A stretch of 64,000 nt of DNA from Asparagopsis taxiformis (lineage: Eukaryota > Rhodophyta > Florideophyceae > Bonnemaisoniales > Bonnemaisoniaceae): positions 1 to 64,000 of the forward strand of contig JALQPE010000134.1 in the NCBI GenBank assembly GCA_030407315.1. The letters are read 5' to 3'. Positions 1-64,000 of the stretch are shown one piece after another. The notes below the pieces were generated by a model. The model made no database searches and was not told the origin of the DNA. It saw only the letters and a list, made by a program, of their open reading frames with translations. The position numbers and the translations under genes were made by a program. Numbering within the stretch: position 1 is the first letter of the stretch; every line of letters starts with the position of its first letter.

Positions 1-1593
1 AACAGGATAAGCAAAAATAGAGAATATTCCATGGAAAATGCCGTATTGTACAGTAGAACTAGTCACCATATTTTAGCGGAACGCCCATCCCCAACGTTTG
101 GATAAGGCCCATCGAAAAAAATGTAAAAAATCATGGGCTGAGACCAGCACGGCGATTTTGTTTTACAGTAGGCAGGAACCAAGCAGAACTATGGTGTGGC
201 CGTGAGGTGATGGCTGAACCATGTACGGAAGGACACGTAGGGATGGAAATGAACCACGTCCATATATGAGCAGGACGGCGGGTTGACTAGAACGGGCCAA
301 GTCACGCAGGCACGGACTGTTGGAATGGAACCAGTACTGTATATGGGTATAGTTAGATATGGGGTGCACCGTGACTGCGATATGTGGTGGAAGGTGCAGA
401 GCGATTCGTAGAAATAAACTATAAAATATAATGGGCACACCGTGACGGTCCGGTGTCTGAAACCAGGCGTAAGCAGCACTCGCTGAATGGACGGTGACCA
501 AAGTATGATTATTGTATTCATTGGAATAATTCCAGAGTAGGTGACTTTTTGCTCATGGGACGTGACCAAGCTGACTTGTGGAACTGGCCAAACGATAATT
601 TAGAAAGGGACCATTGACTGGGCATGTGCGGCCCAAGGCAAAGCGCGGTTAGTTTCCAAACTACAGTACTGTGTAAAGCCCGGATATATTCTATTATAAC
701 ACCTGCTCGTGACACTGGTATTATTCCACCGTGGAGCACTGTAATGGGTACGGTTCACTTCCACTGGATGTAGTGGTTGTACCGTCGGGTGGGCGTGGAC
801 CATGTCCACTGGGTAGAGTGGTTGCACCGGTGGGCGCTCTGGGTAGAAACTGAAAGGTAGAACGGGCGGCACATCGCACTTTTGCGGAGAAACTGCAGGA
901 CGGATAGGTCTGACTGAAACGATATCTAGGTAGAATGGAAATCGGCATAGGGACAATGAATTAGACTAGGTTGCAGCCAGTAGCGGGTACGCAAGATTTA
1001 CGATATAGTGTAGTGGATATGGAATAGGTAAATGGGCAGCTAACGCCAAAAGTTTAACGACATGAAGATCATCTGTACACTGCACTACGGAACTATGAAC
1101 TATGCCACCATGGCAGATACTAAACGGCAAAACACTAGCTCTACATAAAGTAACTACAAATACATATAGGCATGAAAAGAGAGATGAGGGGAAGCCAGAA
1201 ATTTCTGTTGGCACCTGGAAGGAAAAGAATAGATGAATCAATGGTTAGTGCTAGGAATGTAACTTCATCAACGCTAGAAGCATGGTTAGAAGCGAGAGAA
1301 CATACCGTTGATAGTGGAGCCAGAGCTTGAGTAAGCGGATTGTAGAGAACCCAGAAACTTCTGCTGGCACATAGATGGAAAGAAGTGGATGACACAGTGG
1401 TTAGTGCTGGAAACGGTATGCCAAAAGCTCGATTAGAAGTGAGAAAACGTAGTAATGACAGTAGCCCTGGAGAAAGACGAAACAGAAAGTAGGAAAGGCA
1501 GAAAAGTATGTTAGCAGAAGAACAACGAAGAACCGCAGAAAAAGAGAATGGGAGGAATGGCTAAAAGACTAAATGAGCAGGAAAACCTTATCG
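1..1593. other. Gene-free left end with an imperfect direct repeat
   Basis: I recognise no protein in either strand; the ORFs are short and low in content. An imperfect direct repeat starts near 1195 and 1351 (period about 156 bp); both copies share the pattern CCAGAAAYTTCTGYTGGCAC, and GGTTAGTGCTRGAAA further on. The style of the DNA (many GTGGAA and ACCATG-like words) resembles 21.5-22.1 kb next to a gag remnant, so this may be old LTR or transposon sequence. That is impression only. Confidence 0.4.
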
Positions 1594-1661
1594 TAGGATG
1601 GAGGCGGCGGGGCACAATCACATCCGTAGGGATGTGATTGCACTCCGCCGCCCCATCCTGC
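1594..1661. repeat. Imperfect GC-rich hairpin
   Basis: The two arms (about 32 bp each, starting AGGATGG and ending CAATCACATCC) are inverted around the 4-base loop GTAG near 1626-1629. They differ at about five positions, one of them an indel. The hairpin stands alone in gene-free DNA, as a MITE or mobile-element scar would. Confidence 0.7.
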
Positions 1662-1877
1662 GTAGGTGGTGTGCTCCGAGCGACAGGTGCTGGCGATGTT
1701 GCCCGGCGTGACGCAAGGCTTAAATACTGCTGCAGAGTGAGCCCAGAGGTCGCGTATTTCACTTGCGTAGTGAGAAAGCGCGCGCTTTTCGTACTGACAA
1801 ATCAGAAACAAATCATCGATGATCTATGAACACGTCATGGACACGTCATGGACTCGAGATGGACTCGTCATGAATAC

Positions 1878-1917
1878 GTAATGAAATAGAACACTAGGTA
1901 GTGTTCTATTTCATTAC
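1878..1917. repeat. Perfect 18-bp inverted repeat, 4-base loop
   Basis: The arm GTAATGAAATAGAACACT (1878-1895) is followed by loop AGGT (1896-1899) and its exact reverse complement (1900-1917). It lies about 0.5 kb beyond the 3' end of the transposase-like gene. It could be a terminator-like or transposon-end structure. Confidence 0.85.
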
Positions 1918-2003
1918 AGCTGGCGTGGAGCTGCACGCTTGTGAGCGGAAACGTGTATTGCAGGCTGAGGAGCCAATGATGAAAAATTAGAAAAAATGAC
2001 TAG

Positions 2004-2112
2004 TTACTGCAGTAAAAAGTGATCTAGGAAGATGCATTTGGTAGATCAGTTTTTACTGCAGTAAGAAGTGATCTAGGAAGATGCATTTGGTAGATCAGTT
2101 TTTACTGCAGTA
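2004..2112. repeat. Tandem copies of the CTGCAG hairpin unit (family 1)
   Basis: TTACTGCAG occurs at 2004, 2053 and 2102, so a 49-bp unit is present twice plus a partial third. Each unit carries GATCTAGG, an ATGCAT centre, and TAGATCAGTTTTTACTGCAG. This is the same hairpin family found around 7.75, 12.6, 16.7 and 17.25 kb. Here the central palindrome is ATGCAT instead of GTGCAC. Confidence 0.8.
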
Positions 2113-2406
2113 AAAAAAACTTAATTGCTTTAATTTTATTGTGGTACGTTCCGCCCTGAGGAAGCTGGTTCAGGCTTGAGGCAGTTCAAGGAATGGATAA
2201 GCTCTGGAAGAAGCATGAATGGTATAGACGAGGAATTAGAGATGGTTACATAAAATATAACATAGTGTCTGACAGTTTTTGGGACAAGGGACATAAGTAT
2301 GGCCAATGTCAAGGTGGATGTATGTGACGGAAAGGCTACAATATGAGGAAGTTTGTTTACGGGAAGTAATATGGTAGAGAAAGCTTATGTACTAGACCCT
2401 AGAGTA

Positions 2407-5400
2407 TCATGCAGTCCTTGGCGGATATCCATCTTCTCTTGCAAAAATAGAGAAGGAACCACCATCCATAAACGAAGGACCTCCATGCGTAATTCCTCCA
2501 TTCGAAGTGCCTTGCTCCACAGAACATAATGAAGGGCTACAATTGTGGAGGAGACCAACCTTACGAACCCCTGAAGTGAGAGGGAGAAACCAGGAGCCGG
2601 AATCGGTGTTCGGAGCAAACGTAGTGGGGGACGACTTCTGCTTGATAACTGGAAGAACAATAGCGTGTGGTGGAGACAGGTTTTCCTGGTGAGATTCGTG
2701 TATGCAAACGTTTCCCGGTGAAGCAATGTTTCCATCAATAGTCAGGTCAAACACGGTGGTAACAGCCCAAAAAGAAGGCGAACAGGTCTTCTGTAGAATT
2801 CTAGAAGACGGGGAAGCTGAGTAGCAAGCTTGTACTACACAGCCAGAAGCTATTTCTTGTGGCTTTGAAAAGTCCCGAGACGCAGCAGAGGGCGAAGCTG
2901 CACAGGCAGGGTGGGCAGAACTGAGACGTGCTCCCTTGCATGGTTTTCCACGAAGCATGACTGCATCCGAATTCTGCCCACAGGAAAAATCCTGCTGTGG
3001 TAATGAAGAGGGAACTCCTGTCCACGAGTAATATGAATATGGAGAAGAGAAGAATGGTAAAGAAGACCTATTCAAATGTTCGAGAAGAGGTTCTTGACAG
3101 AGGTCATGCAGCGTACTAGCCGGGAGGTTCTCCATGGATTTACAGTGCTCCCGTCCGAATAGAACACGAAGGAGAAACCGTTTAGAACGTTGTCTCTCCA
3201 CAGATGCTGGAGTAGAATTGGAGAAACTTTTCAAAGCAAGATGGAGGCTTCCTTTCCAATAGTTTCCGAGTGCCGCTAACATAGCATCCAACTGTCTGTC
3301 AGCACCTCCGGAATGCTCTAGACCTCGTTTCATTTGTTGATGTGTTGCTTCGAATGATAGCTCAGCTACCTGGCGAGCGTGTCCGAGCAGAGGAACAGTG
3401 TGTTCAAATGCCTCAATGAGACGGTGCAAGTTTGGCTTATTGTCAAGAATCTTCCTTGCCCGGAATCCAGCAGTCTTGTTTTCCATCTCAATGTGGTCAT
3501 TATCATTCGTTACTATACCTTCTGTCTGCATCTTCCGTTTCTTCGAGACCGCTGTGCTCCGCTGTCTGGTAGGAACAGTCTTGAGCAGGTCATCCACTAG
3601 AGTAGCATATTCTTTCGATAGCTGCTGCAGACGACGGAGACCGTTGTGCGCAGAATTCCCTGTAGCTCTCTGTACTGCCTCAGAACCGTCGATATTTTTT
3701 CGTGGTAGGAAGTATGTAGCTGCAGATATAGAGGACAGGAGACGAACAAGTTCTAGGGACAGATGGCGTTGCTCTTCAGAAGCCTGGAGTGACCTTGAAC
3801 CGCTACCTTCGGATGACCTTGTAGTCTGCGATTGGAATTTCAGAGAAGACCTGAAGCAGTGTTCGGCGACGAGGAGAACTGCAAATCTGTCCGAGATTCC
3901 CATTGTATGAGTTTCACCTGCGTTGAAGTTATATATCCTGTTCTGATTTGCGAGGCCCAATACACGGAGGGCATCCACCATGAACCTGTCGGCCAGCCTT
4001 CTCACACCATCATTAGGCAAGCTTGAAAAAGCATTGTCCAGAGCATCCTTTGCCAGTCCATGGAGGAGATGGTCAATTCCAACAAACGTCGAACGGTATG
4101 GGTCCAGAATAGCAGGCACGACAGGGATTCGTAGACCATCGTTTCCGAGTGGTGTCCCGGTTGGAACCAGCCCTTTGGACCTAGCTTCATGAAGTAGTCT
4201 TTCAATGAGATGCAATGGAGTGTCTGTGATATTTTGCACTGTTCTCAAACCCAGATACTTCAAGATGTTTGCAGAACTTTCCGATGACTGAACAGCAGCT
4301 GTTCGCTCGGATGTGCGAAAGTGTGTATCAGAGCTCGAATGTAAACGGGTGTCGTAGCCAAACTGCGAGTTCTTCCCATATTTCCCCCCTCTTACAAAGA
4401 AACACAAATGGCATGGGCAGTCTGCGTTGTGCCCCATGACATCCAGCACATGAGAACAGGCAGGATAATCCGATACGAAACCAATAAAGTCCAGGAAAAT
4501 TAGACATTCATTGCCGTCTGGATCGACATCACGAAACCCCGACGTACATCCTTGAATAATGTCTCTAGAGATATGTCGAAGGATATGGTTTGTACTAACA
4601 CCAGGACCTGTGACACCGATAACGCGCACAGCAGAACTGTTCCGGCGACAGTCCAGCGGAAGACCCATTGGGAGCATATAGCATCCTCCAGCACTCCCTT
4701 TCTTACCAGAGGCTTCATTGAAGTCATCGCAGTATAAAAGAAATGGATAGACGTAGTATGTGGTACCGCAGCTGAGAACCCCACGGAGATGTGTAGGATG
4801 AAAGGGGCTGGGGCTCGTGCCTGGTTTCAATAACTTGACATTATTGATTGCACGAGTTCCGCCGACAACTTTGTAATGCCCTTCAGAGTTGACGAGAAAG
4901 AGCAGTTTTTGTGATGGGCCTGGCGGTCCGGGAGAGCTGACGACAAGCCCAATGAAGAACTGTATACCACAATTTTGAGTAGGGTTACACTCAGGACTGG
5001 GTGATAAAACTGTCAGGTGATCACCCGGCCGAGCATATTCCCGGAACGACTCTTTCTGAAGGATGAAGGCGGACCCATATGAATGCGGGGAGACCGAAAG
5101 CCTACTATGAAATGTGGCACCGGAGTTTATCCATGAAGAAGATGTGATAGCTTTGAACGACTCATGGCTGGAAGATAGTGATTCATGTTGGAAAAGGGAA
5201 CTGAGAGTAGGATCTAGAGAAGAGGCGTGCTGCCCTGATGTGACATGCAGTTCCACAATACTACCACCGAAAGCAGAAACGGGAAAGCCGTCTTTTACCG
5301 CCTCCGCCCTCATCGTGTAGTTTTGTCCTTTTAAGGAGTACTCTCTGAATTTTCCTAGCTTCGACTTGCACACGTTACCATGTAAACTTAGTATGTCATC

Positions 5401-6456
5401 CGAGTCGGAAGCATCCAATTGTGTGTTATCACGCCACGCAAGGTCGAATATATGTGGTGCAGTAATGTCTGCTCGTGCATATTCGCTTGGTGGAACGATA
5501 AGTACAGGTGCTGATTGACTAGCTTTGTTTTGTTCGACCTTGCTTCTTCGTAGAATTGCAGAAGAGGCAACACGAGCTGCACTACGCTCTGCGTTTACAG
5601 GGAAGTATACGGTTTCCGAACGTAACCATGCGTTGAAGAACAGCCACGGTCTTACCTTCCGCATAATTGTCGAATAATGGGGTAGACTTCGCTGAACGTG
5701 TTTGTTCGTGGAACCTTGTCTAGCGAAATCGAACAACACGCGATCTTCCTGAAGGTTTGCTGCGGTGCATTTCGTCGACCCTGTCAGTTTGGCGACAGCG
5801 TACAACGTTGTCCATTCTGTCATGTAATTGCGAGCTTTGTCTGGATTGGACGTGTTCATGATAAAGGGAGAAGAGATTAGGAGCTTCGCTTCTGCCTCCT
5901 CCTGTAGAAACAGGTCGTTGTCATCCGAATCGGAGTCGTTTGTTGCGGTGACGTTCTCATGATGGTCGGAAGCAGCGGGATGGCACAGTTTAGGAACTGT
6001 CGCAGCAGAAGTGACGGGGTCTCTGCCGGAGGATAGTACAATATCATCGTCGCTAGGAGTAATACAAGCTTTTTGAACTTCTGGAACAATTGTTCCAGAA
6101 GTATACTTGAGTATATTGTTCTGCTGCCCACTATTGGCGTACGTCAAAGGGAGGGTGGTATCCACAGAATTGCTCCCAGGTCTGAAGATATCCTGTGAAG
6201 GCGAGGAAGGGAGGACTGGATCTGGATCTGGGGTCTGCGAATTGGTAGCTATGGGAGCATGGGGAGGGTTCGAAGTGCTACCATACTCTGTTGCCGGGCG
6301 AGGATGATGGGTTTCTGGTGTATTGCAGTCCATTTCCTGAACGGCAAAAGGATTTGAGACTGTTCTGGATGTCGAGCGTCTAGTCCGATTGCGGACAGGG
6401 GCTACATAGTTGAAACGGAGCCTCGGGCCATTCCTAGACTTTCTCGGTCTAGCCAT
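2407..6456 (-). CDS. Transposase-like protein, Tnp2/Plavaka (CACTA-like) type, intact copy
   Basis: This is a large intron-less gene of about 1349 residues. I chose the ATG at 6454-6456 (protein start MARPRKS) because the second copy at 32133 begins with the matching basic segment MAPRRTP; the frame is open for 37 more codons upstream. The N-terminus is basic and then low-complexity. The middle follows the Transposase_21/Plavaka layout: FLLYCDDF (first acidic position, about residue 575), GGCYMLPMGLP, VRVIGVTGPGVSTN, SDYPACSHVLDVMGH (second acidic position, about 661), and CPCHLC, a CxxC pair. The motif ELSFEATHQQMKRG (about 1033) would hold the third catalytic acid. The final segment (GG...DGYPPRTA) is conserved in the other copy, so the long C-terminus is part of the gene. 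The family assignment rests on motif pattern only; no terminal inverted repeats were assigned with confidence. Confidence 0.6.
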   Translation of the reverse strand: MARPRKSRNGPRLRFNYVAPVRNRTRRSTSRTVSNPFAVQEMDCNTPETHHPRPATEYGSTSNPPHAPIATNSQTPDPDPVLPSSPSQDIFRPGSNSVDTTLPLTYANSGQQNNILKYTSGTIVPEVQKACITPSDDDIVLSSGRDPVTSAATVPKLCHPAASDHHENVTATNDSDSDDNDLFLQEEAEAKLLISSPFIMNTSNPDKARNYMTEWTTLYAVAKLTGSTKCTAANLQEDRVLFDFARQGSTNKHVQRSLPHYSTIMRKVRPWLFFNAWLRSETVYFPVNAERSAARVASSAILRRSKVEQNKASQSAPVLIVPPSEYARADITAPHIFDLAWRDNTQLDASDSDDILSLHGNVCKSKLGKFREYSLKGQNYTMRAEAVKDGFPVSAFGGSIVELHVTSGQHASSLDPTLSSLFQHESLSSSHESFKAITSSSWINSGATFHSRLSVSPHSYGSAFILQKESFREYARPGDHLTVLSPSPECNPTQNCGIQFFIGLVVSSPGPPGPSQKLLFLVNSEGHYKVVGGTRAINNVKLLKPGTSPSPFHPTHLRGVLSCGTTYYVYPFLLYCDDFNEASGKKGSAGGCYMLPMGLPLDCRRNSSAVRVIGVTGPGVSTNHILRHISRDIIQGCTSGFRDVDPDGNECLIFLDFIGFVSDYPACSHVLDVMGHNADCPCHLCFFVRGGKYGKNSQFGYDTRLHSSSDTHFRTSERTAAVQSSESSANILKYLGLRTVQNITDTPLHLIERLLHEARSKGLVPTGTPLGNDGLRIPVVPAILDPYRSTFVGIDHLLHGLAKDALDNAFSSLPNDGVRRLADRFMVDALRVLGLANQNRIYNFNAGETHTMGISDRFAVLLVAEHCFRSSLKFQSQTTRSSEGSGSRSLQASEEQRHLSLELVRLLSSISAATYFLPRKNIDGSEAVQRATGNSAHNGLRRLQQLSKEYATLVDDLLKTVPTRQRSTAVSKKRKMQTEGIVTNDNDHIEMENKTAGFRARKILDNKPNLHRLIEAFEHTVPLLGHARQVAELSFEATHQQMKRGLEHSGGADRQLDAMLAALGNYWKGSLHLALKSFSNSTPASVERQRSKRFLLRVLFGREHCKSMENLPASTLHDLCQEPLLEHLNRSSLPFFSSPYSYYSWTGVPSSLPQQDFSCGQNSDAVMLRGKPCKGARLSSAHPACAASPSAASRDFSKPQEIASGCVVQACYSASPSSRILQKTCSPSFWAVTTVFDLTIDGNIASPGNVCIHESHQENLSPPHAIVLPVIKQKSSPTTFAPNTDSGSWFLPLTSGVRKVGLLHNCSPSLCSVEQGTSNGGITHGGPSFMDGGSFSIFAREDGYPPRTA

Positions 6457-6759
6457 ATCTCGATAACCTGGATTGAGGTAGCACCTAGGTGCAAACAGCT
6501 GTTTGGAAGGGAGGGAAACGCTGTACGCCTCTATATTATGAGGATACAAATCTCTATAGTCTATCAATCTGTAGAAGAACGAAATTGGAAGGGGAGATCT
6601 CAGAGCTGACCGTTACAGTCGTTGCAGAGAACATGTTCTCTATTTCCATGGAAGCCAGGAAATAGTGCAAAGTACTGATGAGTATACATGAAGACTGAAA
6701 ACTTCAAAGAATGACATAGTTTTTACCAGAATCGTAATTCATCCTATAGTGTTTACTTA

Positions 6760-6823
6760 GCAAGAAACACTGTCAAGTAGTGAAGGAGATGCCTCTCCTT
6801 CACTACTCGACAGTGTTTCTTGC
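6760..6823. repeat. 30-bp inverted repeat with 4-base loop upstream of the transposase-like gene
   Basis: Arm 6760-6789 (starting GCAAGAAACACTGTCAAG) and arm 6794-6823 are reverse complements with one mismatch, around loop TGCC. It lies about 300 bp upstream of the start codon of the divergent transposase-like gene. It may be an operator for that gene or one of the element's ends. Confidence 0.85.
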
Positions 6824-6890
6824 AGCTTCGCAACTGCAGACAGAGCACTCAGTGCAAACACTATACTCCATGGAGTGGCACGGAGAAGTT

Positions 6891-7222
6891 CCAGACTAGT
6901 CTAAAATTTGGTAATTTTTGGGCACAAAAATTACCAAATTTTATGCCCCACTCGTAGTGACCGTATGGCTCGTACACCGCCCTGCTTTGTGCTCCCGTCC
7001 ATATTCCATGAAACACTCACCACCATCGGTCAGCACCACGTGGGCAGCACCTTCTATAGTTCCTTTCAAATACGTTTCTGGACTGCTGGTGCACAACAGT
7101 CTCAATGTACTACGACGAACACCGTCGGAATATTCAGAAACATACATCATTAAAGCATCGAATGCGACGACTAGACGAAATGTGGAGCAGGAGCGGTTGT
7201 CCAAATCTGGTGCAGACGGTCG
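6891..7222. repeat. Diverged outer copy of the left-arm repeat
   Basis: This 332-bp copy starts CCAGACTAGTCTAAAATTTGG, the same start as the next copy at 7223. Both run through ATGCCCCACTCGTAGTGACC and GGGCAGCACCTTCTATAGTTC to GAGCGGTTGTCCAAATCTGG. It is shorter and clearly diverged from the copy at 7223-7694. Its first 50 bases hold an 'empty' AATTTGGTAATT palindrome (6902-6943) with no CTGCAG hairpin inside. Confidence 0.75.
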
Positions 7223-7706
7223 CCAGACTAGTCTAAAATTTGGTAATTTTTGAGCCCAAAAAATTACCAAATTTTATGCCCCACTCGTAGTGACCGTATG
7301 GCTCGTACTCCGTCCTACTTTGTACCAGCGACCTTATGCCATGGGACACTCACCACCACGAGTAAGCACCACGTGGGCAGCACCTTCTATAGTTCGGTGC
7401 AATTATGTTTATCGACTATTGGTGCACAACTGTCTGGATGCATCACGATGACTAGATGTTCAAGATTGTATGAGGAGAGAAGTAGACGGACATAGATGCA
7501 CGTCATGGTAATACCGGTTCGGTTTTGAACAGAGCTGCAATGCGCCGTCAATGTTCGTCAACAACCATCCAGCGAAGAAGCGTAGCATTTGGAATGTTTA
7601 GAAACATCAGTAAAGCATGGAATGCATGAACTTGACGTAGCATGGGGCAGGAGCGGTTGTCCAAATCTGGAACAGGTGGGCGCCGGACGGGTCTAAAATT
7701 TGGTAA
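7213..7706. repeat. Left arm of the inverted repeat flanking the ParB-oxygenase gene
   Basis: The arm begins CAGACGGTCGCC at 7213. It is reproduced in inverted orientation at 12098-12665 on the other side of the gene at 8269-11778. By eye the long stretch from ATGCCCCACTCG to GGGTCTAAAAT is almost identical between the arms. The outer palindrome of this arm (7229-7275) is empty, while its inner palindrome (7695-7811) contains the CTGCAG hairpin; the right arm shows the opposite pattern. Confidence 0.85.
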
Positions 7707-7811
7707 TTTTTTGGGCTCAAAATTACTGCAGTAAAAACTGATCTAGCAAGTGCACTTGGCTAGATCATTTTTACTGCAGTAATTTTTGAGCCCAAAAAAT
7801 TACCAAATTTC
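7695..7811. repeat. Nested palindrome: AATTTGGTAATT palindrome filled by the CTGCAG hairpin
   Basis: The outer arms AAATTTGGTAATTTTTTGGG and its complement enclose an inner hairpin running from TTACTGCAGTAAAAACTGAT through GTGCAC (centre) to ACTGCAGTAA. The whole unit of about 115 bp is nearly self-complementary and lies 460 bp before the ATG of the downstream gene. Confidence 0.85.
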
Positions 7812-7959
7812 ACGCCCCTTCTTGTACTCTCTTCACGACTGTTCATTGGGTACTGATTGATTTGAACGCAACCGGTGAGTCTTTTGGCGCGTGGGCGCGA
7901 ATTTATTCGCACCCCTTCAGTTAACCTTCCAAACGTTACGTCTACACGATTTCCTGTCA

Positions 7960-8268
7960 CTCTCCTCTGCTACTCATCTACTACTCCTTGTAGTACTCCA
8001 GCACCTCAAAGGCAATTCAGATCGTGCATCTCCCTGCTTCAGCCCAACTCCCCCTGCTTTCCAAGCTTCGCTCTTCGCATCTCTCTCTGCTTCTCCCGCT
8101 TTGCATCCATCTGTCTCCCCACAGTGACAGTGTCCCATCCCTCTCTCTCTCTCTTCAATCCTTGCTCTCCCGTGCCCTCTCTTTCTCTTCACTCCCTGCC
8201 CTTTTCGTGCCCACTTCACCTCTATACACCGTTCAGAGTTCAAGAGCTTGTTTATCCCACCCACAAAC
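7960..8268 (+). promoter_or_regulatory. Pyrimidine-rich 5' leader of the ParB-oxygenase gene
   Basis: The roughly 300 bases before the ATG at 8269 are strongly enriched in C and T on the coding strand, including a CTCTCTCTCTCTTC run near 8140. CT-rich leaders are common near transcription starts in several protist and fungal genomes. I cannot place the start site or a TATA element. Confidence 0.3.
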
Positions 8269-11200
8269 ATGTTTCATCGTCAACGCTCTCGTCTCGCAGC
8301 TGCATCTTCCCGCGCTCCAGCTCGGGAGCTGACAGTCCCCGCGATGCCCCGGGCTGGTAGCACGCTTGCGAACTACGAGTTCCGGCAGATGACACTTCCG
8401 ATTGCGGACATTCATGTCACGGAAGAAACATCGCGCGAGGTTGATGAGTCGCATGTAGATGTGTTGTTTCAGAAGATGGTTCTTGAAGGCTTTCAGACCT
8501 CTTCCGTGGGCTCCGTGACTGTCGTTGGTCTAGCCCACGAGTCCGACGAAACACGCTTCTACATCGCGGATGGTCTCCATCGTCGTGGCGCTCTTGTCCG
8601 AGCCAAAGCGGAAGGAGTTGAACGTCTGGCTTCTATTGTGGACAGCGTTCCTGTTCAGGAAGCGTTCAGGCCAGATGGACAAGCCATGACGATGGAAGAC
8701 GTGCTCTACCTGAGTCAGCGGCTGAACGAACTGGTGCACACGGTTTTACCGACCACCATCCGCGACCGTATTCATGCTATCATCAGCATATACAACTGCA
8801 ACTTGAAGTACGCGAAGGAAGGGGAAAGGAAACTCTCCAGTATGACAGCTTCGCAGCTGTGCAACTGGTTCTTCCAGCGTCACTTCAGTGGCATACTCAG
8901 GAAGAGTACGGTGACGTCTATCGTCAATGTGGCTCTGAACATGAGACGTTCACCACGCACGTACGAGGCGTACAAGATGGCCTCTGGTAGGAAGGAAAAT
9001 GAGGTTGGAATCAGCCTTCTAGTGCTGAAGGACACCGCGTTCACAAAGGCTGAGGACCGTGCCAGTGAGCTGATGGTTAGGTGCATTCACTACCGCTCTG
9101 TGAAATTGCTCCAGTCCTTTGGTCGCATCCCAGGTCTCCAGCTCAGGGTGTATCTCAATTACATCAGAGATTTCTACCTGGTAATCCGTGAAGTCGCACC
9201 CAAGGTTGGGATGACTACGGACGAGCTGGCAGACCTGGAGGACCTCGAACCGGATGGAACGGACATGATCCCGACCTGGAAATCCGTGTTCAAGCGCATG
9301 GTTCAATATGAAGAAGAACCTGTGCCAAAACAGGAGAAGAACCACGAGCGTCGCCGAGAAGATTTCCGAACCGTCATCCTGCAACGTTTCAACATTGCAC
9401 CGGATCGTGAGACTCCGCCCCCTCCTCCCGGAGCATCTGGCGATGCAGTGCTTGCCACTGCGGCCAGTCAAGGCGCAAAAGATGTGGGGAAGGAGAGCGA
9501 GAAAGCGGCAGAGAGCGTTCCTGCTCCTGCCCCTGTGGCATCAGCCACTCCTCCGAAGTCACCATCACAGGTGATTCGGCAGGCTCGCTCTCCGACCCAA
9601 TTCGGGGAGAATATCATGGAACCTCTCCCCGTTCCCCTTCCCTCACAACCCCTTCCTGAGGACGAAATCAATCCGATGGACATTTCTCCTCCTGACTCCC
9701 AAGCCAAGCCGGACTCAACAGCCCGCGCCCCTTCCCCCTCGAAGCCCAACTCTCCTCCCCCTTCCCCCTCCAAACCCAACCCCGACTCACCCCCCCGCTC
9801 CCCCATGGCCGTCTCCCCACCCACGTCTGCTCCTGTTCCCGACTCTGCTATCGCCACGGAACAGCAGAACCCCGAAACCTCGGTTGAAGCTTCTCAACCG
9901 CAGGGGGGTGGTGGGGGGACAGTAGTTTCACGCTCTGTGCGCATTCCGCCCGATGAAACTACGCCACGCCCCTTTCCCTGCTCGCTTGGATCACACTGTC
10001 GCTTCCCCGGCTATGCCGCTGTGCACAAATGCACAGCGTGCAACATTCAGCCAGTACACAACCTGTGCGACTATCCTCGAGTATATCACCTCATCCCCAT
10101 CAAGTACCTCAACAACGGTGAGCGAGACATGGTGTTCGTCTGCTCCCGTGAGTGCTACGATGGCCGTCAACCGGATGACCCCCCTTCTTGGACCCCTCCT
10201 GCAGGGGTCACGTTACAAGAAGCGTGGGAAGGTGATGCGTACAATCCTTTCGAAAAGGACGCGTCCTCTACCGAGTCTGCTGAAGAAAAGGATAAGCAGA
10301 CCGGTGAGGCTCCGCGGAGTACGATGGGAGGGAAGGCGCCCATATCCCGGGAACCAGCCAAGAAAAGTGCCTCTGGAACACCGCGGCGGGGAGAAAAGAG
10401 GAGGAGAGAGCCGACCACTCCTCCTCCGACTCGGATGACTCGGTCCAAGACCAGAAGTGCCGCTATCGCAGAGCAACTCATCGCTCTCGGTAGCCCGTCT
10501 TCTCCCCCTGTCTCCCTTCCGCTTCCTGCACAGCCACCCTCATCTGGCGAAAAGGAGCGTGAAGGTGAGATAGAAGACGGCGAAACCCCTACAAAGACGA
10601 AGGTGACTTCCAAGGGGTTTCGGGTACACAGGTATGAGGACGAGCAGCCACCGCCACCTTCCTTTCTCACGGAGCAGACCACGCTTGCCCAAGCTGCTAC
10701 GTTCGTGCGTTCAATTTCGGGTCTGCTCCATCCTGAACACCGCTCTGGGTTCATCATGACGAGTGGGGAGGTGGAGGAGATCAGGGAGGATATCAACTCC
10801 GCGGCTGGTGGTACATCCGAGGAGAGGATTGTTTATTGGGAGCGGGCAAGGGCTAGTATTGATTTCGATGGATACATCGTCCTCGAAGACATACTAGGAG
10901 CTTCCGATGTACGGTCTGCAATCCACGAACTGCTCTCTGGGTTTGCCCAAAAGTTCGATGACAATGTGGAAGGGGCGTGGGGCACGATTCTGAACTCCGG
11001 TTCAGCTGCCCAGGATGCCCGGGGTGGCGCGTCTCGCCAGCGGTACATGACCCCCCGCTCGGCTGTCATTGAAGACCTCGACGGGGAGCAATCCATGTCG
11101 CTGGCTCATGACAAGGTTTCCGTGGATGTCATCCTCGCAATTATAGCGGAAATGTTGCACTTGGAGGATTCCGTTTCATCTTTGAACGGATTCAAGAAAG

Positions 11201-11778
11201 GCTCCAAGCTGCGCTTTGGGAGGACAGGACTTCGGATGCTCCTGACGGGTTCCAACTGTACTCGTCAGATCCCGCATCTCGACTTCACGTACCCAGGACC
11301 GCCACGCGAGGAACCGAACCGCTATTGTGGGACCCCTGCACCAGACCCAGACTATTCTTTCATAGCTACTGGTGCAGTTGGGTCCCCAATTCTGGTACGA
11401 CCGCGGAGTCATGCCTTCCTCAACGCCCCTCGTGATGCCTTCCTGGCCATCTGGCCCCATCTCCATCCAAAATTGGTTTGGATTCCACCCTTCTCTGTTC
11501 TCGTGACTCGTGGTGACGTAGAGCACGCTGGTGCGGGATGGCAGGATTACGACTTCGTGAAGGACAAAATTTCTAAGACTGGAGTACAATACGGTCATCA
11601 CATTCGAGTCCATAGCATGGCTGTACGTGATTCTTCCGAGCTAGTCAATGATCTCGTCTACGCACCGGTGCAGAGTGACGACCCCAATCGTCTGCCGAAA
11701 CCTTACGAGTTCGCACACGACTTTGAGTCGGACGATGAGGTACCGGATAGTAGTGAAGATTACATAACAGTTGAGTAG
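8269..11778 (+). CDS. ParB/sulfiredoxin-like + Cys-rich zinc finger + 2OG/Fe(II) oxygenase-like fusion protein
   Basis: This 1169-residue protein starts at the ATG at 8269 (context CAAACATG); the upstream in-frame TTG at 8248 is not needed. Residues about 42-125 form a ParB/Srx-like fold with FYIADGLHRRGAL (about 96-108), matching the G-x-H/E-R-R nucleotide-binding motif; a helical segment follows to about 310. Residues 380-560 are a Pro/Ser-rich linker. Residues about 568-628 have spaced Cys/His pairs (CTAC, VHNLC, CSREC) as in a PHD/treble-clef finger. The C-terminal region (about 865-1120) fits a double-stranded beta-helix oxygenase: H1003-x-D1005 (PHLDF), H1086 (GDVEHAGAGW) and R1113 (HHIRVH) are in the right order for iron and 2-oxoglutarate. 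Such enzymes hydroxylate or oxidise substrates; a DNA-base or histone substrate is inference. The gene sits between inverted repeat arms and directly before the methyltransferase-SET gene on the same strand. It ends with TAG. Confidence 0.7.
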   Translation: MFHRQRSRLAAASSRAPARELTVPAMPRAGSTLANYEFRQMTLPIADIHVTEETSREVDESHVDVLFQKMVLEGFQTSSVGSVTVVGLAHESDETRFYIADGLHRRGALVRAKAEGVERLASIVDSVPVQEAFRPDGQAMTMEDVLYLSQRLNELVHTVLPTTIRDRIHAIISIYNCNLKYAKEGERKLSSMTASQLCNWFFQRHFSGILRKSTVTSIVNVALNMRRSPRTYEAYKMASGRKENEVGISLLVLKDTAFTKAEDRASELMVRCIHYRSVKLLQSFGRIPGLQLRVYLNYIRDFYLVIREVAPKVGMTTDELADLEDLEPDGTDMIPTWKSVFKRMVQYEEEPVPKQEKNHERRREDFRTVILQRFNIAPDRETPPPPPGASGDAVLATAASQGAKDVGKESEKAAESVPAPAPVASATPPKSPSQVIRQARSPTQFGENIMEPLPVPLPSQPLPEDEINPMDISPPDSQAKPDSTARAPSPSKPNSPPPSPSKPNPDSPPRSPMAVSPPTSAPVPDSAIATEQQNPETSVEASQPQGGGGGTVVSRSVRIPPDETTPRPFPCSLGSHCRFPGYAAVHKCTACNIQPVHNLCDYPRVYHLIPIKYLNNGERDMVFVCSRECYDGRQPDDPPSWTPPAGVTLQEAWEGDAYNPFEKDASSTESAEEKDKQTGEAPRSTMGGKAPISREPAKKSASGTPRRGEKRRREPTTPPPTRMTRSKTRSAAIAEQLIALGSPSSPPVSLPLPAQPPSSGEKEREGEIEDGETPTKTKVTSKGFRVHRYEDEQPPPPSFLTEQTTLAQAATFVRSISGLLHPEHRSGFIMTSGEVEEIREDINSAAGGTSEERIVYWERARASIDFDGYIVLEDILGASDVRSAIHELLSGFAQKFDDNVEGAWGTILNSGSAAQDARGGASRQRYMTPRSAVIEDLDGEQSMSLAHDKVSVDVILAIIAEMLHLEDSVSSLNGFKKGSKLRFGRTGLRMLLTGSNCTRQIPHLDFTYPGPPREEPNRYCGTPAPDPDYSFIATGAVGSPILVRPRSHAFLNAPRDAFLAIWPHLHPKLVWIPPFSVLVTRGDVEHAGAGWQDYDFVKDKISKTGVQYGHHIRVHSMAVRDSSELVNDLVYAPVQSDDPNRLPKPYEFAHDFESDDEVPDSSEDYITVE

Positions 11779-12035
11779 GTAGGATTTCACCTATAGGTTG
11801 CTCTCAACTAAAGTTTCTATTGTTTTCTTAATGTTCCTCCATTGCTTCACCTGTAGCATAGTATACTATATACTAACAGTATACTCTTCCCCATTGCTTA
11901 CTGACAACTTGTGACATTCTGTGATCTACGATATTGTTTTCCTCTCAACCCAGACTAACGAGTGCGTATCCATGAGCTAAGAGCGCTCCCGACCTCAGCA
12001 GTACCTCTACTTTGTCTTTTCCAGCTGCTATTCAG

Positions 12036-12112
12036 GTCCTAAAATTTGGTAATTTTTTGGGCTCAAAAAATTACCAAATTTTGAGCCCAAAAAATTACAA
12101 ATTTTAGACCCA
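12036..12112. repeat. Tandem AATTTGGTAATT palindromes, inner end of right arm
   Basis: Two overlapping palindromes of the form AAATTTGGTAATTTTTTGGG...CCAAATTT lie back to back with no CTGCAG hairpin inside. They start about 260 bp after the stop codon of the ParB-oxygenase gene. This is the inner end of the right inverted-repeat arm, and it corresponds to the hairpin-filled site at 7695-7811 on the left. Confidence 0.8.
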
Positions 12113-12665
12113 TCCGGCGCCCACCTGTTCCAGATTTGGACAACCGCTCCTGCCCCAGGCTACGTCAAGTTCATACATTCCATGCTTTACTGATGTTTCT
12201 AAACATTCCAAATGCTACGCTTCTTCGCTGGATGGTTGTTGACGAACATTGACGGCGCATTGCAGCTCTGTTCAAAACCGAACCGGTATTACCATGACGT
12301 GCATCTATGTCCGTCTACTTCTCTCCTCATACAATCTTGAACATCTAGTCATCGTGATGCATCCAGACAGTTGTGCACCAATAGTCGATAAACATAATTG
12401 CACCGAACTATAGAAGGTGCTGCCCACGTGGTGCTTACTCGTGGTGGTGAGTGTCCCATGGCATAAGGTCGCTGGTACAAAGTAGGACGGAGTACGAGCC
12501 ATACGGTCACTACGAGTGGGGCATAAAATTTGGTAATTTTTGGGCTCAAAAATTACTGCAGTAAAAACTGATCTAGCAAAGTGCACTTGGCTAGATCAGT
12601 TTTTACTGCAGTAATTTTTGTGCCCAAAAAATTACCAAATTTTAGACTAGTCTGGCGACCGTCTG
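12098..12665. repeat. Right arm of the inverted repeat flanking the ParB-oxygenase gene
   Basis: This arm is inverted relative to 7213-7706. The last 35 bases (12631-12665, ending GGCGACCGTCTG) are the exact reverse complement of 7213-7247. The unit bounded by the arms is thus 7213-12665, about 5.45 kb, with one gene inside. The arm's outer palindrome is filled by a CTGCAG hairpin. The ATG of the next gene is only about 360 bp beyond this arm. Confidence 0.85.
12524..12643. repeat. Nested palindrome filled by the CTGCAG hairpin
   Basis: This is the same construction as 7695-7811: AATTTGGTAATT outer arms, then ACTGCAGTAAAAACTGATC, a GTGCAC centre and the inverse. The matching site on the left arm (7237-7275) is empty, so the hairpin appears to have been gained here or lost there. 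Confidence 0.85.
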
Positions 12666-13021
12666 TAGCTAATGGGGCTTGAATTTAGGTGCAGTGTCTC
12701 TGTATTATTAGTGAAGCTAGCTCAAGGTTGTGGAGATTTTGTTTAATGCACTGTCATGATACAGAATGCGCCCAAGCTGCATACCCGTTCAAAACATTGC
12801 ACCCCTTCACCAATCTTCAACAACAAAACTCCAAACTCTTTCATCATCCCGCGACCCCTCGTCAGAAATCGGGGCTTCCATAAATTCCAATTTCAAATTT
12901 TGCGGGCGCGCGGAAAAATCTCCTTGCCGTCCTGTCAGGCACATGTGCCGGATTGCATTGCAATCTTCTCTACCAATCTATCGCATTCTCTCTTCTCCCT
13001 CGTTCCCGAGCATCCCCTGAA

Positions 13022-16000
13022 ATGGCGCAGCCACAACCCCGGCACGGGCTTGTCGAAACGTACAGCGAAGATGGGCCGATGCATCCATCTGACAAGTACG
13101 GAAACGGAACCATTCTATGGGTTGATCCCGCTCGCGTTGTTTCAATTCCTGCTATCGCAGGGGCTAGCACCCCAGCCTCCGATGTCACATCCGTAGTGCA
13201 TCTGGATTTCGAACGTCTCTATCTGTACGGTAGCATTGCGGACAATGGTGACGTAACCTTGGTGGGAGGCATGGACGTGTGCGAGGAGGTGTGGTCGCGC
13301 CCCCGACGGAACACATCGAGATATTTACTTCGCATGAGCTACGAATCTATTACTACCAAACCACATACGCTTGCCTCTATTCTCTTTCATCTCCTGGAGA
13401 GGGAAAGGATTATTCCGTTCTACGAAAGTGTAGCAATAGTCGCTCACATGCGAGACTGTTGGCATGAAGCTGAGAAGAAAGAGGATCATGTGCCCCTTGC
13501 AGAACGTTCGCTCACAGCGTTTCGAAGGGCTGTGAGCAGTATGTACAAGTTTGACCTGCCAGCGAATGCTTCAATCGTTCTGGATAAATGGTTCTCGTAT
13601 GCCTACCATCGTCACACCTTTAACATTGTGCAAGCAGTCCGAAACTTCACCATTTCTGCTGGTGAAGATGGTAGTGTAGATATAGACACACGGGTATGGG
13701 ATCTATTCCTCACGAGCTGTGGGTTGCTGGATTTATCCGTATCCTTCTTTATTCCCGTGTTTGTCCATGAGCGTGATGAGCAATCAGCAGAGGATCCACT
13801 CAAAAACTCTCAGAGTCCTGGACCACCACTTCCAGTTCAGAAAGAGTTCTACACCGAGCATAACTTCTCCCAGTCCGCGATTGGTCGAGATGCCTTCTCA
13901 AGACAATCACTAGCATGCCAATTCTTCGTTTCACAGACCCAGGAGCGCGCTTCGCATCAAGATAGCTGGACAACTCCGAGACTTACCACAACTTTCGAGA
14001 GGGTTGTATTTCTCATGGCATTGATACAAATGGACCGAGACTGGAAGTTGCAGGCAGAATCCCGGCCACGCTCACGTACAAGAACGAGGTCTTCGAATAG
14101 ACCCACGCCGCTTCTCAAGAAGGATAGTCCGTGGACTGCCCAGCGTCTTGGATATGGTATTCATGTGATTCTGAAGTCATGGGATGTATTGGCAAAGTCG
14201 CTAGGGGCTACCAATACCGAGGAGCTCTTGCAACCGTACCTTCTGTACGACCAGAGAGTATTCACGTACCACGTCCTGGACTCGGAAAATAGGGGCTTCG
14301 CACCGCTTCGAGAGCTGAAGACTTTGTTGCACGGCAGAGGAGCTGTTCGAAGAGTGCAGCACTCGGCAAGCATCTCGAGTGCGGCTGTCCATCGTACGCT
14401 GCTGCAAGATGCTCAGATGCGCCTCTGCGCAACGTCCTTCTGGGAGCACATAATGACGATCTGTCGGCACAAAGAATTGTTCGACCAAACCGTTTCTTCA
14501 CCGCGAGCAATACCTTTCCTACAGGGCTTCCAGGCGTCGACTGGTTCCCCGGATGCTGGGAGGTTTACGACTATTCGGGCTCTGGGTATGGTTGAAAGGC
14601 AACTCACGGCATTCAGCCTCACAGAAGAGCCACAATCAACGCCCGACCCTAATGAGGAGCTGTTCGGAGACACTGAGAGAACAGCTTCTCCAGTACGGGA
14701 TTCTCCGCCCGGCGGGAACGGAACGAGCCCGAATGCTAAACGCAGACGACTAGATGAAAGCCCTTCTGGTGCAGGAAGCTCGAGCAGGAATAGCGGTAAC
14801 AGCGGTACCGCCGAAGCGGCCAGAGCTGATATAAAATCCATGCGTGCAGAAGATGAAGTGTTGATTCCTCCAGAAATGGACAACATGAAAGGATCTGTCC
14901 TGCATACTTTCAACTGCAGCTTCAGAGACCTTTTGAAGAACTATGACGCTGTTGACAATCCTCGAAAGCCGCAAATCCGGGAAGGTGCTCAGTTGGTACT
15001 CACTGACCCGCCGTACAATACTAGGCGTATGTCTGGCAGAGGAAACTCTGGTTACGATGTCCTCCGTCAGGAAGAAATCGAAGACACGGTAGCTGAAATT
15101 TCCAAGGTGACGCGCAAGGGTGGTCATGTTCTCATATTCACATCTGCTGCTCTGTTCTACAATTGGGTATACGAGCTTCGCAAAGTGAAATACTCTACGG
15201 GTAGTCCTATGTTCGCGGTTGATTCGCAGCCTATCGTCTGTACTCGGAGCCCCACCCATTTTACTTCGCCTCCATATAGGATTACAACCAGTTTGTTAAA
15301 TATGGTCGAGCTGGTTGTACATGCTACGAAGCTGGGTAAGGGTAAAGAAGGCTGGGGGATGGTGAACTACCGAAATGCAGGATACATCCCTTCTAGGTTC
15401 AAGGCTTGGACAAATGTCATCGACAACATCCCGCGCATCACAGCATCGGAGACAGTGAAATATTTGGACAAGGACAAGAAAAAGGTTACGTTGCGCCCCG
15501 AGCAGAAGACCGTAGCTCTCATGCAAGAGCTCATTGGACGTTTCTCAAACCAGGGAGACTTGGTCGTGGACATGTTTGCTGGCACTTTCTCTACTGCAGT
15601 TGCATGCCTTACTATGCACCACGGTCAGTACAGGAGGTTTGTGGGGTGTGAGAAGTTCACGGACTGCTTTGAACTATCCCTTCCTAGAGTTAATCTTGCA
15701 TTTCTGCAGCAGGTCTCCATTGGGAACTTTGCTCAACAGTCCACGCCCGCCCTGCAGCAGCTGGCCACTTCTCAACTCGGAACTTCCGATGACGATTCCC
15801 ACTCGAAGAACCCCTCCAGTTTACCAAGTTCGACACAACTTCCACCCCACCTCATCAGCTTTCTGACCGCCATTTGGTGCATCCCAGACCAGCACAATGA
15901 CTTGATAGACCTTCCTATTCACAAATGGCCACAATCACTGCTGGGCTTGTTGTCCACCATGGATAGTAAAACCCTGCTATCAATTGATGCAATGGCACAC

Positions 16001-16495
16001 AATGTATACGTTGCAACTTCAACTATACCTGCAGCTGGTGATGGACTCTTCGCAAGAGTAGATATTGATCCAGGAGATATCGTCGGGTACTATTTTGGGG
16101 CAGTGGTTTACAAGGATCTCTACCAAGCAAAACTGAAGACGTTTGGTACGGGTCCGACTTCGTTCTCGATTGAGCGCTTCCAGAAGTACGCAGTTCAAAT
16201 CAAGGACCCAAATATCACCTGCTTGCTTCCGTCTACGTCTGGCCGCCCCATCTTCATTGTTCCATTCGAGTATTGCGCTGCTTCGAAAATCAACGACCCA
16301 ACGTTCGTGGATCCAGCAGAGGGAACCGATCGCCCGTCGCGAACTGCTAATGTTAGTTTCTCCTCCCCTGTACAAGAACTCATCAGTGAGAGCTCTGTGT
16401 CTACCTACCAAGTTGTATGTGTTACTGCTAACGAGGCTATCTCAGCTGGATCCGAGCTGTTTATCGAATACGGTCATGATTACTTCACTGTCTAG
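13022..16495 (+). CDS. Degenerate ParB-like + beta-class DNA amino-methyltransferase + SET-domain fusion protein
   Basis: This is a 1157-residue intron-less protein. I use the ATG at 13022 (MAQPQPRHG); the frame is open upstream to a TTG. The first 350 residues align in outline with the ParB-like N-terminus of the gene at 60469-63938 (WVDPARVVSI versus FIDPNQVSKF) but lack a G-x-H-R motif, so this domain is probably degenerate. The methyltransferase has LVLTDPPYNTRR (D662-PPY665, motif IV) ahead of GDLVVDMFAGTFSTA (about 845-859, motif I). That order and the DPPY sequence are those of beta-class N6-adenine/N4-cytosine methylases. Residues about 990-1155 resemble a SET domain: AAGDGLFA, a TANVSF segment where NHSC is expected, and ELFIEYGHDYF at the end. 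The canonical NHSC is not seen, so lysine methylation is likely but not certain. No ORF break; it ends with TAG. Confidence 0.75.
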   Translation: MAQPQPRHGLVETYSEDGPMHPSDKYGNGTILWVDPARVVSIPAIAGASTPASDVTSVVHLDFERLYLYGSIADNGDVTLVGGMDVCEEVWSRPRRNTSRYLLRMSYESITTKPHTLASILFHLLERERIIPFYESVAIVAHMRDCWHEAEKKEDHVPLAERSLTAFRRAVSSMYKFDLPANASIVLDKWFSYAYHRHTFNIVQAVRNFTISAGEDGSVDIDTRVWDLFLTSCGLLDLSVSFFIPVFVHERDEQSAEDPLKNSQSPGPPLPVQKEFYTEHNFSQSAIGRDAFSRQSLACQFFVSQTQERASHQDSWTTPRLTTTFERVVFLMALIQMDRDWKLQAESRPRSRTRTRSSNRPTPLLKKDSPWTAQRLGYGIHVILKSWDVLAKSLGATNTEELLQPYLLYDQRVFTYHVLDSENRGFAPLRELKTLLHGRGAVRRVQHSASISSAAVHRTLLQDAQMRLCATSFWEHIMTICRHKELFDQTVSSPRAIPFLQGFQASTGSPDAGRFTTIRALGMVERQLTAFSLTEEPQSTPDPNEELFGDTERTASPVRDSPPGGNGTSPNAKRRRLDESPSGAGSSSRNSGNSGTAEAARADIKSMRAEDEVLIPPEMDNMKGSVLHTFNCSFRDLLKNYDAVDNPRKPQIREGAQLVLTDPPYNTRRMSGRGNSGYDVLRQEEIEDTVAEISKVTRKGGHVLIFTSAALFYNWVYELRKVKYSTGSPMFAVDSQPIVCTRSPTHFTSPPYRITTSLLNMVELVVHATKLGKGKEGWGMVNYRNAGYIPSRFKAWTNVIDNIPRITASETVKYLDKDKKKVTLRPEQKTVALMQELIGRFSNQGDLVVDMFAGTFSTAVACLTMHHGQYRRFVGCEKFTDCFELSLPRVNLAFLQQVSIGNFAQQSTPALQQLATSQLGTSDDDSHSKNPSSLPSSTQLPPHLISFLTAIWCIPDQHNDLIDLPIHKWPQSLLGLLSTMDSKTLLSIDAMAHNVYVATSTIPAAGDGLFARVDIDPGDIVGYYFGAVVYKDLYQAKLKTFGTGPTSFSIERFQKYAVQIKDPNITCLLPSTSGRPIFIVPFEYCAASKINDPTFVDPAEGTDRPSRTANVSFSSPVQELISESSVSTYQVVCVTANEAISAGSELFIEYGHDYFTV

Positions 16496-16681
16496 CTGTT
16501 ACCCTCTCACAGTCAAATTTCACAAGTAAATCCATCTCCATTAATGTTTTCACTCTGTTTCCCATACCTTCAATTTATTTTTATCGTAATGTACTCTTTC
16601 CCCCCAAGCAAGCAATGCGTAGAAGAATTTCCCGTTTGGTACGTAATGCGTCTGCATAAGGTTGGACAAGGTATATTCTGT

Positions 16682-16809
16682 GCGTAAAATTTGGTAATTT
16701 TTTGGGCTCAAAAATTACTGCAGTAAAAACTGATCTACCCGAGTGCACTTTGCTAGATCAGTTTTTACTGCAGTAATTTTAGAGCCCAAAAAATTACCAA
16801 ATTTTACGC
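16682..16809. repeat. 128-bp nested palindrome (family 1) after the methyltransferase-SET gene
   Basis: The arms start GCGTAAAATTTGGTAATTTT at 16682 and end in the complement at 16809. The inner part has CTGCAG twice, GATC twice and a GTGCAC near the centre. It lies about 190 bp downstream of the stop codon. Pairing is almost complete except near the loop (CCGA/CTTTG). From 16810 to 17196 I see no gene. Confidence 0.85.
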
Positions 16810-17196
16810 TGCCTTGTATGTGTTCTGGCATAGCCACGGGCACCACACAACCCTACATGGCATGTCGAAGGCTGAGGTTTGGATACCAGCCGTTCTTAGT
16901 TGTTTGCCTTGTTCCACATGCGGACGGTCTCCGCTTGTTTTTCAGCACAATGACAATGTAGAGAGAAATGCAGGTACCACAACTGTCTTGTACATTGTAC
17001 ATCCATTCTCGCATTTCGTACATCATGCATGTACCACACGCAGGAAAAGCTGCTCAATGTACATTCTATGTGGTATGAAGTTTAACGCTTCTATAATTAT
17101 AGCGTTAACGCTCCTAGCAACAAAACAGCCCGGAAGAACAAACTGAGCCGTGGTCATCTACATAGTCAGCTAGTGCTGCTTACATAGTGCTGAGAT

Positions 17197-17317
17197 TAAA
17201 TTTCGGTAATTTTTCTAGCTATGAAATTACTGCAGTAAAAACTGATCTACCTATGTGCACTTGGGTAGATCACTCTTTACTGCAGCAATTTCAGCGCAAA
17301 AAAGATTACCAATTTCC
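17197..17317. repeat. Decayed copy of the nested palindrome (family 1)
   Basis: It follows the same order: TTTCGGTAATTTTT, ACTGCAGTAAAAACTGATC, a GTGCAC centre, TAGATCA, CTGCAG-like CTGCAGC, then AAGATTACC. Several mismatches mark it as older than the other copies. It lies about 300 bp upstream of the ATG at 17615. Confidence 0.75.
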
Positions 17318-17614
17318 TTGCCCCGAATATACCTTAGCCTACGTTCTGCAAACACATAGAGATGTAACCAAAATAACTTCTCTGGCTGATTGCATTGCTG
17401 GCTCCATTGCTTTTGGGTATGCCCAGGACCGTTACTGCCCGCAGCTTTTGTAACGGCCGTACCAATGTCCTTATCCGTTACATCTTCCGTCCATGCTCGA
17501 GACAAGTTTCCCCCTGGTCTCTTCTACTTATCCTTCCCTTCTCCTCAGCAACGTTTCCAGTTCTACTCAAGTACTCTATCCTGGGCGTGAACCATTCAAC
17601 GGTTTCCAGCAAAA

Positions 17615-19288
17615 ATGAGAGATGATTTATCTTTGACTAGGTTTGCAAAGTTCGAAGAACGGTTCGCATCCCTCGAACAGTACATGCGCGATTCCCTTTC
17701 GTCTATTCAATTGGAGCTGGCGTGTATTCGATACATGGCCTCCGCTGCTGCCGGAACAAACACTGTCCCTTCAGTTGTTCTGGATGAGAGATCAAGAAAA
17801 GCAGGTCAAATTGCCACGCTGGTGTCTTCTCTGTTCAACAACAGGCAGGTGACATCTCGATTCGTCGCTTTCAGAACTGTTGCAGAGCTTGTTAAAACCT
17901 TTGTTGACGCCAATTTGCTCAAGAATTGTAATTCGAGGTCTGCAACATCACCACAGGTGGATTCCTGCACAACGTTGCTTCTTGCTGCCCTGTCGTTTTC
18001 GCAGACTTCAAGTTCAAATTCTGAGGTAAGGCAATCTAAGAGATCTCTTATCGGAACGGCAGTAGGGAAACGACATGTGTTCTTAAAACGCTCTATTATC
18101 GGAACTGCGTTTATTTCAATGGCAAATGACAGAATTGTGCGATGGAAGGACTCGACGAGCAGGAATGCTGGGGTCCTCGATCCTGGGGAGGAGGAGGACT
18201 TGAACAGCAATACTCTATCTCGAGACTATGCACTACGCAATGCTACAGTAGTGCCCATCGAAAAGCCGTCTTGGCTGCACATTTCCCAACGAGCTCTTTT
18301 CCATGCCATGGATATTTCGATGCCCACGGAGGCAGAACGAAACGTGGAACAGTCTACGCATTTGCAGGTTACTCTTTCAAAGCGTCGCCGACTGTCTGGT
18401 TCGAAAGAAGCACGCCGTACTGGTACATCCTCTTCATCTTCTTCCGCTGTATCCAACCTTTCTCCGTCTGACTTACAGTCTATTCCGATTATTACCTCTG
18501 CACTACGGCAGCTTACACAGTTCTTCAACACTTCCCGGAAACAGATGAAAATGGAATTGGTCAAACAAGCATTCTTCCTCATCCACCGAGATATGAAGGC
18601 AGCTGTGGATGTTTCTCCTGCCCATGCTGTTTCCACAACAGAAATGTGTCCACCTGACTCTATTCCGACAACTTCGAGAGCTTACGGAACAGGAGAAGAA
18701 GCTCTCGAAGTGTACTCAAAAAATGATTCCATCTTCTCAAATTTCATTCTGAGCCGTCCTGAGCTTCACATTCAGGTTACTTACATAGTTCAGGTGAGCG
18801 GTGATATCGATGGTGAAAACATTGCGAGTACGCGAGTGGAGAAGTTGGCTGTCTGTTCATTCTCCTTTCTTACTCTAGCTATGATATTGTTATGCAGTTT
18901 TTGCCAATGTACACAACTGGAGATGCTCTGTCATGAACCTCATGCTATTCAAGCATGTTATAAGATTGCAATATGCCTCCAAGGTTTATTTAACGAAGCC
19001 CTGAAACAACAGCCTACATCTCATTTTGGGAAGGATGGATTCCCCTTGCGCGTTACATGGGGACATCTTGAGCTCCGGGACTACCTCATGGGAGGTGACT
19101 GCCTCACGGGGATCATTAGAAAGAAGAGAAACCTAACAGCACAAGAATACGAGTCTGTCCGTTTCGTTTCAGGCTTCAGACATACTGAGCGCTCAGAAGA
19201 TAACCCAGCAAACAGACCAGTTTCCAATCATGATTGTGTACCTCTCGAGGAGGATGATGAACTTGGTATTTCTTTAATTGGCATGTAG
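17615..19288 (+). CDS. Unrecognised 557-residue protein
   Basis: The ORF starts at an ATG in the context CAAAAATG and ends with TAG. I do not recognise its family. The N-terminal 50 residues (FEERFASLEQYMRDSLSSIQLEL) look like a short coiled coil. The middle contains a basic stretch (LSKRRRLSG near residue 255) followed by a Ser run, which suggests a nuclear localisation signal and a flexible linker. Around residue 410-440 lies a hydrophobic segment (FSFLTLAMILLCSFC) that could be a buried helix or a membrane span. It follows the methyltransferase-SET gene in the same direction with a family-1 palindrome between them, so it may be a third cassette gene. That is inference from position only. 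It converges on the gene at 19415-21109. Confidence 0.5.
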   Translation: MRDDLSLTRFAKFEERFASLEQYMRDSLSSIQLELACIRYMASAAAGTNTVPSVVLDERSRKAGQIATLVSSLFNNRQVTSRFVAFRTVAELVKTFVDANLLKNCNSRSATSPQVDSCTTLLLAALSFSQTSSSNSEVRQSKRSLIGTAVGKRHVFLKRSIIGTAFISMANDRIVRWKDSTSRNAGVLDPGEEEDLNSNTLSRDYALRNATVVPIEKPSWLHISQRALFHAMDISMPTEAERNVEQSTHLQVTLSKRRRLSGSKEARRTGTSSSSSSAVSNLSPSDLQSIPIITSALRQLTQFFNTSRKQMKMELVKQAFFLIHRDMKAAVDVSPAHAVSTTEMCPPDSIPTTSRAYGTGEEALEVYSKNDSIFSNFILSRPELHIQVTYIVQVSGDIDGENIASTRVEKLAVCSFSFLTLAMILLCSFCQCTQLEMLCHEPHAIQACYKIAICLQGLFNEALKQQPTSHFGKDGFPLRVTWGHLELRDYLMGGDCLTGIIRKKRNLTAQEYESVRFVSGFRHTERSEDNPANRPVSNHDCVPLEEDDELGISLIGM

Positions 19289-19414
19289 AACTGTTCTAGC
19301 TGGAACACCGCCGTCTTCATGTGACTGTAGTAGTTCCCATTGCTTGCCTCTGCTCCGCAATGTATGCTTCAGAATAATTAAACTAGTTCTTCCATGTTCA
19401 TCTCACTACCTGTA

Positions 19415-21109
19415 TCATTTTATGTACTCCTCTGCCCTTTTCTCTGACACACTATACCCCACCACATCATTGACCACATCTTCCGATATTAACTTGCCTA
19501 TTCTACATGGTTCTTCCACACCACGGAATATGACATACGGCATATGCACTCTCAATGTTCCCCACAACATGTCACCAGCCCTTCCTCTTTTCCTTTGCGT
19601 TGTAGGTTCCCATTCAATGCGGAAACATTTCTTTCTTTCGCTTCTCCACCCTTCTAGACTCCCGTCACCATCGAACCCCCCGTGCACGCCACATATCGAG
19701 GGACATTCCTGCAGCTCCATTCCGTTCACATATTCACCTTGGACTACAGCACTACCGTTGCGAGCCAGACACCATACGTTCGATTTAGATCCGGCAATGC
19801 AGAACGAGCTACTGCCAATTGCAACAGATGTCGACTGTGCTTCCATCGTTTCCGAGCACAATATCGTACCAAACAACCGCAGAGCACATGGCCTCGCTGT
19901 TCCGTTCATGTCACCACACTCTTCATTCTCCTCCCCTTCCGAGTTGCTTATGTTACGCCTATGAACCAGAGACTCAGTTCGCCATCTGTGCCCTAATCCT
20001 AGCAGATCCGATAGTGTGGAAAAACTGGAACACGTAATGTTCACAGCTTCTCCGCCATTTCCAGCCACTGCCGCGTGAAGCCCTGGGTACACTTTGTAAT
20101 ACCCCCCTCGATAGGTTTCTGCTGTTCCCTTTAGCATTTCCCGGAATAGCTCAGTGCTCAATGAGATTGGAATCTGGACAGGTCCGGTAATAGCCGTTCC
20201 ACTCGTGCATGCACCGTCAATCTCACCATGTGGGTAGCCACCCCCTGGGGTTGACAAAGTGCTTCGATTAACCTGTTCCACGACTTTCTCTACCGCACGC
20301 TGCAGGAGCATTAACAAAACCTTACCAGCCGATACTGTTGATGCACAATTTAGAACCCTTTCGTTCCAACCAAGCCGAATCTCGCTAGCATTTCCAGAAA
20401 GCATTATATTTTCTAGTGTTCTCAGCCTTGTCTCCATACCACTGTATGTTTTGACGTCAAGTGCTGATTCCACTTTTGGCTTCTTCCTCTGCGGTGATAT
20501 CGCTTCAGATTCTCCATCTGATTGGTCATGACATTCTACTCTCTCCGCTTCGTAATCCACAGCCTCTCCATTGCTCGTTCGCCACGGTGTCGGGGGCTGG
20601 CCCCCCGACATCAACTTATTTCCGAGCAGAAACTTTACGTTTTCGTAGGCGACACAAGGATAATTCATTTCAGGAATAGCATCGTATAACAATCTGCCTT
20701 CTGCCACTGCCATTTCATTATGACTCGGCTTCACAGCGTTCGAATGCCGCCACGTAGTGACTTCCAAGACTGATATCTCCTTTTCCTCCCTCGTCAACCT
20801 CACGACTGCATCATCCACATCCTTTCTATTCTGCTCCACCACACCGGGCGTGTACATTCCATCTCCTCTGTCTACGTCGATGCGGTCTCCCACTGACGGC
20901 TTACCACTGCAGACAGGATACTGCTCAGGAAGTTTCATTTCCACAACCGTAGCCTTCCACCATATTGCGTCATCGCCAACTTGGAACCATACGTCTATTT
21001 CCGTTCCGACACATGGGAGTGCATCTACGGCAGCTGCCCGCTCACGCTCACGACCAGCTTTCGCTTTTTCGCTCTGTCGCCTAATTCGCAATGATTCACG
21101 CCTCGTCAT
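19415..21109 (-). CDS. Unknown 564-residue protein with a Tudor-like N-terminus
   Basis: The ORF starts at the ATG at 21107-21109 after a pyrimidine-rich leader. The first 28 residues are basic and Arg-rich. Residues about 35-120 look like one or two Tudor/Agenet-type modules: GTEIDVWF..DDAIWWKATVVEM, then VGDRIDVDRGDGMYTPGVV. Such modules usually read methylated lysine or arginine. A basic PQRKKPK motif near residue 210 could be a nuclear signal. The C-terminal 300 residues are unfamiliar, with scattered Cys and Gly. A methyl-mark reader would fit beside the SET-containing gene, but the function is inferred. Its 3' end faces that of the 17615 gene, 126 bp apart. Confidence 0.5.
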   Translation of the reverse strand: MTRRESLRIRRQSEKAKAGRERERAAAVDALPCVGTEIDVWFQVGDDAIWWKATVVEMKLPEQYPVCSGKPSVGDRIDVDRGDGMYTPGVVEQNRKDVDDAVVRLTREEKEISVLEVTTWRHSNAVKPSHNEMAVAEGRLLYDAIPEMNYPCVAYENVKFLLGNKLMSGGQPPTPWRTSNGEAVDYEAERVECHDQSDGESEAISPQRKKPKVESALDVKTYSGMETRLRTLENIMLSGNASEIRLGWNERVLNCASTVSAGKVLLMLLQRAVEKVVEQVNRSTLSTPGGGYPHGEIDGACTSGTAITGPVQIPISLSTELFREMLKGTAETYRGGYYKVYPGLHAAVAGNGGEAVNITCSSFSTLSDLLGLGHRWRTESLVHRRNISNSEGEENEECGDMNGTARPCALRLFGTILCSETMEAQSTSVAIGSSSFCIAGSKSNVWCLARNGSAVVQGEYVNGMELQECPSICGVHGGFDGDGSLEGWRSERKKCFRIEWEPTTQRKRGRAGDMLWGTLRVHMPYVIFRGVEEPCRIGKLISEDVVNDVVGYSVSEKRAEEYIK

Positions 21110-22088
21110 AGTTCCTCCACGAAATAAAGATACTACAACGCACTATCTGCAATTTTGTTTAGGACAAGTCTTCGTCGACTTCTTCACTAGATACTACTTC
21201 ACCCATGTCTGTAACGTCCAATTTTTCATTTTTATCGTATGATACGAATTCACTACCTTGTTCCCTACTGCTGCACAAGTTTACAAATCCACTAATATTG
21301 CGTTTAAGATACTAGTAACGCTTAAAGCCAGGGCGGAACTCACTATTCAGGTCAATCTTGTGTATGCGGGAGTGACTTTATTACAAAATTTTGCGACTTC
21401 GACAGTAACTATGCCGTAGTATCTGTGCTAAAAATCAACATAGATGGTGCCATTCTTTACTAAGTAATACTACAGGAACTAAACTCAAGTACAATTATCT
21501 ACTCTTTCGACCGTACCCTACCTATGGTAGAACAATGGCCATATCGAGATTAGCTAGTTCACGTCATACACTCTGTATCTCGCCTCTTTCATATGATTCT
21601 GTATGGACGTCCAAAACGTGACGTCATCGAAGCGTATGGCGCGTTGGAACAGTCAGTACCACTCCATCCCTCTACCGTCACTACATTGCTACGACTACCA
21701 CCAGTACCTCAGACCGGCGTGACCATCAATGTTCATGGTTCGAGTCCAACATGGTACTGTCATACATATGGTTCCCTCGTTTCGTGATTCCGGCAAGTAA
21801 ATTCTAAAAATAATGGAATATGCCACCTCCGGTCACCGTCATGACCAACGCGACGTGTCTTTGTCCTTTCCAATGTTATTTTTCCGTACAGTAGTGGAAA
21901 ATTCCACCATGTCACGGTGCTTATACCCACTCCCACGGCGCAGTTTCATTCCATTACATTCTTTACGGTATTTCCACTACTTATCTATGGCACGGCGCCG
22001 GTAATTTCTGCGAATTTTTTATGGTTTGCCATTCCACTAATTTCTAATGGTCCAGACCATAAAATTTACTGGTTTTTCAAAAAATTGC
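21110..22088. other. Gene-free stretch next to the gag remnant
   Basis: I see no gene. The stretch lies directly downstream of the minus-strand gag ORF, where a retrotransposon would carry pol, but no protease, integrase or reverse transcriptase motifs are present. The gag element has therefore lost pol or was internally deleted. Confidence 0.4.
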
Positions 22089-23369
22089 TTATCCTGTGGG
22101 GTTTATTTCATTGGGGGACATGATATCAGTGTTGTACGTGATCCGGCCGTTGTCATGTGTGGGGGAGTGCGCTTCGTCATATGGAGAGTGCGATGGAGGT
22201 GAGATAGGAGTTTGTGGCATGGATGAGTAGTGTGTGGAGGGTTGGGGAGAGGGATGGGGTGGAAGGAGAAGGGGAGAGTGGACATTTGGTGGATGAATTT
22301 GGGGGTGGATGGGGGGTGGGTGAACTGAAGTGTAAGGAAGGGGAAGGGTGTTTTGTGCAGCATGATTAGGTTGTGATGGTGAAGGAATTGATCCTTGCTG
22401 CTGGTAGAGAGCTTGTTGTCTTGTGACACATTGGTTTGTGTTGTGAGTACTGCTGCCATGGAAATTGCACCATAGGCCTTGATGGCCTGGTGGTGGATGC
22501 ATGATTTTGTGGAGGGCAAACCGCTTATGATGTCGGGATTTGTTGGGGGAGGGGGGTGGAGCGAGTCGCCTCTGTGGAATGTAAGAATAAGGGGAGGGGG
22601 GAGGTGTGGTGATAATTGTTGGCGTGTGATGAAGTGGTAGGGAGGGTGTTCTTGTCGGGTAAGTAATTGGATGGAGTGGTGATGTGATTGGGTGTTGATG
22701 GCTGGCCGATGTGGCATGCTCATGTTCGATGAGCATGGTCGTCACTAGTTCCAGTGTTGGGCGTCGACCGTCATGGAAATTGTGGTAATTCGCTATGTCT
22801 CTGAGGAGGGAAGCATACTCCGGAGTGTCATAGAGACCGTTCAGTATGAATTCCACTGTGGTGCTTTCATCCTCAATATGAGGGTACTCGGATTGTATCA
22901 TGAGTTCCCTAATCTCTGTATGTTTCTGTATATATGTTTCGATGGGGGTGCCAGGAACGTAAGTTATTTGATTTGCACGTCTCCTGAGGTTGGCGCTTGA
23001 GTTTTTGGGGTGTATTGCGGATAGCTTTTTCTTCAGGTGCTGATATATTACCGGTGTTGGGCTTGTGATGATGGAAGGGCTGACTCCACGCAGTATTTCC
23101 GGGGATATATTAGGGATAATGAGGAGGCGTGCAAGAGCAGTTTTCTGTTGGTGGATCTTGTATGCAGTAGGGTTGACGGGGGTAGTTGGTGGTGGATCGT
23201 TGAGATAATCCGTTAGATCGTAAAGGGTAGCATGGCATTCGATGGTGTTGCACCATTGGGTGATGTTGTCAGATGTAAGAGGTGGGATATCAAACCGAGG
23301 GGATAGGGAAGGGGGAAGGGGAATGGGGGATGGTAGGGTAGAGGGAGTTGTGACGTTTGGATCAGTCAT
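22089..23369 (-). CDS. Retrotransposon Gag-like protein (Ty1/copia-type), no pol attached
   Basis: This 426-residue ORF starts MTDPNVTTP. Residues 30-230 fit the Gag/UBN2 type fold of copia-like elements: a W-containing helix (NITQWCNTIECHATLYDL), then TPIETYIQKHTEIRELMI, then EFILNGLYDTPEYASLL. The zinc knuckle is C-x2-H-x4-H-x4-C (WCNFHGSSTHNTNQC, about residue 300), a variant of CCHC. The C-terminus is Pro/His/Ser-rich. Upstream on the minus strand, TGGTATCC at about 23664-23671 could be a tRNA primer-binding site. No pol ORF follows, so the element is partial or non-autonomous. The nearby chromodomain fragment is of a different type and probably from another element. Confidence 0.6.
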   Translation of the reverse strand: MTDPNVTTPSTLPSPIPLPPSLSPRFDIPPLTSDNITQWCNTIECHATLYDLTDYLNDPPPTTPVNPTAYKIHQQKTALARLLIIPNISPEILRGVSPSIITSPTPVIYQHLKKKLSAIHPKNSSANLRRRANQITYVPGTPIETYIQKHTEIRELMIQSEYPHIEDESTTVEFILNGLYDTPEYASLLRDIANYHNFHDGRRPTLELVTTMLIEHEHATSASHQHPITSPLHPITYPTRTPSLPLHHTPTIITTPPPSPYSYIPQRRLAPPPSPNKSRHHKRFALHKIMHPPPGHQGLWCNFHGSSTHNTNQCVTRQQALYQQQGSIPSPSQPNHAAQNTLPLPYTSVHPPPIHPQIHPPNVHSPLLLPPHPSPQPSTHYSSMPQTPISPPSHSPYDEAHSPTHDNGRITYNTDIMSPNEINPTG

Positions 23370-24413
23370 GTTGTTGACGTGATTGTCTTGTGCTTCTAGT
23401 TGAGCTTGCCGGTAGAGTTCGTCGGGTAGATTTCGAAGCTCTTCTTCTGCTCGGAGGAATCTTGCTCGGGTCAGGGTGAATTCTGCGCGTCGGATCGCGC
23501 GTTGGTTAGTTGGTGGCGAACCTATTGTGATAGCTGTGGCTCATACTGTGAGCCTGGTGAGCGTCGCCGTGATCAATGGGTGAAATGAGGTGGGCGGGTT
23601 GTGAATGATGGCGCAAGGAGGTCTGGTCCCATAACCTGACGATCTTGAGGTAGTCTCGTAATCGGATACCATTTACTTCATCGGCGGCGAGATCGCTTGA
23701 CGCTACCTTAAATACTGATTCTACTGTAATGCATTATTGTATTGGTATGATCTTCCGACAAATATAGCCGCCTCGAACAACCAACCTGGATCCCCTTAAT
23801 CCCCCCTACGCCCTGCGTCAGAATCCCAGGTCATCCTTTAAATCCCGTAATTACCCCAGCCCATATCTCCGCACAGCAACCCGCCCTCTGTAGACTCTTG
23901 CAAGTTTTCTAGCTGGACTGGAGAGGAATGGGAAGGCTAGGAAGATCGGCGATGTCGCTCTGCCTCTGTTGTCTGCTGAGGAGAGGATGCCTTTAATACT
24001 ACTTGAGTGAGAAATACTGACCGTTATTGCCGCCTTCTGGGTAGTGCAACCCAGAATCCCTTGCTATGCAGTTGCGTAGCTGTATTCGGCCACAATAGGG
24101 TAGTATAGCTAGCTGCTGTGCTGCAGCGCGTCCAGTGAACGTCCACAACGTGGGTAACAGCGCTACCCAATCATTACATAGCCTAATAAGATATAACAAG
24201 TAGCTGGGTGTCATCCATCATATTTTATATGTGGAGATTGTTCACGTATCATGATACGTGTAGGTCAGTGGCGGGAAGTCATCCCTTGTCCGGAGGACGC
24301 TGTTGAGCACTCCGTTACGTGACTCAGCCGGGATCAGCGATGTGTTACAGTGACACATGAGTTCTTTGTCGCCGACAATGAAGTCATTTAGAAGAGCACA
24401 GAGCGGCTGCTTT
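23370..24413. other. Leader/LTR-like DNA upstream of gag; no gene seen
   Basis: No recognisable protein. On the minus strand this is upstream of gag and probably includes its leader (TGGTATCC near 23664-23671) and the end of an LTR beyond it. I could not find a matching second LTR in the window. Confidence 0.35.
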
Positions 24414-24644
24414 TTACTTCAGCTTCCTGTTTCCAGGAGTTGCTAGAAACGCTTTCAGTAGCTGTGGCATGTCCTCTTGGACCTGCAGCAGTGACTCCCA
24501 CGTCATATCCATCTCCTCAGGTAAACCGTCCCATTCGATCCGAACCTCTATGTGTCCGTCACTGCTACGAATGCTTTGGATAGAGTTGGCATACTGGTAA
24601 ACAGTATCGGCATGCTCAGCGGCTCGGAGGAGTCTTTCGTCCAT
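24414..24644 (-). pseudogene. Chromodomain-like fragment, probable retrotransposon integrase tail
   Basis: This 76-residue ORF contains VRIEWDGLPEEMDMTWESL followed by EDMPQLLKAFL. That matches the core strand, the WE pair and the last helix of chromodomains found at the C-terminus of chromoviral integrases. In those proteins the domain guides integration to marked chromatin. No integrase precedes it, so it is a remnant, unrelated to the nearby copia-like gag by family. Confidence 0.5.
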
Positions 24645-26137
24645 CGTCTGTGTTCTCGGAAATGGACGCGGACGTCCACAACCTCTAGTACACCTAGTAT
24701 TACTAGGCGGACGTCCATGTTCTCCAGTATTTTTGGATGTCCGCCTAGAACCGGACGTCCATGCGGTCTAGTGCGTCTAGTATTACTAGGGCGACATTCA
24801 TTGTTTCTAGTACCACGGATGTCCCCCTCGGGATGGACTTCCGCCATGTCTATGTCCACCTAGGACGGGCGCCGGTTCAGAAATTCAAAAATTTCGACCC
24901 CAGAAATTTCTGCCGCCGTGCTCGACATGGATGTCCGCATCCATCACGGCGACCACTCTATTTTTCCTTGTCGGTCGACTCCAATTTCGTCTTTAATTTT
25001 TTCATCCTCTCGCTCACACCCCCTTCCTGTTGGTGCTCACCTCCCCCGTACTGTACCTCAAACACCCCCAATACCACTCTAGCGCGCATTTTCAGCTACC
25101 TGTCCCCGCTTCCACGGTGCACACCTCCATTCCATACCTACTTTTCTGCTTTACCGTACATATTTCGTATAACCAGTCCTCATACTACCTCAGAATAGGG
25201 AAAAACACCCCTATCTCCTCGACCATGCTCTCCCCCATCACCTTTGCAACGTATTGTTCTTCAATACCTCTCTCCTCTACCTTCAACCCCTCTCCTTCGC
25301 CCTCTCCACAAACTTCCCCTGCAGCTTACTCTTCGAAAACCTCTCACTCCCCATCCCGTGCCCGACCTGCTCCATCCCCTCCCTCCCTCAGCTGCTCCAT
25401 GCCCCCCACGCCATCCGCATCTTAGATACCGTATACAGCACCACCACCGGCCCACACTCCCGCTCCCCCGCCGTCTCCTCAGAAACATCCCCTCTCTGAG
25501 CCACATATCAACCCCCCACTTCGCACCCATCCTCCCACTCCCCTCCCTCCCCAAATACAATAACCCTATTCTTCTCCATCACATCCCCACTCACCACAGC
25601 CAGAACAGACGCCACCCCCTTCCCGCCTCTTTCTCCTCACTTTCCTAAAAAAACCCTTCTCTCGGCGCCTTCAACCACACCCTCCTACGGTCCCACCTAA
25701 ACACCTCCTCCGCCCTCACTACCCCCAACACCCCGCAGCGTCTCCCTAATCCCCATAATATGCTCGTCAGCACTCCTCTCCGAATCACATTCCAGTCTAA
25801 ACCCGCACTCCGTACATTTCCACCTCCCCCTGTACCATCCCAAGATTCCATCCACCCCCCCCACAGAACACATCCTCATACCAAAGAAGAATTTTCTTCC
25901 TCCCATACATCATCCTTAAAACCTCCATCAGCTCCATGTAAATTTCGATGTCAATATTTTCTCCACTATGCAATCTCAAACATGTATGAGCGTATGCCTT
26001 TCCGCTTTGTCAACCCTGAATATTTGTATTCATGTATTCATAAAATAGGGCCACCCACATCCCTATCCCGTTCTGCAAGCTTTACAAACCACCAGACGCA
26101 TACTCCACAACTATACAACAAACACTACTCGCTATTT
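24645..26137. other. Gene-free stretch; GGACGTCC cluster then C-rich DNA
   Basis: Between 24660 and 24850 the 8-mer GGACGTCC recurs three times, between CTAGTA-type words, as small palindromic repeats. From about 25000 to 25900 the plus strand is strongly C/T-rich. On the minus strand a short ORF near 25700-25900 holds the Cys pair WKCTECGF and a later His, a possible zinc-finger fragment, but I cannot support a gene. Confidence 0.35.
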
Positions 26138-26194
26138 CAGACGACGCGGTACACAAGTAGCATAGCCTATGCTACTTGTGTACCGCGTTGTCTG
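26138..26194. repeat. 28-bp inverted repeat with a 1-base centre
   Basis: Arm 26138-26165 (CAGACGACGCGGTACACAAG...) and arm 26167-26194 are reverse complements with a single mismatch. It stands alone in gene-free DNA, consistent with a small mobile or structural element. Confidence 0.85.
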
Positions 26195-26494
26195 AGACTG
26201 AGTCTCAACCTTCCGTGACGCCTTCCCTGATGCGTACAAGTGCGAAACACGTCTAGATGTATATCAGAAGTGAGTGCGGGAATTTTCGGCACAGGAGATG
26301 CTGGGCCACCAAATTGATTTTTCGGAAATTTTAGAATTTCTGGGCTGGCCAGCAATGCAATCGAGCTGGACATCCACCGGACGTCCATTTCAGGTTGGTC
26401 GTGAGGGAGTGGGGAGGGACCATGATGAAACCAGGACCAAGACCTGTCCCCGGCGTATTGAGCCTGAAATCGACCCTTCGTAATACGCGATTTT

Positions 26495-26616
26495 GGCTTA
26501 CAGTTGGTGCTTACAGAAGCCAGTGATAACCCCGATCGGGGCGGCAGCCGGTTCCGGCTTACATTTGGTGCTTACAGAAGCCAGTGATGGCCCCGCTAGG
26601 GGCGGCGGTCGGTTCC
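26495..26616. repeat. Two tandem 61-bp repeats with internal small hairpin
   Basis: The copies start at 26495 and 26556 with GGCTTACA, share GGTGCTTACAGAAGCCAGTG, and end GGTTCC. Each also contains a small hairpin (CCCCGATCGGGG in one, GCCCCGCTAGGGGC in the other). Differences in the hairpin keep pairing intact, which suggests compensation or independent origin. Confidence 0.75.
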
Positions 26617-27882
26617 TGCGGCCGTTGTGACCAAATTAGACGACCTGAATTGAATTAAAATTTGGGCTATTCTCAAAAACATGCACATGTGAACATGTTT
26701 TTGAGATGGGGGTGTGCCGTACGGCACTTTCGACCTCCCAAATCGATGTTTTTTTGCAATTTTCTTGGGCCCGAAATTTTAGAATTTCTGGGCTTGCATG
26801 TTTGTAAAGAGGGTATCGAAGGCGATATTAGAGGGAAAAGAGAGGCTGGAAAGTAGAGGAGCGGCTGGTCGTAGCGGCTGAATGCCTTGGAGAGTTGCAC
26901 TAAATTAGTTTGGTTTAGTTACGCTGGTAAAGAAGTTAAATACGTTCTCGTGTCTCTTGTTCTGGACGATGTGACGGTGTGTGTCATAATGTGGTGGAAG
27001 TAAGAGGGTGAGCATCGGGGTGGGAGTATGGGACGATATAATCAGATGGAGATGAAGTGCTGGCAGGAATGATACTCTGTGACTGCGAGTCGTGCGCAAT
27101 GGGAAGAGGGCAGTGCGACAGATCGTATGTGTAGGAGTAATGGATCATTGGGTGTGTCGAATAATACGCGAAGCGAAGCAGCATACCTGGCGCAAGGACT
27201 GGTGTGGCGATTGTCGTCTCATTCATTGAAGTGATGGGACGTGCAGTGGAAAACGGGTGGGTGTTGGTTGGGTGGCACATCGAGTGAATCACGGAAAATA
27301 CGTTTTCCCCTTGGACGACGCTCTCTGCCCGCATATCGATGCCACGAAGCCATGTGCGGAGACGGGTGTGACGTTCGCGGGCGGTGGTGGGTGAAAACCC
27401 ATCTTATCGCACCAGTTTATAGTCTCCTACCTACCCTAGAGCTCTTTTGACGTGCCCAGTCCTAAGTTTCGTACCATTTGATCACTCACATACTATATTT
27501 TTATGGTTAAACACATTATAATGTGATTCTATAGAATCACAGTTGATGGACAGCATCATATCCGTTTATTGTTGGTGATATAGCGATATAAATTAACCGA
27601 GGAGATTGTTGAGGTTGTACTTCGGGTACGATGTTGAATGTTAGATTAGAATTCCCGTCAATATAACTGTACCATCATCCATCCGCTCGCATTCATCCAT
27701 GTATGGATGGCGTTTCTCGACATGGCTACTATGTAATTATGAGCGATTGGCAGTGGCAAAGGGAAATCTACTGCGACAACTGTCCACCCAATTGCGTGCA
27801 ATCTCTTGCTCATTAACTCTTCCTCTCGCCCCTCTTCAGTAACTTCTCCACGCCCCAATCTCTCCCCATCTCCACCATCTTC
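26617..27882. other. Gene-free stretch
   Basis: I see no gene. The word GAAATTTTAGAATTTCTGGGCT occurs in the same form near 26320 and near 26770 (positions approximate), so fragments of one repeat lie on both sides of the tandem repeats. Confidence 0.35.
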
Positions 27883-28792
27883 CTAATATCTGAACCGCAT
27901 AAAAATACGGCATCCCTTCTCGTCATAATCCTCCTCAACCATGTGCACTGCCTGCACTTCATTCTCACACCACCCTTGCTGTACAATGTCCTCCACTTCA
28001 GCACCACTCATAATCTGTACCGAGGGTTCAAACGCCGCTGTTACATATTTGACCATAAAGTCGTTGCGAACGTTTGCATACAAATATCTCTTCTCAAATG
28101 CGCGCAGTGCCGACAAGAATTTCAATCCTAATATGTTATTATCACTCGACATGGCGACCAGCAATCCATCTTCATCTCTTAATAACAACTCCCTCGCCGT
28201 TTCGCCGAAAACATTTTCCGCCATTCCCATTAAGCCGTCCGGAATGAGCCGATAAACCCCAAAACTTGTGCATCCCAAGGTGCGGACTTGCAACCGCGAT
28301 AAATCGGCGTCCAATCAAGTCCGCAACCAGACCCGTTTCCTCATTGTATAGCTTTGCAGCTGCGTACCGCACATACAAACCACCCAACAAGAACCCTACT
28401 AAACTGATTGCATTGAAAATGTCATTCTCTGCAACAATTCTTTGCATATCTTCGGCCAATCTCTAGCCTCCGAGTAGGATACCATCGTGGGTGTTATCCG
28501 TATTCACCTTTGTCACAAGCCCTAATAATTCGCAGCTCGAAGCAGCTGTAGCTGCTTGCAGTTCATCCAAGACATATGTAAGGTCTTCTAAAGCACCATG
28601 GAGCTCATGAGCGAGGACGAGTAGTTCTGTGGGAGGTGCGCGTATGAGCGCGTCATGTGGCAGAACGAGGGGTGGAGACGCTGGACGACGGAGTGCTATT
28701 GCGAAAGGAAGACGTACGGTAACATTAATCACTATTCCCCTAATTGCCCAACTCGAGTAGTAATTAAGACGACTCTTCCCCGACATGATCAA
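27883..28792 (-). pseudogene. Decayed DUF676/ROG1-type lipase (alpha/beta hydrolase)
   Basis: Three minus-strand pieces spell out a lipase of the ROG1/DUF676 family in order: LLVLAHELHGALEDLTYV (oxyanion strand, with E where the family has G), NTDNTHDGILLGG, a TAG stop (28463-28465) in the same frame, then RLAEDMQRIV and ISLVGFLLGGLYVRYA. This last is the nucleophile elbow, with Leu in place of the catalytic Ser of G-x-S-x-G. FIAVASPHLG follows. Near 28270-28290 the frame changes and the homology goes on with FGETARELLLRDEDGLL and RYLYANVRNDFMVKYVTAAF. A premature stop, a frameshift and a lost nucleophile together argue for true decay, not a sequencing slip. The exact start is unclear. Confidence 0.65.
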
Positions 28793-29002
28793 TCATTCCG
28801 TAACCGCACGCTTCATTGCTCTGTGAAAAAGTGTATCCAACACACTTGTTGCCAGCATGTATGAGAATGGTCGTAGAGCTGAGAGAGCTATCTTACAGAT
28901 TGTATAATGCGTGTAAAAGTAGGAGTCTTGATGTTTGTCAAGGATGTCTAAAATTGTAGACAGCGTCGAAAAGATCAGCGCACATGAGCGCTCAGAATAC
29001 GA

Positions 29003-30333
29003 TTACAAATCGCCTGCTTCACTCGCGACTGAAATCGAAACCAACATCGCATGAAGAGCTTTTTTCGAATCTTCAACGGCATTCGTCATGATGTGCGGTG
29101 TAATAATATTCACATAAGTCCCGGTACCTAGGAACAACAACGCCTGTAGAAGCAGATCCAGAATACAACATCGATCAGTTTCGCAATGCCAAAATCCATC
29201 CAGACGATCCTCATCGGTGGGCAACGACGATATTTTCATACGCTCCATCAACAAAACCATAACCGCTGCTACTGGACAGGCAGACAGTTTGTGATGACTT
29301 CCATAAGGCGTATTCGCAGTGCAGTCACAAATCAACACGCCCACCCGTCAGCCGCAGCGAGAAAAGCCCTTTCATCGCTAACTCTCAAACACGTCGCCAA
29401 TAATTGCGAACAGGCGTCCACAACGACGTTGCTTTCCGCAGATTTGTGTTGCGTCAATTCGCCGGCATTCGCATCCGAAAGGTCGCACATAACCTCTGCA
29501 ATCGCACGATGAACAGGATCCGGGTCTGGCGTGTCCTGCGCGGCATGAAAAGAAGACTTGAGTTGGGTGCAAATCATGTGCAACAGCTGATGAGAAGTTT
29601 GCGAATAACCGATGACATCGCACAGCGCGGCAGCGGCATGTTCTGCAATTTGCGGGATACCAATCGCGGCGATGATTGTCGACAGAATAGCCGGGTCGCT
29701 CGAATAGGCCTGCCAGGCTTGTAAACAAGAGACAGCGGCACGGGCATTACGCAAAGCCGCATGGTCGAGATGGGCAGGAAGATTGGCCTGCAAATTGGCC
29801 ATCATGAAGAGAGGCGTCTGCTGAACAACGTGTGCATTTGTGGCACAAAAGCGGTGCAAAGGCTGCGTCTCGGCGTGTTGATACTCGAGCATGACGGCCG
29901 ACATGACGTGAAATATGCGCACCTGTTCGTCTGCGAGTACGCAGCGGGGGTCGAGCCACATGGAGATGCGCAGCGACGATTGAAAATGTGCCATCGCAAA
30001 GGCGCATGCGCGCGCGAAGAAATAGAGGGCAGAGGGGTGGTGGAGCGGGAGCGCGAGGGCACGAGGCGGGATTCATAAGGCGTAGATGCGTTGTGGGTCA
30101 TCGGTGAACATCAACCAATCGGTTTGGAATCGACGATGCAGCGTAGTGGCGGCGAACAGAAGCGCGTGTGGCGTCGCATCGGTGTTGATCAATTGTGCGC
30201 ATATGGAACATGTTGATTGGGAATGACGCACGGCGGTGAGATAACGATCGGCTTGCGATATTTTTGTGCCGCGGTCGAGTGTGGGCAAAGCGAGATGCAC
30301 GTTGGCGAGGGTGAATTGATGTGTGTTTGTCAT
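29003..30333 (-). pseudogene. Broken transportin-3/importin-13-like nuclear transport receptor, N-terminal part
   Basis: The first piece (30333 down to 30073) has an importin-beta N-terminal pattern: ADRYLTAVRHS then ALLFAATTLHRRFQTDW. It ends in TGA, but the same frame goes on through 29994-29332 with HEAT-like helices (SCLQAWQAYSS, EHAAAALCDVIGYSQ, PVHRAIAEVMCDL). Near 29340 the frame shifts by one base into DEDRLDGFWHCE and LLQALLFLGTGTYVNI, which fit the mid-region of transportin-3 in order. No C-terminal half is seen. Such receptors carry SR proteins and other cargo into the nucleus. The in-frame TGA plus a frameshift and truncation suggest a pseudogene; short introns are the alternative. 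The lipase pseudogene follows on the same strand. Confidence 0.5.
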
Positions 30334-31036
30334 GGATTACGATTAGCGACTTGATCCATGAAAGTGTATGTTGGAAAAATAGTCGGGAGCGTGTTGTGGT
30401 GTGGAGCGTTTGGTCAATCTTGCGTTCAGCCTTTCTGTGTGCCTCTCGACCCTATTTCCGGACACCTGTCTCAACACACATTCTGCTCGCCCATTGGCTG
30501 TTTCACACGCTCGTAGTGACTATGAGCTAGCGAGAGGTATACGCGGTAGGATAGGTAGCAATCTAAGAGGGTGCGATATGGGAAGCTTCACTCTGGATTT
30601 GTTTATTTGCGCAGGCTACATTGAGAATAAACAATCCCTATGTTAAAAATGCTACTACAACTAACACTATTCCGACGAGTAAAACTAAAACTACTAGAAA
30701 AGTCTACAAATCTATAACCTGATTGAGCTGCATGAATAAGCTAGGAAATGAAGAGAAGAAGAAAAAATGATGTAGAGAAAGGAAACAAGTTAGTGACGTT
30801 GAATTGGAGAGGGAAATTGATGGTGATTAGGAGACTAACGTACCTTAACAAATACCATTGCATCCCAAATTGAGATATGTACTCACAGGCAGAAAAGAAA
30901 AGTAGTGGAGAAGTGGTAAGAGAGAAAGATAAATGAAAGTAGAAGTGGAACACTCACCGACTGGAAACCTGAGAAAGAGAAAACAAATAGAAAACTGGGT
31001 TAGTGGCGTGAGTTGTGGAAACGTACCATCATGGTT
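30334..31036. other. Gene-free stretch
   Basis: No gene recognised on either strand; AT-rich with short low-complexity ORFs only. Confidence 0.4.
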
Positions 31037-31173
31037 CATATCCGTCGGAGACAAAGCAACAACTTTGGCCTTGGAAGCCGTATTGATGATCTAAAACTTA
31101 CGCTTTGGAAGCAGTTTAGATGATCTATACGGCTTCCACGGCCAGGGTTGTTGCTTTGTTTCCGACGGATATG
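31037..31173. repeat. 137-bp imperfect hairpin (MITE-like)
   Basis: The outer arms (CATATCCGTCGGAGACAAAG at 31037 and its complement ending 31173) pair for about 55 bp with a few mismatches, through CAACAAC, TTGGCC and GGAAGCCGTA. The inner part repeats GATGATCTA on both sides of a loop with ACTTACGCTTTGG. It looks like a small foldback element. Confidence 0.8.
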
Positions 31174-32132
31174 AAGATGGAAACAGGGATTCCAGAATCT
31201 GTTGTTTAAGTAGCACTCTGCGGGCGGAAATGACGTGTAGGAGAACAATAGAGGGATGAGTTTGAAACGGAGCGGTGCGATGGGAGGCCCAGAAAAACGA
31301 TACCTAGGGTGCGAATTACGCTTTGAAGCACATGACCTGGCAGAACAGGCGCAAAATTATTGTATCTTCTACCGCCTTCTCTAGTCTATAATGACGTCAT
31401 CACTACAGAAATATAGGAAAAACACTAGCATATGGGGCCTACAGAAAAGGGTGAGGCGAGGAGTAGGAAAAATGGCGCCCTTTCCTGGACGAGGAGTCCG
31501 CGCTTCCAGTGATGATGTGGACGGTATATATCGATGACGTCATTGCATGCTCTGAGCACACTTGGCAGGCAGTCAAAGCGGGCCACGTGGATGTGGGCGG
31601 CTAGGAAACAGCAGTGTGGGAGAAATTTTATAATTTTCATGTTGCAAGCGAGCAGTGAATCTGCATTGCAATATATAAATTTATGCTAATTTAAGATATC
31701 ACACCGAGTACGATTCAACGAGAGATTGTGCTTCCAACTTGTAAATAGGGCCGAAAATGTGGTAGAGTATACGAGTAGGAAGTACGTGTATGAGAAAATC
31801 AGATTCAGTATTAGTGCCTAGAGCATCACTGCGAAATAAACGGCCGTTTTCCGGAAATGGATACATCTTGGTTGGGTTTGTGGTTAGGGAATGCGATACA
31901 AGATAGCAAAACGATGTTGAGTCCGGATGAAATAGCAATCAATGTGTATAAAGAAATGAGCATAGGACAAAGAATTGTGGTGAACCAGTTCATTGGATCG
32001 AATGAAACCCTGGAAAGGTTTCGTAACGGTTAAAAGTAATACTGTATTGAGATAGTAGTCATGTCGTAGAAGTTTAGAGTTGTATTCTATGCAACAAAAC
32101 TGAGCGAAGAAGAAAAGAACAAAAACATCAAG
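31174..32132. other. Gene-free stretch before the second transposase-like copy
   Basis: No gene recognised. It forms the upstream region of the transposase-like pseudogene; no obvious partner of the palindromes upstream of the first copy was found. Confidence 0.35.
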
Positions 32133-35100
32133 ATGGCTCCGAGACGGACTCCTATTCGAAAGAAAACCACAAGTCGTAGGACAAAGGCGAGATTCGATTC
32201 ACTCAATGTGGCCAGTCCCAGTGAACAGCTTCCTGGGAAACTGCAGGGAGAAATCCGCAGCAGTGATGCAGCCTGCATGAACAAAGAAATCCCGAGAGGT
32301 AATGAGCTACGACGTGAGTGTACCACAGATGACCTATTGGAGTCCCCAATCCCTATGGGTGACACAATAGAAGGTTTTATTGATGTGTACAGCAACAACG
32401 ATGAAGCTGGAAGTGACATCTACATAGCATCGAGCACGCTAATGGAATCGGAAGAAGCAACCGGACGAGGTTCTGATTCTATTTCAACTGGAGGCCCGAT
32501 AGACCCAAATGCTGGGGATGAAGCATGTGGTGATTTCAAGGCACTACTACGATGGCCTGCAATGTATGGGGCTCTTCAGCTGAGTGGAACTCAAAGAATG
32601 ACAAGAGCCCACTATGAAGGTACCCTGTTCGGAATGAATTTCCGCAGAGATCCAAGTGAGCATGTCCCGTCGGACTCTGTGATGCGACAGAAGATACTAC
32701 CATTCTTGAGGAAACACTGCTATGCAAAGAGCTGTGACATAGAGTTTCCGATAGACCTTCGAAAGAGCGGAGCAAGAGCTGCACAGCATCGAGGTGCAGT
32801 AGGAACCCGTGGAACAACAGATGAGATGACAGAGACAATTGTGGAGGAATAGCGAAAGTTCGTATTGTACTCCCAAGCACATGGGCTCTGAAAGATGTCC
32901 AGACTCGACCAATCTTTAAAGCATTCCGCAGTGACGCGAACAATCGAAGCTCGGAAGGAGAAAAATCAACCGCAGAGTGCAGCATTGAAGATTCGTTCAT
33001 CGCAAAGTGCAGGAGGGGTGTTTTGAGCGACCCATTCGTTCGCACAGCAGTTGTTCCCATTGACAGCGATGGGAAAAAGGGTTTGAAGCACATTTATGTA
33101 CCTGATGGAACAGCAATTCGAATCCGATGTCATCCAGGAGCTCGTCAGGTTGCCGTCATCGAAAGAGCAAAAGGGTTTAGGAAGAATAACAGAGATGGTG
33201 GGAAACCGAAGAGGAGAAGAGTGGCAGTTACATCGTTGTGGGAACTTCATGCTAGGACCATAGTTACCTATGAGGCTCGACACGACGGTGAGCATGATGT
33301 GCATGTCGAAAAATATCTGCAGCCGCGAATGTCACATCTATTGGAATGGGAGAGGCAGCATGCTCTGCGAGCGATATTGCAATATGTAATCGGAGCAGGA
33401 GCCAAGGGAAAAGGAACACGAGCTGGGGACGTGATAACCGTTCTATTACCAATTGGAATGGAAGAGGGTGATATTGTTCCACACGTCGTATTGGTGAACA
33501 GGTATTTGAAAGAGCAGGTCGGAGAAGCATCCACCATGTTACTTTGCTTTTCACCGGGCGCGAGCTTTGCTGAAGCCAGAAACCCGCCCGATGGACTAGG
33601 AAGCCCCAACTATGAAGAAATTCGTGTTTCAGGGGTGTTCTCGGATGGTTTCGGAGACCACAGGTCGCAATGGCACCCAGCGTCTCCGCGAGAAGATGCA
33701 CCATGTTGGGGAAAGCTGGAGGATGGTCGAAACTACTTTGTTTACCGATTTCTCCTTTACACGGATGACTTTGAACCATTCACAAGCAGGAAGGGAAGTT
33801 TTGGTGGATGCTATATGTTACCTCTCAATCTACCACCTCGGAAAAGGGGAAGCTACCAAGCGGTTCGAGTGATTGGTTTGCCACCTCCGGGAGTGTCCAC
33901 AAATTGTGTATTGCGATATATCGTTCAAGATATAGTGCGGGGAAGCACAGAAGGTTTCCCAACGAAAAATGCAGAGGGAGAAGATGTTGTGGTATTTCTA
34001 GACCCAGTGGGGAGCATTGGAGACTATCCTGCAGTTTCACATACCCTGGATGTTCTTGGACACACATCAAACTCTCCATGCCACATCTGCAGTTTCCGCA
34101 AATATGACCTGAGCAGTACTGGTGGCACGAAGAATGCATACACTTCGGTAGTGAACGGGCAAACATCGACGCATGCCAGGAGCAAGTATCGGAATGCATC
34201 GACACGTAAGGATGCCACAGAAACCCAGCTTCGCACTCTCGGACTGGGTGCAGAAGAAGGGGAAGATTTACCATTTCATGTCCTGAGCACTTCCTTGGAA
34301 GCAGTGCAGGAAGAAGTACCAAAGACGGAAAACGGAGTTTCAGTTGTCCCAGCAATTTTTGACCCGTACCGTTCCGCAGTGATAGCACCTGACGATCTAT
34401 TGTCTGGACTGGCACAAGATGTACTGAACGCTTGTATTTCAGCTGCCAGCCCACGAATTCGAGAGGTAGCTGAATTGCAAATTCTGGGCGCTCTGAAGAA
34501 GTTCAGGATGGGAAGGCAGAACCGTTTATTTGGAACCAACAATCTGCTTTCCATGAACATGAGTGACATATTCAGTGTGCTGCTGATAGCACCTATGGCA
34601 TTCGAAAACGCAGCTCGAATGATGGATGGGAAAGGGGAAGGTCATCGTGAAAAATTTGATGGGGCCGTCAAACTAGTAGTGATGTTTCAGAAGCTGGTTT
34701 CGTGTATTAGTTTCATGCCCGTATGGTGGAAAGACGGTCCACATGAAGTAGAGACGGCTGACGGAGAAGGTGGCAGGAATGAATACATTCTGGGAAGAAC
34801 TGTAGACTACGTGGAGACGTTGAATGAGTATTGTCGGAAAGTGAAGGGAGCAGGAGCACATTTGGACAAGCCTAATGTTCATCGTCTTGTCGAGTTTTGT
34901 GTTCATACGCTTCCTGCTTACGGCTCTGTGAAGCACGTGCAGGAGCTTATATTCGAACGGATGCATCAGCCGCTGAAGAAAGGTGTGAGAATGTCCAATC
35001 ACCAAAGCGAACAGCTTTCAGCGCTGGAATTAGTTCTTGCGGATGACTGGCAGACGAGAGCGGCCATTGTTTTGCGCGAAATCGGCATGGACCCGCAACA

Positions 35101-35940
35101 TTGGTCCTCGTCCGAATGCTCTCAAATGGTCAACGTTCTTTCACAGGAGCTAGGGAGAGAAATAGATGTGGAAGACGAGGTAGTGAAAAACTGCTTCCAG
35201 GAACCGGTTCTCCAGCTTCTCTCCCAGCGTCGAGGAAAGATATTGTCGGCGGATGGTGAAATTGTGACGTGGAGAGGGCATGGAGGTATATCTATTGACG
35301 AGGTCAAGGAGTACATGAATGGAAAATGTGATATGGCAGAGGGTGCTGTAGGTGTTTCAAACGGTTCTTTACCGAAAGGTACGGAAGCGGAACAAGCGGG
35401 TGTGGAAAGTATGCCGAATGGGTGAGAAGAGTTTCTAGAAGCACTACGACAGAGTGGGGAAGGAAAACAGTGCAGAGGTCTGGCTCTCTAGAATCAGGAG
35501 CTATCATCCATGCTGTTTGCCCTGAACAGAGGACATGTGAGGATGGTGCAACTTCACAAGCGATTCTGTACCCGGCGTCTCGTCTCACATCAGAGATAAT
35601 GCGGGGAAGAATTAATTATGAACCGCGGTTTTTTATTGTTCTAGCGTTCTTTATCCTGAGGAACGAGAGTGCGAGAGATGAGCAAGGTACAGCTTATGGA
35701 GTTTGCCTGGGTTTGCAAAAAACTGATGAAGGAGTGTTCAAGGTCGAAGAGAGGCGACGAACAGTAATTGTGGAGATGAGTGAGGGAGTCACTGAGGTGT
35801 TTGCTATGCACTATTGCAATGGGAGTGTATGCGAATATGATGAGAACATGAGGGAGGTAAGGCACGGACCCGGACTGCTGGAGGGTGGAGAGATATATGC
35901 ACTATGTAGGCGAGACGGATTTCCACCGAGGGCTGCATGA
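32133..35940 (+). pseudogene. Second copy of the Tnp2/Plavaka-like transposase, two frameshifts
   Basis: This is homologous along its length to the intact gene at 2407-6456. It starts at ATG 32133 (MAPRRTP). The first piece ends at 32852, and homology continues in the next frame from about 32855 (KVRIVLPSTWALKD), well before the next ORF's TTG at 33023. The central piece holds FLLYTDDFE (first acid), GGCYMLPLNLP, GLPPPGVSTN, GDYPAVSHTLDVLGH (second acid), SPCHIC and IFERMHQPLKKG (third acid), so the catalytic set is present. A second frame change near 35420 leads to the conserved end (GG...DGFPPRAA, stop at 35940). Both changes are consistent with single-base deletions. It could be a recent pseudogene or carry assembly errors. 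It precedes the second ParB-oxygenase gene in the same direction. Confidence 0.6.
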
Positions 35941-36061
35941 TTTTTAGGGAAGAATAAAATGAATAACCAGATGCATCACATATGAATAGTACACTCTAGG
36001 GCGTTGGTGGATTGGTGCGAAGTAGTGGGGAGAGGATCTGAGAGGATGGAGGGAGGTATGC

Positions 36062-36545
36062 TTACAGCAAAGTCATCGTTACGATGACTTTGCTGTAAGA
36101 AAACGTTGCCATTACAGTGGCCAAGAATTTTTTACCGGGTAAAAAAATCGTGGCAGCTGTAATGATTTGCTTTCTTACAGCAAAGTCATCGTTACGATGA
36201 CTTTGCTGTAAGGAACCGTTTCCTTGCAGTGGCCGAAGAATTTTTTACCGGGTAAAAATCAGCAAGAATTTTTACCGGGTAAAAAATTGTGGCCGCTGTA
36301 ATGTTTTCTTTTCTTACAGCAAAGTCATCGTTACGATGACTTTGCTGTAAGAAAACGTTTCATTACAGCGGCCACAATTTTTTACCCGGTAAAGAAATCG
36401 TGGCTGCTGTAATGTTTTCTTTTCTTACAGCAAAGTCATCGTAACGATGACTTTGCTGTAAGAAAACGTTTCATTACAGCGGCCACAATTTTTTACCCGG
36501 TAAAGAAATCGTGGCTGCTGTAAGAAAACGTTTCATTACAGCAAA
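36062..36545. repeat. Palindrome array, family 2 (four copies)
   Basis: The 37-bp palindrome with 18-bp arms TTACAGCAAAGTCATCGT and a one-base centre occurs at 36062, 36175, 36314 and 36425. Between copies lies a second palindrome type: CATTACAGCGGCCACAATTT arms around TTTACCCGGTAAA or TTTACCGGGTAAA. Both types end in GCTGTAA. The two types alternate at about 110-140 bp spacing. The array sits between the transposase-like copy and the ParB-oxygenase gene at 37355. Confidence 0.9.
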
Positions 36546-37354
36546 TTCATCGATAGTTAAGGTTAAGTAACCAACTTTAGGATGTCCAGAGGACCTGCTC
36601 GTTGTAAGGAATATTGATCAACTGACGAGGAGGAAGCATTTTGAATCGACTAGGGTAGGAAGGCAATGAGATTTGGTATGCAAGAAAACTGAATCGCAGT
36701 AGTGAATAGGTAGTTGAACAGAATTCATATTGATGTTCATTGGTGTATGGTCCAATGGAGCACATTGGAAACCATTTATATGATCACCGTTTAAATAGTC
36801 TATGAATCCTTTGCAGCCGAGTACGCCAATAGGAAGAAATTCAAGCAGTGGCCTGCACAGGAACCGTTTATTTGTGAGTAGCAAAAGTTAGTGTAGAAAT
36901 GAATGTTTTAGACTTGTAGGAGAGGTGGATCGTGGTAAATGTATAAAACTCACGTAGAATCGATTGATAGGAATCAATGGTATGGAAGAAGAAGCGAGGT
37001 GGAGAGTGTGGATGAAATAGGTTGTTGGAATATGAATGATAATTGACGTGGTGAGGTAAACGGGTTCGATTTCATTATATGCGCTAGAGGTACATACTAT
37101 TAGGTGTAGATTGATGGAAAGGGCTAAACGCTTTGTGGAGGTATCAGGATCAGGTAGAGTCAGAGGTGCTGAGCGGGTGCAGCGTAAGGTTCATCAGGAC
37201 TGAAGGTACGTAGGGGATGTCTTGTCCGGACAGTATATGAGAGGAAGCTGAGAGACGGGAAGCGCATTCGGAGGTACCACAATTGTGGATTTCATCGTCT
37301 ACACAACAATTGAACAAAGAACCGATTGAACGAACTGAGATTTCAGGGATTACA
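36546..37354. other. Upstream region of the second ParB-oxygenase gene; no gene seen
   Basis: No recognisable protein. The region likely carries the promoter of the gene starting at 37355, but I can assign no motif. Confidence 0.35.
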
Positions 37355-40300
37355 ATGGGAGACAATAGTATCATGAATACTACACCGGAGAAGAGCAATT
37401 CTCCTTCTGCTGAAGAGAAAAGCATCACTATTGCTCAGTACAGCTCTTCTAAAGTGCAAGTTGATCCTCGCAAAGTGAAGTTTCCGACAGTGACCTCCCG
37501 TTTGGTGCGACCGGGTCGTGTAAACGAACTGGCCAGCATTTTCATGGATAGAGGTTTCTCTACCACTGGAACTATGATTACAGTCTGCAAAATGGAAGAT
37601 AACGAAGGAGACGAGTTTTACTGCATCGATGGCTCTCATCGCATAGCTGCTCTGCAACTATGCCTGGAGAAGTACTCAGGAAAGAACAGGGATTCCTTGG
37701 AATTGGTTTGGGTACAACAGTTGATTGCGCCGAACGGGCGTCTAATTTTCGATGCGCTGGAGGTTCTGAAACTGTCTCTCGAAGCCAATATACAAACTCA
37801 CGATGTCGCTTCTGTGAGCATTGCCGACAATGTCTGTGCGGTCATAGAGTTTCTCAGGTTTTCCAACCAGATGGATCTTCCTGTTGCCCGGCTTATTCCT
37901 ATTCTGAAAGAAGTGAGCTATATTCTGCCGTCCGACAGGAACCGTTCGGAGAACTCGTATAGGCAGTACATCAACATTGCGAAGGGGTTCAATCGCACAG
38001 ACAGCGTTGCTTTCGTGTACTGGAGCTCTATCCCTAGCGTTTACAATGCTTTGGATAGGAACAGAGAAATCGAGGATGCAAGAACCGAGGGAAGAGATCC
38101 GGACTTTTCTCGAATTGACTCTGCCGATATGTACGGGTGCGTGCTCGATCTTGTCAATAACGCAATATTCCGCAATGGCACGGACGGACGCGGGACGCGC
38201 GATAAGGAGTGGTTCCAGTGGTTTGTGCTCGAGATGACAGCGTCGTGGACAAGGATGAGGAGGAAGAGAGGACTTGTCAGAAATATCGGAAGCGGAAGTC
38301 CGTTCACGATGCGCACTTGGCTACTGGCTCTGTTGGCCATCTATGATATGGCAGAGGTCGTCCGCAAGTAGTTGAACTCTGCAACGATGGAGGAATTCGT
38401 GCGAACGGATTTGGCAGCAGAAAACGCGAAGGAGGTCGGGGATAATGATCATCGCATTGGAGAATGCATTGTATTCGTCCTTGCCGGCTTTCATGACGAC
38501 GTGGTAGACAGAAGCAGTCTGAGAACCAAGAACGGGATGTTTACAAACAGTTTTTACGACAAACTGGAATATGCTACCGGGACAAAGGCAATGCAGGAGA
38601 CGAAAGCGGAGAAGGAGAGGGAACGGAATCGCATGACCCCCGGAGAAATAGAAAAAGCACTTGTTGCTGGCGCCAAAGCAGAAGAGGAAGAAGCACCTAC
38701 TGCCGCAGAACAGGGAAATAATTCTACAGAGAAGGAAACGGTGGAAACTCCTGGTCCTGTTCAAGCAGAAGAAGGAGTATCTGCCGAAGCCCAAGTAGAG
38801 CAGGAAGTTTCTGCTGTTGTGGAGGAAGAACAGGAAATTACTCCAAATGTGGTGGCTGAAGAAGTGATTCCTCCTGTCGCGACGAAAGCAATAGAAGAGG
38901 CACCTCTGAGCACCCCGAAAGAAGCAGAAGACCGTCCTGCCGCAGCAAAAGAGGATGTACAGGAACGTCCTGCCACGCGTCTTGCAGCAGCTGAGAAGAG
39001 GGAAGCAGAACGTCTTTCTGTTCTCCAAAAAGAACAGGAACGTCTTTCAGCTTCAAGGGCAGAGCGGGAAAGTCGTGCCAGGGATAATTCGCCGGGAAGG
39101 ATTGTCAGAGAAGATCTTCCTCAGGGAAGGAAACAAAGCGGCGATACGCAAAGTCTGGATATCAACTTGGACAATAGTGGTCGCATGGACATAGACACGC
39201 CTGGACAACAAGCTGGAGATGCGCAGAACCGCTCTGTGATATTGAAACTTCGAATCAGGACACCAGAAACTAACAGCACTAGCCCGGCCGAAGTGGACAA
39301 GGAGAATTCGGGAAGAATCAGGAGCTCTGGTGGAAGCGGCGATGAAAACGAGTCAAGGCTGGATAAGAAGCGAAGAAGGGAAGAAACTAGCGCGAATTTT
39401 TCTGAGCCCAATACGCCGGATGACAACATTGAGAGTGGGCCTCCCCGGGAAAAGAAGAGTAGAGTCAATGCATGGAAACAAACGACTGGAGAAGAAGCAC
39501 CACTCTTCACTGACGAGCAAGAAAACTCCCTTCCAGACCGCACATTCGCAGAGGAGATACCTGAGAAGCTGCCTTTATGCGTTCCTTCCAACTCGAGAAT
39601 GAAGTATTATATCACAGAAGAAGACATTGATACAATCCGGACGGAGATAATGGAAGCAGCTGCAGGCTACTCTACTTTGGTATGTCCCCTCGGTTCTTGT
39701 GAAAGCCAACAATACTTCAGCTACCAGAGAAGAATGATCGACGAGCTTGGTTACGTGGTGTTGCAAGACATTTTCTCTTCTACTACAGTGGGAGCAGCTA
39801 CGCACGAGTTATTCACACAGATGGCCAGCGCATTCCAAGGTACTACAAGTGGCTCAAGTGCAAGTCAGAAGAACCCGTGGAAACCACTTCGACCGAAAGA
39901 CAGCACTGGTGTATTCAAGACGGACCGGAAAAGCATCTGCGATGACCTTGAGCAAGAAAGCGCGCGGCAGTACAGGAACAAGCTGATTCTGGAGCTAGGT
40001 AAGGCGATTTGTGCGGAGAACCTGAAGCTCGGGTTTGGAAGAGAAGAAGCGGTGGTGTTTCCAGAAACGGGTCTTCGTCTGATTTTGACCGCAGAAGGTA
40101 GTCAGGAGCAACTTATGCATACCGATGTTCCCGTCCGTGAGGGAACTGGAACTGGTCCTCTCAACTCGCCATCATATTTCATGATGGCTGCTGGTGCGGA
40201 TGGGTTCATCATTCGTATCGCCAAGTTCAGCCATGTGTGCCTAAGTCATCCAGCGAAAGACAAGTACCGCGTGCCAGTGACGAACGTGCGCATCCCACCG

Positions 40301-40477
40301 TATTCCCTGCTTGTATGCCGAACGGACGTGTATCACGGAGGAATGGGATTCGCGGAGGGTCGTTCTTCGGTGAGGTACCAGCATCCTATCCGGTCCCATC
40401 TATCACTGCGAACTTCCAGGGAGAAGTTGCTGCAGCCTCCCTTCAATGTCAACTACTGGGAGCGTTTAGATATCTGA
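37355..40477 (+). pseudogene. Second ParB-like + 2OG/Fe(II) oxygenase gene with one in-frame TAG
   Basis: The ATG is at 37355 (MGDNSIMN). Residues 35-110 form the ParB/Srx-like domain with the motif YCIDGSHRIAAL (D92-GSHR). The frame meets TAG at 38369-38371 and simply continues open to TGA at 40477. Alignment with the third copy shows homology straight through the stop: AEVVRK-stop here versus KEVAEYWN there, so TAG sits where the relative has Trp (TGG) or Tyr. After a Glu/Ala-rich linker and basic segments (KKRRREE), the C-terminal oxygenase region has LMHTDV (H-x-D, 40118), DVYHGGMGF (distal His, 40333) and HPIRSH (putative 2OG Arg). There is no Cys-rich finger, unlike the gene at 8269. 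Either a nonsense mutation split the gene, or TAG is read through; a restart at ATG 38387 would make a separate oxygenase. Confidence 0.65.
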
Positions 40478-40728
40478 TGAAATTAGTTCTTAATAGCATT
40501 CTATGGCAGGCATCAAGGCCGCCTTCAAGTAAACGATGAAAGTTAGGCTAGTACATGACGTTTGCGTATGTAGACGGGTCAGGAGATATACAATACTCAA
40601 TTTAATATGAGAAGGGGAGGAAACTATGGTGGGCACTACTAGAATAGAACAAGGTAATATCGCAGTCGTCTTTGGTTGCAACATTGAGGTGAGGAAGGCT
40701 TACAGATGATGCAGTTCCGCTGGGGTGC

Positions 40729-40904
40729 TGACAGCAAAGTCATCGTAACGATGACTTTGCTGTAAGAAATCAAATCATTACAGCGGCCACAATTTTTTAC
40801 CGGGTAAAAAATTCTTGCTGATTTTTTACCCGGTAAAATTTTCTCACCACTGTAATCAAACCTTTCCTTACAGCAAAGTCATCGTAACGATGACTTTGCT
40901 GTAA
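40729..40904. repeat. Palindrome array, family 2 (two copies)
   Basis: Copies of the 37-bp palindrome lie at 40729 (with TGACAGC in place of TTACAGC) and 40868. Between them sits the ACCGGGT/ACCCGGT palindrome pair (about 40780-40850). It lies 250 bp after the stop codon of the second ParB-oxygenase gene. From 40905 to 41506 I see no gene. Confidence 0.9.
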
Positions 40905-41506
40905 GCATCCCGGGTAAACGGCTTCGGCTGTAAGCGGTTGGGAGTTTCGTCCGTCTCCCACCCTGGGAAGGGTGAGAAGGGAAGTGTGGAGCCGGGAACA
41001 TCGTAAAACGATGGTTTGGACGGCTGTTGACGGCTCTGGGGAGCACTCTGCGTCGTGCAAGCCTGGTTTGCGCTGGCTGCACTACCTGGTATTGAACGGT
41101 TCTGTGCGCAAAGTTTGCTCTTGAAGGAGGTAGGGTGTTGTGTACCACACCAACCATAGTTACTAACATTTGCAGTGTACTCTAGTGATGTAATTATTAT
41201 TCTAGTTTCTAAGTATACAATGATATTAAGTAAGTCAGATGTGCACAGAGCATGGTCTAAGCCTAGCACGGTAGAGAAAGATGGAAGAAAAATTGAAGGG
41301 TAGGCATGCAGAAGTATGAAGGCAGCAGTATGTGTAGACTATGAGAGTGGTAATAAAATATTTCATGCACCAAAGGGGCGGGCAGAGTGACAGTAGAGAG
41401 GTGGTGTGTAGGTGGAAGGTAGGTGGAGATAATGAAGGAGGACAACAGAAATAAGAGCGAGGGTTGAGACCAACGGCTTACAGATGGAGCAGTTTACCAG
41501 GGATGC

Positions 41507-41769
41507 TTACAGCAAAGTCATCGTTACGATGACTTTGCTGTAAGGAAAGGTTTCATTACAGTGGCCATGATTTCTTTACCCGGTAAAAAATTCCTGGCCG
41601 CTGTAATGAAAACGTTTTCTTACAGCAAAGTCATCGTAACGATGACTTTGCTGTCAGGAAACAAAACATTACAGTAGCCATGATTTCTTTACCCGGTAAA
41701 AAAATTCCTGGCCTCTGTAATGAAACCTTTCCTTACAGCAAAGTCATCGTAACGATGGCTTTGCTGTAA
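41507..41769. repeat. Palindrome array, family 2 (three copies)
   Basis: Copies at 41507, 41620 and 41733. The second has CTGTCAG and the third GATGGC as single mismatches in the right arm. ACCCGGT-type palindromes alternate with them. The array ends about 235 bp before the ATG of the third ParB-oxygenase gene. Confidence 0.9.
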
Positions 41770-42003
41770 GGATCCTTGGTAAACTGCCTGAGCTGTAATT
41801 GTCGTACAACGAAAAGTGATGTGGAAGGTTCGGATTGGTCAACCGCTGAATATCATTACCAGGGTGTATACTAATAGGAATATGTCAGTTCTCTAAGTTT
41901 CGCCTATCTTACTCAGCTTACGCAGCAAAACAGCTTGTCGTTCAGATCTTCTTCTCTCTTTCTCAATCTTTCACTCTTCGTTTGTCAATCACTCATCAAA
42001 ACA

Positions 42004-43621
42004 ATGGCTCAACAATCCCCCAACGCTTTCGACCGCCAGGTGCGCTCTGCCAGCCGCCGTGACAACGATTCTCCCACTCCTTCTCCCTCTCCTTCTCCTT
42101 CTCTGGCCCCCCCTGTCCCCATGGACGTTTGCGAAGCTGCTGCAGCGCTGACCCAGCTCAGCCCAGCACCTAAGCCCGTCCCCTCCCCCCTTCCGCTTCC
42201 GATCCCGCGGTTGTCCCGACAATCGACGCTGGCGTTCCCGCAACTCCGCTTCCGGCTCAATCTGCCGAAGCGGCGCCAGCCGTCGAGGGATCTGGTGCTC
42301 CTCTGCCTAGCTCGCCTGCTCCGGACATGATCATCGCGTCCGGCAGCGACTTGGCAGAGGATGCGGAGAAGGTCGATGATCACAACGCTCGTGACATCGT
42401 ACCGAACAAGCCTCTCCGCAGCACCAGGCTGGCCTACCCTGGCACAGTGCCCATCCCGGTGGATGTGGACTACGACATAAGTCCGGAGAGCTGCCGAAAC
42501 ATTCCAGTCTTCATTTCCCCTCTGGATGTTTCTCCTCCGGCAGTCGTGTCCAGGGTGGTCAGGCCGCATCGCGTTGATGAGTTGAAGAAAACGTTTCTCA
42601 CTCAGGGATTTTCCGTGATTGCTTCACGCGTGTCCGTCTGCGAGGTGATTGATTCCAATGCAAAAGTACGACTGCAATATGTCGATGGATCTCACCGAGT
42701 GACCGCGTTGAAGGCCATTCTCGAGTCGGCTGGACCTGCTCCTGCGAAGGACAGTCCAGAATGGGAGGAGTTTGTCAGTTCAGACATTTACCGTCGATTT
42801 GGAACTATTCCAGTCGACTTTCTCCTCCCACTGACTCGGCTTGGCCGGGATGTCTTCTGCTCCGAAGAAGTACTCCCGCTTTCACGGCTGATGAACTTCC
42901 ACACCCACAATGTCAGCGAGGTAACAGTTGCTGACAATGTGTGCTCTGTGATGGAGTTCATCAATATCCACCGCCTGGGAAAGAAGAAGATCGAGCCGAC
43001 CGTTCAATACATTAAAGAACGGAAAGCGCTGAGCTGGATTCGTCCGAGACAGCTCATGCGCTACGTCTCGATCGCGCGAGGGTTCAAGACCATTGAAAGC
43101 CCTGCTTTCAAATACTGGTCGAGCATCCCGAACAGGCCGGAGTTCGTTCAATTTTCTTCCACAGAGGATCTGGCTGGGTGTACGGTGAACTTGTTGTTCA
43201 ATGGGTCGTTCAGGAGTGCTCCGGATGTACAGAAGTGTTTCATCCTGGAGATGACGGCGCGCTACACTTGTAGCCGTCGGTCGGCCGGGCTGAAACCGTA
43301 CTCGGTTGGTACCATTGGGCAGGAATGGATTGCTGGTTTGTTGGAAATCTTCGGGTACGTGAAGGAGGTGGCCGAGTACTGGAACGTGTCGGATGTGATG
43401 AGGATGCTGGATGGCTCAATTCCCAGCGTGGGTGACCCGAGCAAGAGCTTCGACATTCGCTCGCGCGTTGTCGAAGTTCTTGCTCAGATGGTCCCCAAGA
43501 AGGGGTGCTGGGCAGACTTCCGTCCCAAGGAAGGCCCCCCCGATGGTTACAAGTCGGAGAACATTTTTCCCCGTAAGAAGTCTGTCTTCGGGAAGGACGC
43601 CAGGAAAATGCTCCTGCGCGT
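42004..43621 (+). pseudogene. Third ParB-oxygenase gene, 5' half, cut by the retrotransposon
   Basis: The likely start is the ATG at 42004 (MAQQSPNAFDR); a Ser/Pro-rich segment follows, and near the C6 run at 42185-42190 the frame slips by one base into the main frame (AVVPTIDAG...). The ParB/Srx-like domain has VRPHRVDELKKTFL and VDGSHRVTAL (motif at about 42680), then a helical domain with WSSIPNRPEF and MTARYTCSRR that aligns with the gene at 37355. Coding ends abruptly in codon GT| at 43620-43621, where the LTR begins with TGTGGAAC. The annotated-looking C-terminus VVEQR-TAG belongs to the LTR. The gene resumes at 57279. Confidence 0.75.
43617..43621. repeat. Target-site duplication, left copy (CGCGT)
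   Basis: CGCGT directly precedes the left LTR and recurs at 57274-57278 directly after the right LTR. A 5-bp duplication is the normal footprint of Ty3/gypsy integrases and fixes the insertion borders. Confidence 0.9.
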
Positions 43622-44280
43622 TGTGGAACAACGTTAGTTCTAGATAGCTGGTACGAGCTACGGACACGCTGTCCTTACGAAACGAAACGAGCAGTCCACC
43701 CGCTGGTGTTTGACTGTATTGTTAGAACGGTAGAAGGTAGAGTGGTTAGCGAGTAGACACGAGCGTCACGACGCAACAATCCACGCGAGGATTACGTTAG
43801 CAAACGAGGTGGTACGTCACCGGAGGCGCTCTCAACCAAGCCCGGAGGCACTACACGCAATCAGCCTTACGTGCGGCGATGGGTAGGGAGTACGCAGCTC
43901 GACGGAGACGAAGCCTCGTTAGGCAGAACGTAAACGTAAAACGTAGAAGTCAGTCGTAGACTAGAGCCGTTGCTCGATCGTTGTGTTGTCCCCTTTCCCT
44001 CCCGGCACGATGCCAATACCTATATGGCCACGATGGCATCGCTTTACAGTGTAAACACTGCTCGTAACGTCCCCGAATGGGAAAGGACCTTGTGGGTCAC
44101 ACGTAGGGACCCGTTGGTCCGTTGGCCGTTGCCAATACGTTCGTTGCACACGTGTGCAGGTTGCGCGCGCGCATTCGCCAGCAATGTTCGTGCATTGCTG
44201 TCGCCGGTCGTATCCGCCGAAATTCGAATTCCGCGGAAAACGTAAATATTTGCAATTTCGGAATTGCCACGTATACTACA
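43622..44280. repeat. Left LTR (3' LTR of the minus-strand element), 659 bp
   Basis: Runs from TGTGGAACAACG to GTATACTACA (TG...CA). Read side by side with 56615-57273 it appears identical over all 659 bases. With gag-pol on the minus strand this is the 3' LTR. Confidence 0.9.
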
Positions 44281-44297
44281 CAGCCCCACCCCCACAC
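44281..44297 (-). promoter_or_regulatory. Polypurine tract next to the 3' LTR
   Basis: On the minus strand the bases just before the 3' LTR read GTGTGGGGGTGGGGCTG, a G-rich polypurine tract. This is where plus-strand DNA synthesis of LTR retrotransposons is primed. Position and composition fit. Confidence 0.6.
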
Positions 44298-44875
44298 GTG
44301 GACGTCCCGGCCACGCGGGGCCCGTCAGGACGCGCCTGAGACACGGGGCCGTGGCGCCTTTTCGGGTACAACTGCGGACGTGGCAGTTGTCCCGAAAAAT
44401 CTCGTTGAAACGTACATGGCCCGGTTGGCTGATCGAATCGCCACGGCGCCGGAGCGCGCGCGTGCGCTCCGGCTCTTTCGTAATCATCGCGGCCCGCCCG
44501 TTGGCGTCGTACGTCAATGCCTCGCTTAGGCGTTTTCCTGCAACGGATGCAGTGTCCAATTCCACCACGCGGGTGTGCGTCAATTCAGCGCGATACGAGC
44601 GCAGGCCGCGGCCTTTTCGTGAATCTGCCAGCGGGCATGTCGACAACGGTCGTCCGAAGGATATTTAAGCGGCGGCTTAACGTGATAGCGATCGTCGCTC
44701 ACCCTTCTCCTCACCATCGTCATCCAGGCCGTTGCCTTTCGTTCTCCCTTATCCTCTTCCCCCGCTGGGTACTACTACCTCCGTTCCTTTCGTTCTCTTG
44801 TTTCGTCTAGCCCGCGTGGCTCTCGTCGTCGTGCTCGTTGCACTCGTCATAATTATCGTGTACAGCGTAACCACG

Positions 44876-47103
44876 ATGGTTACGACTCGTAGTACCGATG
44901 CTAACACCCCGCGGCCCGCCGGCTCTGCTGGAGGTGGAGCGAGGAACCCTTCGCAGGGCGCTCCCTCCCTCGTCGGGGCCGGTGCGCCGCCAGCGACGGA
45001 AGCGTCCGTCGCGCCCGCCCCATCCGTGAGGGCGGGAGAAGCCGTTGCTTCGCAGGCCGTCGCCTCTTCGTCTCGCCCGATGGCTCCGTCTCGCCTGGTG
45101 GCTTCCGTGACGCCTGCCGAGGCTAATAGGGCCGATGCCCCACGTGATGATGACGCAACGGCGTCCGACTCGGGGAATTCGTCACCCGTCATTCCGGCCG
45201 CCGCGGCCCCGTCGACGGGTGTAGCCGCGATGGCAGCGGCCGCTCGTTCGCGTCGTGCTGTGGCGGCGGCCCGCACGGGCGTGCCTCGTCGTGATGGCCC
45301 GCCGCGTTCTCCTCGCCAGGACCCCTCGCCGGAGGGTGGTGACCCCGTTGGGACGGTCGGCACCGCCTCACGTGGCGGGGCGGCGCTAAACGTAGGCGTC
45401 CTGACCCACGCGTGGGCTGCGTTGCCCCGCGTGGGTATCACGGATGACGATCTCGCCACGTTGGCCAGAGATCGTCTGGACGCCCGCGCGGTCGTCGACT
45501 ATATGCGTTCCGCCGAAGATACGTGGGGGCGAGCAGCCGGGCGTCGTTTCGCCAACGGGCCGCCGGGATCGGAACGTTACCAGATCCCGGCGTCGATACG
45601 TTGCGACCGCTCGTGGTTGCGTGACGTCAACGACGCGATCTACGTCGACCGTATGGACGCATACTTATGGAAGGGGACGCCCGAGGAACCGCCGTTCATC
45701 TCGGTGTCGTCCGTATTCGTATGTCCGCGGACACTTTCCGAAAGGCAACGTGCCGAATGGAAGACTGCTCTTTCGTTGAGCGTCATCTCCAAAAGCGTCG
45801 TGTCGTACGATGACCACTTCGCTCTCCGCCACGTGAACGCGGACGACTATCGTGTGTCGCACGCGTCAGCTCCGTGGGTCGTCCCGAGCGAGCTCTACTT
45901 CCCGCCGTTGCCGGAAGTAGTCGAGGAGTTTCCGTACCCCCGTGGGTCGTCCACGTTATTACCACGCGTGGTACATTATTTCACCGATGCCGTGAAGGAC
46001 GCGCCTGCCCCCGTGAAGGAACGTTTCCTTATGGCCGTGGACATCGAACACGCAGCGATGCTCGCGTGCTCGCTATTCGTGGAACGTCGTGTGTTTCGGG
46101 CGCGCGTGCCTACTGCCGGAGTCCACGTTGGACTTCCTGGCCGATTACGAGATGCTTCGTGCAATCCCGGTGACGGTTCCGACACGTTTGTCTCCGTCAC
46201 CAGCGCGTTGGCTGAGGTTCGCGGCGCCCTTGCGTTGGGGCCGGAGTATCGGGTTATACGTCCCGATTACGCAAGCGGCGATAACCAGGAGTTCGTCTCC
46301 GTTCGTAGCGATGGGGCTTACGTGCCGCGGGTCGCTTCCCGTTCCGAACGCCGTCGTGGCAATCGTGCCGGTTATTTCGGCGGCCTCGGGGCAACGAGCG
46401 CCCCCGAGGGACGCGTTCTGGCCGTCGTGGCCATCAAAACGAAGCGCCGCGTGCGCCGGATCCTCGAGAGGTCGTGCCACGCGAGGCTACGGGAGGGGGC
46501 AACGTTGCCCAGGTCAGTCGTCCGAGTGTGGCCACGCCGGCCGAACGCGCGCCACGCTTCGTTAGCCTGGACGACCGCGTCTCCGATGAGGATGCCCGTC
46601 GGCTTCTCGGTACGTCGATGTCCGCTCCGCCTCGTGCGGACGGCTGGGTTATCCGTTCCCTCATCTCGTCCGTGGCTCGCGCAGCCGAAGAGTTCAGGGC
46701 CCAGACGTTGGACCTGACTGCCCGCTTGGCAACGGAACGCGCGATTTCCGAGCGTCTCGCCGCGGCGACTCGTAGTTACGCGCCGCCCGTTGGCGTTCGT
46801 AATGAACCGTACGGTTACGCGAGTGGCGGCGGCTTCGGCGACCCCGTCGGGTATGGTCACGCAGCGGCGTACCTGCCACGCGACCCCGCTCGGCGCGCCC
46901 TTCGGATACGCGCAGTCACGGGACTGCGGATCCTTACGCTAGGGATCCCGCGTCTCGTCGCGAGCGAGCCCCCGTGGTCACGCAGACCGTCGATCCGTAC
47001 GCGCCGGGCTTCGTTCAGCCCAGTCGCAGCCGCAGCCACGATAGCCGCGGCGAAGGCCCTGGTCCGTATGACCCTGCGGGCAAGCGTTCTCGTCGCTACT
47101 AGG
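44876..47103 (+). CDS. Antisense accessory ORF of the retrotransposon, frame-shifting
   Basis: It lies between the 3' LTR and the integrase end but on the strand opposite to gag-pol. A TATTTAAG word near 44665 and a CT-rich stretch precede the ATG at 44876 (MVTTRSTDAN), suggesting its own promoter. The first 200 residues are Ala/Pro/Ser-rich. A globular section follows (ALPRVGITDDDLATLARDRL, WKTALSLSVISKSVVSYDDH, VKERFLMAVDIEHAAML) that I do not recognise. Beyond about 46090 the plausible coding frame changes: LDFLADYEMLRAIPVTVP in a second frame, then RFVSLDDRVSDEDARRLL and a coiled-coil-like AEEFRAQTLDLTARLATERA in a third, ending near 47103. Antisense ORFs at this place are known in some large plant Ty3/gypsy elements. 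The function is unknown; the upstream in-frame TTG start with a hydrophobic segment is unlikely. Confidence 0.5.
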
Positions 47104-49744
47104 TCGTTCCTAGGTTAGTTCGTAGGCCACGTCGGCTCTAGCATCGTATGCTTCGTAAACTTCGTCTTGTTTCTTTGCGTAATCGCATGGCTCCGTTGAG
47201 CTTCGTAATTTGCGTTTGGCAGGTCGTCTGCAGCAGAGGAGGGGTTTAGCGTTAAGCCCCTCCCCACAATTTTTTTGTTGTGGCGTCTACCCCGTCGGGT
47301 GTCGTAAGGCTTACGTAGCCCGTGTTCGAGTTCGCGGCGGCGCGTGCCCGTTGGCAGGTTCGTAACACACGCAATTATTCGGCAAAGCGGCGGCGCGTAG
47401 CGGCGGCTTTTCACTGCGAGTGGTACGTTAACCTCGATCTTAGAGCCCGTTGGCGTGCGTATCATTTAGTAACTAACTCGCAAATCGTTTCCGCCGTCGT
47501 TTCTCGTTCGGATAACCCCGTCGGGTGTCGGATTTCGTTGAGCATTCGAGCTCCTTAGCGCGTAGCACATCGGTGCCATTTTAATTTGCTCCGATGAGCT
47601 GGGCGAAAATTTCGTCGAACGTCAGACCGACGGGCGTGTGAGTCGGTTTGACGTTCTACGCCGTGGCGTGTAGTAGTAATTCGTCGCAGTACGTTGCGGT
47701 TTCGTTGACGACGTGGTGGCCGGCGGGCTTGGCTTTTCGTATAGCCGTTGACGTCATTAGCGCCGTCGCGCTTCGCGTTGCCGCGGCTTCACGTTGGCCA
47801 GTGGCGTTATCATTTTGTAACTATCTCGGAATTCGTTTCCGCCGTCGTTCCTCGTGCGGATAACCCCGTCGGGTGTCGAATTCCGTTGAGCATTCGAGCT
47901 CTCTGGCACGTAGCACGTCGGTGCCAATTTTAATTCGCTCCGGTGAGCTGGACGGAAAATTCGCTAAGCGTCAGGCCGACTCGCGCGTGAGTTGGCTTGA
48001 CGTTCACGCCGTTGCGTGTACGCGGTAGTGCGTCGTGGTGCGTCGCGGTTCCGTAGACAACGTTTTTGCCGGCGGGCTTGGCTTTTCGTATAGCCGTTAA
48101 CACCGTTAGCGCCGTCGCGCTTCACGTTCCCGCGGCTTCACGTTAGCCGGTGGCGCAATCGTTGCGCTAGTCCGTTTCGCGGGGCGGCGTCGTTCGCCGC
48201 GGCGTCCGAGGAGCGTTTCGTTAGCTCATTCGTTATGTGGTGCGACGTGCACCTGGGCATACGTAATGCTCGCCCTCTACGCCGTTGCGTAATTTCGTTA
48301 TTCGACTTGCGAACCCGACGGGGACGGATTGACGAAGTCGTTTCGCATGCCCGCGGGCGTTTGAGGCTGTTACGTGAGCCAGTTTTTCGTCGGCTCGTTG
48401 CCTTCAGCTGTGCCGTTTACGTTGGCTACCAGCTTGTACGCCGTCGCGTATTCGTATTTTCGTTTCGCGGGTCGACCCGTTGAGTACGTCGTATCGTTAC
48501 GACGTCCGCGTACGCGCTCGTCTCCTGGCCGACGTGGCCGGTGGCGCGTGCGCCTTCGAATTCGTACGGGGTCTAAGCTCGTTAGCTTATCGTTTGCGAC
48601 GCGGACGTGCGCGTCTTAGCCTTCGTGACCGTACGTGTCCCCCTTTCGGGTTTGCTCGTGCGTTTCGACTAGCCGGCGGGCTTTTCGCTTTCGCGCGTCG
48701 TTCGTTATGCCCGCGTGGCAGGACACCGTTGTGTCGTTCCGTGGTTGCCGTACGTGGCTGCCGTGTTCGGCGTCGTGCCTCACGATGGCGATACGGTTCG
48801 CCGTCCGTCGTCGCGGCCTCGTTGGCTCGTCGTTCGCACGCTTTACTCGCGCGCTTCGTGCGCTGAGACCCGTTGGTCTAATTCGTCGGCTAACGTATAG
48901 CTTCGTTCCGCTTCGTGCGGGGAGTTTCGTAATGAGGCCGTTGCCATCTTCGCCGGGGACGCGTCCGTCCTACGTCGTTTCTCCGCCTTCCGGCGTCACG
49001 TTGCCGTTAGCTCGCGAGCTGTTTGGCGTTGACCTCGTTGGTCGATGCGACTCGTTGTCAGCGGCTGTCCACGGGGACGTACGATGGCTCACGTGACATG
49101 CCAAAATTACGAAATTTTCGGGGCACGCGTGTCCCGAGATTTGGCCGGATTAGCGCACTGTAATCGGCCCGATTTTCGTACCGTGCGTCCATGGCCCGCT
49201 GGCCCAAGTATAATTTTTCGCGCGAAAAATCTGACGTGTTGTCCGTCCGTGGCCCGTGGTGTCGTCACCTTTGCCCGTGGGACGGTCAACACTGTCGAGC
49301 CAGTCGTGGCTCTTCACATCGTGTGAATCGTCCGCGCGTGGACTCGTCGTCCAATCTTTCGTTGGCGCTCGTGCCTCCACCAACGTATGGTGTCGAAAAC
49401 GAAAAGAGCGACGGCTCTAGCACGCATCGCGCCCCCCCAACGCAAGGGTGGACGTCCCGGCCACTCGTTGTGCCTTCGCTTCTCGTTCGTGCGGCTCGTC
49501 GCCTTCGTTTGTTGCATCGTGCAACGTCGCGCACGCGTGCGCTTAACCCGACGCTCGTGTGCGTTTTCGGGGGCCGTCGTGGCCTTTCACGTTGTTGCTC
49601 GTCGCACGCGTGCGAAGTATCGAGAGACGCTCTCTTCAGATACGTTCCGGCGGGGTTCCCACGTAGGGTTACGATACCCGACCCACTTCACGAGGAAGTC
49701 TAACGTTCCGTCCTCGTTCACGCGGTGGTTGAGTAGGTCGTCTA
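47104..49744. other. Noncoding part of the retrotransposon with 348-bp tandem repeats
   Basis: No protein recognised. Two diverged direct repeats start at 47487 and 47835 (GTTTCCGCCGTCGTT, then GATAACCCCGTCGGGTGTCG, CGTTGAGCATTCGAGCTC and the CATGTG-free TCGGTGCCA segment), so the period is 348 bp. Many ORFs appear because the DNA is GC/CG-rich; none looks real. Confidence 0.6.
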
Positions 49745-51946
49745 CTACATACGCGGACCGTCGCGGTTCTTGTCGAGGTCTGCCTCGGTGGCATCGTATG
49801 GCTCCGGCGGGGGCGCGTTCGCCGGCGTTGGCGCGTACGCAACGCGGTCCGAGTTGACACGTTCAACTACGTCTCCTCGTTGGATGACGAACGTTCGTAC
49901 GTCGTTACGTAGTACGCGGAACGGTCCCAACGCGTGGTTGCCGAGCTTCGTGCCCTTCGTGGTCCCGTCCGTCGGGTCGATGAATACGTATTCTCCCGCG
50001 CGGATGTTTCGATTCGAGACACGGACTCGTTTGTCGAAATTTCGTTTATAACGTGCCTGCGCGGCCTTCAGCGTTCGATACGCATTGTCCATCGTTGTGG
50101 CGAGCTCACGAACGTAAGTGGCTCGCCCTCCCCCGTCGGGTAGTTCGCGGTTCGTTACCGACGTGTGTAGCGCCAACGGTGGCGGTGGATTCGTGAGAAT
50201 CAAATCGAAGGGCGTCGTGCCCGTGCTCGAATGCACATGCGTGTTGTACGCAAACGTTAACGCCGATGCGTATCGATCCCAGTCGTTCTGGTTTTCGTTC
50301 ACGTAATTGCGCAGCATCGCCAGGATCGTCCTGTTGTAGCGCTCCACCTGCCCGTTCGTTTGGGGGTGGTACGTCGACGTAAAGACGTTCGTCACGCCGA
50401 TTTCGTTGCAGACGCGCTGGAAAAACTTAGCAGCGAACTGCTTTCCGTTATCGCTTATGAGCGTCCGTGGGGGTCCATACGAGAAGACCCACGCGTTGAC
50501 GAACGCGCTCGCCACGTTGGCGGAATCGATATTTCGTAGAGGTACGACTCTAGTCAGCTTCGTGAAGCGGTCCGTTATCACGAGGATAAATCGGTTACCA
50601 CGCGTGGTCTTCGTAAGCGGACCTAGTATGTCGATACATAGGTCTCGCAGCGGCTCCGTAGCCGGAAATAAACGTAACGGGTTCGTCCGTTTGCGAAGCT
50701 TCACGCGGTTCTTCGCACATCCAACGCAGTTTCGTACCGTTGCGTGGATGTCGGCGGCCATCGCGGGCCAGTAGTACGTCCTCCGTAGGGTATAGTACAT
50801 ACGCGTTTGCCCGGGATGTCCAGCGAGGACGTGGTGGTGCGTTAACTCCAGCAGCCGCGGCCGTAACGAAGCCGGCACAACGATTTGTGTACGTTCCTCA
50901 CCGTGAGGGTTCCGGCGTCGGAGTAAGCCATCGTGGCCTTCGAAGAATGCAGCGTCCTGCGTCTCGGACTGTCGTGTCAGTATCGTTTGACAGAACGCGT
51001 CCTCGCGTTGAGCTTCGATAAGCTCGTCCCTCGTAATGGGAAGCTGAACGTCAGCTGGTGGCACGCGTGCCGAATCGTCTTCGGCAGCGCGCTGTTCGTC
51101 GAGGAAATCCGGTTCCTCGTCGAGAACGTCATCGAGCGTCGCGTCGCGGTTGAACTCGAGGCCATCGTGGCCAGCCGTCGTGGCTGATGTTCGTTCATCA
51201 CGAGTCTCGTTCGACGGGTCGTCGTGACCCCTGGCATTCGTTGCCTTTTTACGTACGGACGTCGTTCGTCCTTGCCCATTTCGTGTGGGTTGTCGCCGAC
51301 TGCGAGTCGTCACGAGGACCGTGTCCCCGTACGATGGTACGTCATCGTCGACGGGTCGACCGTCGTCATACGTAGATATCACACGTGATAAAGCGTCAGG
51401 TACCTGGTGCACGCGCCCAGGCCTGTACGTGACTTCGAAATCGAATTCGGCAACGCGTAGCCTCCATCGTAGTAGTCGTCCGGACGCGTCCGTCAACGTC
51501 ATCAGCCAACGTAAGGCTTCGTGATCCGTACGTACGGTAAATCGTTGACCCTCTACGTAGGGTCGGAGCGACGTTATCGCCCAAACGACGGAGTAACACT
51601 CGCGCTCCGTTGCCGAGTAACCGCGTTCGGTTTCGTTGAGGGTCTTCGACCAGTACCCAATCGGCACCCATTCGTTGGGTTTATCTTCGTTCTGCTGCTG
51701 GAGCAACGTAGCTCCCAGCTGATACGCCGACGCGTCGGTATCGATCATGAACGGACGTCCCGCCTTCGGAAGGTGCAATACTGGTGGCGACACCAGTATT
51801 GTCTTCAACGTTTCGAACGCATTCGTTTGCGCGTCCGTTGGGTTCGTCCAATCGGGGGAAGCGTCCTTCTTCAACATCGTGTTGAGTGGCCGAGCGATCT
51901 CGGCATACGCCTTTACGAAACGGCGGTAAACGTTGGCCGCGCCCAA
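49745..51946 (-). CDS. Retrotransposon pol: end of RT, RNase H and integrase
   Basis: It begins within RT connection sequence (GAANVYRRFVKAYAEIARPL). RNase H follows with PFMIDTDASAYQLGATL, the E of ATERECYSVVWA and RTDHEALRWLM. Integrase has the zinc-binding H-H-C-C module (HHVLAGHPGQ...NCVGCAKN) and the D-D-E core: CIDILGPL, LISDNGKQF and HPQTNGQVERYNRT. The end (VRVSNRNIRAGEYVFIDP, LGPFRVLRND) matches the beta-barrel tail of gypsy integrases; no chromodomain follows. The true protein continues from the ORF at 51913-52803: homology runs on as KLHVAARNKEAFR one frame away, explained by one missing G near 52030. Confidence 0.85.
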   Translation of the reverse strand: MGAANVYRRFVKAYAEIARPLNTMLKKDASPDWTNPTDAQTNAFETLKTILVSPPVLHLPKAGRPFMIDTDASAYQLGATLLQQQNEDKPNEWVPIGYWSKTLNETERGYSATERECYSVVWAITSLRPYVEGQRFTVRTDHEALRWLMTLTDASGRLLRWRLRVAEFDFEVTYRPGRVHQVPDALSRVISTYDDGRPVDDDVPSYGDTVLVTTRSRRQPTRNGQGRTTSVRKKATNARGHDDPSNETRDERTSATTAGHDGLEFNRDATLDDVLDEEPDFLDEQRAAEDDSARVPPADVQLPITRDELIEAQREDAFCQTILTRQSETQDAAFFEGHDGLLRRRNPHGEERTQIVVPASLRPRLLELTHHHVLAGHPGQTRMYYTLRRTYYWPAMAADIHATVRNCVGCAKNRVKLRKRTNPLRLFPATEPLRDLCIDILGPLTKTTRGNRFILVITDRFTKLTRVVPLRNIDSANVASAFVNAWVFSYGPPRTLISDNGKQFAAKFFQRVCNEIGVTNVFTSTYHPQTNGQVERYNRTILAMLRNYVNENQNDWDRYASALTFAYNTHVHSSTGTTPFDLILTNPPPPLALHTSVTNRELPDGGGRATYVRELATTMDNAYRTLKAAQARYKRNFDKRVRVSNRNIRAGEYVFIDPTDGTTKGTKLGNHALGPFRVLRNDVRTFVIQRGDVVERVNSDRVAYAPTPANAPPPEPYDATEADLDKNRDGPRM

Positions 51947-52803
51947 AAACGATCGACATTGCGTCTTGTCGCGTGGGAACGTAGCCGTACGAAAGGCTTC
52001 CTTGTTCCGAGCTGCGACGTGCAGCTTCCTGGGGTAATCACGTGCCCCAGGTAGTCAACTCGTGGTTGAAAGAACGAGCACTTCGTGAGCTTTAACGTTA
52101 CTCCCGCTGCGCGTAGCAGGGAAAGCACCTGGTCAACGTGACCCAGGTGAGACTCGAGGTCTTTCGAAAAGACGATTACGTCGTCTAAGTAGACCAGGCA
52201 CGATTGCCAACGTACTCCGGAGAGGATGATGTCCAACGTCCGCTGAAACGTAGCGGGGGCATTTCGTAGCCCGAATGGCATTCGCACGTAGCGATACGTT
52301 CCCATGAAAGACGTAAACGTTGTCTTATCACGGTCCTCGGCGGAGACGGGCACTTGCCAGTAACCGGCGTTACAATCGAGTGTCGTGAAGATGGCGGCGT
52401 CGCCCAACGAATCAAGGCAGTCTTCCATACGAGGAAGCGGGTACGAATCAGCGATCGTTTTCGCGTTCAAACGCCTGTAGTCGACACAGAAACGTAAGGA
52501 TCCGTCCTTCTTCGGCACCAACACGATTGGTGACGCCCATTCGCTGGACGCGGGTTCGATAACCCTTCGTTGAGCATCTTCGTGATCTGCTCCTCGGCTA
52601 TCGTACGTAAAGCCGGACCCTGACGATAGGGCATTGAACGTATGGGCCGCGTGCCCGGTTCGAGTTCGATTCGATGCTCCGTAGCATTGATTTCGCCGAG
52701 GCGTCCGCTCGTCCACATTGACGAATGTGTAGCTAGCATCTCGTTGATGCGCTTTCGTAAATCCTCGTCGTCGAGGTGCGACAAATCGATTGTCGACTGC
52801 CAA
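51913..52803 (-). CDS. Retrotransposon pol: reverse transcriptase core
   Basis: The frame contains the Ty3/gypsy RT blocks in order: VIEPASSEWASPIVLVPKKD, FCVDYRRLNAKT, TTLDCNAGYWQVPV, FGLRNAPATFQR and the active-site YLDDVIVFS, then LGHVITP. The first 80 residues of this ORF are out of frame with the real protein, which arrives from the protease ORF at MLNEG. The break between MLNEG and VIEPASS is explained by one missing G in a G run near 52563. It ends out of frame after about 52030. With the neighbouring ORFs it makes one pol polyprotein. Confidence 0.85.
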   Translation of the reverse strand: MAVDNRFVAPRRRGFTKAHQRDASYTFVNVDERTPRRNQCYGASNRTRTGHAAHTFNALSSGSGFTYDSRGADHEDAQRRVIEPASSEWASPIVLVPKKDGSLRFCVDYRRLNAKTIADSYPLPRMEDCLDSLGDAAIFTTLDCNAGYWQVPVSAEDRDKTTFTSFMGTYRYVRMPFGLRNAPATFQRTLDIILSGVRWQSCLVYLDDVIVFSKDLESHLGHVDQVLSLLRAAGVTLKLTKCSFFQPRVDYLGHVITPGSCTSQLGTRKPFVRLRSHATRRNVDRFWARPTFTAVS

Positions 52804-54173
52804 TCCGTGGCGGGGTCGTTCCCCTTTTCGTTGACCAACGGGTCTGGCGTTTCGTCGCCCAACCCGGTCGTATTTGTCCGCGTCGTCGCGTCGACTAGCG
52901 GTAGGTTCAAAACCTTCGCGAGGGCTTCGCCGCCCTCACGCTTGAGTGGGACGATTCCCAACGGGGAGCGTACCGCGTACGCAATCGTTGCGCCTTTCGG
53001 CAATTCGCGGTCCTTCTTCGTGAAGTTCGACACGATAATAGAGAACGTCTCTCTCGGTCCTACGTCGACCACTCCGTTGGCTATGCGCAGCCCATGCCGG
53101 AATTGCACCGACGCTTTCGGTTCGAGGAACACGAGTCCGGTCGCATCCGTCGTCACGTTGACGGTCCGTTGCGACATCGCCGGTACACGCGTGTACTTCG
53201 TCAGGCGAACCGAGAACGTTCGGCTCGGCCGATTCGCGGCCGCGTTACGCTCGCGGCGTTTCGGGGGCTCCACGTTTGGATTCGTCTCCTCCCCCTCCTC
53301 GTACGGAGTCGTCGTATCGCCCTCCGCGATAATGGGTATCGTATCCCCCCGATGGAGGTCGATTGTCTGCGCTCGACAGCGTATAGCATCGACATGCTTC
53401 GACATGAACGACGTGCCCATTATAACGGGGACAGCCAGCGTGTTGGCTACGAAGAATTTTACGCGGAACAGCGAGTTCCCCAGCCTGACACGAAGCAGGA
53501 TGGCGCCTTCGATAGGCAAACGTCGCCCGTTGGCGTCTCCGAGCTTCGGTAGCTCTTCGTCACGTAGACAGCGGTCGACCCAGTCGTAGGGTAGTAAACT
53601 TGTTCGTATCAAGTTGTAGCCGCTGCACGTATCCATCGCGATGGTAATCGCCCTCATCACGTTGAGGTCTAGTCCGATCGTTCCGGATACGATATAATGC
53701 TTCGACGCAAGTAGGCACGTATGCCCGTCGAGGACCAACGGTTCGGTCCTGACCGGCGCGCGGTCTACGTCTTCGCTAGCGGTTCGTCGCTTCATCGTGT
53801 GAGCCCGTATGGCTTCTTTTGCGTCGACACGCTTCGTATAAGCCGCGTGTTTGGCTTTCTCGCGCTCGGAAGCGTCGTGCTTCCGGGTAGCGCGTCTCGC
53901 TCGTCTGCGAGGCTTCCTCTTCGTGTGAGGTTCGTTCGTCCCGTCGGACTTCGTTTCTTCCCCCACGTCGGGTGTCGTGTGACTCGAGTTGGCCTTCGCG
54001 GCCGTGAGCTTTACGTAACTCTCGTTCATCGGTGAGCCTGCGGAGGACCAATCATCGACGTCGGTCGTCCCCCTTTTACGTAAGGGTTCAGGCGATGTGG
54101 GTGGCTCGTGACCTACATCGCCTGGTCGTTTCCCGGCGCGGGGCCGTTCGACACGTTGTCGTCGTGAGCCCAC
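52467..54173 (-). CDS. Retrotransposon pol: N-terminus, aspartic protease, start of RT
   Basis: It overlaps the gag ORF by about 60 bases in the -1 frame, as expected for gag-pol frameshifting. A basic, Arg/Lys-rich segment is followed by a retropepsin: AITIAMDTCSGYNLIRTSLL and, at the end of the domain, VPVIMGTSFMSKHVDAI. The active site reads D-T-C-S-G, where Ty3-type proteases normally have DTG/DSG-A or DTGSG. The RT lead-in HRIELEPGTRPIRSMPYR and EEQITKMLNEG are in frame; beyond about 52563 the frame is wrong because of a one-base loss. Processing of Gag-Pol is the expected role. Confidence 0.75.
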   Translation of the reverse strand: MGSRRQRVERPRAGKRPGDVGHEPPTSPEPLRKRGTTDVDDWSSAGSPMNESYVKLTAAKANSSHTTPDVGEETKSDGTNEPHTKRKPRRRARRATRKHDASEREKAKHAAYTKRVDAKEAIRAHTMKRRTASEDVDRAPVRTEPLVLDGHTCLLASKHYIVSGTIGLDLNVMRAITIAMDTCSGYNLIRTSLLPYDWVDRCLRDEELPKLGDANGRRLPIEGAILLRVRLGNSLFRVKFFVANTLAVPVIMGTSFMSKHVDAIRCRAQTIDLHRGDTIPIIAEGDTTTPYEEGEETNPNVEPPKRRERNAAANRPSRTFSVRLTKYTRVPAMSQRTVNVTTDATGLVFLEPKASVQFRHGLRIANGVVDVGPRETFSIIVSNFTKKDRELPKGATIAYAVRSPLGIVPLKREGGEALAKVLNLPLVDATTRTNTTGLGDETPDPLVNEKGNDPATDWQSTIDLSHLDDEDLRKRINEMLATHSSMWTSGRLGEINATEHRIELEPGTRPIRSMPYRQGPALRTIAEEQITKMLNEGLSNPRPANGRHQSCWCRRRTDPYVSVSTTGV

Positions 54174-56515
54174 GAAGCTCGTTCGTCATCGTGACTCGTT
54201 TCCGCCTCGAGTGGCGTTTCGTCAGCGGAGGTCGTCACGTAGACTCCGCTGCGGCCATTACGCTGGCCATTCCGTTCGTTCGCCCACGGGCGGGGGTCAC
54301 GTCGGTCATTACGAAAATCGCCGCGGCGCCTGTCGAAGGGCCTTCCCCCGTCACGATTGGGGTTTCGGAGTATCGTAGGCGGCGTGCCGTACCTCCGCGG
54401 GGTCACGTTCCCTCGCTCGCCAGGTCGTTCCTGGTTACGTTTAGCCATTCGTTGGCGGAAGTACTCAGCCTGACGTGGGTTGCTCTTCACGTGGAAGAGG
54501 TAGTACTTGTACGCGAAAAAGATCCGTTGATCTGGCGTCAGACGCGGACACGTAAACGTCGAGTGGCCATCTTCGCGGCATGACCAACACGACAGCGTCC
54601 AGTAATCATTCGGGATTACGGAGTGCGCCAATTGCGTCTGCTCGCTCGTGAGCTTCGGCACGTCCTCGCATGGACGGTTCAATCGAGCTTCGAGCTCGTC
54701 CGGCTTTTCGTTTGCCGTTTTCGTATCGTTGGGCGGCGGCCCGTTCGTGAAGAGGATCGCCTCCAAATTCTCGGCAACGTGAACCGCAGCGAGCGACACG
54801 TCGTCGTCGTCCCTCGCGGGGATGTTCAGGTTACCATCGTGGTAACTGGGCTCGTTAGCCCGTTCATTACGTAAGTACGCGGACTCATCGTAGTCCGCGA
54901 ACTTCCTCGACTCGTGGTCGGAAATAGCCAACGTAGGCTTCACCGGAAACCGCACTTTCGGTTTCGCGGCTGACGCGACAGCTGCCGTACGTGCACGGAA
55001 GGTCGTTCCTTCGGCCGTCGCCAATCGTCTCACAACGGTGAGGTCGTTCCTCTCTCGTTCGGGGAGTGACCGGAGTCGTTCCGTCACTGCTGCCCGCGTC
55101 GAGGGCAGCAACCCACGTACGTAGTGGTGAACGAGGAGTCGATCCGTAAACACGTAGTTACACGCCCGCGTGGCGGTGTCGAGTCTATCAGCGTACTGAT
55201 TCTCGTCCTCGTTAGGACTCTGCGTGATCATCGTGACCTTTTCGTAGGCCTCCTGCAGCACGTCGTCTTGCAGGTATCGTTTGATCAACGCGTTGATTAC
55301 GTGAGGCCACGAGAACCTCTTCGTCGGATCAGTCGTGATCACGCCAGTCGTACACTGGGAATCGTAAAACCGTCGGGCGTCCCCTTCGAGGAAGAAGTGC
55401 AGCGCACGTACTGCCACTCCCTCGCACACTCCGAGTGTGCTGAACCCATCACGTATTTGGGCGAGGAATCCGAGTAACGTAATCGGATTCCGGCCGGAGA
55501 ACGGCTTCAACGTAGGGAAAAGTCCCTCCAGCTCACGTTTGAGCTTGTGTACGCTTTGACTCTCGTTCACGTAGAGATGTTCACGTACATCGTTAAGTCG
55601 GTACATGCGGTACGATACCACGTTCGCAAATGCGTCGAGCATTGTCGTGTGCTCTGCCAACGCGTGGCAAACGGGTCCGAGGGCGTTCCCTGGTAAGCGT
55701 ACCGCGTCGGCACGTTCGTTTTCGTGGACTCGCGTGTCCGTCGTGCCGAACGTTCCCAGCCACGGAATGTACGTCTCCCGTGGCGGTGGAGCTCTCGTAT
55801 CGAATTGCGCAGCACGTGCTGCGTCCGCCGACCGCGCGTGGTCTGGCGTATCGTTAAAACGTAATTGCCTTCGTGGCGTCTCGTCGGGGTGGGCGATGGC
55901 TCGTTGCACTGTCGCCCCCCTTCCGTACGTTGTCGGGGTCGTCGGACCGGGTGTTGGTGGGTATCCTCCCGGAACGGCCGGGGAGGATTGCGAGTTATAG
56001 GCGCGCGAGCCTTCGTAATTCGGATCGCTTCCGCTCGGCGGAGCGGAACGTCCGGCGACGATTTCGTTGAATACTACGACAAACGAGTCGAGTCTTCCCT
56101 CCACGGCGGAGAGGCGGTTTCGTAAATCTTCGTTTTCCCGTTCGAGGGTCGCTGAGCGTTCACGTAACGCACGAGCTTCGCGCTCCGAGACTCCGAGTCT
56201 CTGCCTTACGGCTTCGTCGACGGCCGCGTCGCTCGCCCTTTCGATATGACCTCGAAGGTCTTCGTACACTACACGTAGTGCCGTGGGAGTCACGTTCCCT
56301 TCGTTGAGCTGACCGCGCGTTGCGGGGTCCATACTCACGGACTCAAACGGGCTTACCGTACGTGGTAGCTGGCCGATCGCCTCGATATCCGGCGGGATAG
56401 ATCGATCAGTCGCAAAGATCGCTTCTGCTGACAAGGCCACGTCGGCTTCGGCGTCCGCTGACGTTGGCAACGGTTGCCTGGGCGACGCGCTGGAATTCGA
56501 CACAGCGTAATTCAT
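54113..56515 (-). CDS. Retrotransposon Gag
   Basis: This is an 800-residue Gag starting at ATG 56513-56515. Residues 90-165 form a coiled coil (EREARALRERSATLERENEDLRNRL). A Pro-rich region follows, then a retrotransposon-gag capsid domain (about 330-500: LFPTLKPFSGRNPITLLGFL, ALHFFLEGDARRFYDSQ, LIKRYLQDDVLQEAYEK, QYADRLDTATRACNYVF). The zinc knuckle is CWSCREDGHSTFTC (C-x2-C-x4-H-x4-C, about residue 680). The tail is Arg/Asn/Gly-rich, suited to nucleic-acid binding. It is intact, so this element could make particles even though pol is frameshifted in the sequence as given. Confidence 0.85.
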   Translation of the reverse strand: MNYAVSNSSASPRQPLPTSADAEADVALSAEAIFATDRSIPPDIEAIGQLPRTVSPFESVSMDPATRGQLNEGNVTPTALRVVYEDLRGHIERASDAAVDEAVRQRLGVSEREARALRERSATLERENEDLRNRLSAVEGRLDSFVVVFNEIVAGRSAPPSGSDPNYEGSRAYNSQSSPAVPGGYPPTPGPTTPTTYGRGATVQRAIAHPDETPRRQLRFNDTPDHARSADAARAAQFDTRAPPPRETYIPWLGTFGTTDTRVHENERADAVRLPGNALGPVCHALAEHTTMLDAFANVVSYRMYRLNDVREHLYVNESQSVHKLKRELEGLFPTLKPFSGRNPITLLGFLAQIRDGFSTLGVCEGVAVRALHFFLEGDARRFYDSQCTTGVITTDPTKRFSWPHVINALIKRYLQDDVLQEAYEKVTMITQSPNEDENQYADRLDTATRACNYVFTDRLLVHHYVRGLLPSTRAAVTERLRSLPERERNDLTVVRRLATAEGTTFRARTAAVASAAKPKVRFPVKPTLAISDHESRKFADYDESAYLRNERANEPSYHDGNLNIPARDDDDVSLAAVHVAENLEAILFTNGPPPNDTKTANEKPDELEARLNRPCEDVPKLTSEQTQLAHSVIPNDYWTLSCWSCREDGHSTFTCPRLTPDQRIFFAYKYYLFHVKSNPRQAEYFRQRMAKRNQERPGERGNVTPRRYGTPPTILRNPNRDGGRPFDRRRGDFRNDRRDPRPWANERNGQRNGRSGVYVTTSADETPLEAETSHDDERASWAHDDNVSNGPAPGNDQAM

Positions 56516-56596
56516 AGACCGTCGTCTGTAGCACGTAGCTTTTCGTTAACGTAAAAGAGCTCAACCTCGTTGGTTGTCGTTATGCTCGTAGCAACT

Positions 56597-56613
56597 TCTA
56601 GGTCGGAAGACCA
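56597..56613 (-). promoter_or_regulatory. Candidate primer-binding site
   Basis: One base inside the 5' LTR the minus strand reads TGGTCTTCCGACCTAGA, starting with TGG as needed to pair with a tRNA CCA end. I cannot name the tRNA from sequence alone; a host tRNA ending GGAAGACCA would confirm it. Confidence 0.5.
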
Positions 56614-56614
56614 G

Positions 56615-57273
56615 TGTGGAACAACGTTAGTTCTAGATAGCTGGTACGAGCTACGGACACGCTGTCCTTACGAAACGAAACGAGCAGTCCACCCGCTGGT
56701 GTTTGACTGTATTGTTAGAACGGTAGAAGGTAGAGTGGTTAGCGAGTAGACACGAGCGTCACGACGCAACAATCCACGCGAGGATTACGTTAGCAAACGA
56801 GGTGGTACGTCACCGGAGGCGCTCTCAACCAAGCCCGGAGGCACTACACGCAATCAGCCTTACGTGCGGCGATGGGTAGGGAGTACGCAGCTCGACGGAG
56901 ACGAAGCCTCGTTAGGCAGAACGTAAACGTAAAACGTAGAAGTCAGTCGTAGACTAGAGCCGTTGCTCGATCGTTGTGTTGTCCCCTTTCCCTCCCGGCA
57001 CGATGCCAATACCTATATGGCCACGATGGCATCGCTTTACAGTGTAAACACTGCTCGTAACGTCCCCGAATGGGAAAGGACCTTGTGGGTCACACGTAGG
57101 GACCCGTTGGTCCGTTGGCCGTTGCCAATACGTTCGTTGCACACGTGTGCAGGTTGCGCGCGCGCATTCGCCAGCAATGTTCGTGCATTGCTGTCGCCGG
57201 TCGTATCCGCCGAAATTCGAATTCCGCGGAAAACGTAAATATTTGCAATTTCGGAATTGCCACGTATACTACA
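56615..57273. repeat. Right LTR (5' LTR of the minus-strand element), 659 bp
   Basis: It appears identical to 43622-44280 in length and sequence by eye. It is the promoter-bearing LTR for gag-pol transcription toward lower coordinates. Confidence 0.9.
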
Positions 57274-59293
57274 CGCGTCACTGGGTACCGCGACATGATT
57301 ATGCGGAAACGCTTTCACGCGATGTACCCAGACATCCCACATGCTGCGCTCCCAGCCACATGTGGTGATGATGCCCCCCATCCCTTCCTCTTCCAATTCC
57401 TTGCCCATCCCTTCATCCTCCATTCCTTTGCCCCCACCACCTCAACTGGAATCTTCCAGCGATTCCGAGGTTGCCCCTGTTCCTGTCTCTACCCCTGCCG
57501 TGTCGGCATCCTCCCTGCGGTGACCTCGGTCAAGCCGACTGCGCGTGGTCCCCAGGATGGCAGCGAACGCTCTGGTCCAGTTTCCCACGCCGGGACTGGT
57601 ACCCCCAACCGTCCTGTCCAAGCCGCGCAGGAGCAGGTCTCACCGGCTTCGCAGCCTGAGCCTGCGACTCCGCTGCCGAGCAGCACCCTGCTGCTCCGGC
57701 CCCCGCTGTCGAAGCTTCCCGTTCTGCATCTGCTAGCAGTTCGGGAAGCTCCAGCGATGACAGTTTCGTCCCTTCACCATCCGGTGGGGTTGGACAGAAG
57801 ACGGTTGCGAGGATTTCGACGGAGGGCCCTACTCCCGAGAATGTGGTCGAGGGCAGCAGTGCGAAGGGCGGTGCAGATCCTGACAAAGATGTCATTGAAG
57901 TCAGTGATTCTGCACCGCCCGGAGTGGAAACTTCTGGGAGGAAAGTGATGCCCAGAAGGAGTACCCGCCTGCAAGCGAGTCGTTCCGGTCGTGGTGGAAC
58001 GGCGGGTGGTGCTGTGGAGGTCGTCGAGCTGGAGAGCGCCCCCGAGGATGCGGGTGAAAACTCCATCCTCGGGAAGCGTAACTTGGATGCGCCTTCTGCG
58101 ACGCCCGAGCCTTCTACCAAAAAGAGAAGGCTCGGTGAGACTTCATCAAAGTCGTCGTCAAAGAAATCCAAGTCGGCTTCCCGAGGTCGCTCTCGGGAGC
58201 CGGTTCTCCAGTTCGACGACGCCCAGGAGAATCCCATTCCCGACAGTATCGTCGATGAGAATGTGGCCGCCGTTCTCCCCAGCGCAATTGCGTCTGGCAG
58301 CCGGATGAAGTACTATATGGAAAGTACGACGGTGGAGACGGTTCGGGCGGAAATGAGGGCGGCAGCATTCCAGGCAGCTGCATCGCCGGGTGCTGAGGAT
58401 ACGGTGGTGGAACAGTACTTTGCGGTGAAGCGGGCGTTGCTGGAGAACTTGGGGGTTATTGTGTTGGAACGCTTGTTGGAATCGTCCACGGCTGGGAGTG
58501 CGACGCATGAGCTGTTCGGTCACTTCGCTAGGCAGTTCCCGCTGGTTGAGGAGGTTGAAAAACCCTCTCAGCAGTCTGATTCTAACGATGACGACAGGGA
58601 GCCACAGGACGAGCCGCCAGCTTTCGCAAAGCCCGGCTTCGATCCTTCGCCGTGGCAGTTCATCCACAACGTGGGTGCTGCGCAGGCCGCATCGATGGTG
58701 GTCGTGGGCGCCTCTCTCTGCCACGGCGTGAGTTGTGCGATAAGCTGGAGGAGGAAAATCTGGATATGTACAAGAACAAGTTGGTGGCAGAGCTTGCTCT
58801 TGGTGTTTGTGCGGAGTTCTTGAAGCTGGGAATGGAGGGTGATGATCCTGTCTTCTTCCCGAAGACAGGATTGCGGCTGCTTCTTACAGCAGATGGGGCT
58901 GCGGACCAGGATGGGCACACGGACTTCAAGGTATCAACGAGTCGTGTTGCAGGACCTACCGAGTCTCCATCATATTTCATGATGTCGAGCGGAGCAGATG
59001 GATTTTCTATAGTAGCTGCCCCTTATAGTCATGTATGCCTAGCCAATCCGGACGCCGATATGTGGAAGGTTCCCATTCATAGGCTTTATGTGCCACCCTA
59101 TTCCGTATTGGTTGGTCGCGGTGACCTTTACCATTACGGGGTCGGCTTCAGCCGAGGAGATCTTCCTGCAGGCGAGAAGTTAGTCTATGGCCTGCCCACG
59201 CGCGGCCACATCTACTTGAAGACGGAGAAGGACGTCCTCACGGACCACATCCACACCGTCGAATATTACAAGTACGATAGGAGCAATAGATAG
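57274..59293 (+). pseudogene. Third ParB-oxygenase gene, 3' half, with several frameshifts
   Basis: After the second CGCGT copy (57274-57278) coding resumes at 57279 in the frame left at 43621 (VTGYRDMIMRKRFHAMYP, compare ATGTKAMQE in the second copy). In the Ser/Pro-rich linker the reading frame changes near 57360, 57520 and 57690. A long frame from about 57700 to 58720 carries basic segments (PSTKKRRLGETSSKSS) and the start of the oxygenase region (MKYYMESTTVETVRAEM, VIVLERLLESSTAGSATHELF). Near 58720 it shifts again into KLEEENLDMYKNKLVAEL, GLRLLLTADGAADQDGHTDF (H-x-D), GADGFSIVAAPYSHVCL, GDLYHYGVGF (distal His) and PTRGHIYL (Arg). Motif residues are intact. Decay and base-call indels cannot be told apart here. 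Confidence 0.7.
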
Positions 59294-59797
59294 CATACCA
59301 GAAGTATTAAACCTATACTACTGTTCCCTGCTAAAAAGTTCTGTCTTTCTCATCTCAACATTGTTATCTTAGCCCACTTTTCGGTTTTCATCTATACATC
59401 TGGCCTTCATCTCATAGTTTAGTGGTACTCAGCAGATTGCTTGCTACTTTTTAATATTAGTCGACAACGTTGTATGATTTTACTAGCTAGGCCGTAGGGG
59501 GAGACTAGTTTCAACCCTTGACAACGCGCACATTTCGACTACGAGAGCCGTCACTGTGATAAATTATTGGTAGAATTTTCGTCTATCTTCCCACCTACAC
59601 TAGGCTACCTATATATATACAGGGTATAACCTGAACAGAGACCACGTGAGGTAAAATACTCCTGAGAGCTGCTCACAGCCGTACAGACCTTTGCTGAGCA
59701 ATTTTCCCGACTTCACACTTCGCTTCTCACCTTTACCAAGATGGGAGAAGGACGAAACTCCCTGCTGCTTACAGCCGAAGCCGTTTACCAGGGTTCC
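59294..59797. other. Gene-free stretch between convergent genes
   Basis: This is the 3' flank of the third ParB-oxygenase gene. No gene is seen. It leads into the family-2 palindrome array. Confidence 0.4.
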
Positions 59798-60163
59798 TTA
59801 CAGCAAAGTCATCGTTACGATGACTTTGCTGTAAGAAAAGAAAACATTACAGCAGCCACGATTTCTTTACCGGGTAAAAAAATTGTGGCCGCTGTAATGA
59901 TTTGCTGTAAGGAACCGTTTCCTTGCAGTGGCCAAAGAATTTTTTACCGGGTAAAAAATCAGCAAGAAATTTTACCGGGTAAAAAAATTGTGGCCGCTGT
60001 AATGATTTGCTTTCTTACAGCAAAGTCATTGTTACGATGACTTTGCTGTAAGAAAACGTTTCATTACAGCGGCCACAATTTTTTTACCCGGTAAAGAAAT
60101 CATGGCTGCTGTAATGATTTGTTTTCTTACAGCAAAGTCATCGTAACGATGACTTTGCTGTCA
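59798..60163. repeat. Palindrome array, family 2 (three copies plus a partial)
   Basis: Copies lie at 59798, 60015 (ATTGT in place of ATCGT in the left arm) and 60127 (CTGTCA end), with a fragment (GATTTGCTGTAAGG) near 59908. ACCGGGT/ACCCGGT palindromes with GGCCGCTGTAATG arms alternate with them. The array lies between two convergent genes (59293 and 60469), so it is not only a promoter feature. Confidence 0.9.
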
Positions 60164-60468
60164 GCATCCCCGGTAAACGGCCCGCACTGTAATGGGGTGA
60201 CTGCTTCTCCTACATCGCTCTCTTACTGGTGTTCTACATGCTGCGTTGCTACACAATTTCGCACTCACATCTTTCTAGTTTCTCTCCTTTTCGTATCCAT
60301 AGGTATAGCAGTAGAGAAGTGGATAGTTTGCACTCCAGGCCGCAGATGCCTTCCTGCAGTCATGTCACGATTGTTGTAGTGTAGTCTATAATATCTAGCG
60401 CTCTTGGAAGATGATGCACAGTCTATTGTCTCTGTCAATGCGTGTTTTATCAAATCTATCAAAGTAGC

Positions 60469-63400
60469 TCAGTTAGCTGGCCAATATTTTCTACCATAGT
60501 CAGCAAATATCTCCTCATCAGCTTCAACGTCTCTGGTCAGAACGACCTTGACAGCATGGGGATTCTTGATATTTGAAGCAAAGTCCGGTTTGTCTATGGC
60601 ATCGCCTTGTCGAAACTCGGCTGACTGTGTTCGACTCACCTCGGTCGCTTTCTCCATTCCGTCAATGACCCGACAATCATTGAGGTAGCTGGTACAATTA
60701 TAGACCGCTGGAACGAGCCAAACCTTCCGAACAGGTGCACCCCTCCCTATGTACGTGGTTTCCAATTCCATGTTGTAGTCCTGGAACCTCTCTCTTGTGC
60801 ACCCAAATCCTTCCGGGCCGTACATCACTGATCTCTGCGGTTCCGAGTCTCGAATCTTCGCATAGAAAATCGTCCCATTGTACCAGCCAATGACCGTCCC
60901 CTTCTTCAGTTTCTTCGCCGCGAATACGCCAAACCCACCACCTCTTACCTCCGATTGCGAAACATAGACACCGTAGAATGCGGCATCGGCAGCCAGAATC
61001 GCGTCCGGGTCTATGCTCCAAAACGAGTGCATGTCCTCGGCCGGCCACTGGTCCATAGGCACCCCGCCCAATCTGTGAAGCATAGACCCGTCCTTCTTCA
61101 TTGACGCAACGAACACAAGCAGATGGTTCGGCAATGCTGTCACAGCAGGGAATCCTTCTGGTGCATCTGAGATGTGCTTCTGACGAAGCCTTGGAGCTTT
61201 TCCTGTGACCGGTACCGACTCGTCCCCAAGAATACTCTCCACCTCACGCTGCAAGATCCCCCATATCGCCCGGCTTTCACCTCACTGACGAAAACATGCA
61301 GTATCCACTCCTGCGATGCATCGTGGCACCTTTTTTCCTTCTCACACCCAATGAACCGACGATACGTACCATCCCTCAACGTCATACACGCTATGGCTGT
61401 GCTGTACGTTCCCGAGAAGAAATCCATCACGATATCGTTCTGCTTCGAAAATCGTTCCAGAAGCTCACGAAGAGTGGTCAACGCCTTCTGCTCATGGCGC
61501 AGTCGGTTGTTCTGCCCATCGTATTGAGCTTCACCAGCCGACAACCTCGGAACGTTGTCAATCGCGTTGGTGAACCCAGGGTGCCTCGATATGTCCGGAT
61601 TGTGCAACCTGTAATCCACCATATCGTACGCAGCCATACCCTTCCCCCGCTTATAAGCATGGATAACGAAATCGTGCATATTATGCAGTGTGCACGTTTT
61701 CGTCGATGGATTGGACGTAAAGCTGTGTGGTCGGCGAGATAGCACGACTGGAACACTGTCCACAATCATCTTGCCAGGCTCGGCATTTCTGATTGCATCC
61801 ATCCATGCCACGAGTTGGCGCACGCTGGAATAGATCAGAGCATGGCCGCCAGGCCGAAGAACTCGAACTATTTCACACGCAACACTCGCCAACTCTTCCG
61901 GCTCCAGAATATCGTACTCCGAGTTTTCTCTGCCGCCTTCCCGCCTCGTGTTGAATGGAGGATCAGTGAGCACAAGCTGAACACTGTCCTCCAACACGCC
62001 ATCTTCCAGGAAACTAATTTTGTCCTCCACCTCTTTGGCTACATCAGTGGCGTCACAATTCACAGTGTGAATGTAACGCCCCATCACAGCTTCCAGCTTG
62101 GTGACGTATTCTGGCTTGGTTTCCTTTCCGACGTCAACGAGCGGTGCTTCTGTAGGCGATACAGTGTCAACCTCCATAGCGTCATCCTCTTCCGCATCTT
62201 CTCTTGTTGCTGTTTCGCTAGCAACCGCCGCATTATCGTCCTCTCCACCACCACCGCGCTCCAGCCTAGCCTTCTTCCTCTGTGGCTCCAGACTATCCTC
62301 TTCTATATCCTCGCTGCCATTGTTTGGCACTGCTGCGGATATTTCCATCTGCGCAGGTGCACCTTCAAGGATGCCAGGCTCGGGCGTATCCTCAAGACTG
62401 TGTAACTCATCCATGGTCAGAGGAAGCTTTCGTTGCTCTCGGGTTCGCAATAACCAAGCCTTCAGCCTCCTCTGACCATCCAGGGCATGAGACGTGTTCA
62501 ACTTGGCTCGCATGAACGAGTTCAATCCGAACTTGTCAGGAGTGTCGAAAAGCAAGGCTCGAAGTCTCTGCATCAGCTGACCACGCTCGGCGAAAACATT
62601 CACCTCAGTGACACATTGGCGTATCGACAGCAGGAAGGCGCTTGTCAATGATCGCAGCCTTGCATCCACAGCCACTGGAAGGTCGGCACAGAACCCGTTT
62701 TCACTGTCTACAGTTTTCGGGACAATGGTCAGGTTTTTCCGATGCTCCTCGACCGCACAGCCATCAGACCGATTCGGGAGTGACCTGAAGCAAAGGCTCG
62801 CGGGATCGAATACCATGAACGGCCAGCACATCGATTCAACATCCTCATACCCCAACACTCTTGCCCCGGTATCCCATGCAGCTAACACACGGTCGACAAC
62901 AAATCCAAGCTGGTTGGCTTGCGCACTGGATGTTGCAATTCCAACCATTCCACCACCACCAATGGCCCCGGATGTGGCTCTGGCCCGCCTAGATGGCACA
63001 CTGCCCATCTCCTTACTGCGAATAGCCAAGATACACTGGCACATCATAACCATCAGCCTCCTGAACCGCTTCTGGCTAGCCTGCAAAGAATCTTGCATGT
63101 CGGATGTAGCGCCGTCCAGAAAGTACCTGCTCGAAAGCAGTTCACGGTTCAGTGGAGAGGACAATTCTCCGCGGGGTGTCTTGCCAAACATTTCGACGGC
63201 ACGAGAACTAGTCACCCCCACCTGTTTCGGAAACTCAACCATCCTCGGAGAATCACCCATCTCTGCATTGAGTCCCCATGCATGACAAAACATTTGCCAC
63301 AGACGCAAATCAATCGCACTCGAATCTTCTGCTCGGTGATACGGCCGAAGCACAGCCAGAATAGACATGCATGAGCTGTACTGCGGTTTACCACTCAGGC

Positions 63401-63938
63401 TTGAAGCAATTTGGCCGCTTGGATCGCAGGATTTGATCCAGCCCAACACATCAGCCATCCTCACAGACGAAATGTGAGCGTACTTGTCCTTTCCGTTTTG
63501 GACCCAGTACTCGTCTCTGAGATCAACGGCGATCATCAGATACTCAACAAACATCATGCGCCTTTGCAGGCCTGCAATGTCGTTGGATGTCGTCGCTCTC
63601 GCACGGTCCAGCACAACAGCAGTACTGCTGTTGGTGTCCGCCACGATAGACTCTTCTCGCATAGGAATCGTAACGCCAGGAGGAAAGACGCCCTTCTCCA
63701 TTCCACGTACAATTGCCATGCAGCAGTGCGCTCCATCCAATATCTCCAGAACGCCTTCTCGAAACCTGCCAGTCACGGGATGAGCTGTGTCATAACCGCT
63801 GTTGCGAATGCTCTCCATGAGCGCTTCCACATGACTTCCATCGACATCGCGAATCGATACGAATTTGCTGACTTGATTGGGGTCGATGAACAGCCATCCG
63901 TCGTGCTTTTCACCGTGATTGTGGAACGTTCCTTCCAT
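60469..63938 (-). pseudogene. Second ParB-like + DNA methyltransferase + SET gene, one frameshift before SET
   Basis: The ATG is at 63936-63938 (MEGTFHNHG). The ParB-like domain aligns with the other fusions; its motif reads LDGAHCCMAI (about residue 69), so the usual HR is HC. A nuclear-type basic segment (PQRKKARLERGG) precedes the methyltransferase: LVLTDPPFNTRR (motif IV, D about 659), VLRPGGHALIYSS, then NDIVMDFFSGTYSTA (motif I, about 834). This is beta-class order with DPPF. After YRRFIGCEKEKRC the first frame runs into 61140. The SET part starts in the next frame near 61255 (AIWGILQREVESI) and has GGGFGVFAAKKLKKGTVIGWY, YLNDCR, ASNIKN and EIFADYGRKYW. The one-base slip lies at or near the G5 run (C5 on the plus strand, 61258-61262). 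The paralogue at 13022 has no break, so this gene may be intact in reality. Confidence 0.7.
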
Positions 63939-64000
63939 GGCGAACAAAGGTAGAGTTTTTAAGAAAGGGATAGTTGGTTGCTGCTTGACCAGGGTGGCGC

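Follow-up and report, generated by a model that had tools for sequence, protein, structure and literature searches.

Giant DNA transposon families of CACTA/EnSpm-Plavaka type in Asparagopsis taxiformis with predicted ParB-methyltransferase-SET and ParB-oxygenase genes set among palindromes

The window analyzed here is the 64,000-nucleotide stretch from position 1 to 64000 of contig C134 of the red alga Asparagopsis taxiformis, whose genome assembly comprises 141.5 Mb in 3156 contigs. The original prediction, made from the letters of the window, described a recurrent cassette of transposase, ParB-oxygenase and ParB-methyltransferase-SET genes. Frame readings located the cassette genes where they had been placed, three in the first locus (family A) and four, including a second ParB-oxygenase, in the second (family B). 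The contig was examined over ~70 kb, past the end of the window.

Family A occupies positions 1–22098 with both ends in the window, and the contig starts at its left end. Each of its three main genes is a single long frame. The transposase (2407–6456, minus strand, 1349 aa) contains conserved DDF, SDYPA, CPCHLC and FEATHQ blocks and appears DDE-like, of CACTA/Plavaka-like character. The predicted ParB-oxygenase (PO-A; 8269–11778, plus strand, 1169 aa) has a ParB fold at approximately residues 38–160, containing DGLHRR, and an HxD...H...R block at approximately residues 1003–1115. By Pfam and alignment, the third gene (PMS-A; 13022–16495, plus strand, 1157 aa) encodes a degenerate ParB domain, an N6/N4 methyltransferase and a SET domain. 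Two further genes, missing from the original prediction for both families, follow. ORF4 (17615–19288, plus strand, 557 aa) is clearly shared with B, as judged from the alignment of the two proteins (E 9e-10, 22% identity), and ORF5 (19415–21109, minus strand, 564 aa) is possibly shared (E 0.001). Neither these frames (17615–21109 in the window) nor their B counterparts (C134:64452–67613) gave a Pfam match over the cut-off. Of 41 matches to the A methyltransferase-SET gene, 22 span its full length with identity of 99% or more and no stops. A protein from public sources (P0005; jgi and ena, four contigs, the longest 9.8 kb) is 100% identical to the whole of it.

The inverted ends of A are 14 bp long, with CACAGGATAAGCAA at the left (1–14, plus strand; one mismatch, base 1 differing in this copy) and TTGCTTATCCTGTG at the right (22085–22098, minus strand; exact). 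Comparison between copies, which had been proposed as a check, revealed common borders. The left border, at position 1, is common to the copies in C635, C2263 and C1000, and the right border, at position 22098, to those in C2263 and C1000; the C635 copy is broken by a B end near the equivalent of position 20844. Both copies in which both flanks were read have a 2 bp target duplication (TG in C1000, GT in C2263). At C2263, A has inserted into a Gypsy element, with a difference of one base from the Gypsy copy in the window.

Family B starts in the window at 30511 and runs beyond position 64000 to contig position 68520. The window copy is defective: its transposase, both ParB-oxygenases and methyltransferase-SET gene are in split frames, and the left 810 bp are missing. 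The transposase (32133–35425, plus strand) is divided into two open frames (32133–32852 and 33329–35425), as is ParB-oxygenase 1 (PO-B1; 37355–40477, plus strand), with the ParB part at 37355–38371 and the oxygenase part at 38387–40477. ParB-oxygenase 2 (PO-B2; 42327–59293, plus strand) is broken by a frame change and by an LTR retrotransposon (43622–57274, minus strand), which is not part of the cassette and was named Gypsy from its reading frames at 49745–56515. The two 660-bp LTRs of this element are 100% identical, and its insertion is therefore recent. The ParB-N6/N4 methyltransferase-SET gene (PMS-B; 60469–63938, minus strand) has its methyltransferase at 61140–63938 and its SET domain at 60469–61101, split between frames. 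Elsewhere in the genome, 34 of 49 listed places have open PMS-B frames of 1185–1187 aa, and a single 1155-aa ORF was present in 15 of the 30 copies retrieved, the window copy being counted among the 30.

The borders of B also recur. Among the matches listed, all 11 others that cover the part to the right of the left junction begin at window position 30511, and 36 of 38 other right-end matches end at contig position 68520 or at most 13 bases past it, a count that leaves out the window and C1788, which has the same flanking sequence and possibly represents the window locus itself. The remaining two stop ~83 bases short, and a further small piece reaches 68520. In C1561, C6 and C218, B extends 787–810 bp further left, to CACTACGGTGTTG, which is absent from the window; C6 and C1561 have their last flank bases in common and may represent one insertion. 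Including C390 and C1573, CACTACGGTGTTG was found at 5 of the 10 places examined; it was missing where predicted in C635, C1833 and C2945, and the stretches of C849 and C2358 that were read did not contain it. The right end is CAACACCGTAGTG. The element measures ~24.9 kb in C1561 and 24.8 kb in C390. One of three copies with both flanks read has a target duplication (CCC in C1573), and no matching duplication was found in the other two, C1561 and C390. The C1561 copy is flanked by A sequence on the left and by sequence resembling window positions 24846–25292 on the right, and the C390 copy by Gypsy-like sequence on the left and sequence without a match on the right. B ends sit within A sequence in both C635 and C1561.

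Immediately left of B lies a 3.5-kb stretch (27000–30514) found at 99–100% identity in 27 other matches, which occurs as inverted pairs ~2.2 kb apart in several contigs. It adjoins B at 30511–30514, with 4 bases in common, and holds a 220-aa frame at 29332–29994.

The predicted mobile element family carrying ParB-oxygenase, ParB-methyltransferase-SET and its own palindromes is supported: the cassette genes are cargo of two giant DNA transposon families, A and B, of 22–25 kb and many copies. Both have CA...TG termini with short inverted ends (CACAGGATAAGCAA...TTGCTTATCCTGTG in A, CACTACGGTGTTG...CAACACCGTAGTG in B). These ends, the short target duplications and the D-D-CxxC-E pattern of the transposase argue for placement of A and B in the CACTA/EnSpm-Plavaka type (CMC clade). 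In an alignment of five transposase sequences, two of which (the first and one other) are 99% alike, D379, D464, C483-x-x-C486 and E837 (A4 numbering) were invariant, and these are the putative catalytic residues. Neither Pfam nor NCBIfam matched the transposase at E≤1, so that the predicted Transposase_21 label found no support, and PDB profiles gave nothing at E≤10. Membership of the KDZ group was considered and set aside, as CACTA/Plavaka is indicated by the ends and by the motifs of the transposase. That the window comes from a bacterium or virus was rejected in view of the 141 Mb genome, the LTR element and the many dispersed copies.

Pfam searches of the fusion proteins upheld part of the predicted domain content. 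The methyltransferase (N6_N4_Mtase; 8.6e-14 in A, 1.7e-16 in B) and SET (1.6e-5 and 25.7 bits in A, 2.3e-7 and 31.6 bits in B, against a cut-off of 22.4) domains both passed their cut-offs, and nothing convincing was obtained for the transposase, ParB or oxygenase. The PMS alignment contains DPPY/DPPF followed by FAGT/FSGT. In beta-class N6/N4 DNA methyltransferases, DPPY precedes the FxGT block.

For PO-A, the ParB domain that had been called from sequence held up in structure prediction, the model carrying a ParB/Srx fold at approximately residues 38–160; the remainder of the model gave only low-Z structure matches, which are uninformative as to its folds. The nucleotide-binding motif of the ParB/Srx fold, [D/G]G-x-H-R, reads DGLHRR in PO-A, DGSHR in both PO-B1 and PO-B2, and DGAHR in intact PMS-B (DGAHCC in the window's own copy). 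PMS-A, which reads GGMDVC, and three A-type relatives lack DGxHR. Pfam ParB_N matched no element protein anywhere in the genome, and PO-B1 gave weak GmrSD_N and DndB matches (E 0.06–0.1). The sole ParB_N match in the genome, a 290-aa frame at C1526:7582–7839, is possibly from a bacterial contaminant. Of 13 phycobilisome matches, 9 are near full length on contig C469; they suggest a red-algal host, and another phycobilin-bearing alga or a contaminant contig could also be their source.

The HxD...H...R block was invariant in all four oxygenase sequences. This arrangement corresponds to the facial triad and 2OG arginine of 2OG/Fe(II) oxygenases, and it is from these residues that the protein is identified as a probable 2OG/Fe(II) enzyme. 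Pfam, TET/JBP included, gave no oxygenase match at E≤1, or at E≤10 for the domains alone, and the PO-A model had pLDDT <50 over oxygenase residues 757–1169.

The gene types of A and B are related at a distance. Identity between the families is 33% over the compared part of the transposase, 31% over the oxygenase and 22–23% in the ParB part of the ParB-oxygenases, and 26% for the ParB-methyltransferase-SET protein; PO-B2 and PO-B1 share 33% and 46% identity. Markers of 24 bases from A, searched genome-wide with at most one mismatch, gave 130 methyltransferase, 64 oxygenase and 136 transposase sites (reversed controls, 0), place counts that can exceed the true copies because some contigs may be haplotypes. 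Clustering was tested on contigs up to C2483 (97 methyltransferase, 53 oxygenase and 99 transposase sites) with limits of 8–15 kb. Another cassette marker lay near 60 of the 97 methyltransferase, 46 of the 53 oxygenase and 44 of the 99 transposase sites, and the simple chance of a transposase site near a methyltransferase site is ~3%; the outcome named beforehand as refuting the cassette, gene types found mostly apart from each other and from palindromes, did not occur. The 55 transposase and 37 methyltransferase sites without a partner may reflect contig ends, fragments, and diverged or transposase-only copies. In the 38 methyltransferase-transposase pairs, the transposase was on the opposite strand and upstream in 18, mostly at ~10.5 kb, and on the same strand and downstream in 20, at 9–10.5 kb.

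A and B are abundant and, it appears, recent, and PMS-B is under purifying selection. Its 15 intact copies, picked on purpose from 30 of the 49 listed, a choice that excludes stops and not missense changes, carry 8 distinct nonsynonymous variants and 34 synonymous ones, where neutrality would give 3.2:1 (20 and 111, respectively, when counted over all 15 copies). Genome-wide, N6_N4_Mtase (PF01555) gave at least 150 scored matches in several score groups, with many frames of 900–1200 aa. Further elements of this kind are likely, because some score groups lie beyond A and B, for example frames of 943 and 1080 aa. Relatives of the three A proteins in the protein collection numbered 4, 1 and 3, too few for good models or trees, and IMG/VR and prokaryotic genomes contained distant methyltransferase matches only (4 and 2 loci).

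Palindromes lie between the genes of both families. One scan of 70 kb detected 24 near-perfect palindromes, compared with 0 in each of two shuffles (mononucleotide, 200-bp blocks). Eight lie in A, 15 in B and one between the two; in agreement with the claim that each locus has its own palindromes between genes, 23 of the 24 are inside A or B and none is in a main gene. A looser search yielded 70 inverted pairs, from which positions were taken for the best (longest) 25. By scan and inverted-pair search, the A palindromes lie in the ParB-oxygenase/methyltransferase-SET gap (12049–12630) and after the methyltransferase-SET gene (16682–17293); others occupy the transposase/ParB-oxygenase gap (6760–7276), with related copies at 7689–7817. 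In B, the same two methods placed an array in the transposase/ParB-oxygenase 1 gap (36061–36466) and palindromes between the two ParB-oxygenases (40731–41772) and in the ParB-oxygenase 2/methyltransferase-SET gap (59797–60161).

The A palindrome 20-mer TTTTTACTGCAGTAATTTTT occurs 208 times in the genome (reversed control, 0). Among 100 of these sites, 42 were within 12 kb of a scored methyltransferase copy and none was inside those copies; 92 had an A marker site of some kind at a distance of up to 6 kb, and the other 8 had none. In the one copy read of subfamily A2 (C1824; 80% protein identity to A), the similarity to A (E≤0.1) of the 900 bp before the methyltransferase-SET gene is confined to the palindrome and its immediate surroundings, over ~130 bp at 84–91% identity. 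Gene conversion among the several copies per element could account for this conservation. In C1583, an A palindrome segment repeats about every 537 bp at 57767–58913 and 86135–87814, the first stretch lying just before a methyltransferase-SET copy, so that the copy number of a possible control region varies.

We propose that the accessory proteins act together as a chromatin module directed to the element. Canonical ParB loads on palindromic sites in a CTP-dependent manner and then spreads. The ParB-fold domains would, by way of the palindromes beside the genes, hold the methyltransferase-SET and oxygenase enzymes on the element. There the methyltransferase would write N6-methyladenine or N4-methylcytosine on element DNA, the SET domain would methylate a protein, either histones or some other, and methyl groups would be removed or oxidised by the 2OG oxygenase. 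The net effect may be that element promoters are kept open, or ends marked for transposition, against host silencing. To this explanation as a whole, transposon cargo cassettes together with a directed chromatin module, we give an even chance. A cytosine-5 methyltransferase (PF00145) was not found in the genome; 10 of 14 control genomes gave a match, and an intron-split gene could escape the search. Should the host truly be without 5mC, erasing it is unlikely to be the only role of the oxygenase, and 6mA, 4mC or protein methyl groups are the likelier substrates. A bolder version, which we consider rather doubtful, is that, where no C5-methyltransferase is detected in the host, DNA is modified mainly by the ParB-methyltransferase-SET and ParB-oxygenase proteins that the transposons carry, these loading on element-specific palindromes like ParB on parS, sliding or spreading along the element, and jointly writing and erasing DNA and histone marks as a eukaryotic parS-like self-marking system.

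Other readings differ in what they make of the palindromes and the enzymes. The enzymes may be anti-silencing or counter-defence cargo that acts genome-wide or on the host, undirected by palindromes, which would be promoter or transposase-binding (subterminal-type) repeats. CACTA elements have transposase-binding subterminal repeats, and CAGTAAATTT, found close to the right end in A as well as in B, fits that expectation; the palindromes occupy gene-flanking stretches, where promoters would be, and the ParB motif of PMS-A is degenerate. This reading is possible and on balance improbable; it leaves unexplained why both enzyme types are fused to ParB domains, and why the ParB part is kept in both B oxygenase genes.

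The palindromes could instead be hypervariable, conversion-prone repeats without function, and the accessory genes passenger captures. B palindrome arrays do vary in length and order among nearly identical copies, the repetition every ~537 bp in C1583 fits as well, and giant Ectocarpus transposons have varied cargo, according to passages of PMC12477816. Against this stand the purifying selection on the B methyltransferase-SET gene, the fact that A and B have their gene types in common at about 22–33% protein identity, and a palindrome kept in an A2 copy whose flanks do not align, and we regard it as unlikely. No support was found for the cassettes being host genes or a domesticated locus among repeats, which the common borders with inverted ends contradict, as do the many near-identical copies and nested insertions; we consider it extremely improbable. 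Whether transposons can carry a site-directed chromatin system of their own becomes directly testable here, because near-identical copies are numerous and intact enzymes are subject to purifying selection. The palindromes offer candidate target sites, and the search of this genome for cytosine-5 methyltransferase genes gave none.

The nearest relatives of A and B are likely to be giant red-algal elements. Petroll et al. 2025 (Bostrychia) reportedly include Plavaka among these. In the passages seen of PMC12477816, giant red-algal EnSpm elements with multiple accessory genes are credited to Petroll 2025; compared by description, they resemble A and B in being CMC-type with several accessory genes, probably in the same host group. 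The original view that no described eukaryotic element has this gene set was too strong, as described transposons share components of it. Sola1-1_Ec32 of Ectocarpus is, like A and B, a giant algal DNA transposon (21.5 kb) with a ParB-methyltransferase, a 1104-aa ParB + N4C/N6A methyltransferase protein encoded opposite to the transposase strand (PMC12477816). The authors suggest that ParB-methyltransferase proteins bind and modify their own transposon; for green and red algae they cite Iyer 2011 and Petroll 2025. Unlike A and B, it belongs to the Sola-1 superfamily, and a SET domain, ParB-oxygenase and palindromes go unmentioned in the passage on it.

Fungal TET+ DNA transposons, including Plavaka, KDZ and EnSpm, carry a dioxygenase (Kojima 2025, PMC12730594). 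According to passages of that paper, CMCT transposons have mostly 5'-CA..TG-3' ends, 2–5 bp target duplications and a C(2)C motif between the second D and the last E. A and B resemble the TET+ elements in the predicted dioxygenase, the CA..TG ends and the C(2)C motif, but ParB is absent from the main text on the fungal elements and the passages name no beta-class methyltransferase; their oxygenase is TET, whereas that of A and B gave no TET/JBP profile match. HarbingerS and MuDR transposons of Phytophthora likewise carry a SET methyltransferase (cited in PMC12730594). They belong to other superfamilies, and in A and B a single protein joins SET with ParB and a DNA methyltransferase. A phage protein (locus L062, IMG/VR) has, like PMS, a ParB-like N-terminus with GGHQR followed by an N6/N4 methyltransferase, but its 455-aa frame lacks SET and the 25% identity is confined to the methyltransferase part; the ParB profile of the elements matched it without significance (probability under 1%). 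The titles and abstract openings searched contained no element with both ParB-oxygenase and ParB-methyltransferase-SET, and other papers may describe one. Set beside these systems, A and B join parts so far known from separate transposons: ParB-methyltransferase, SET and 2OG oxygenase.
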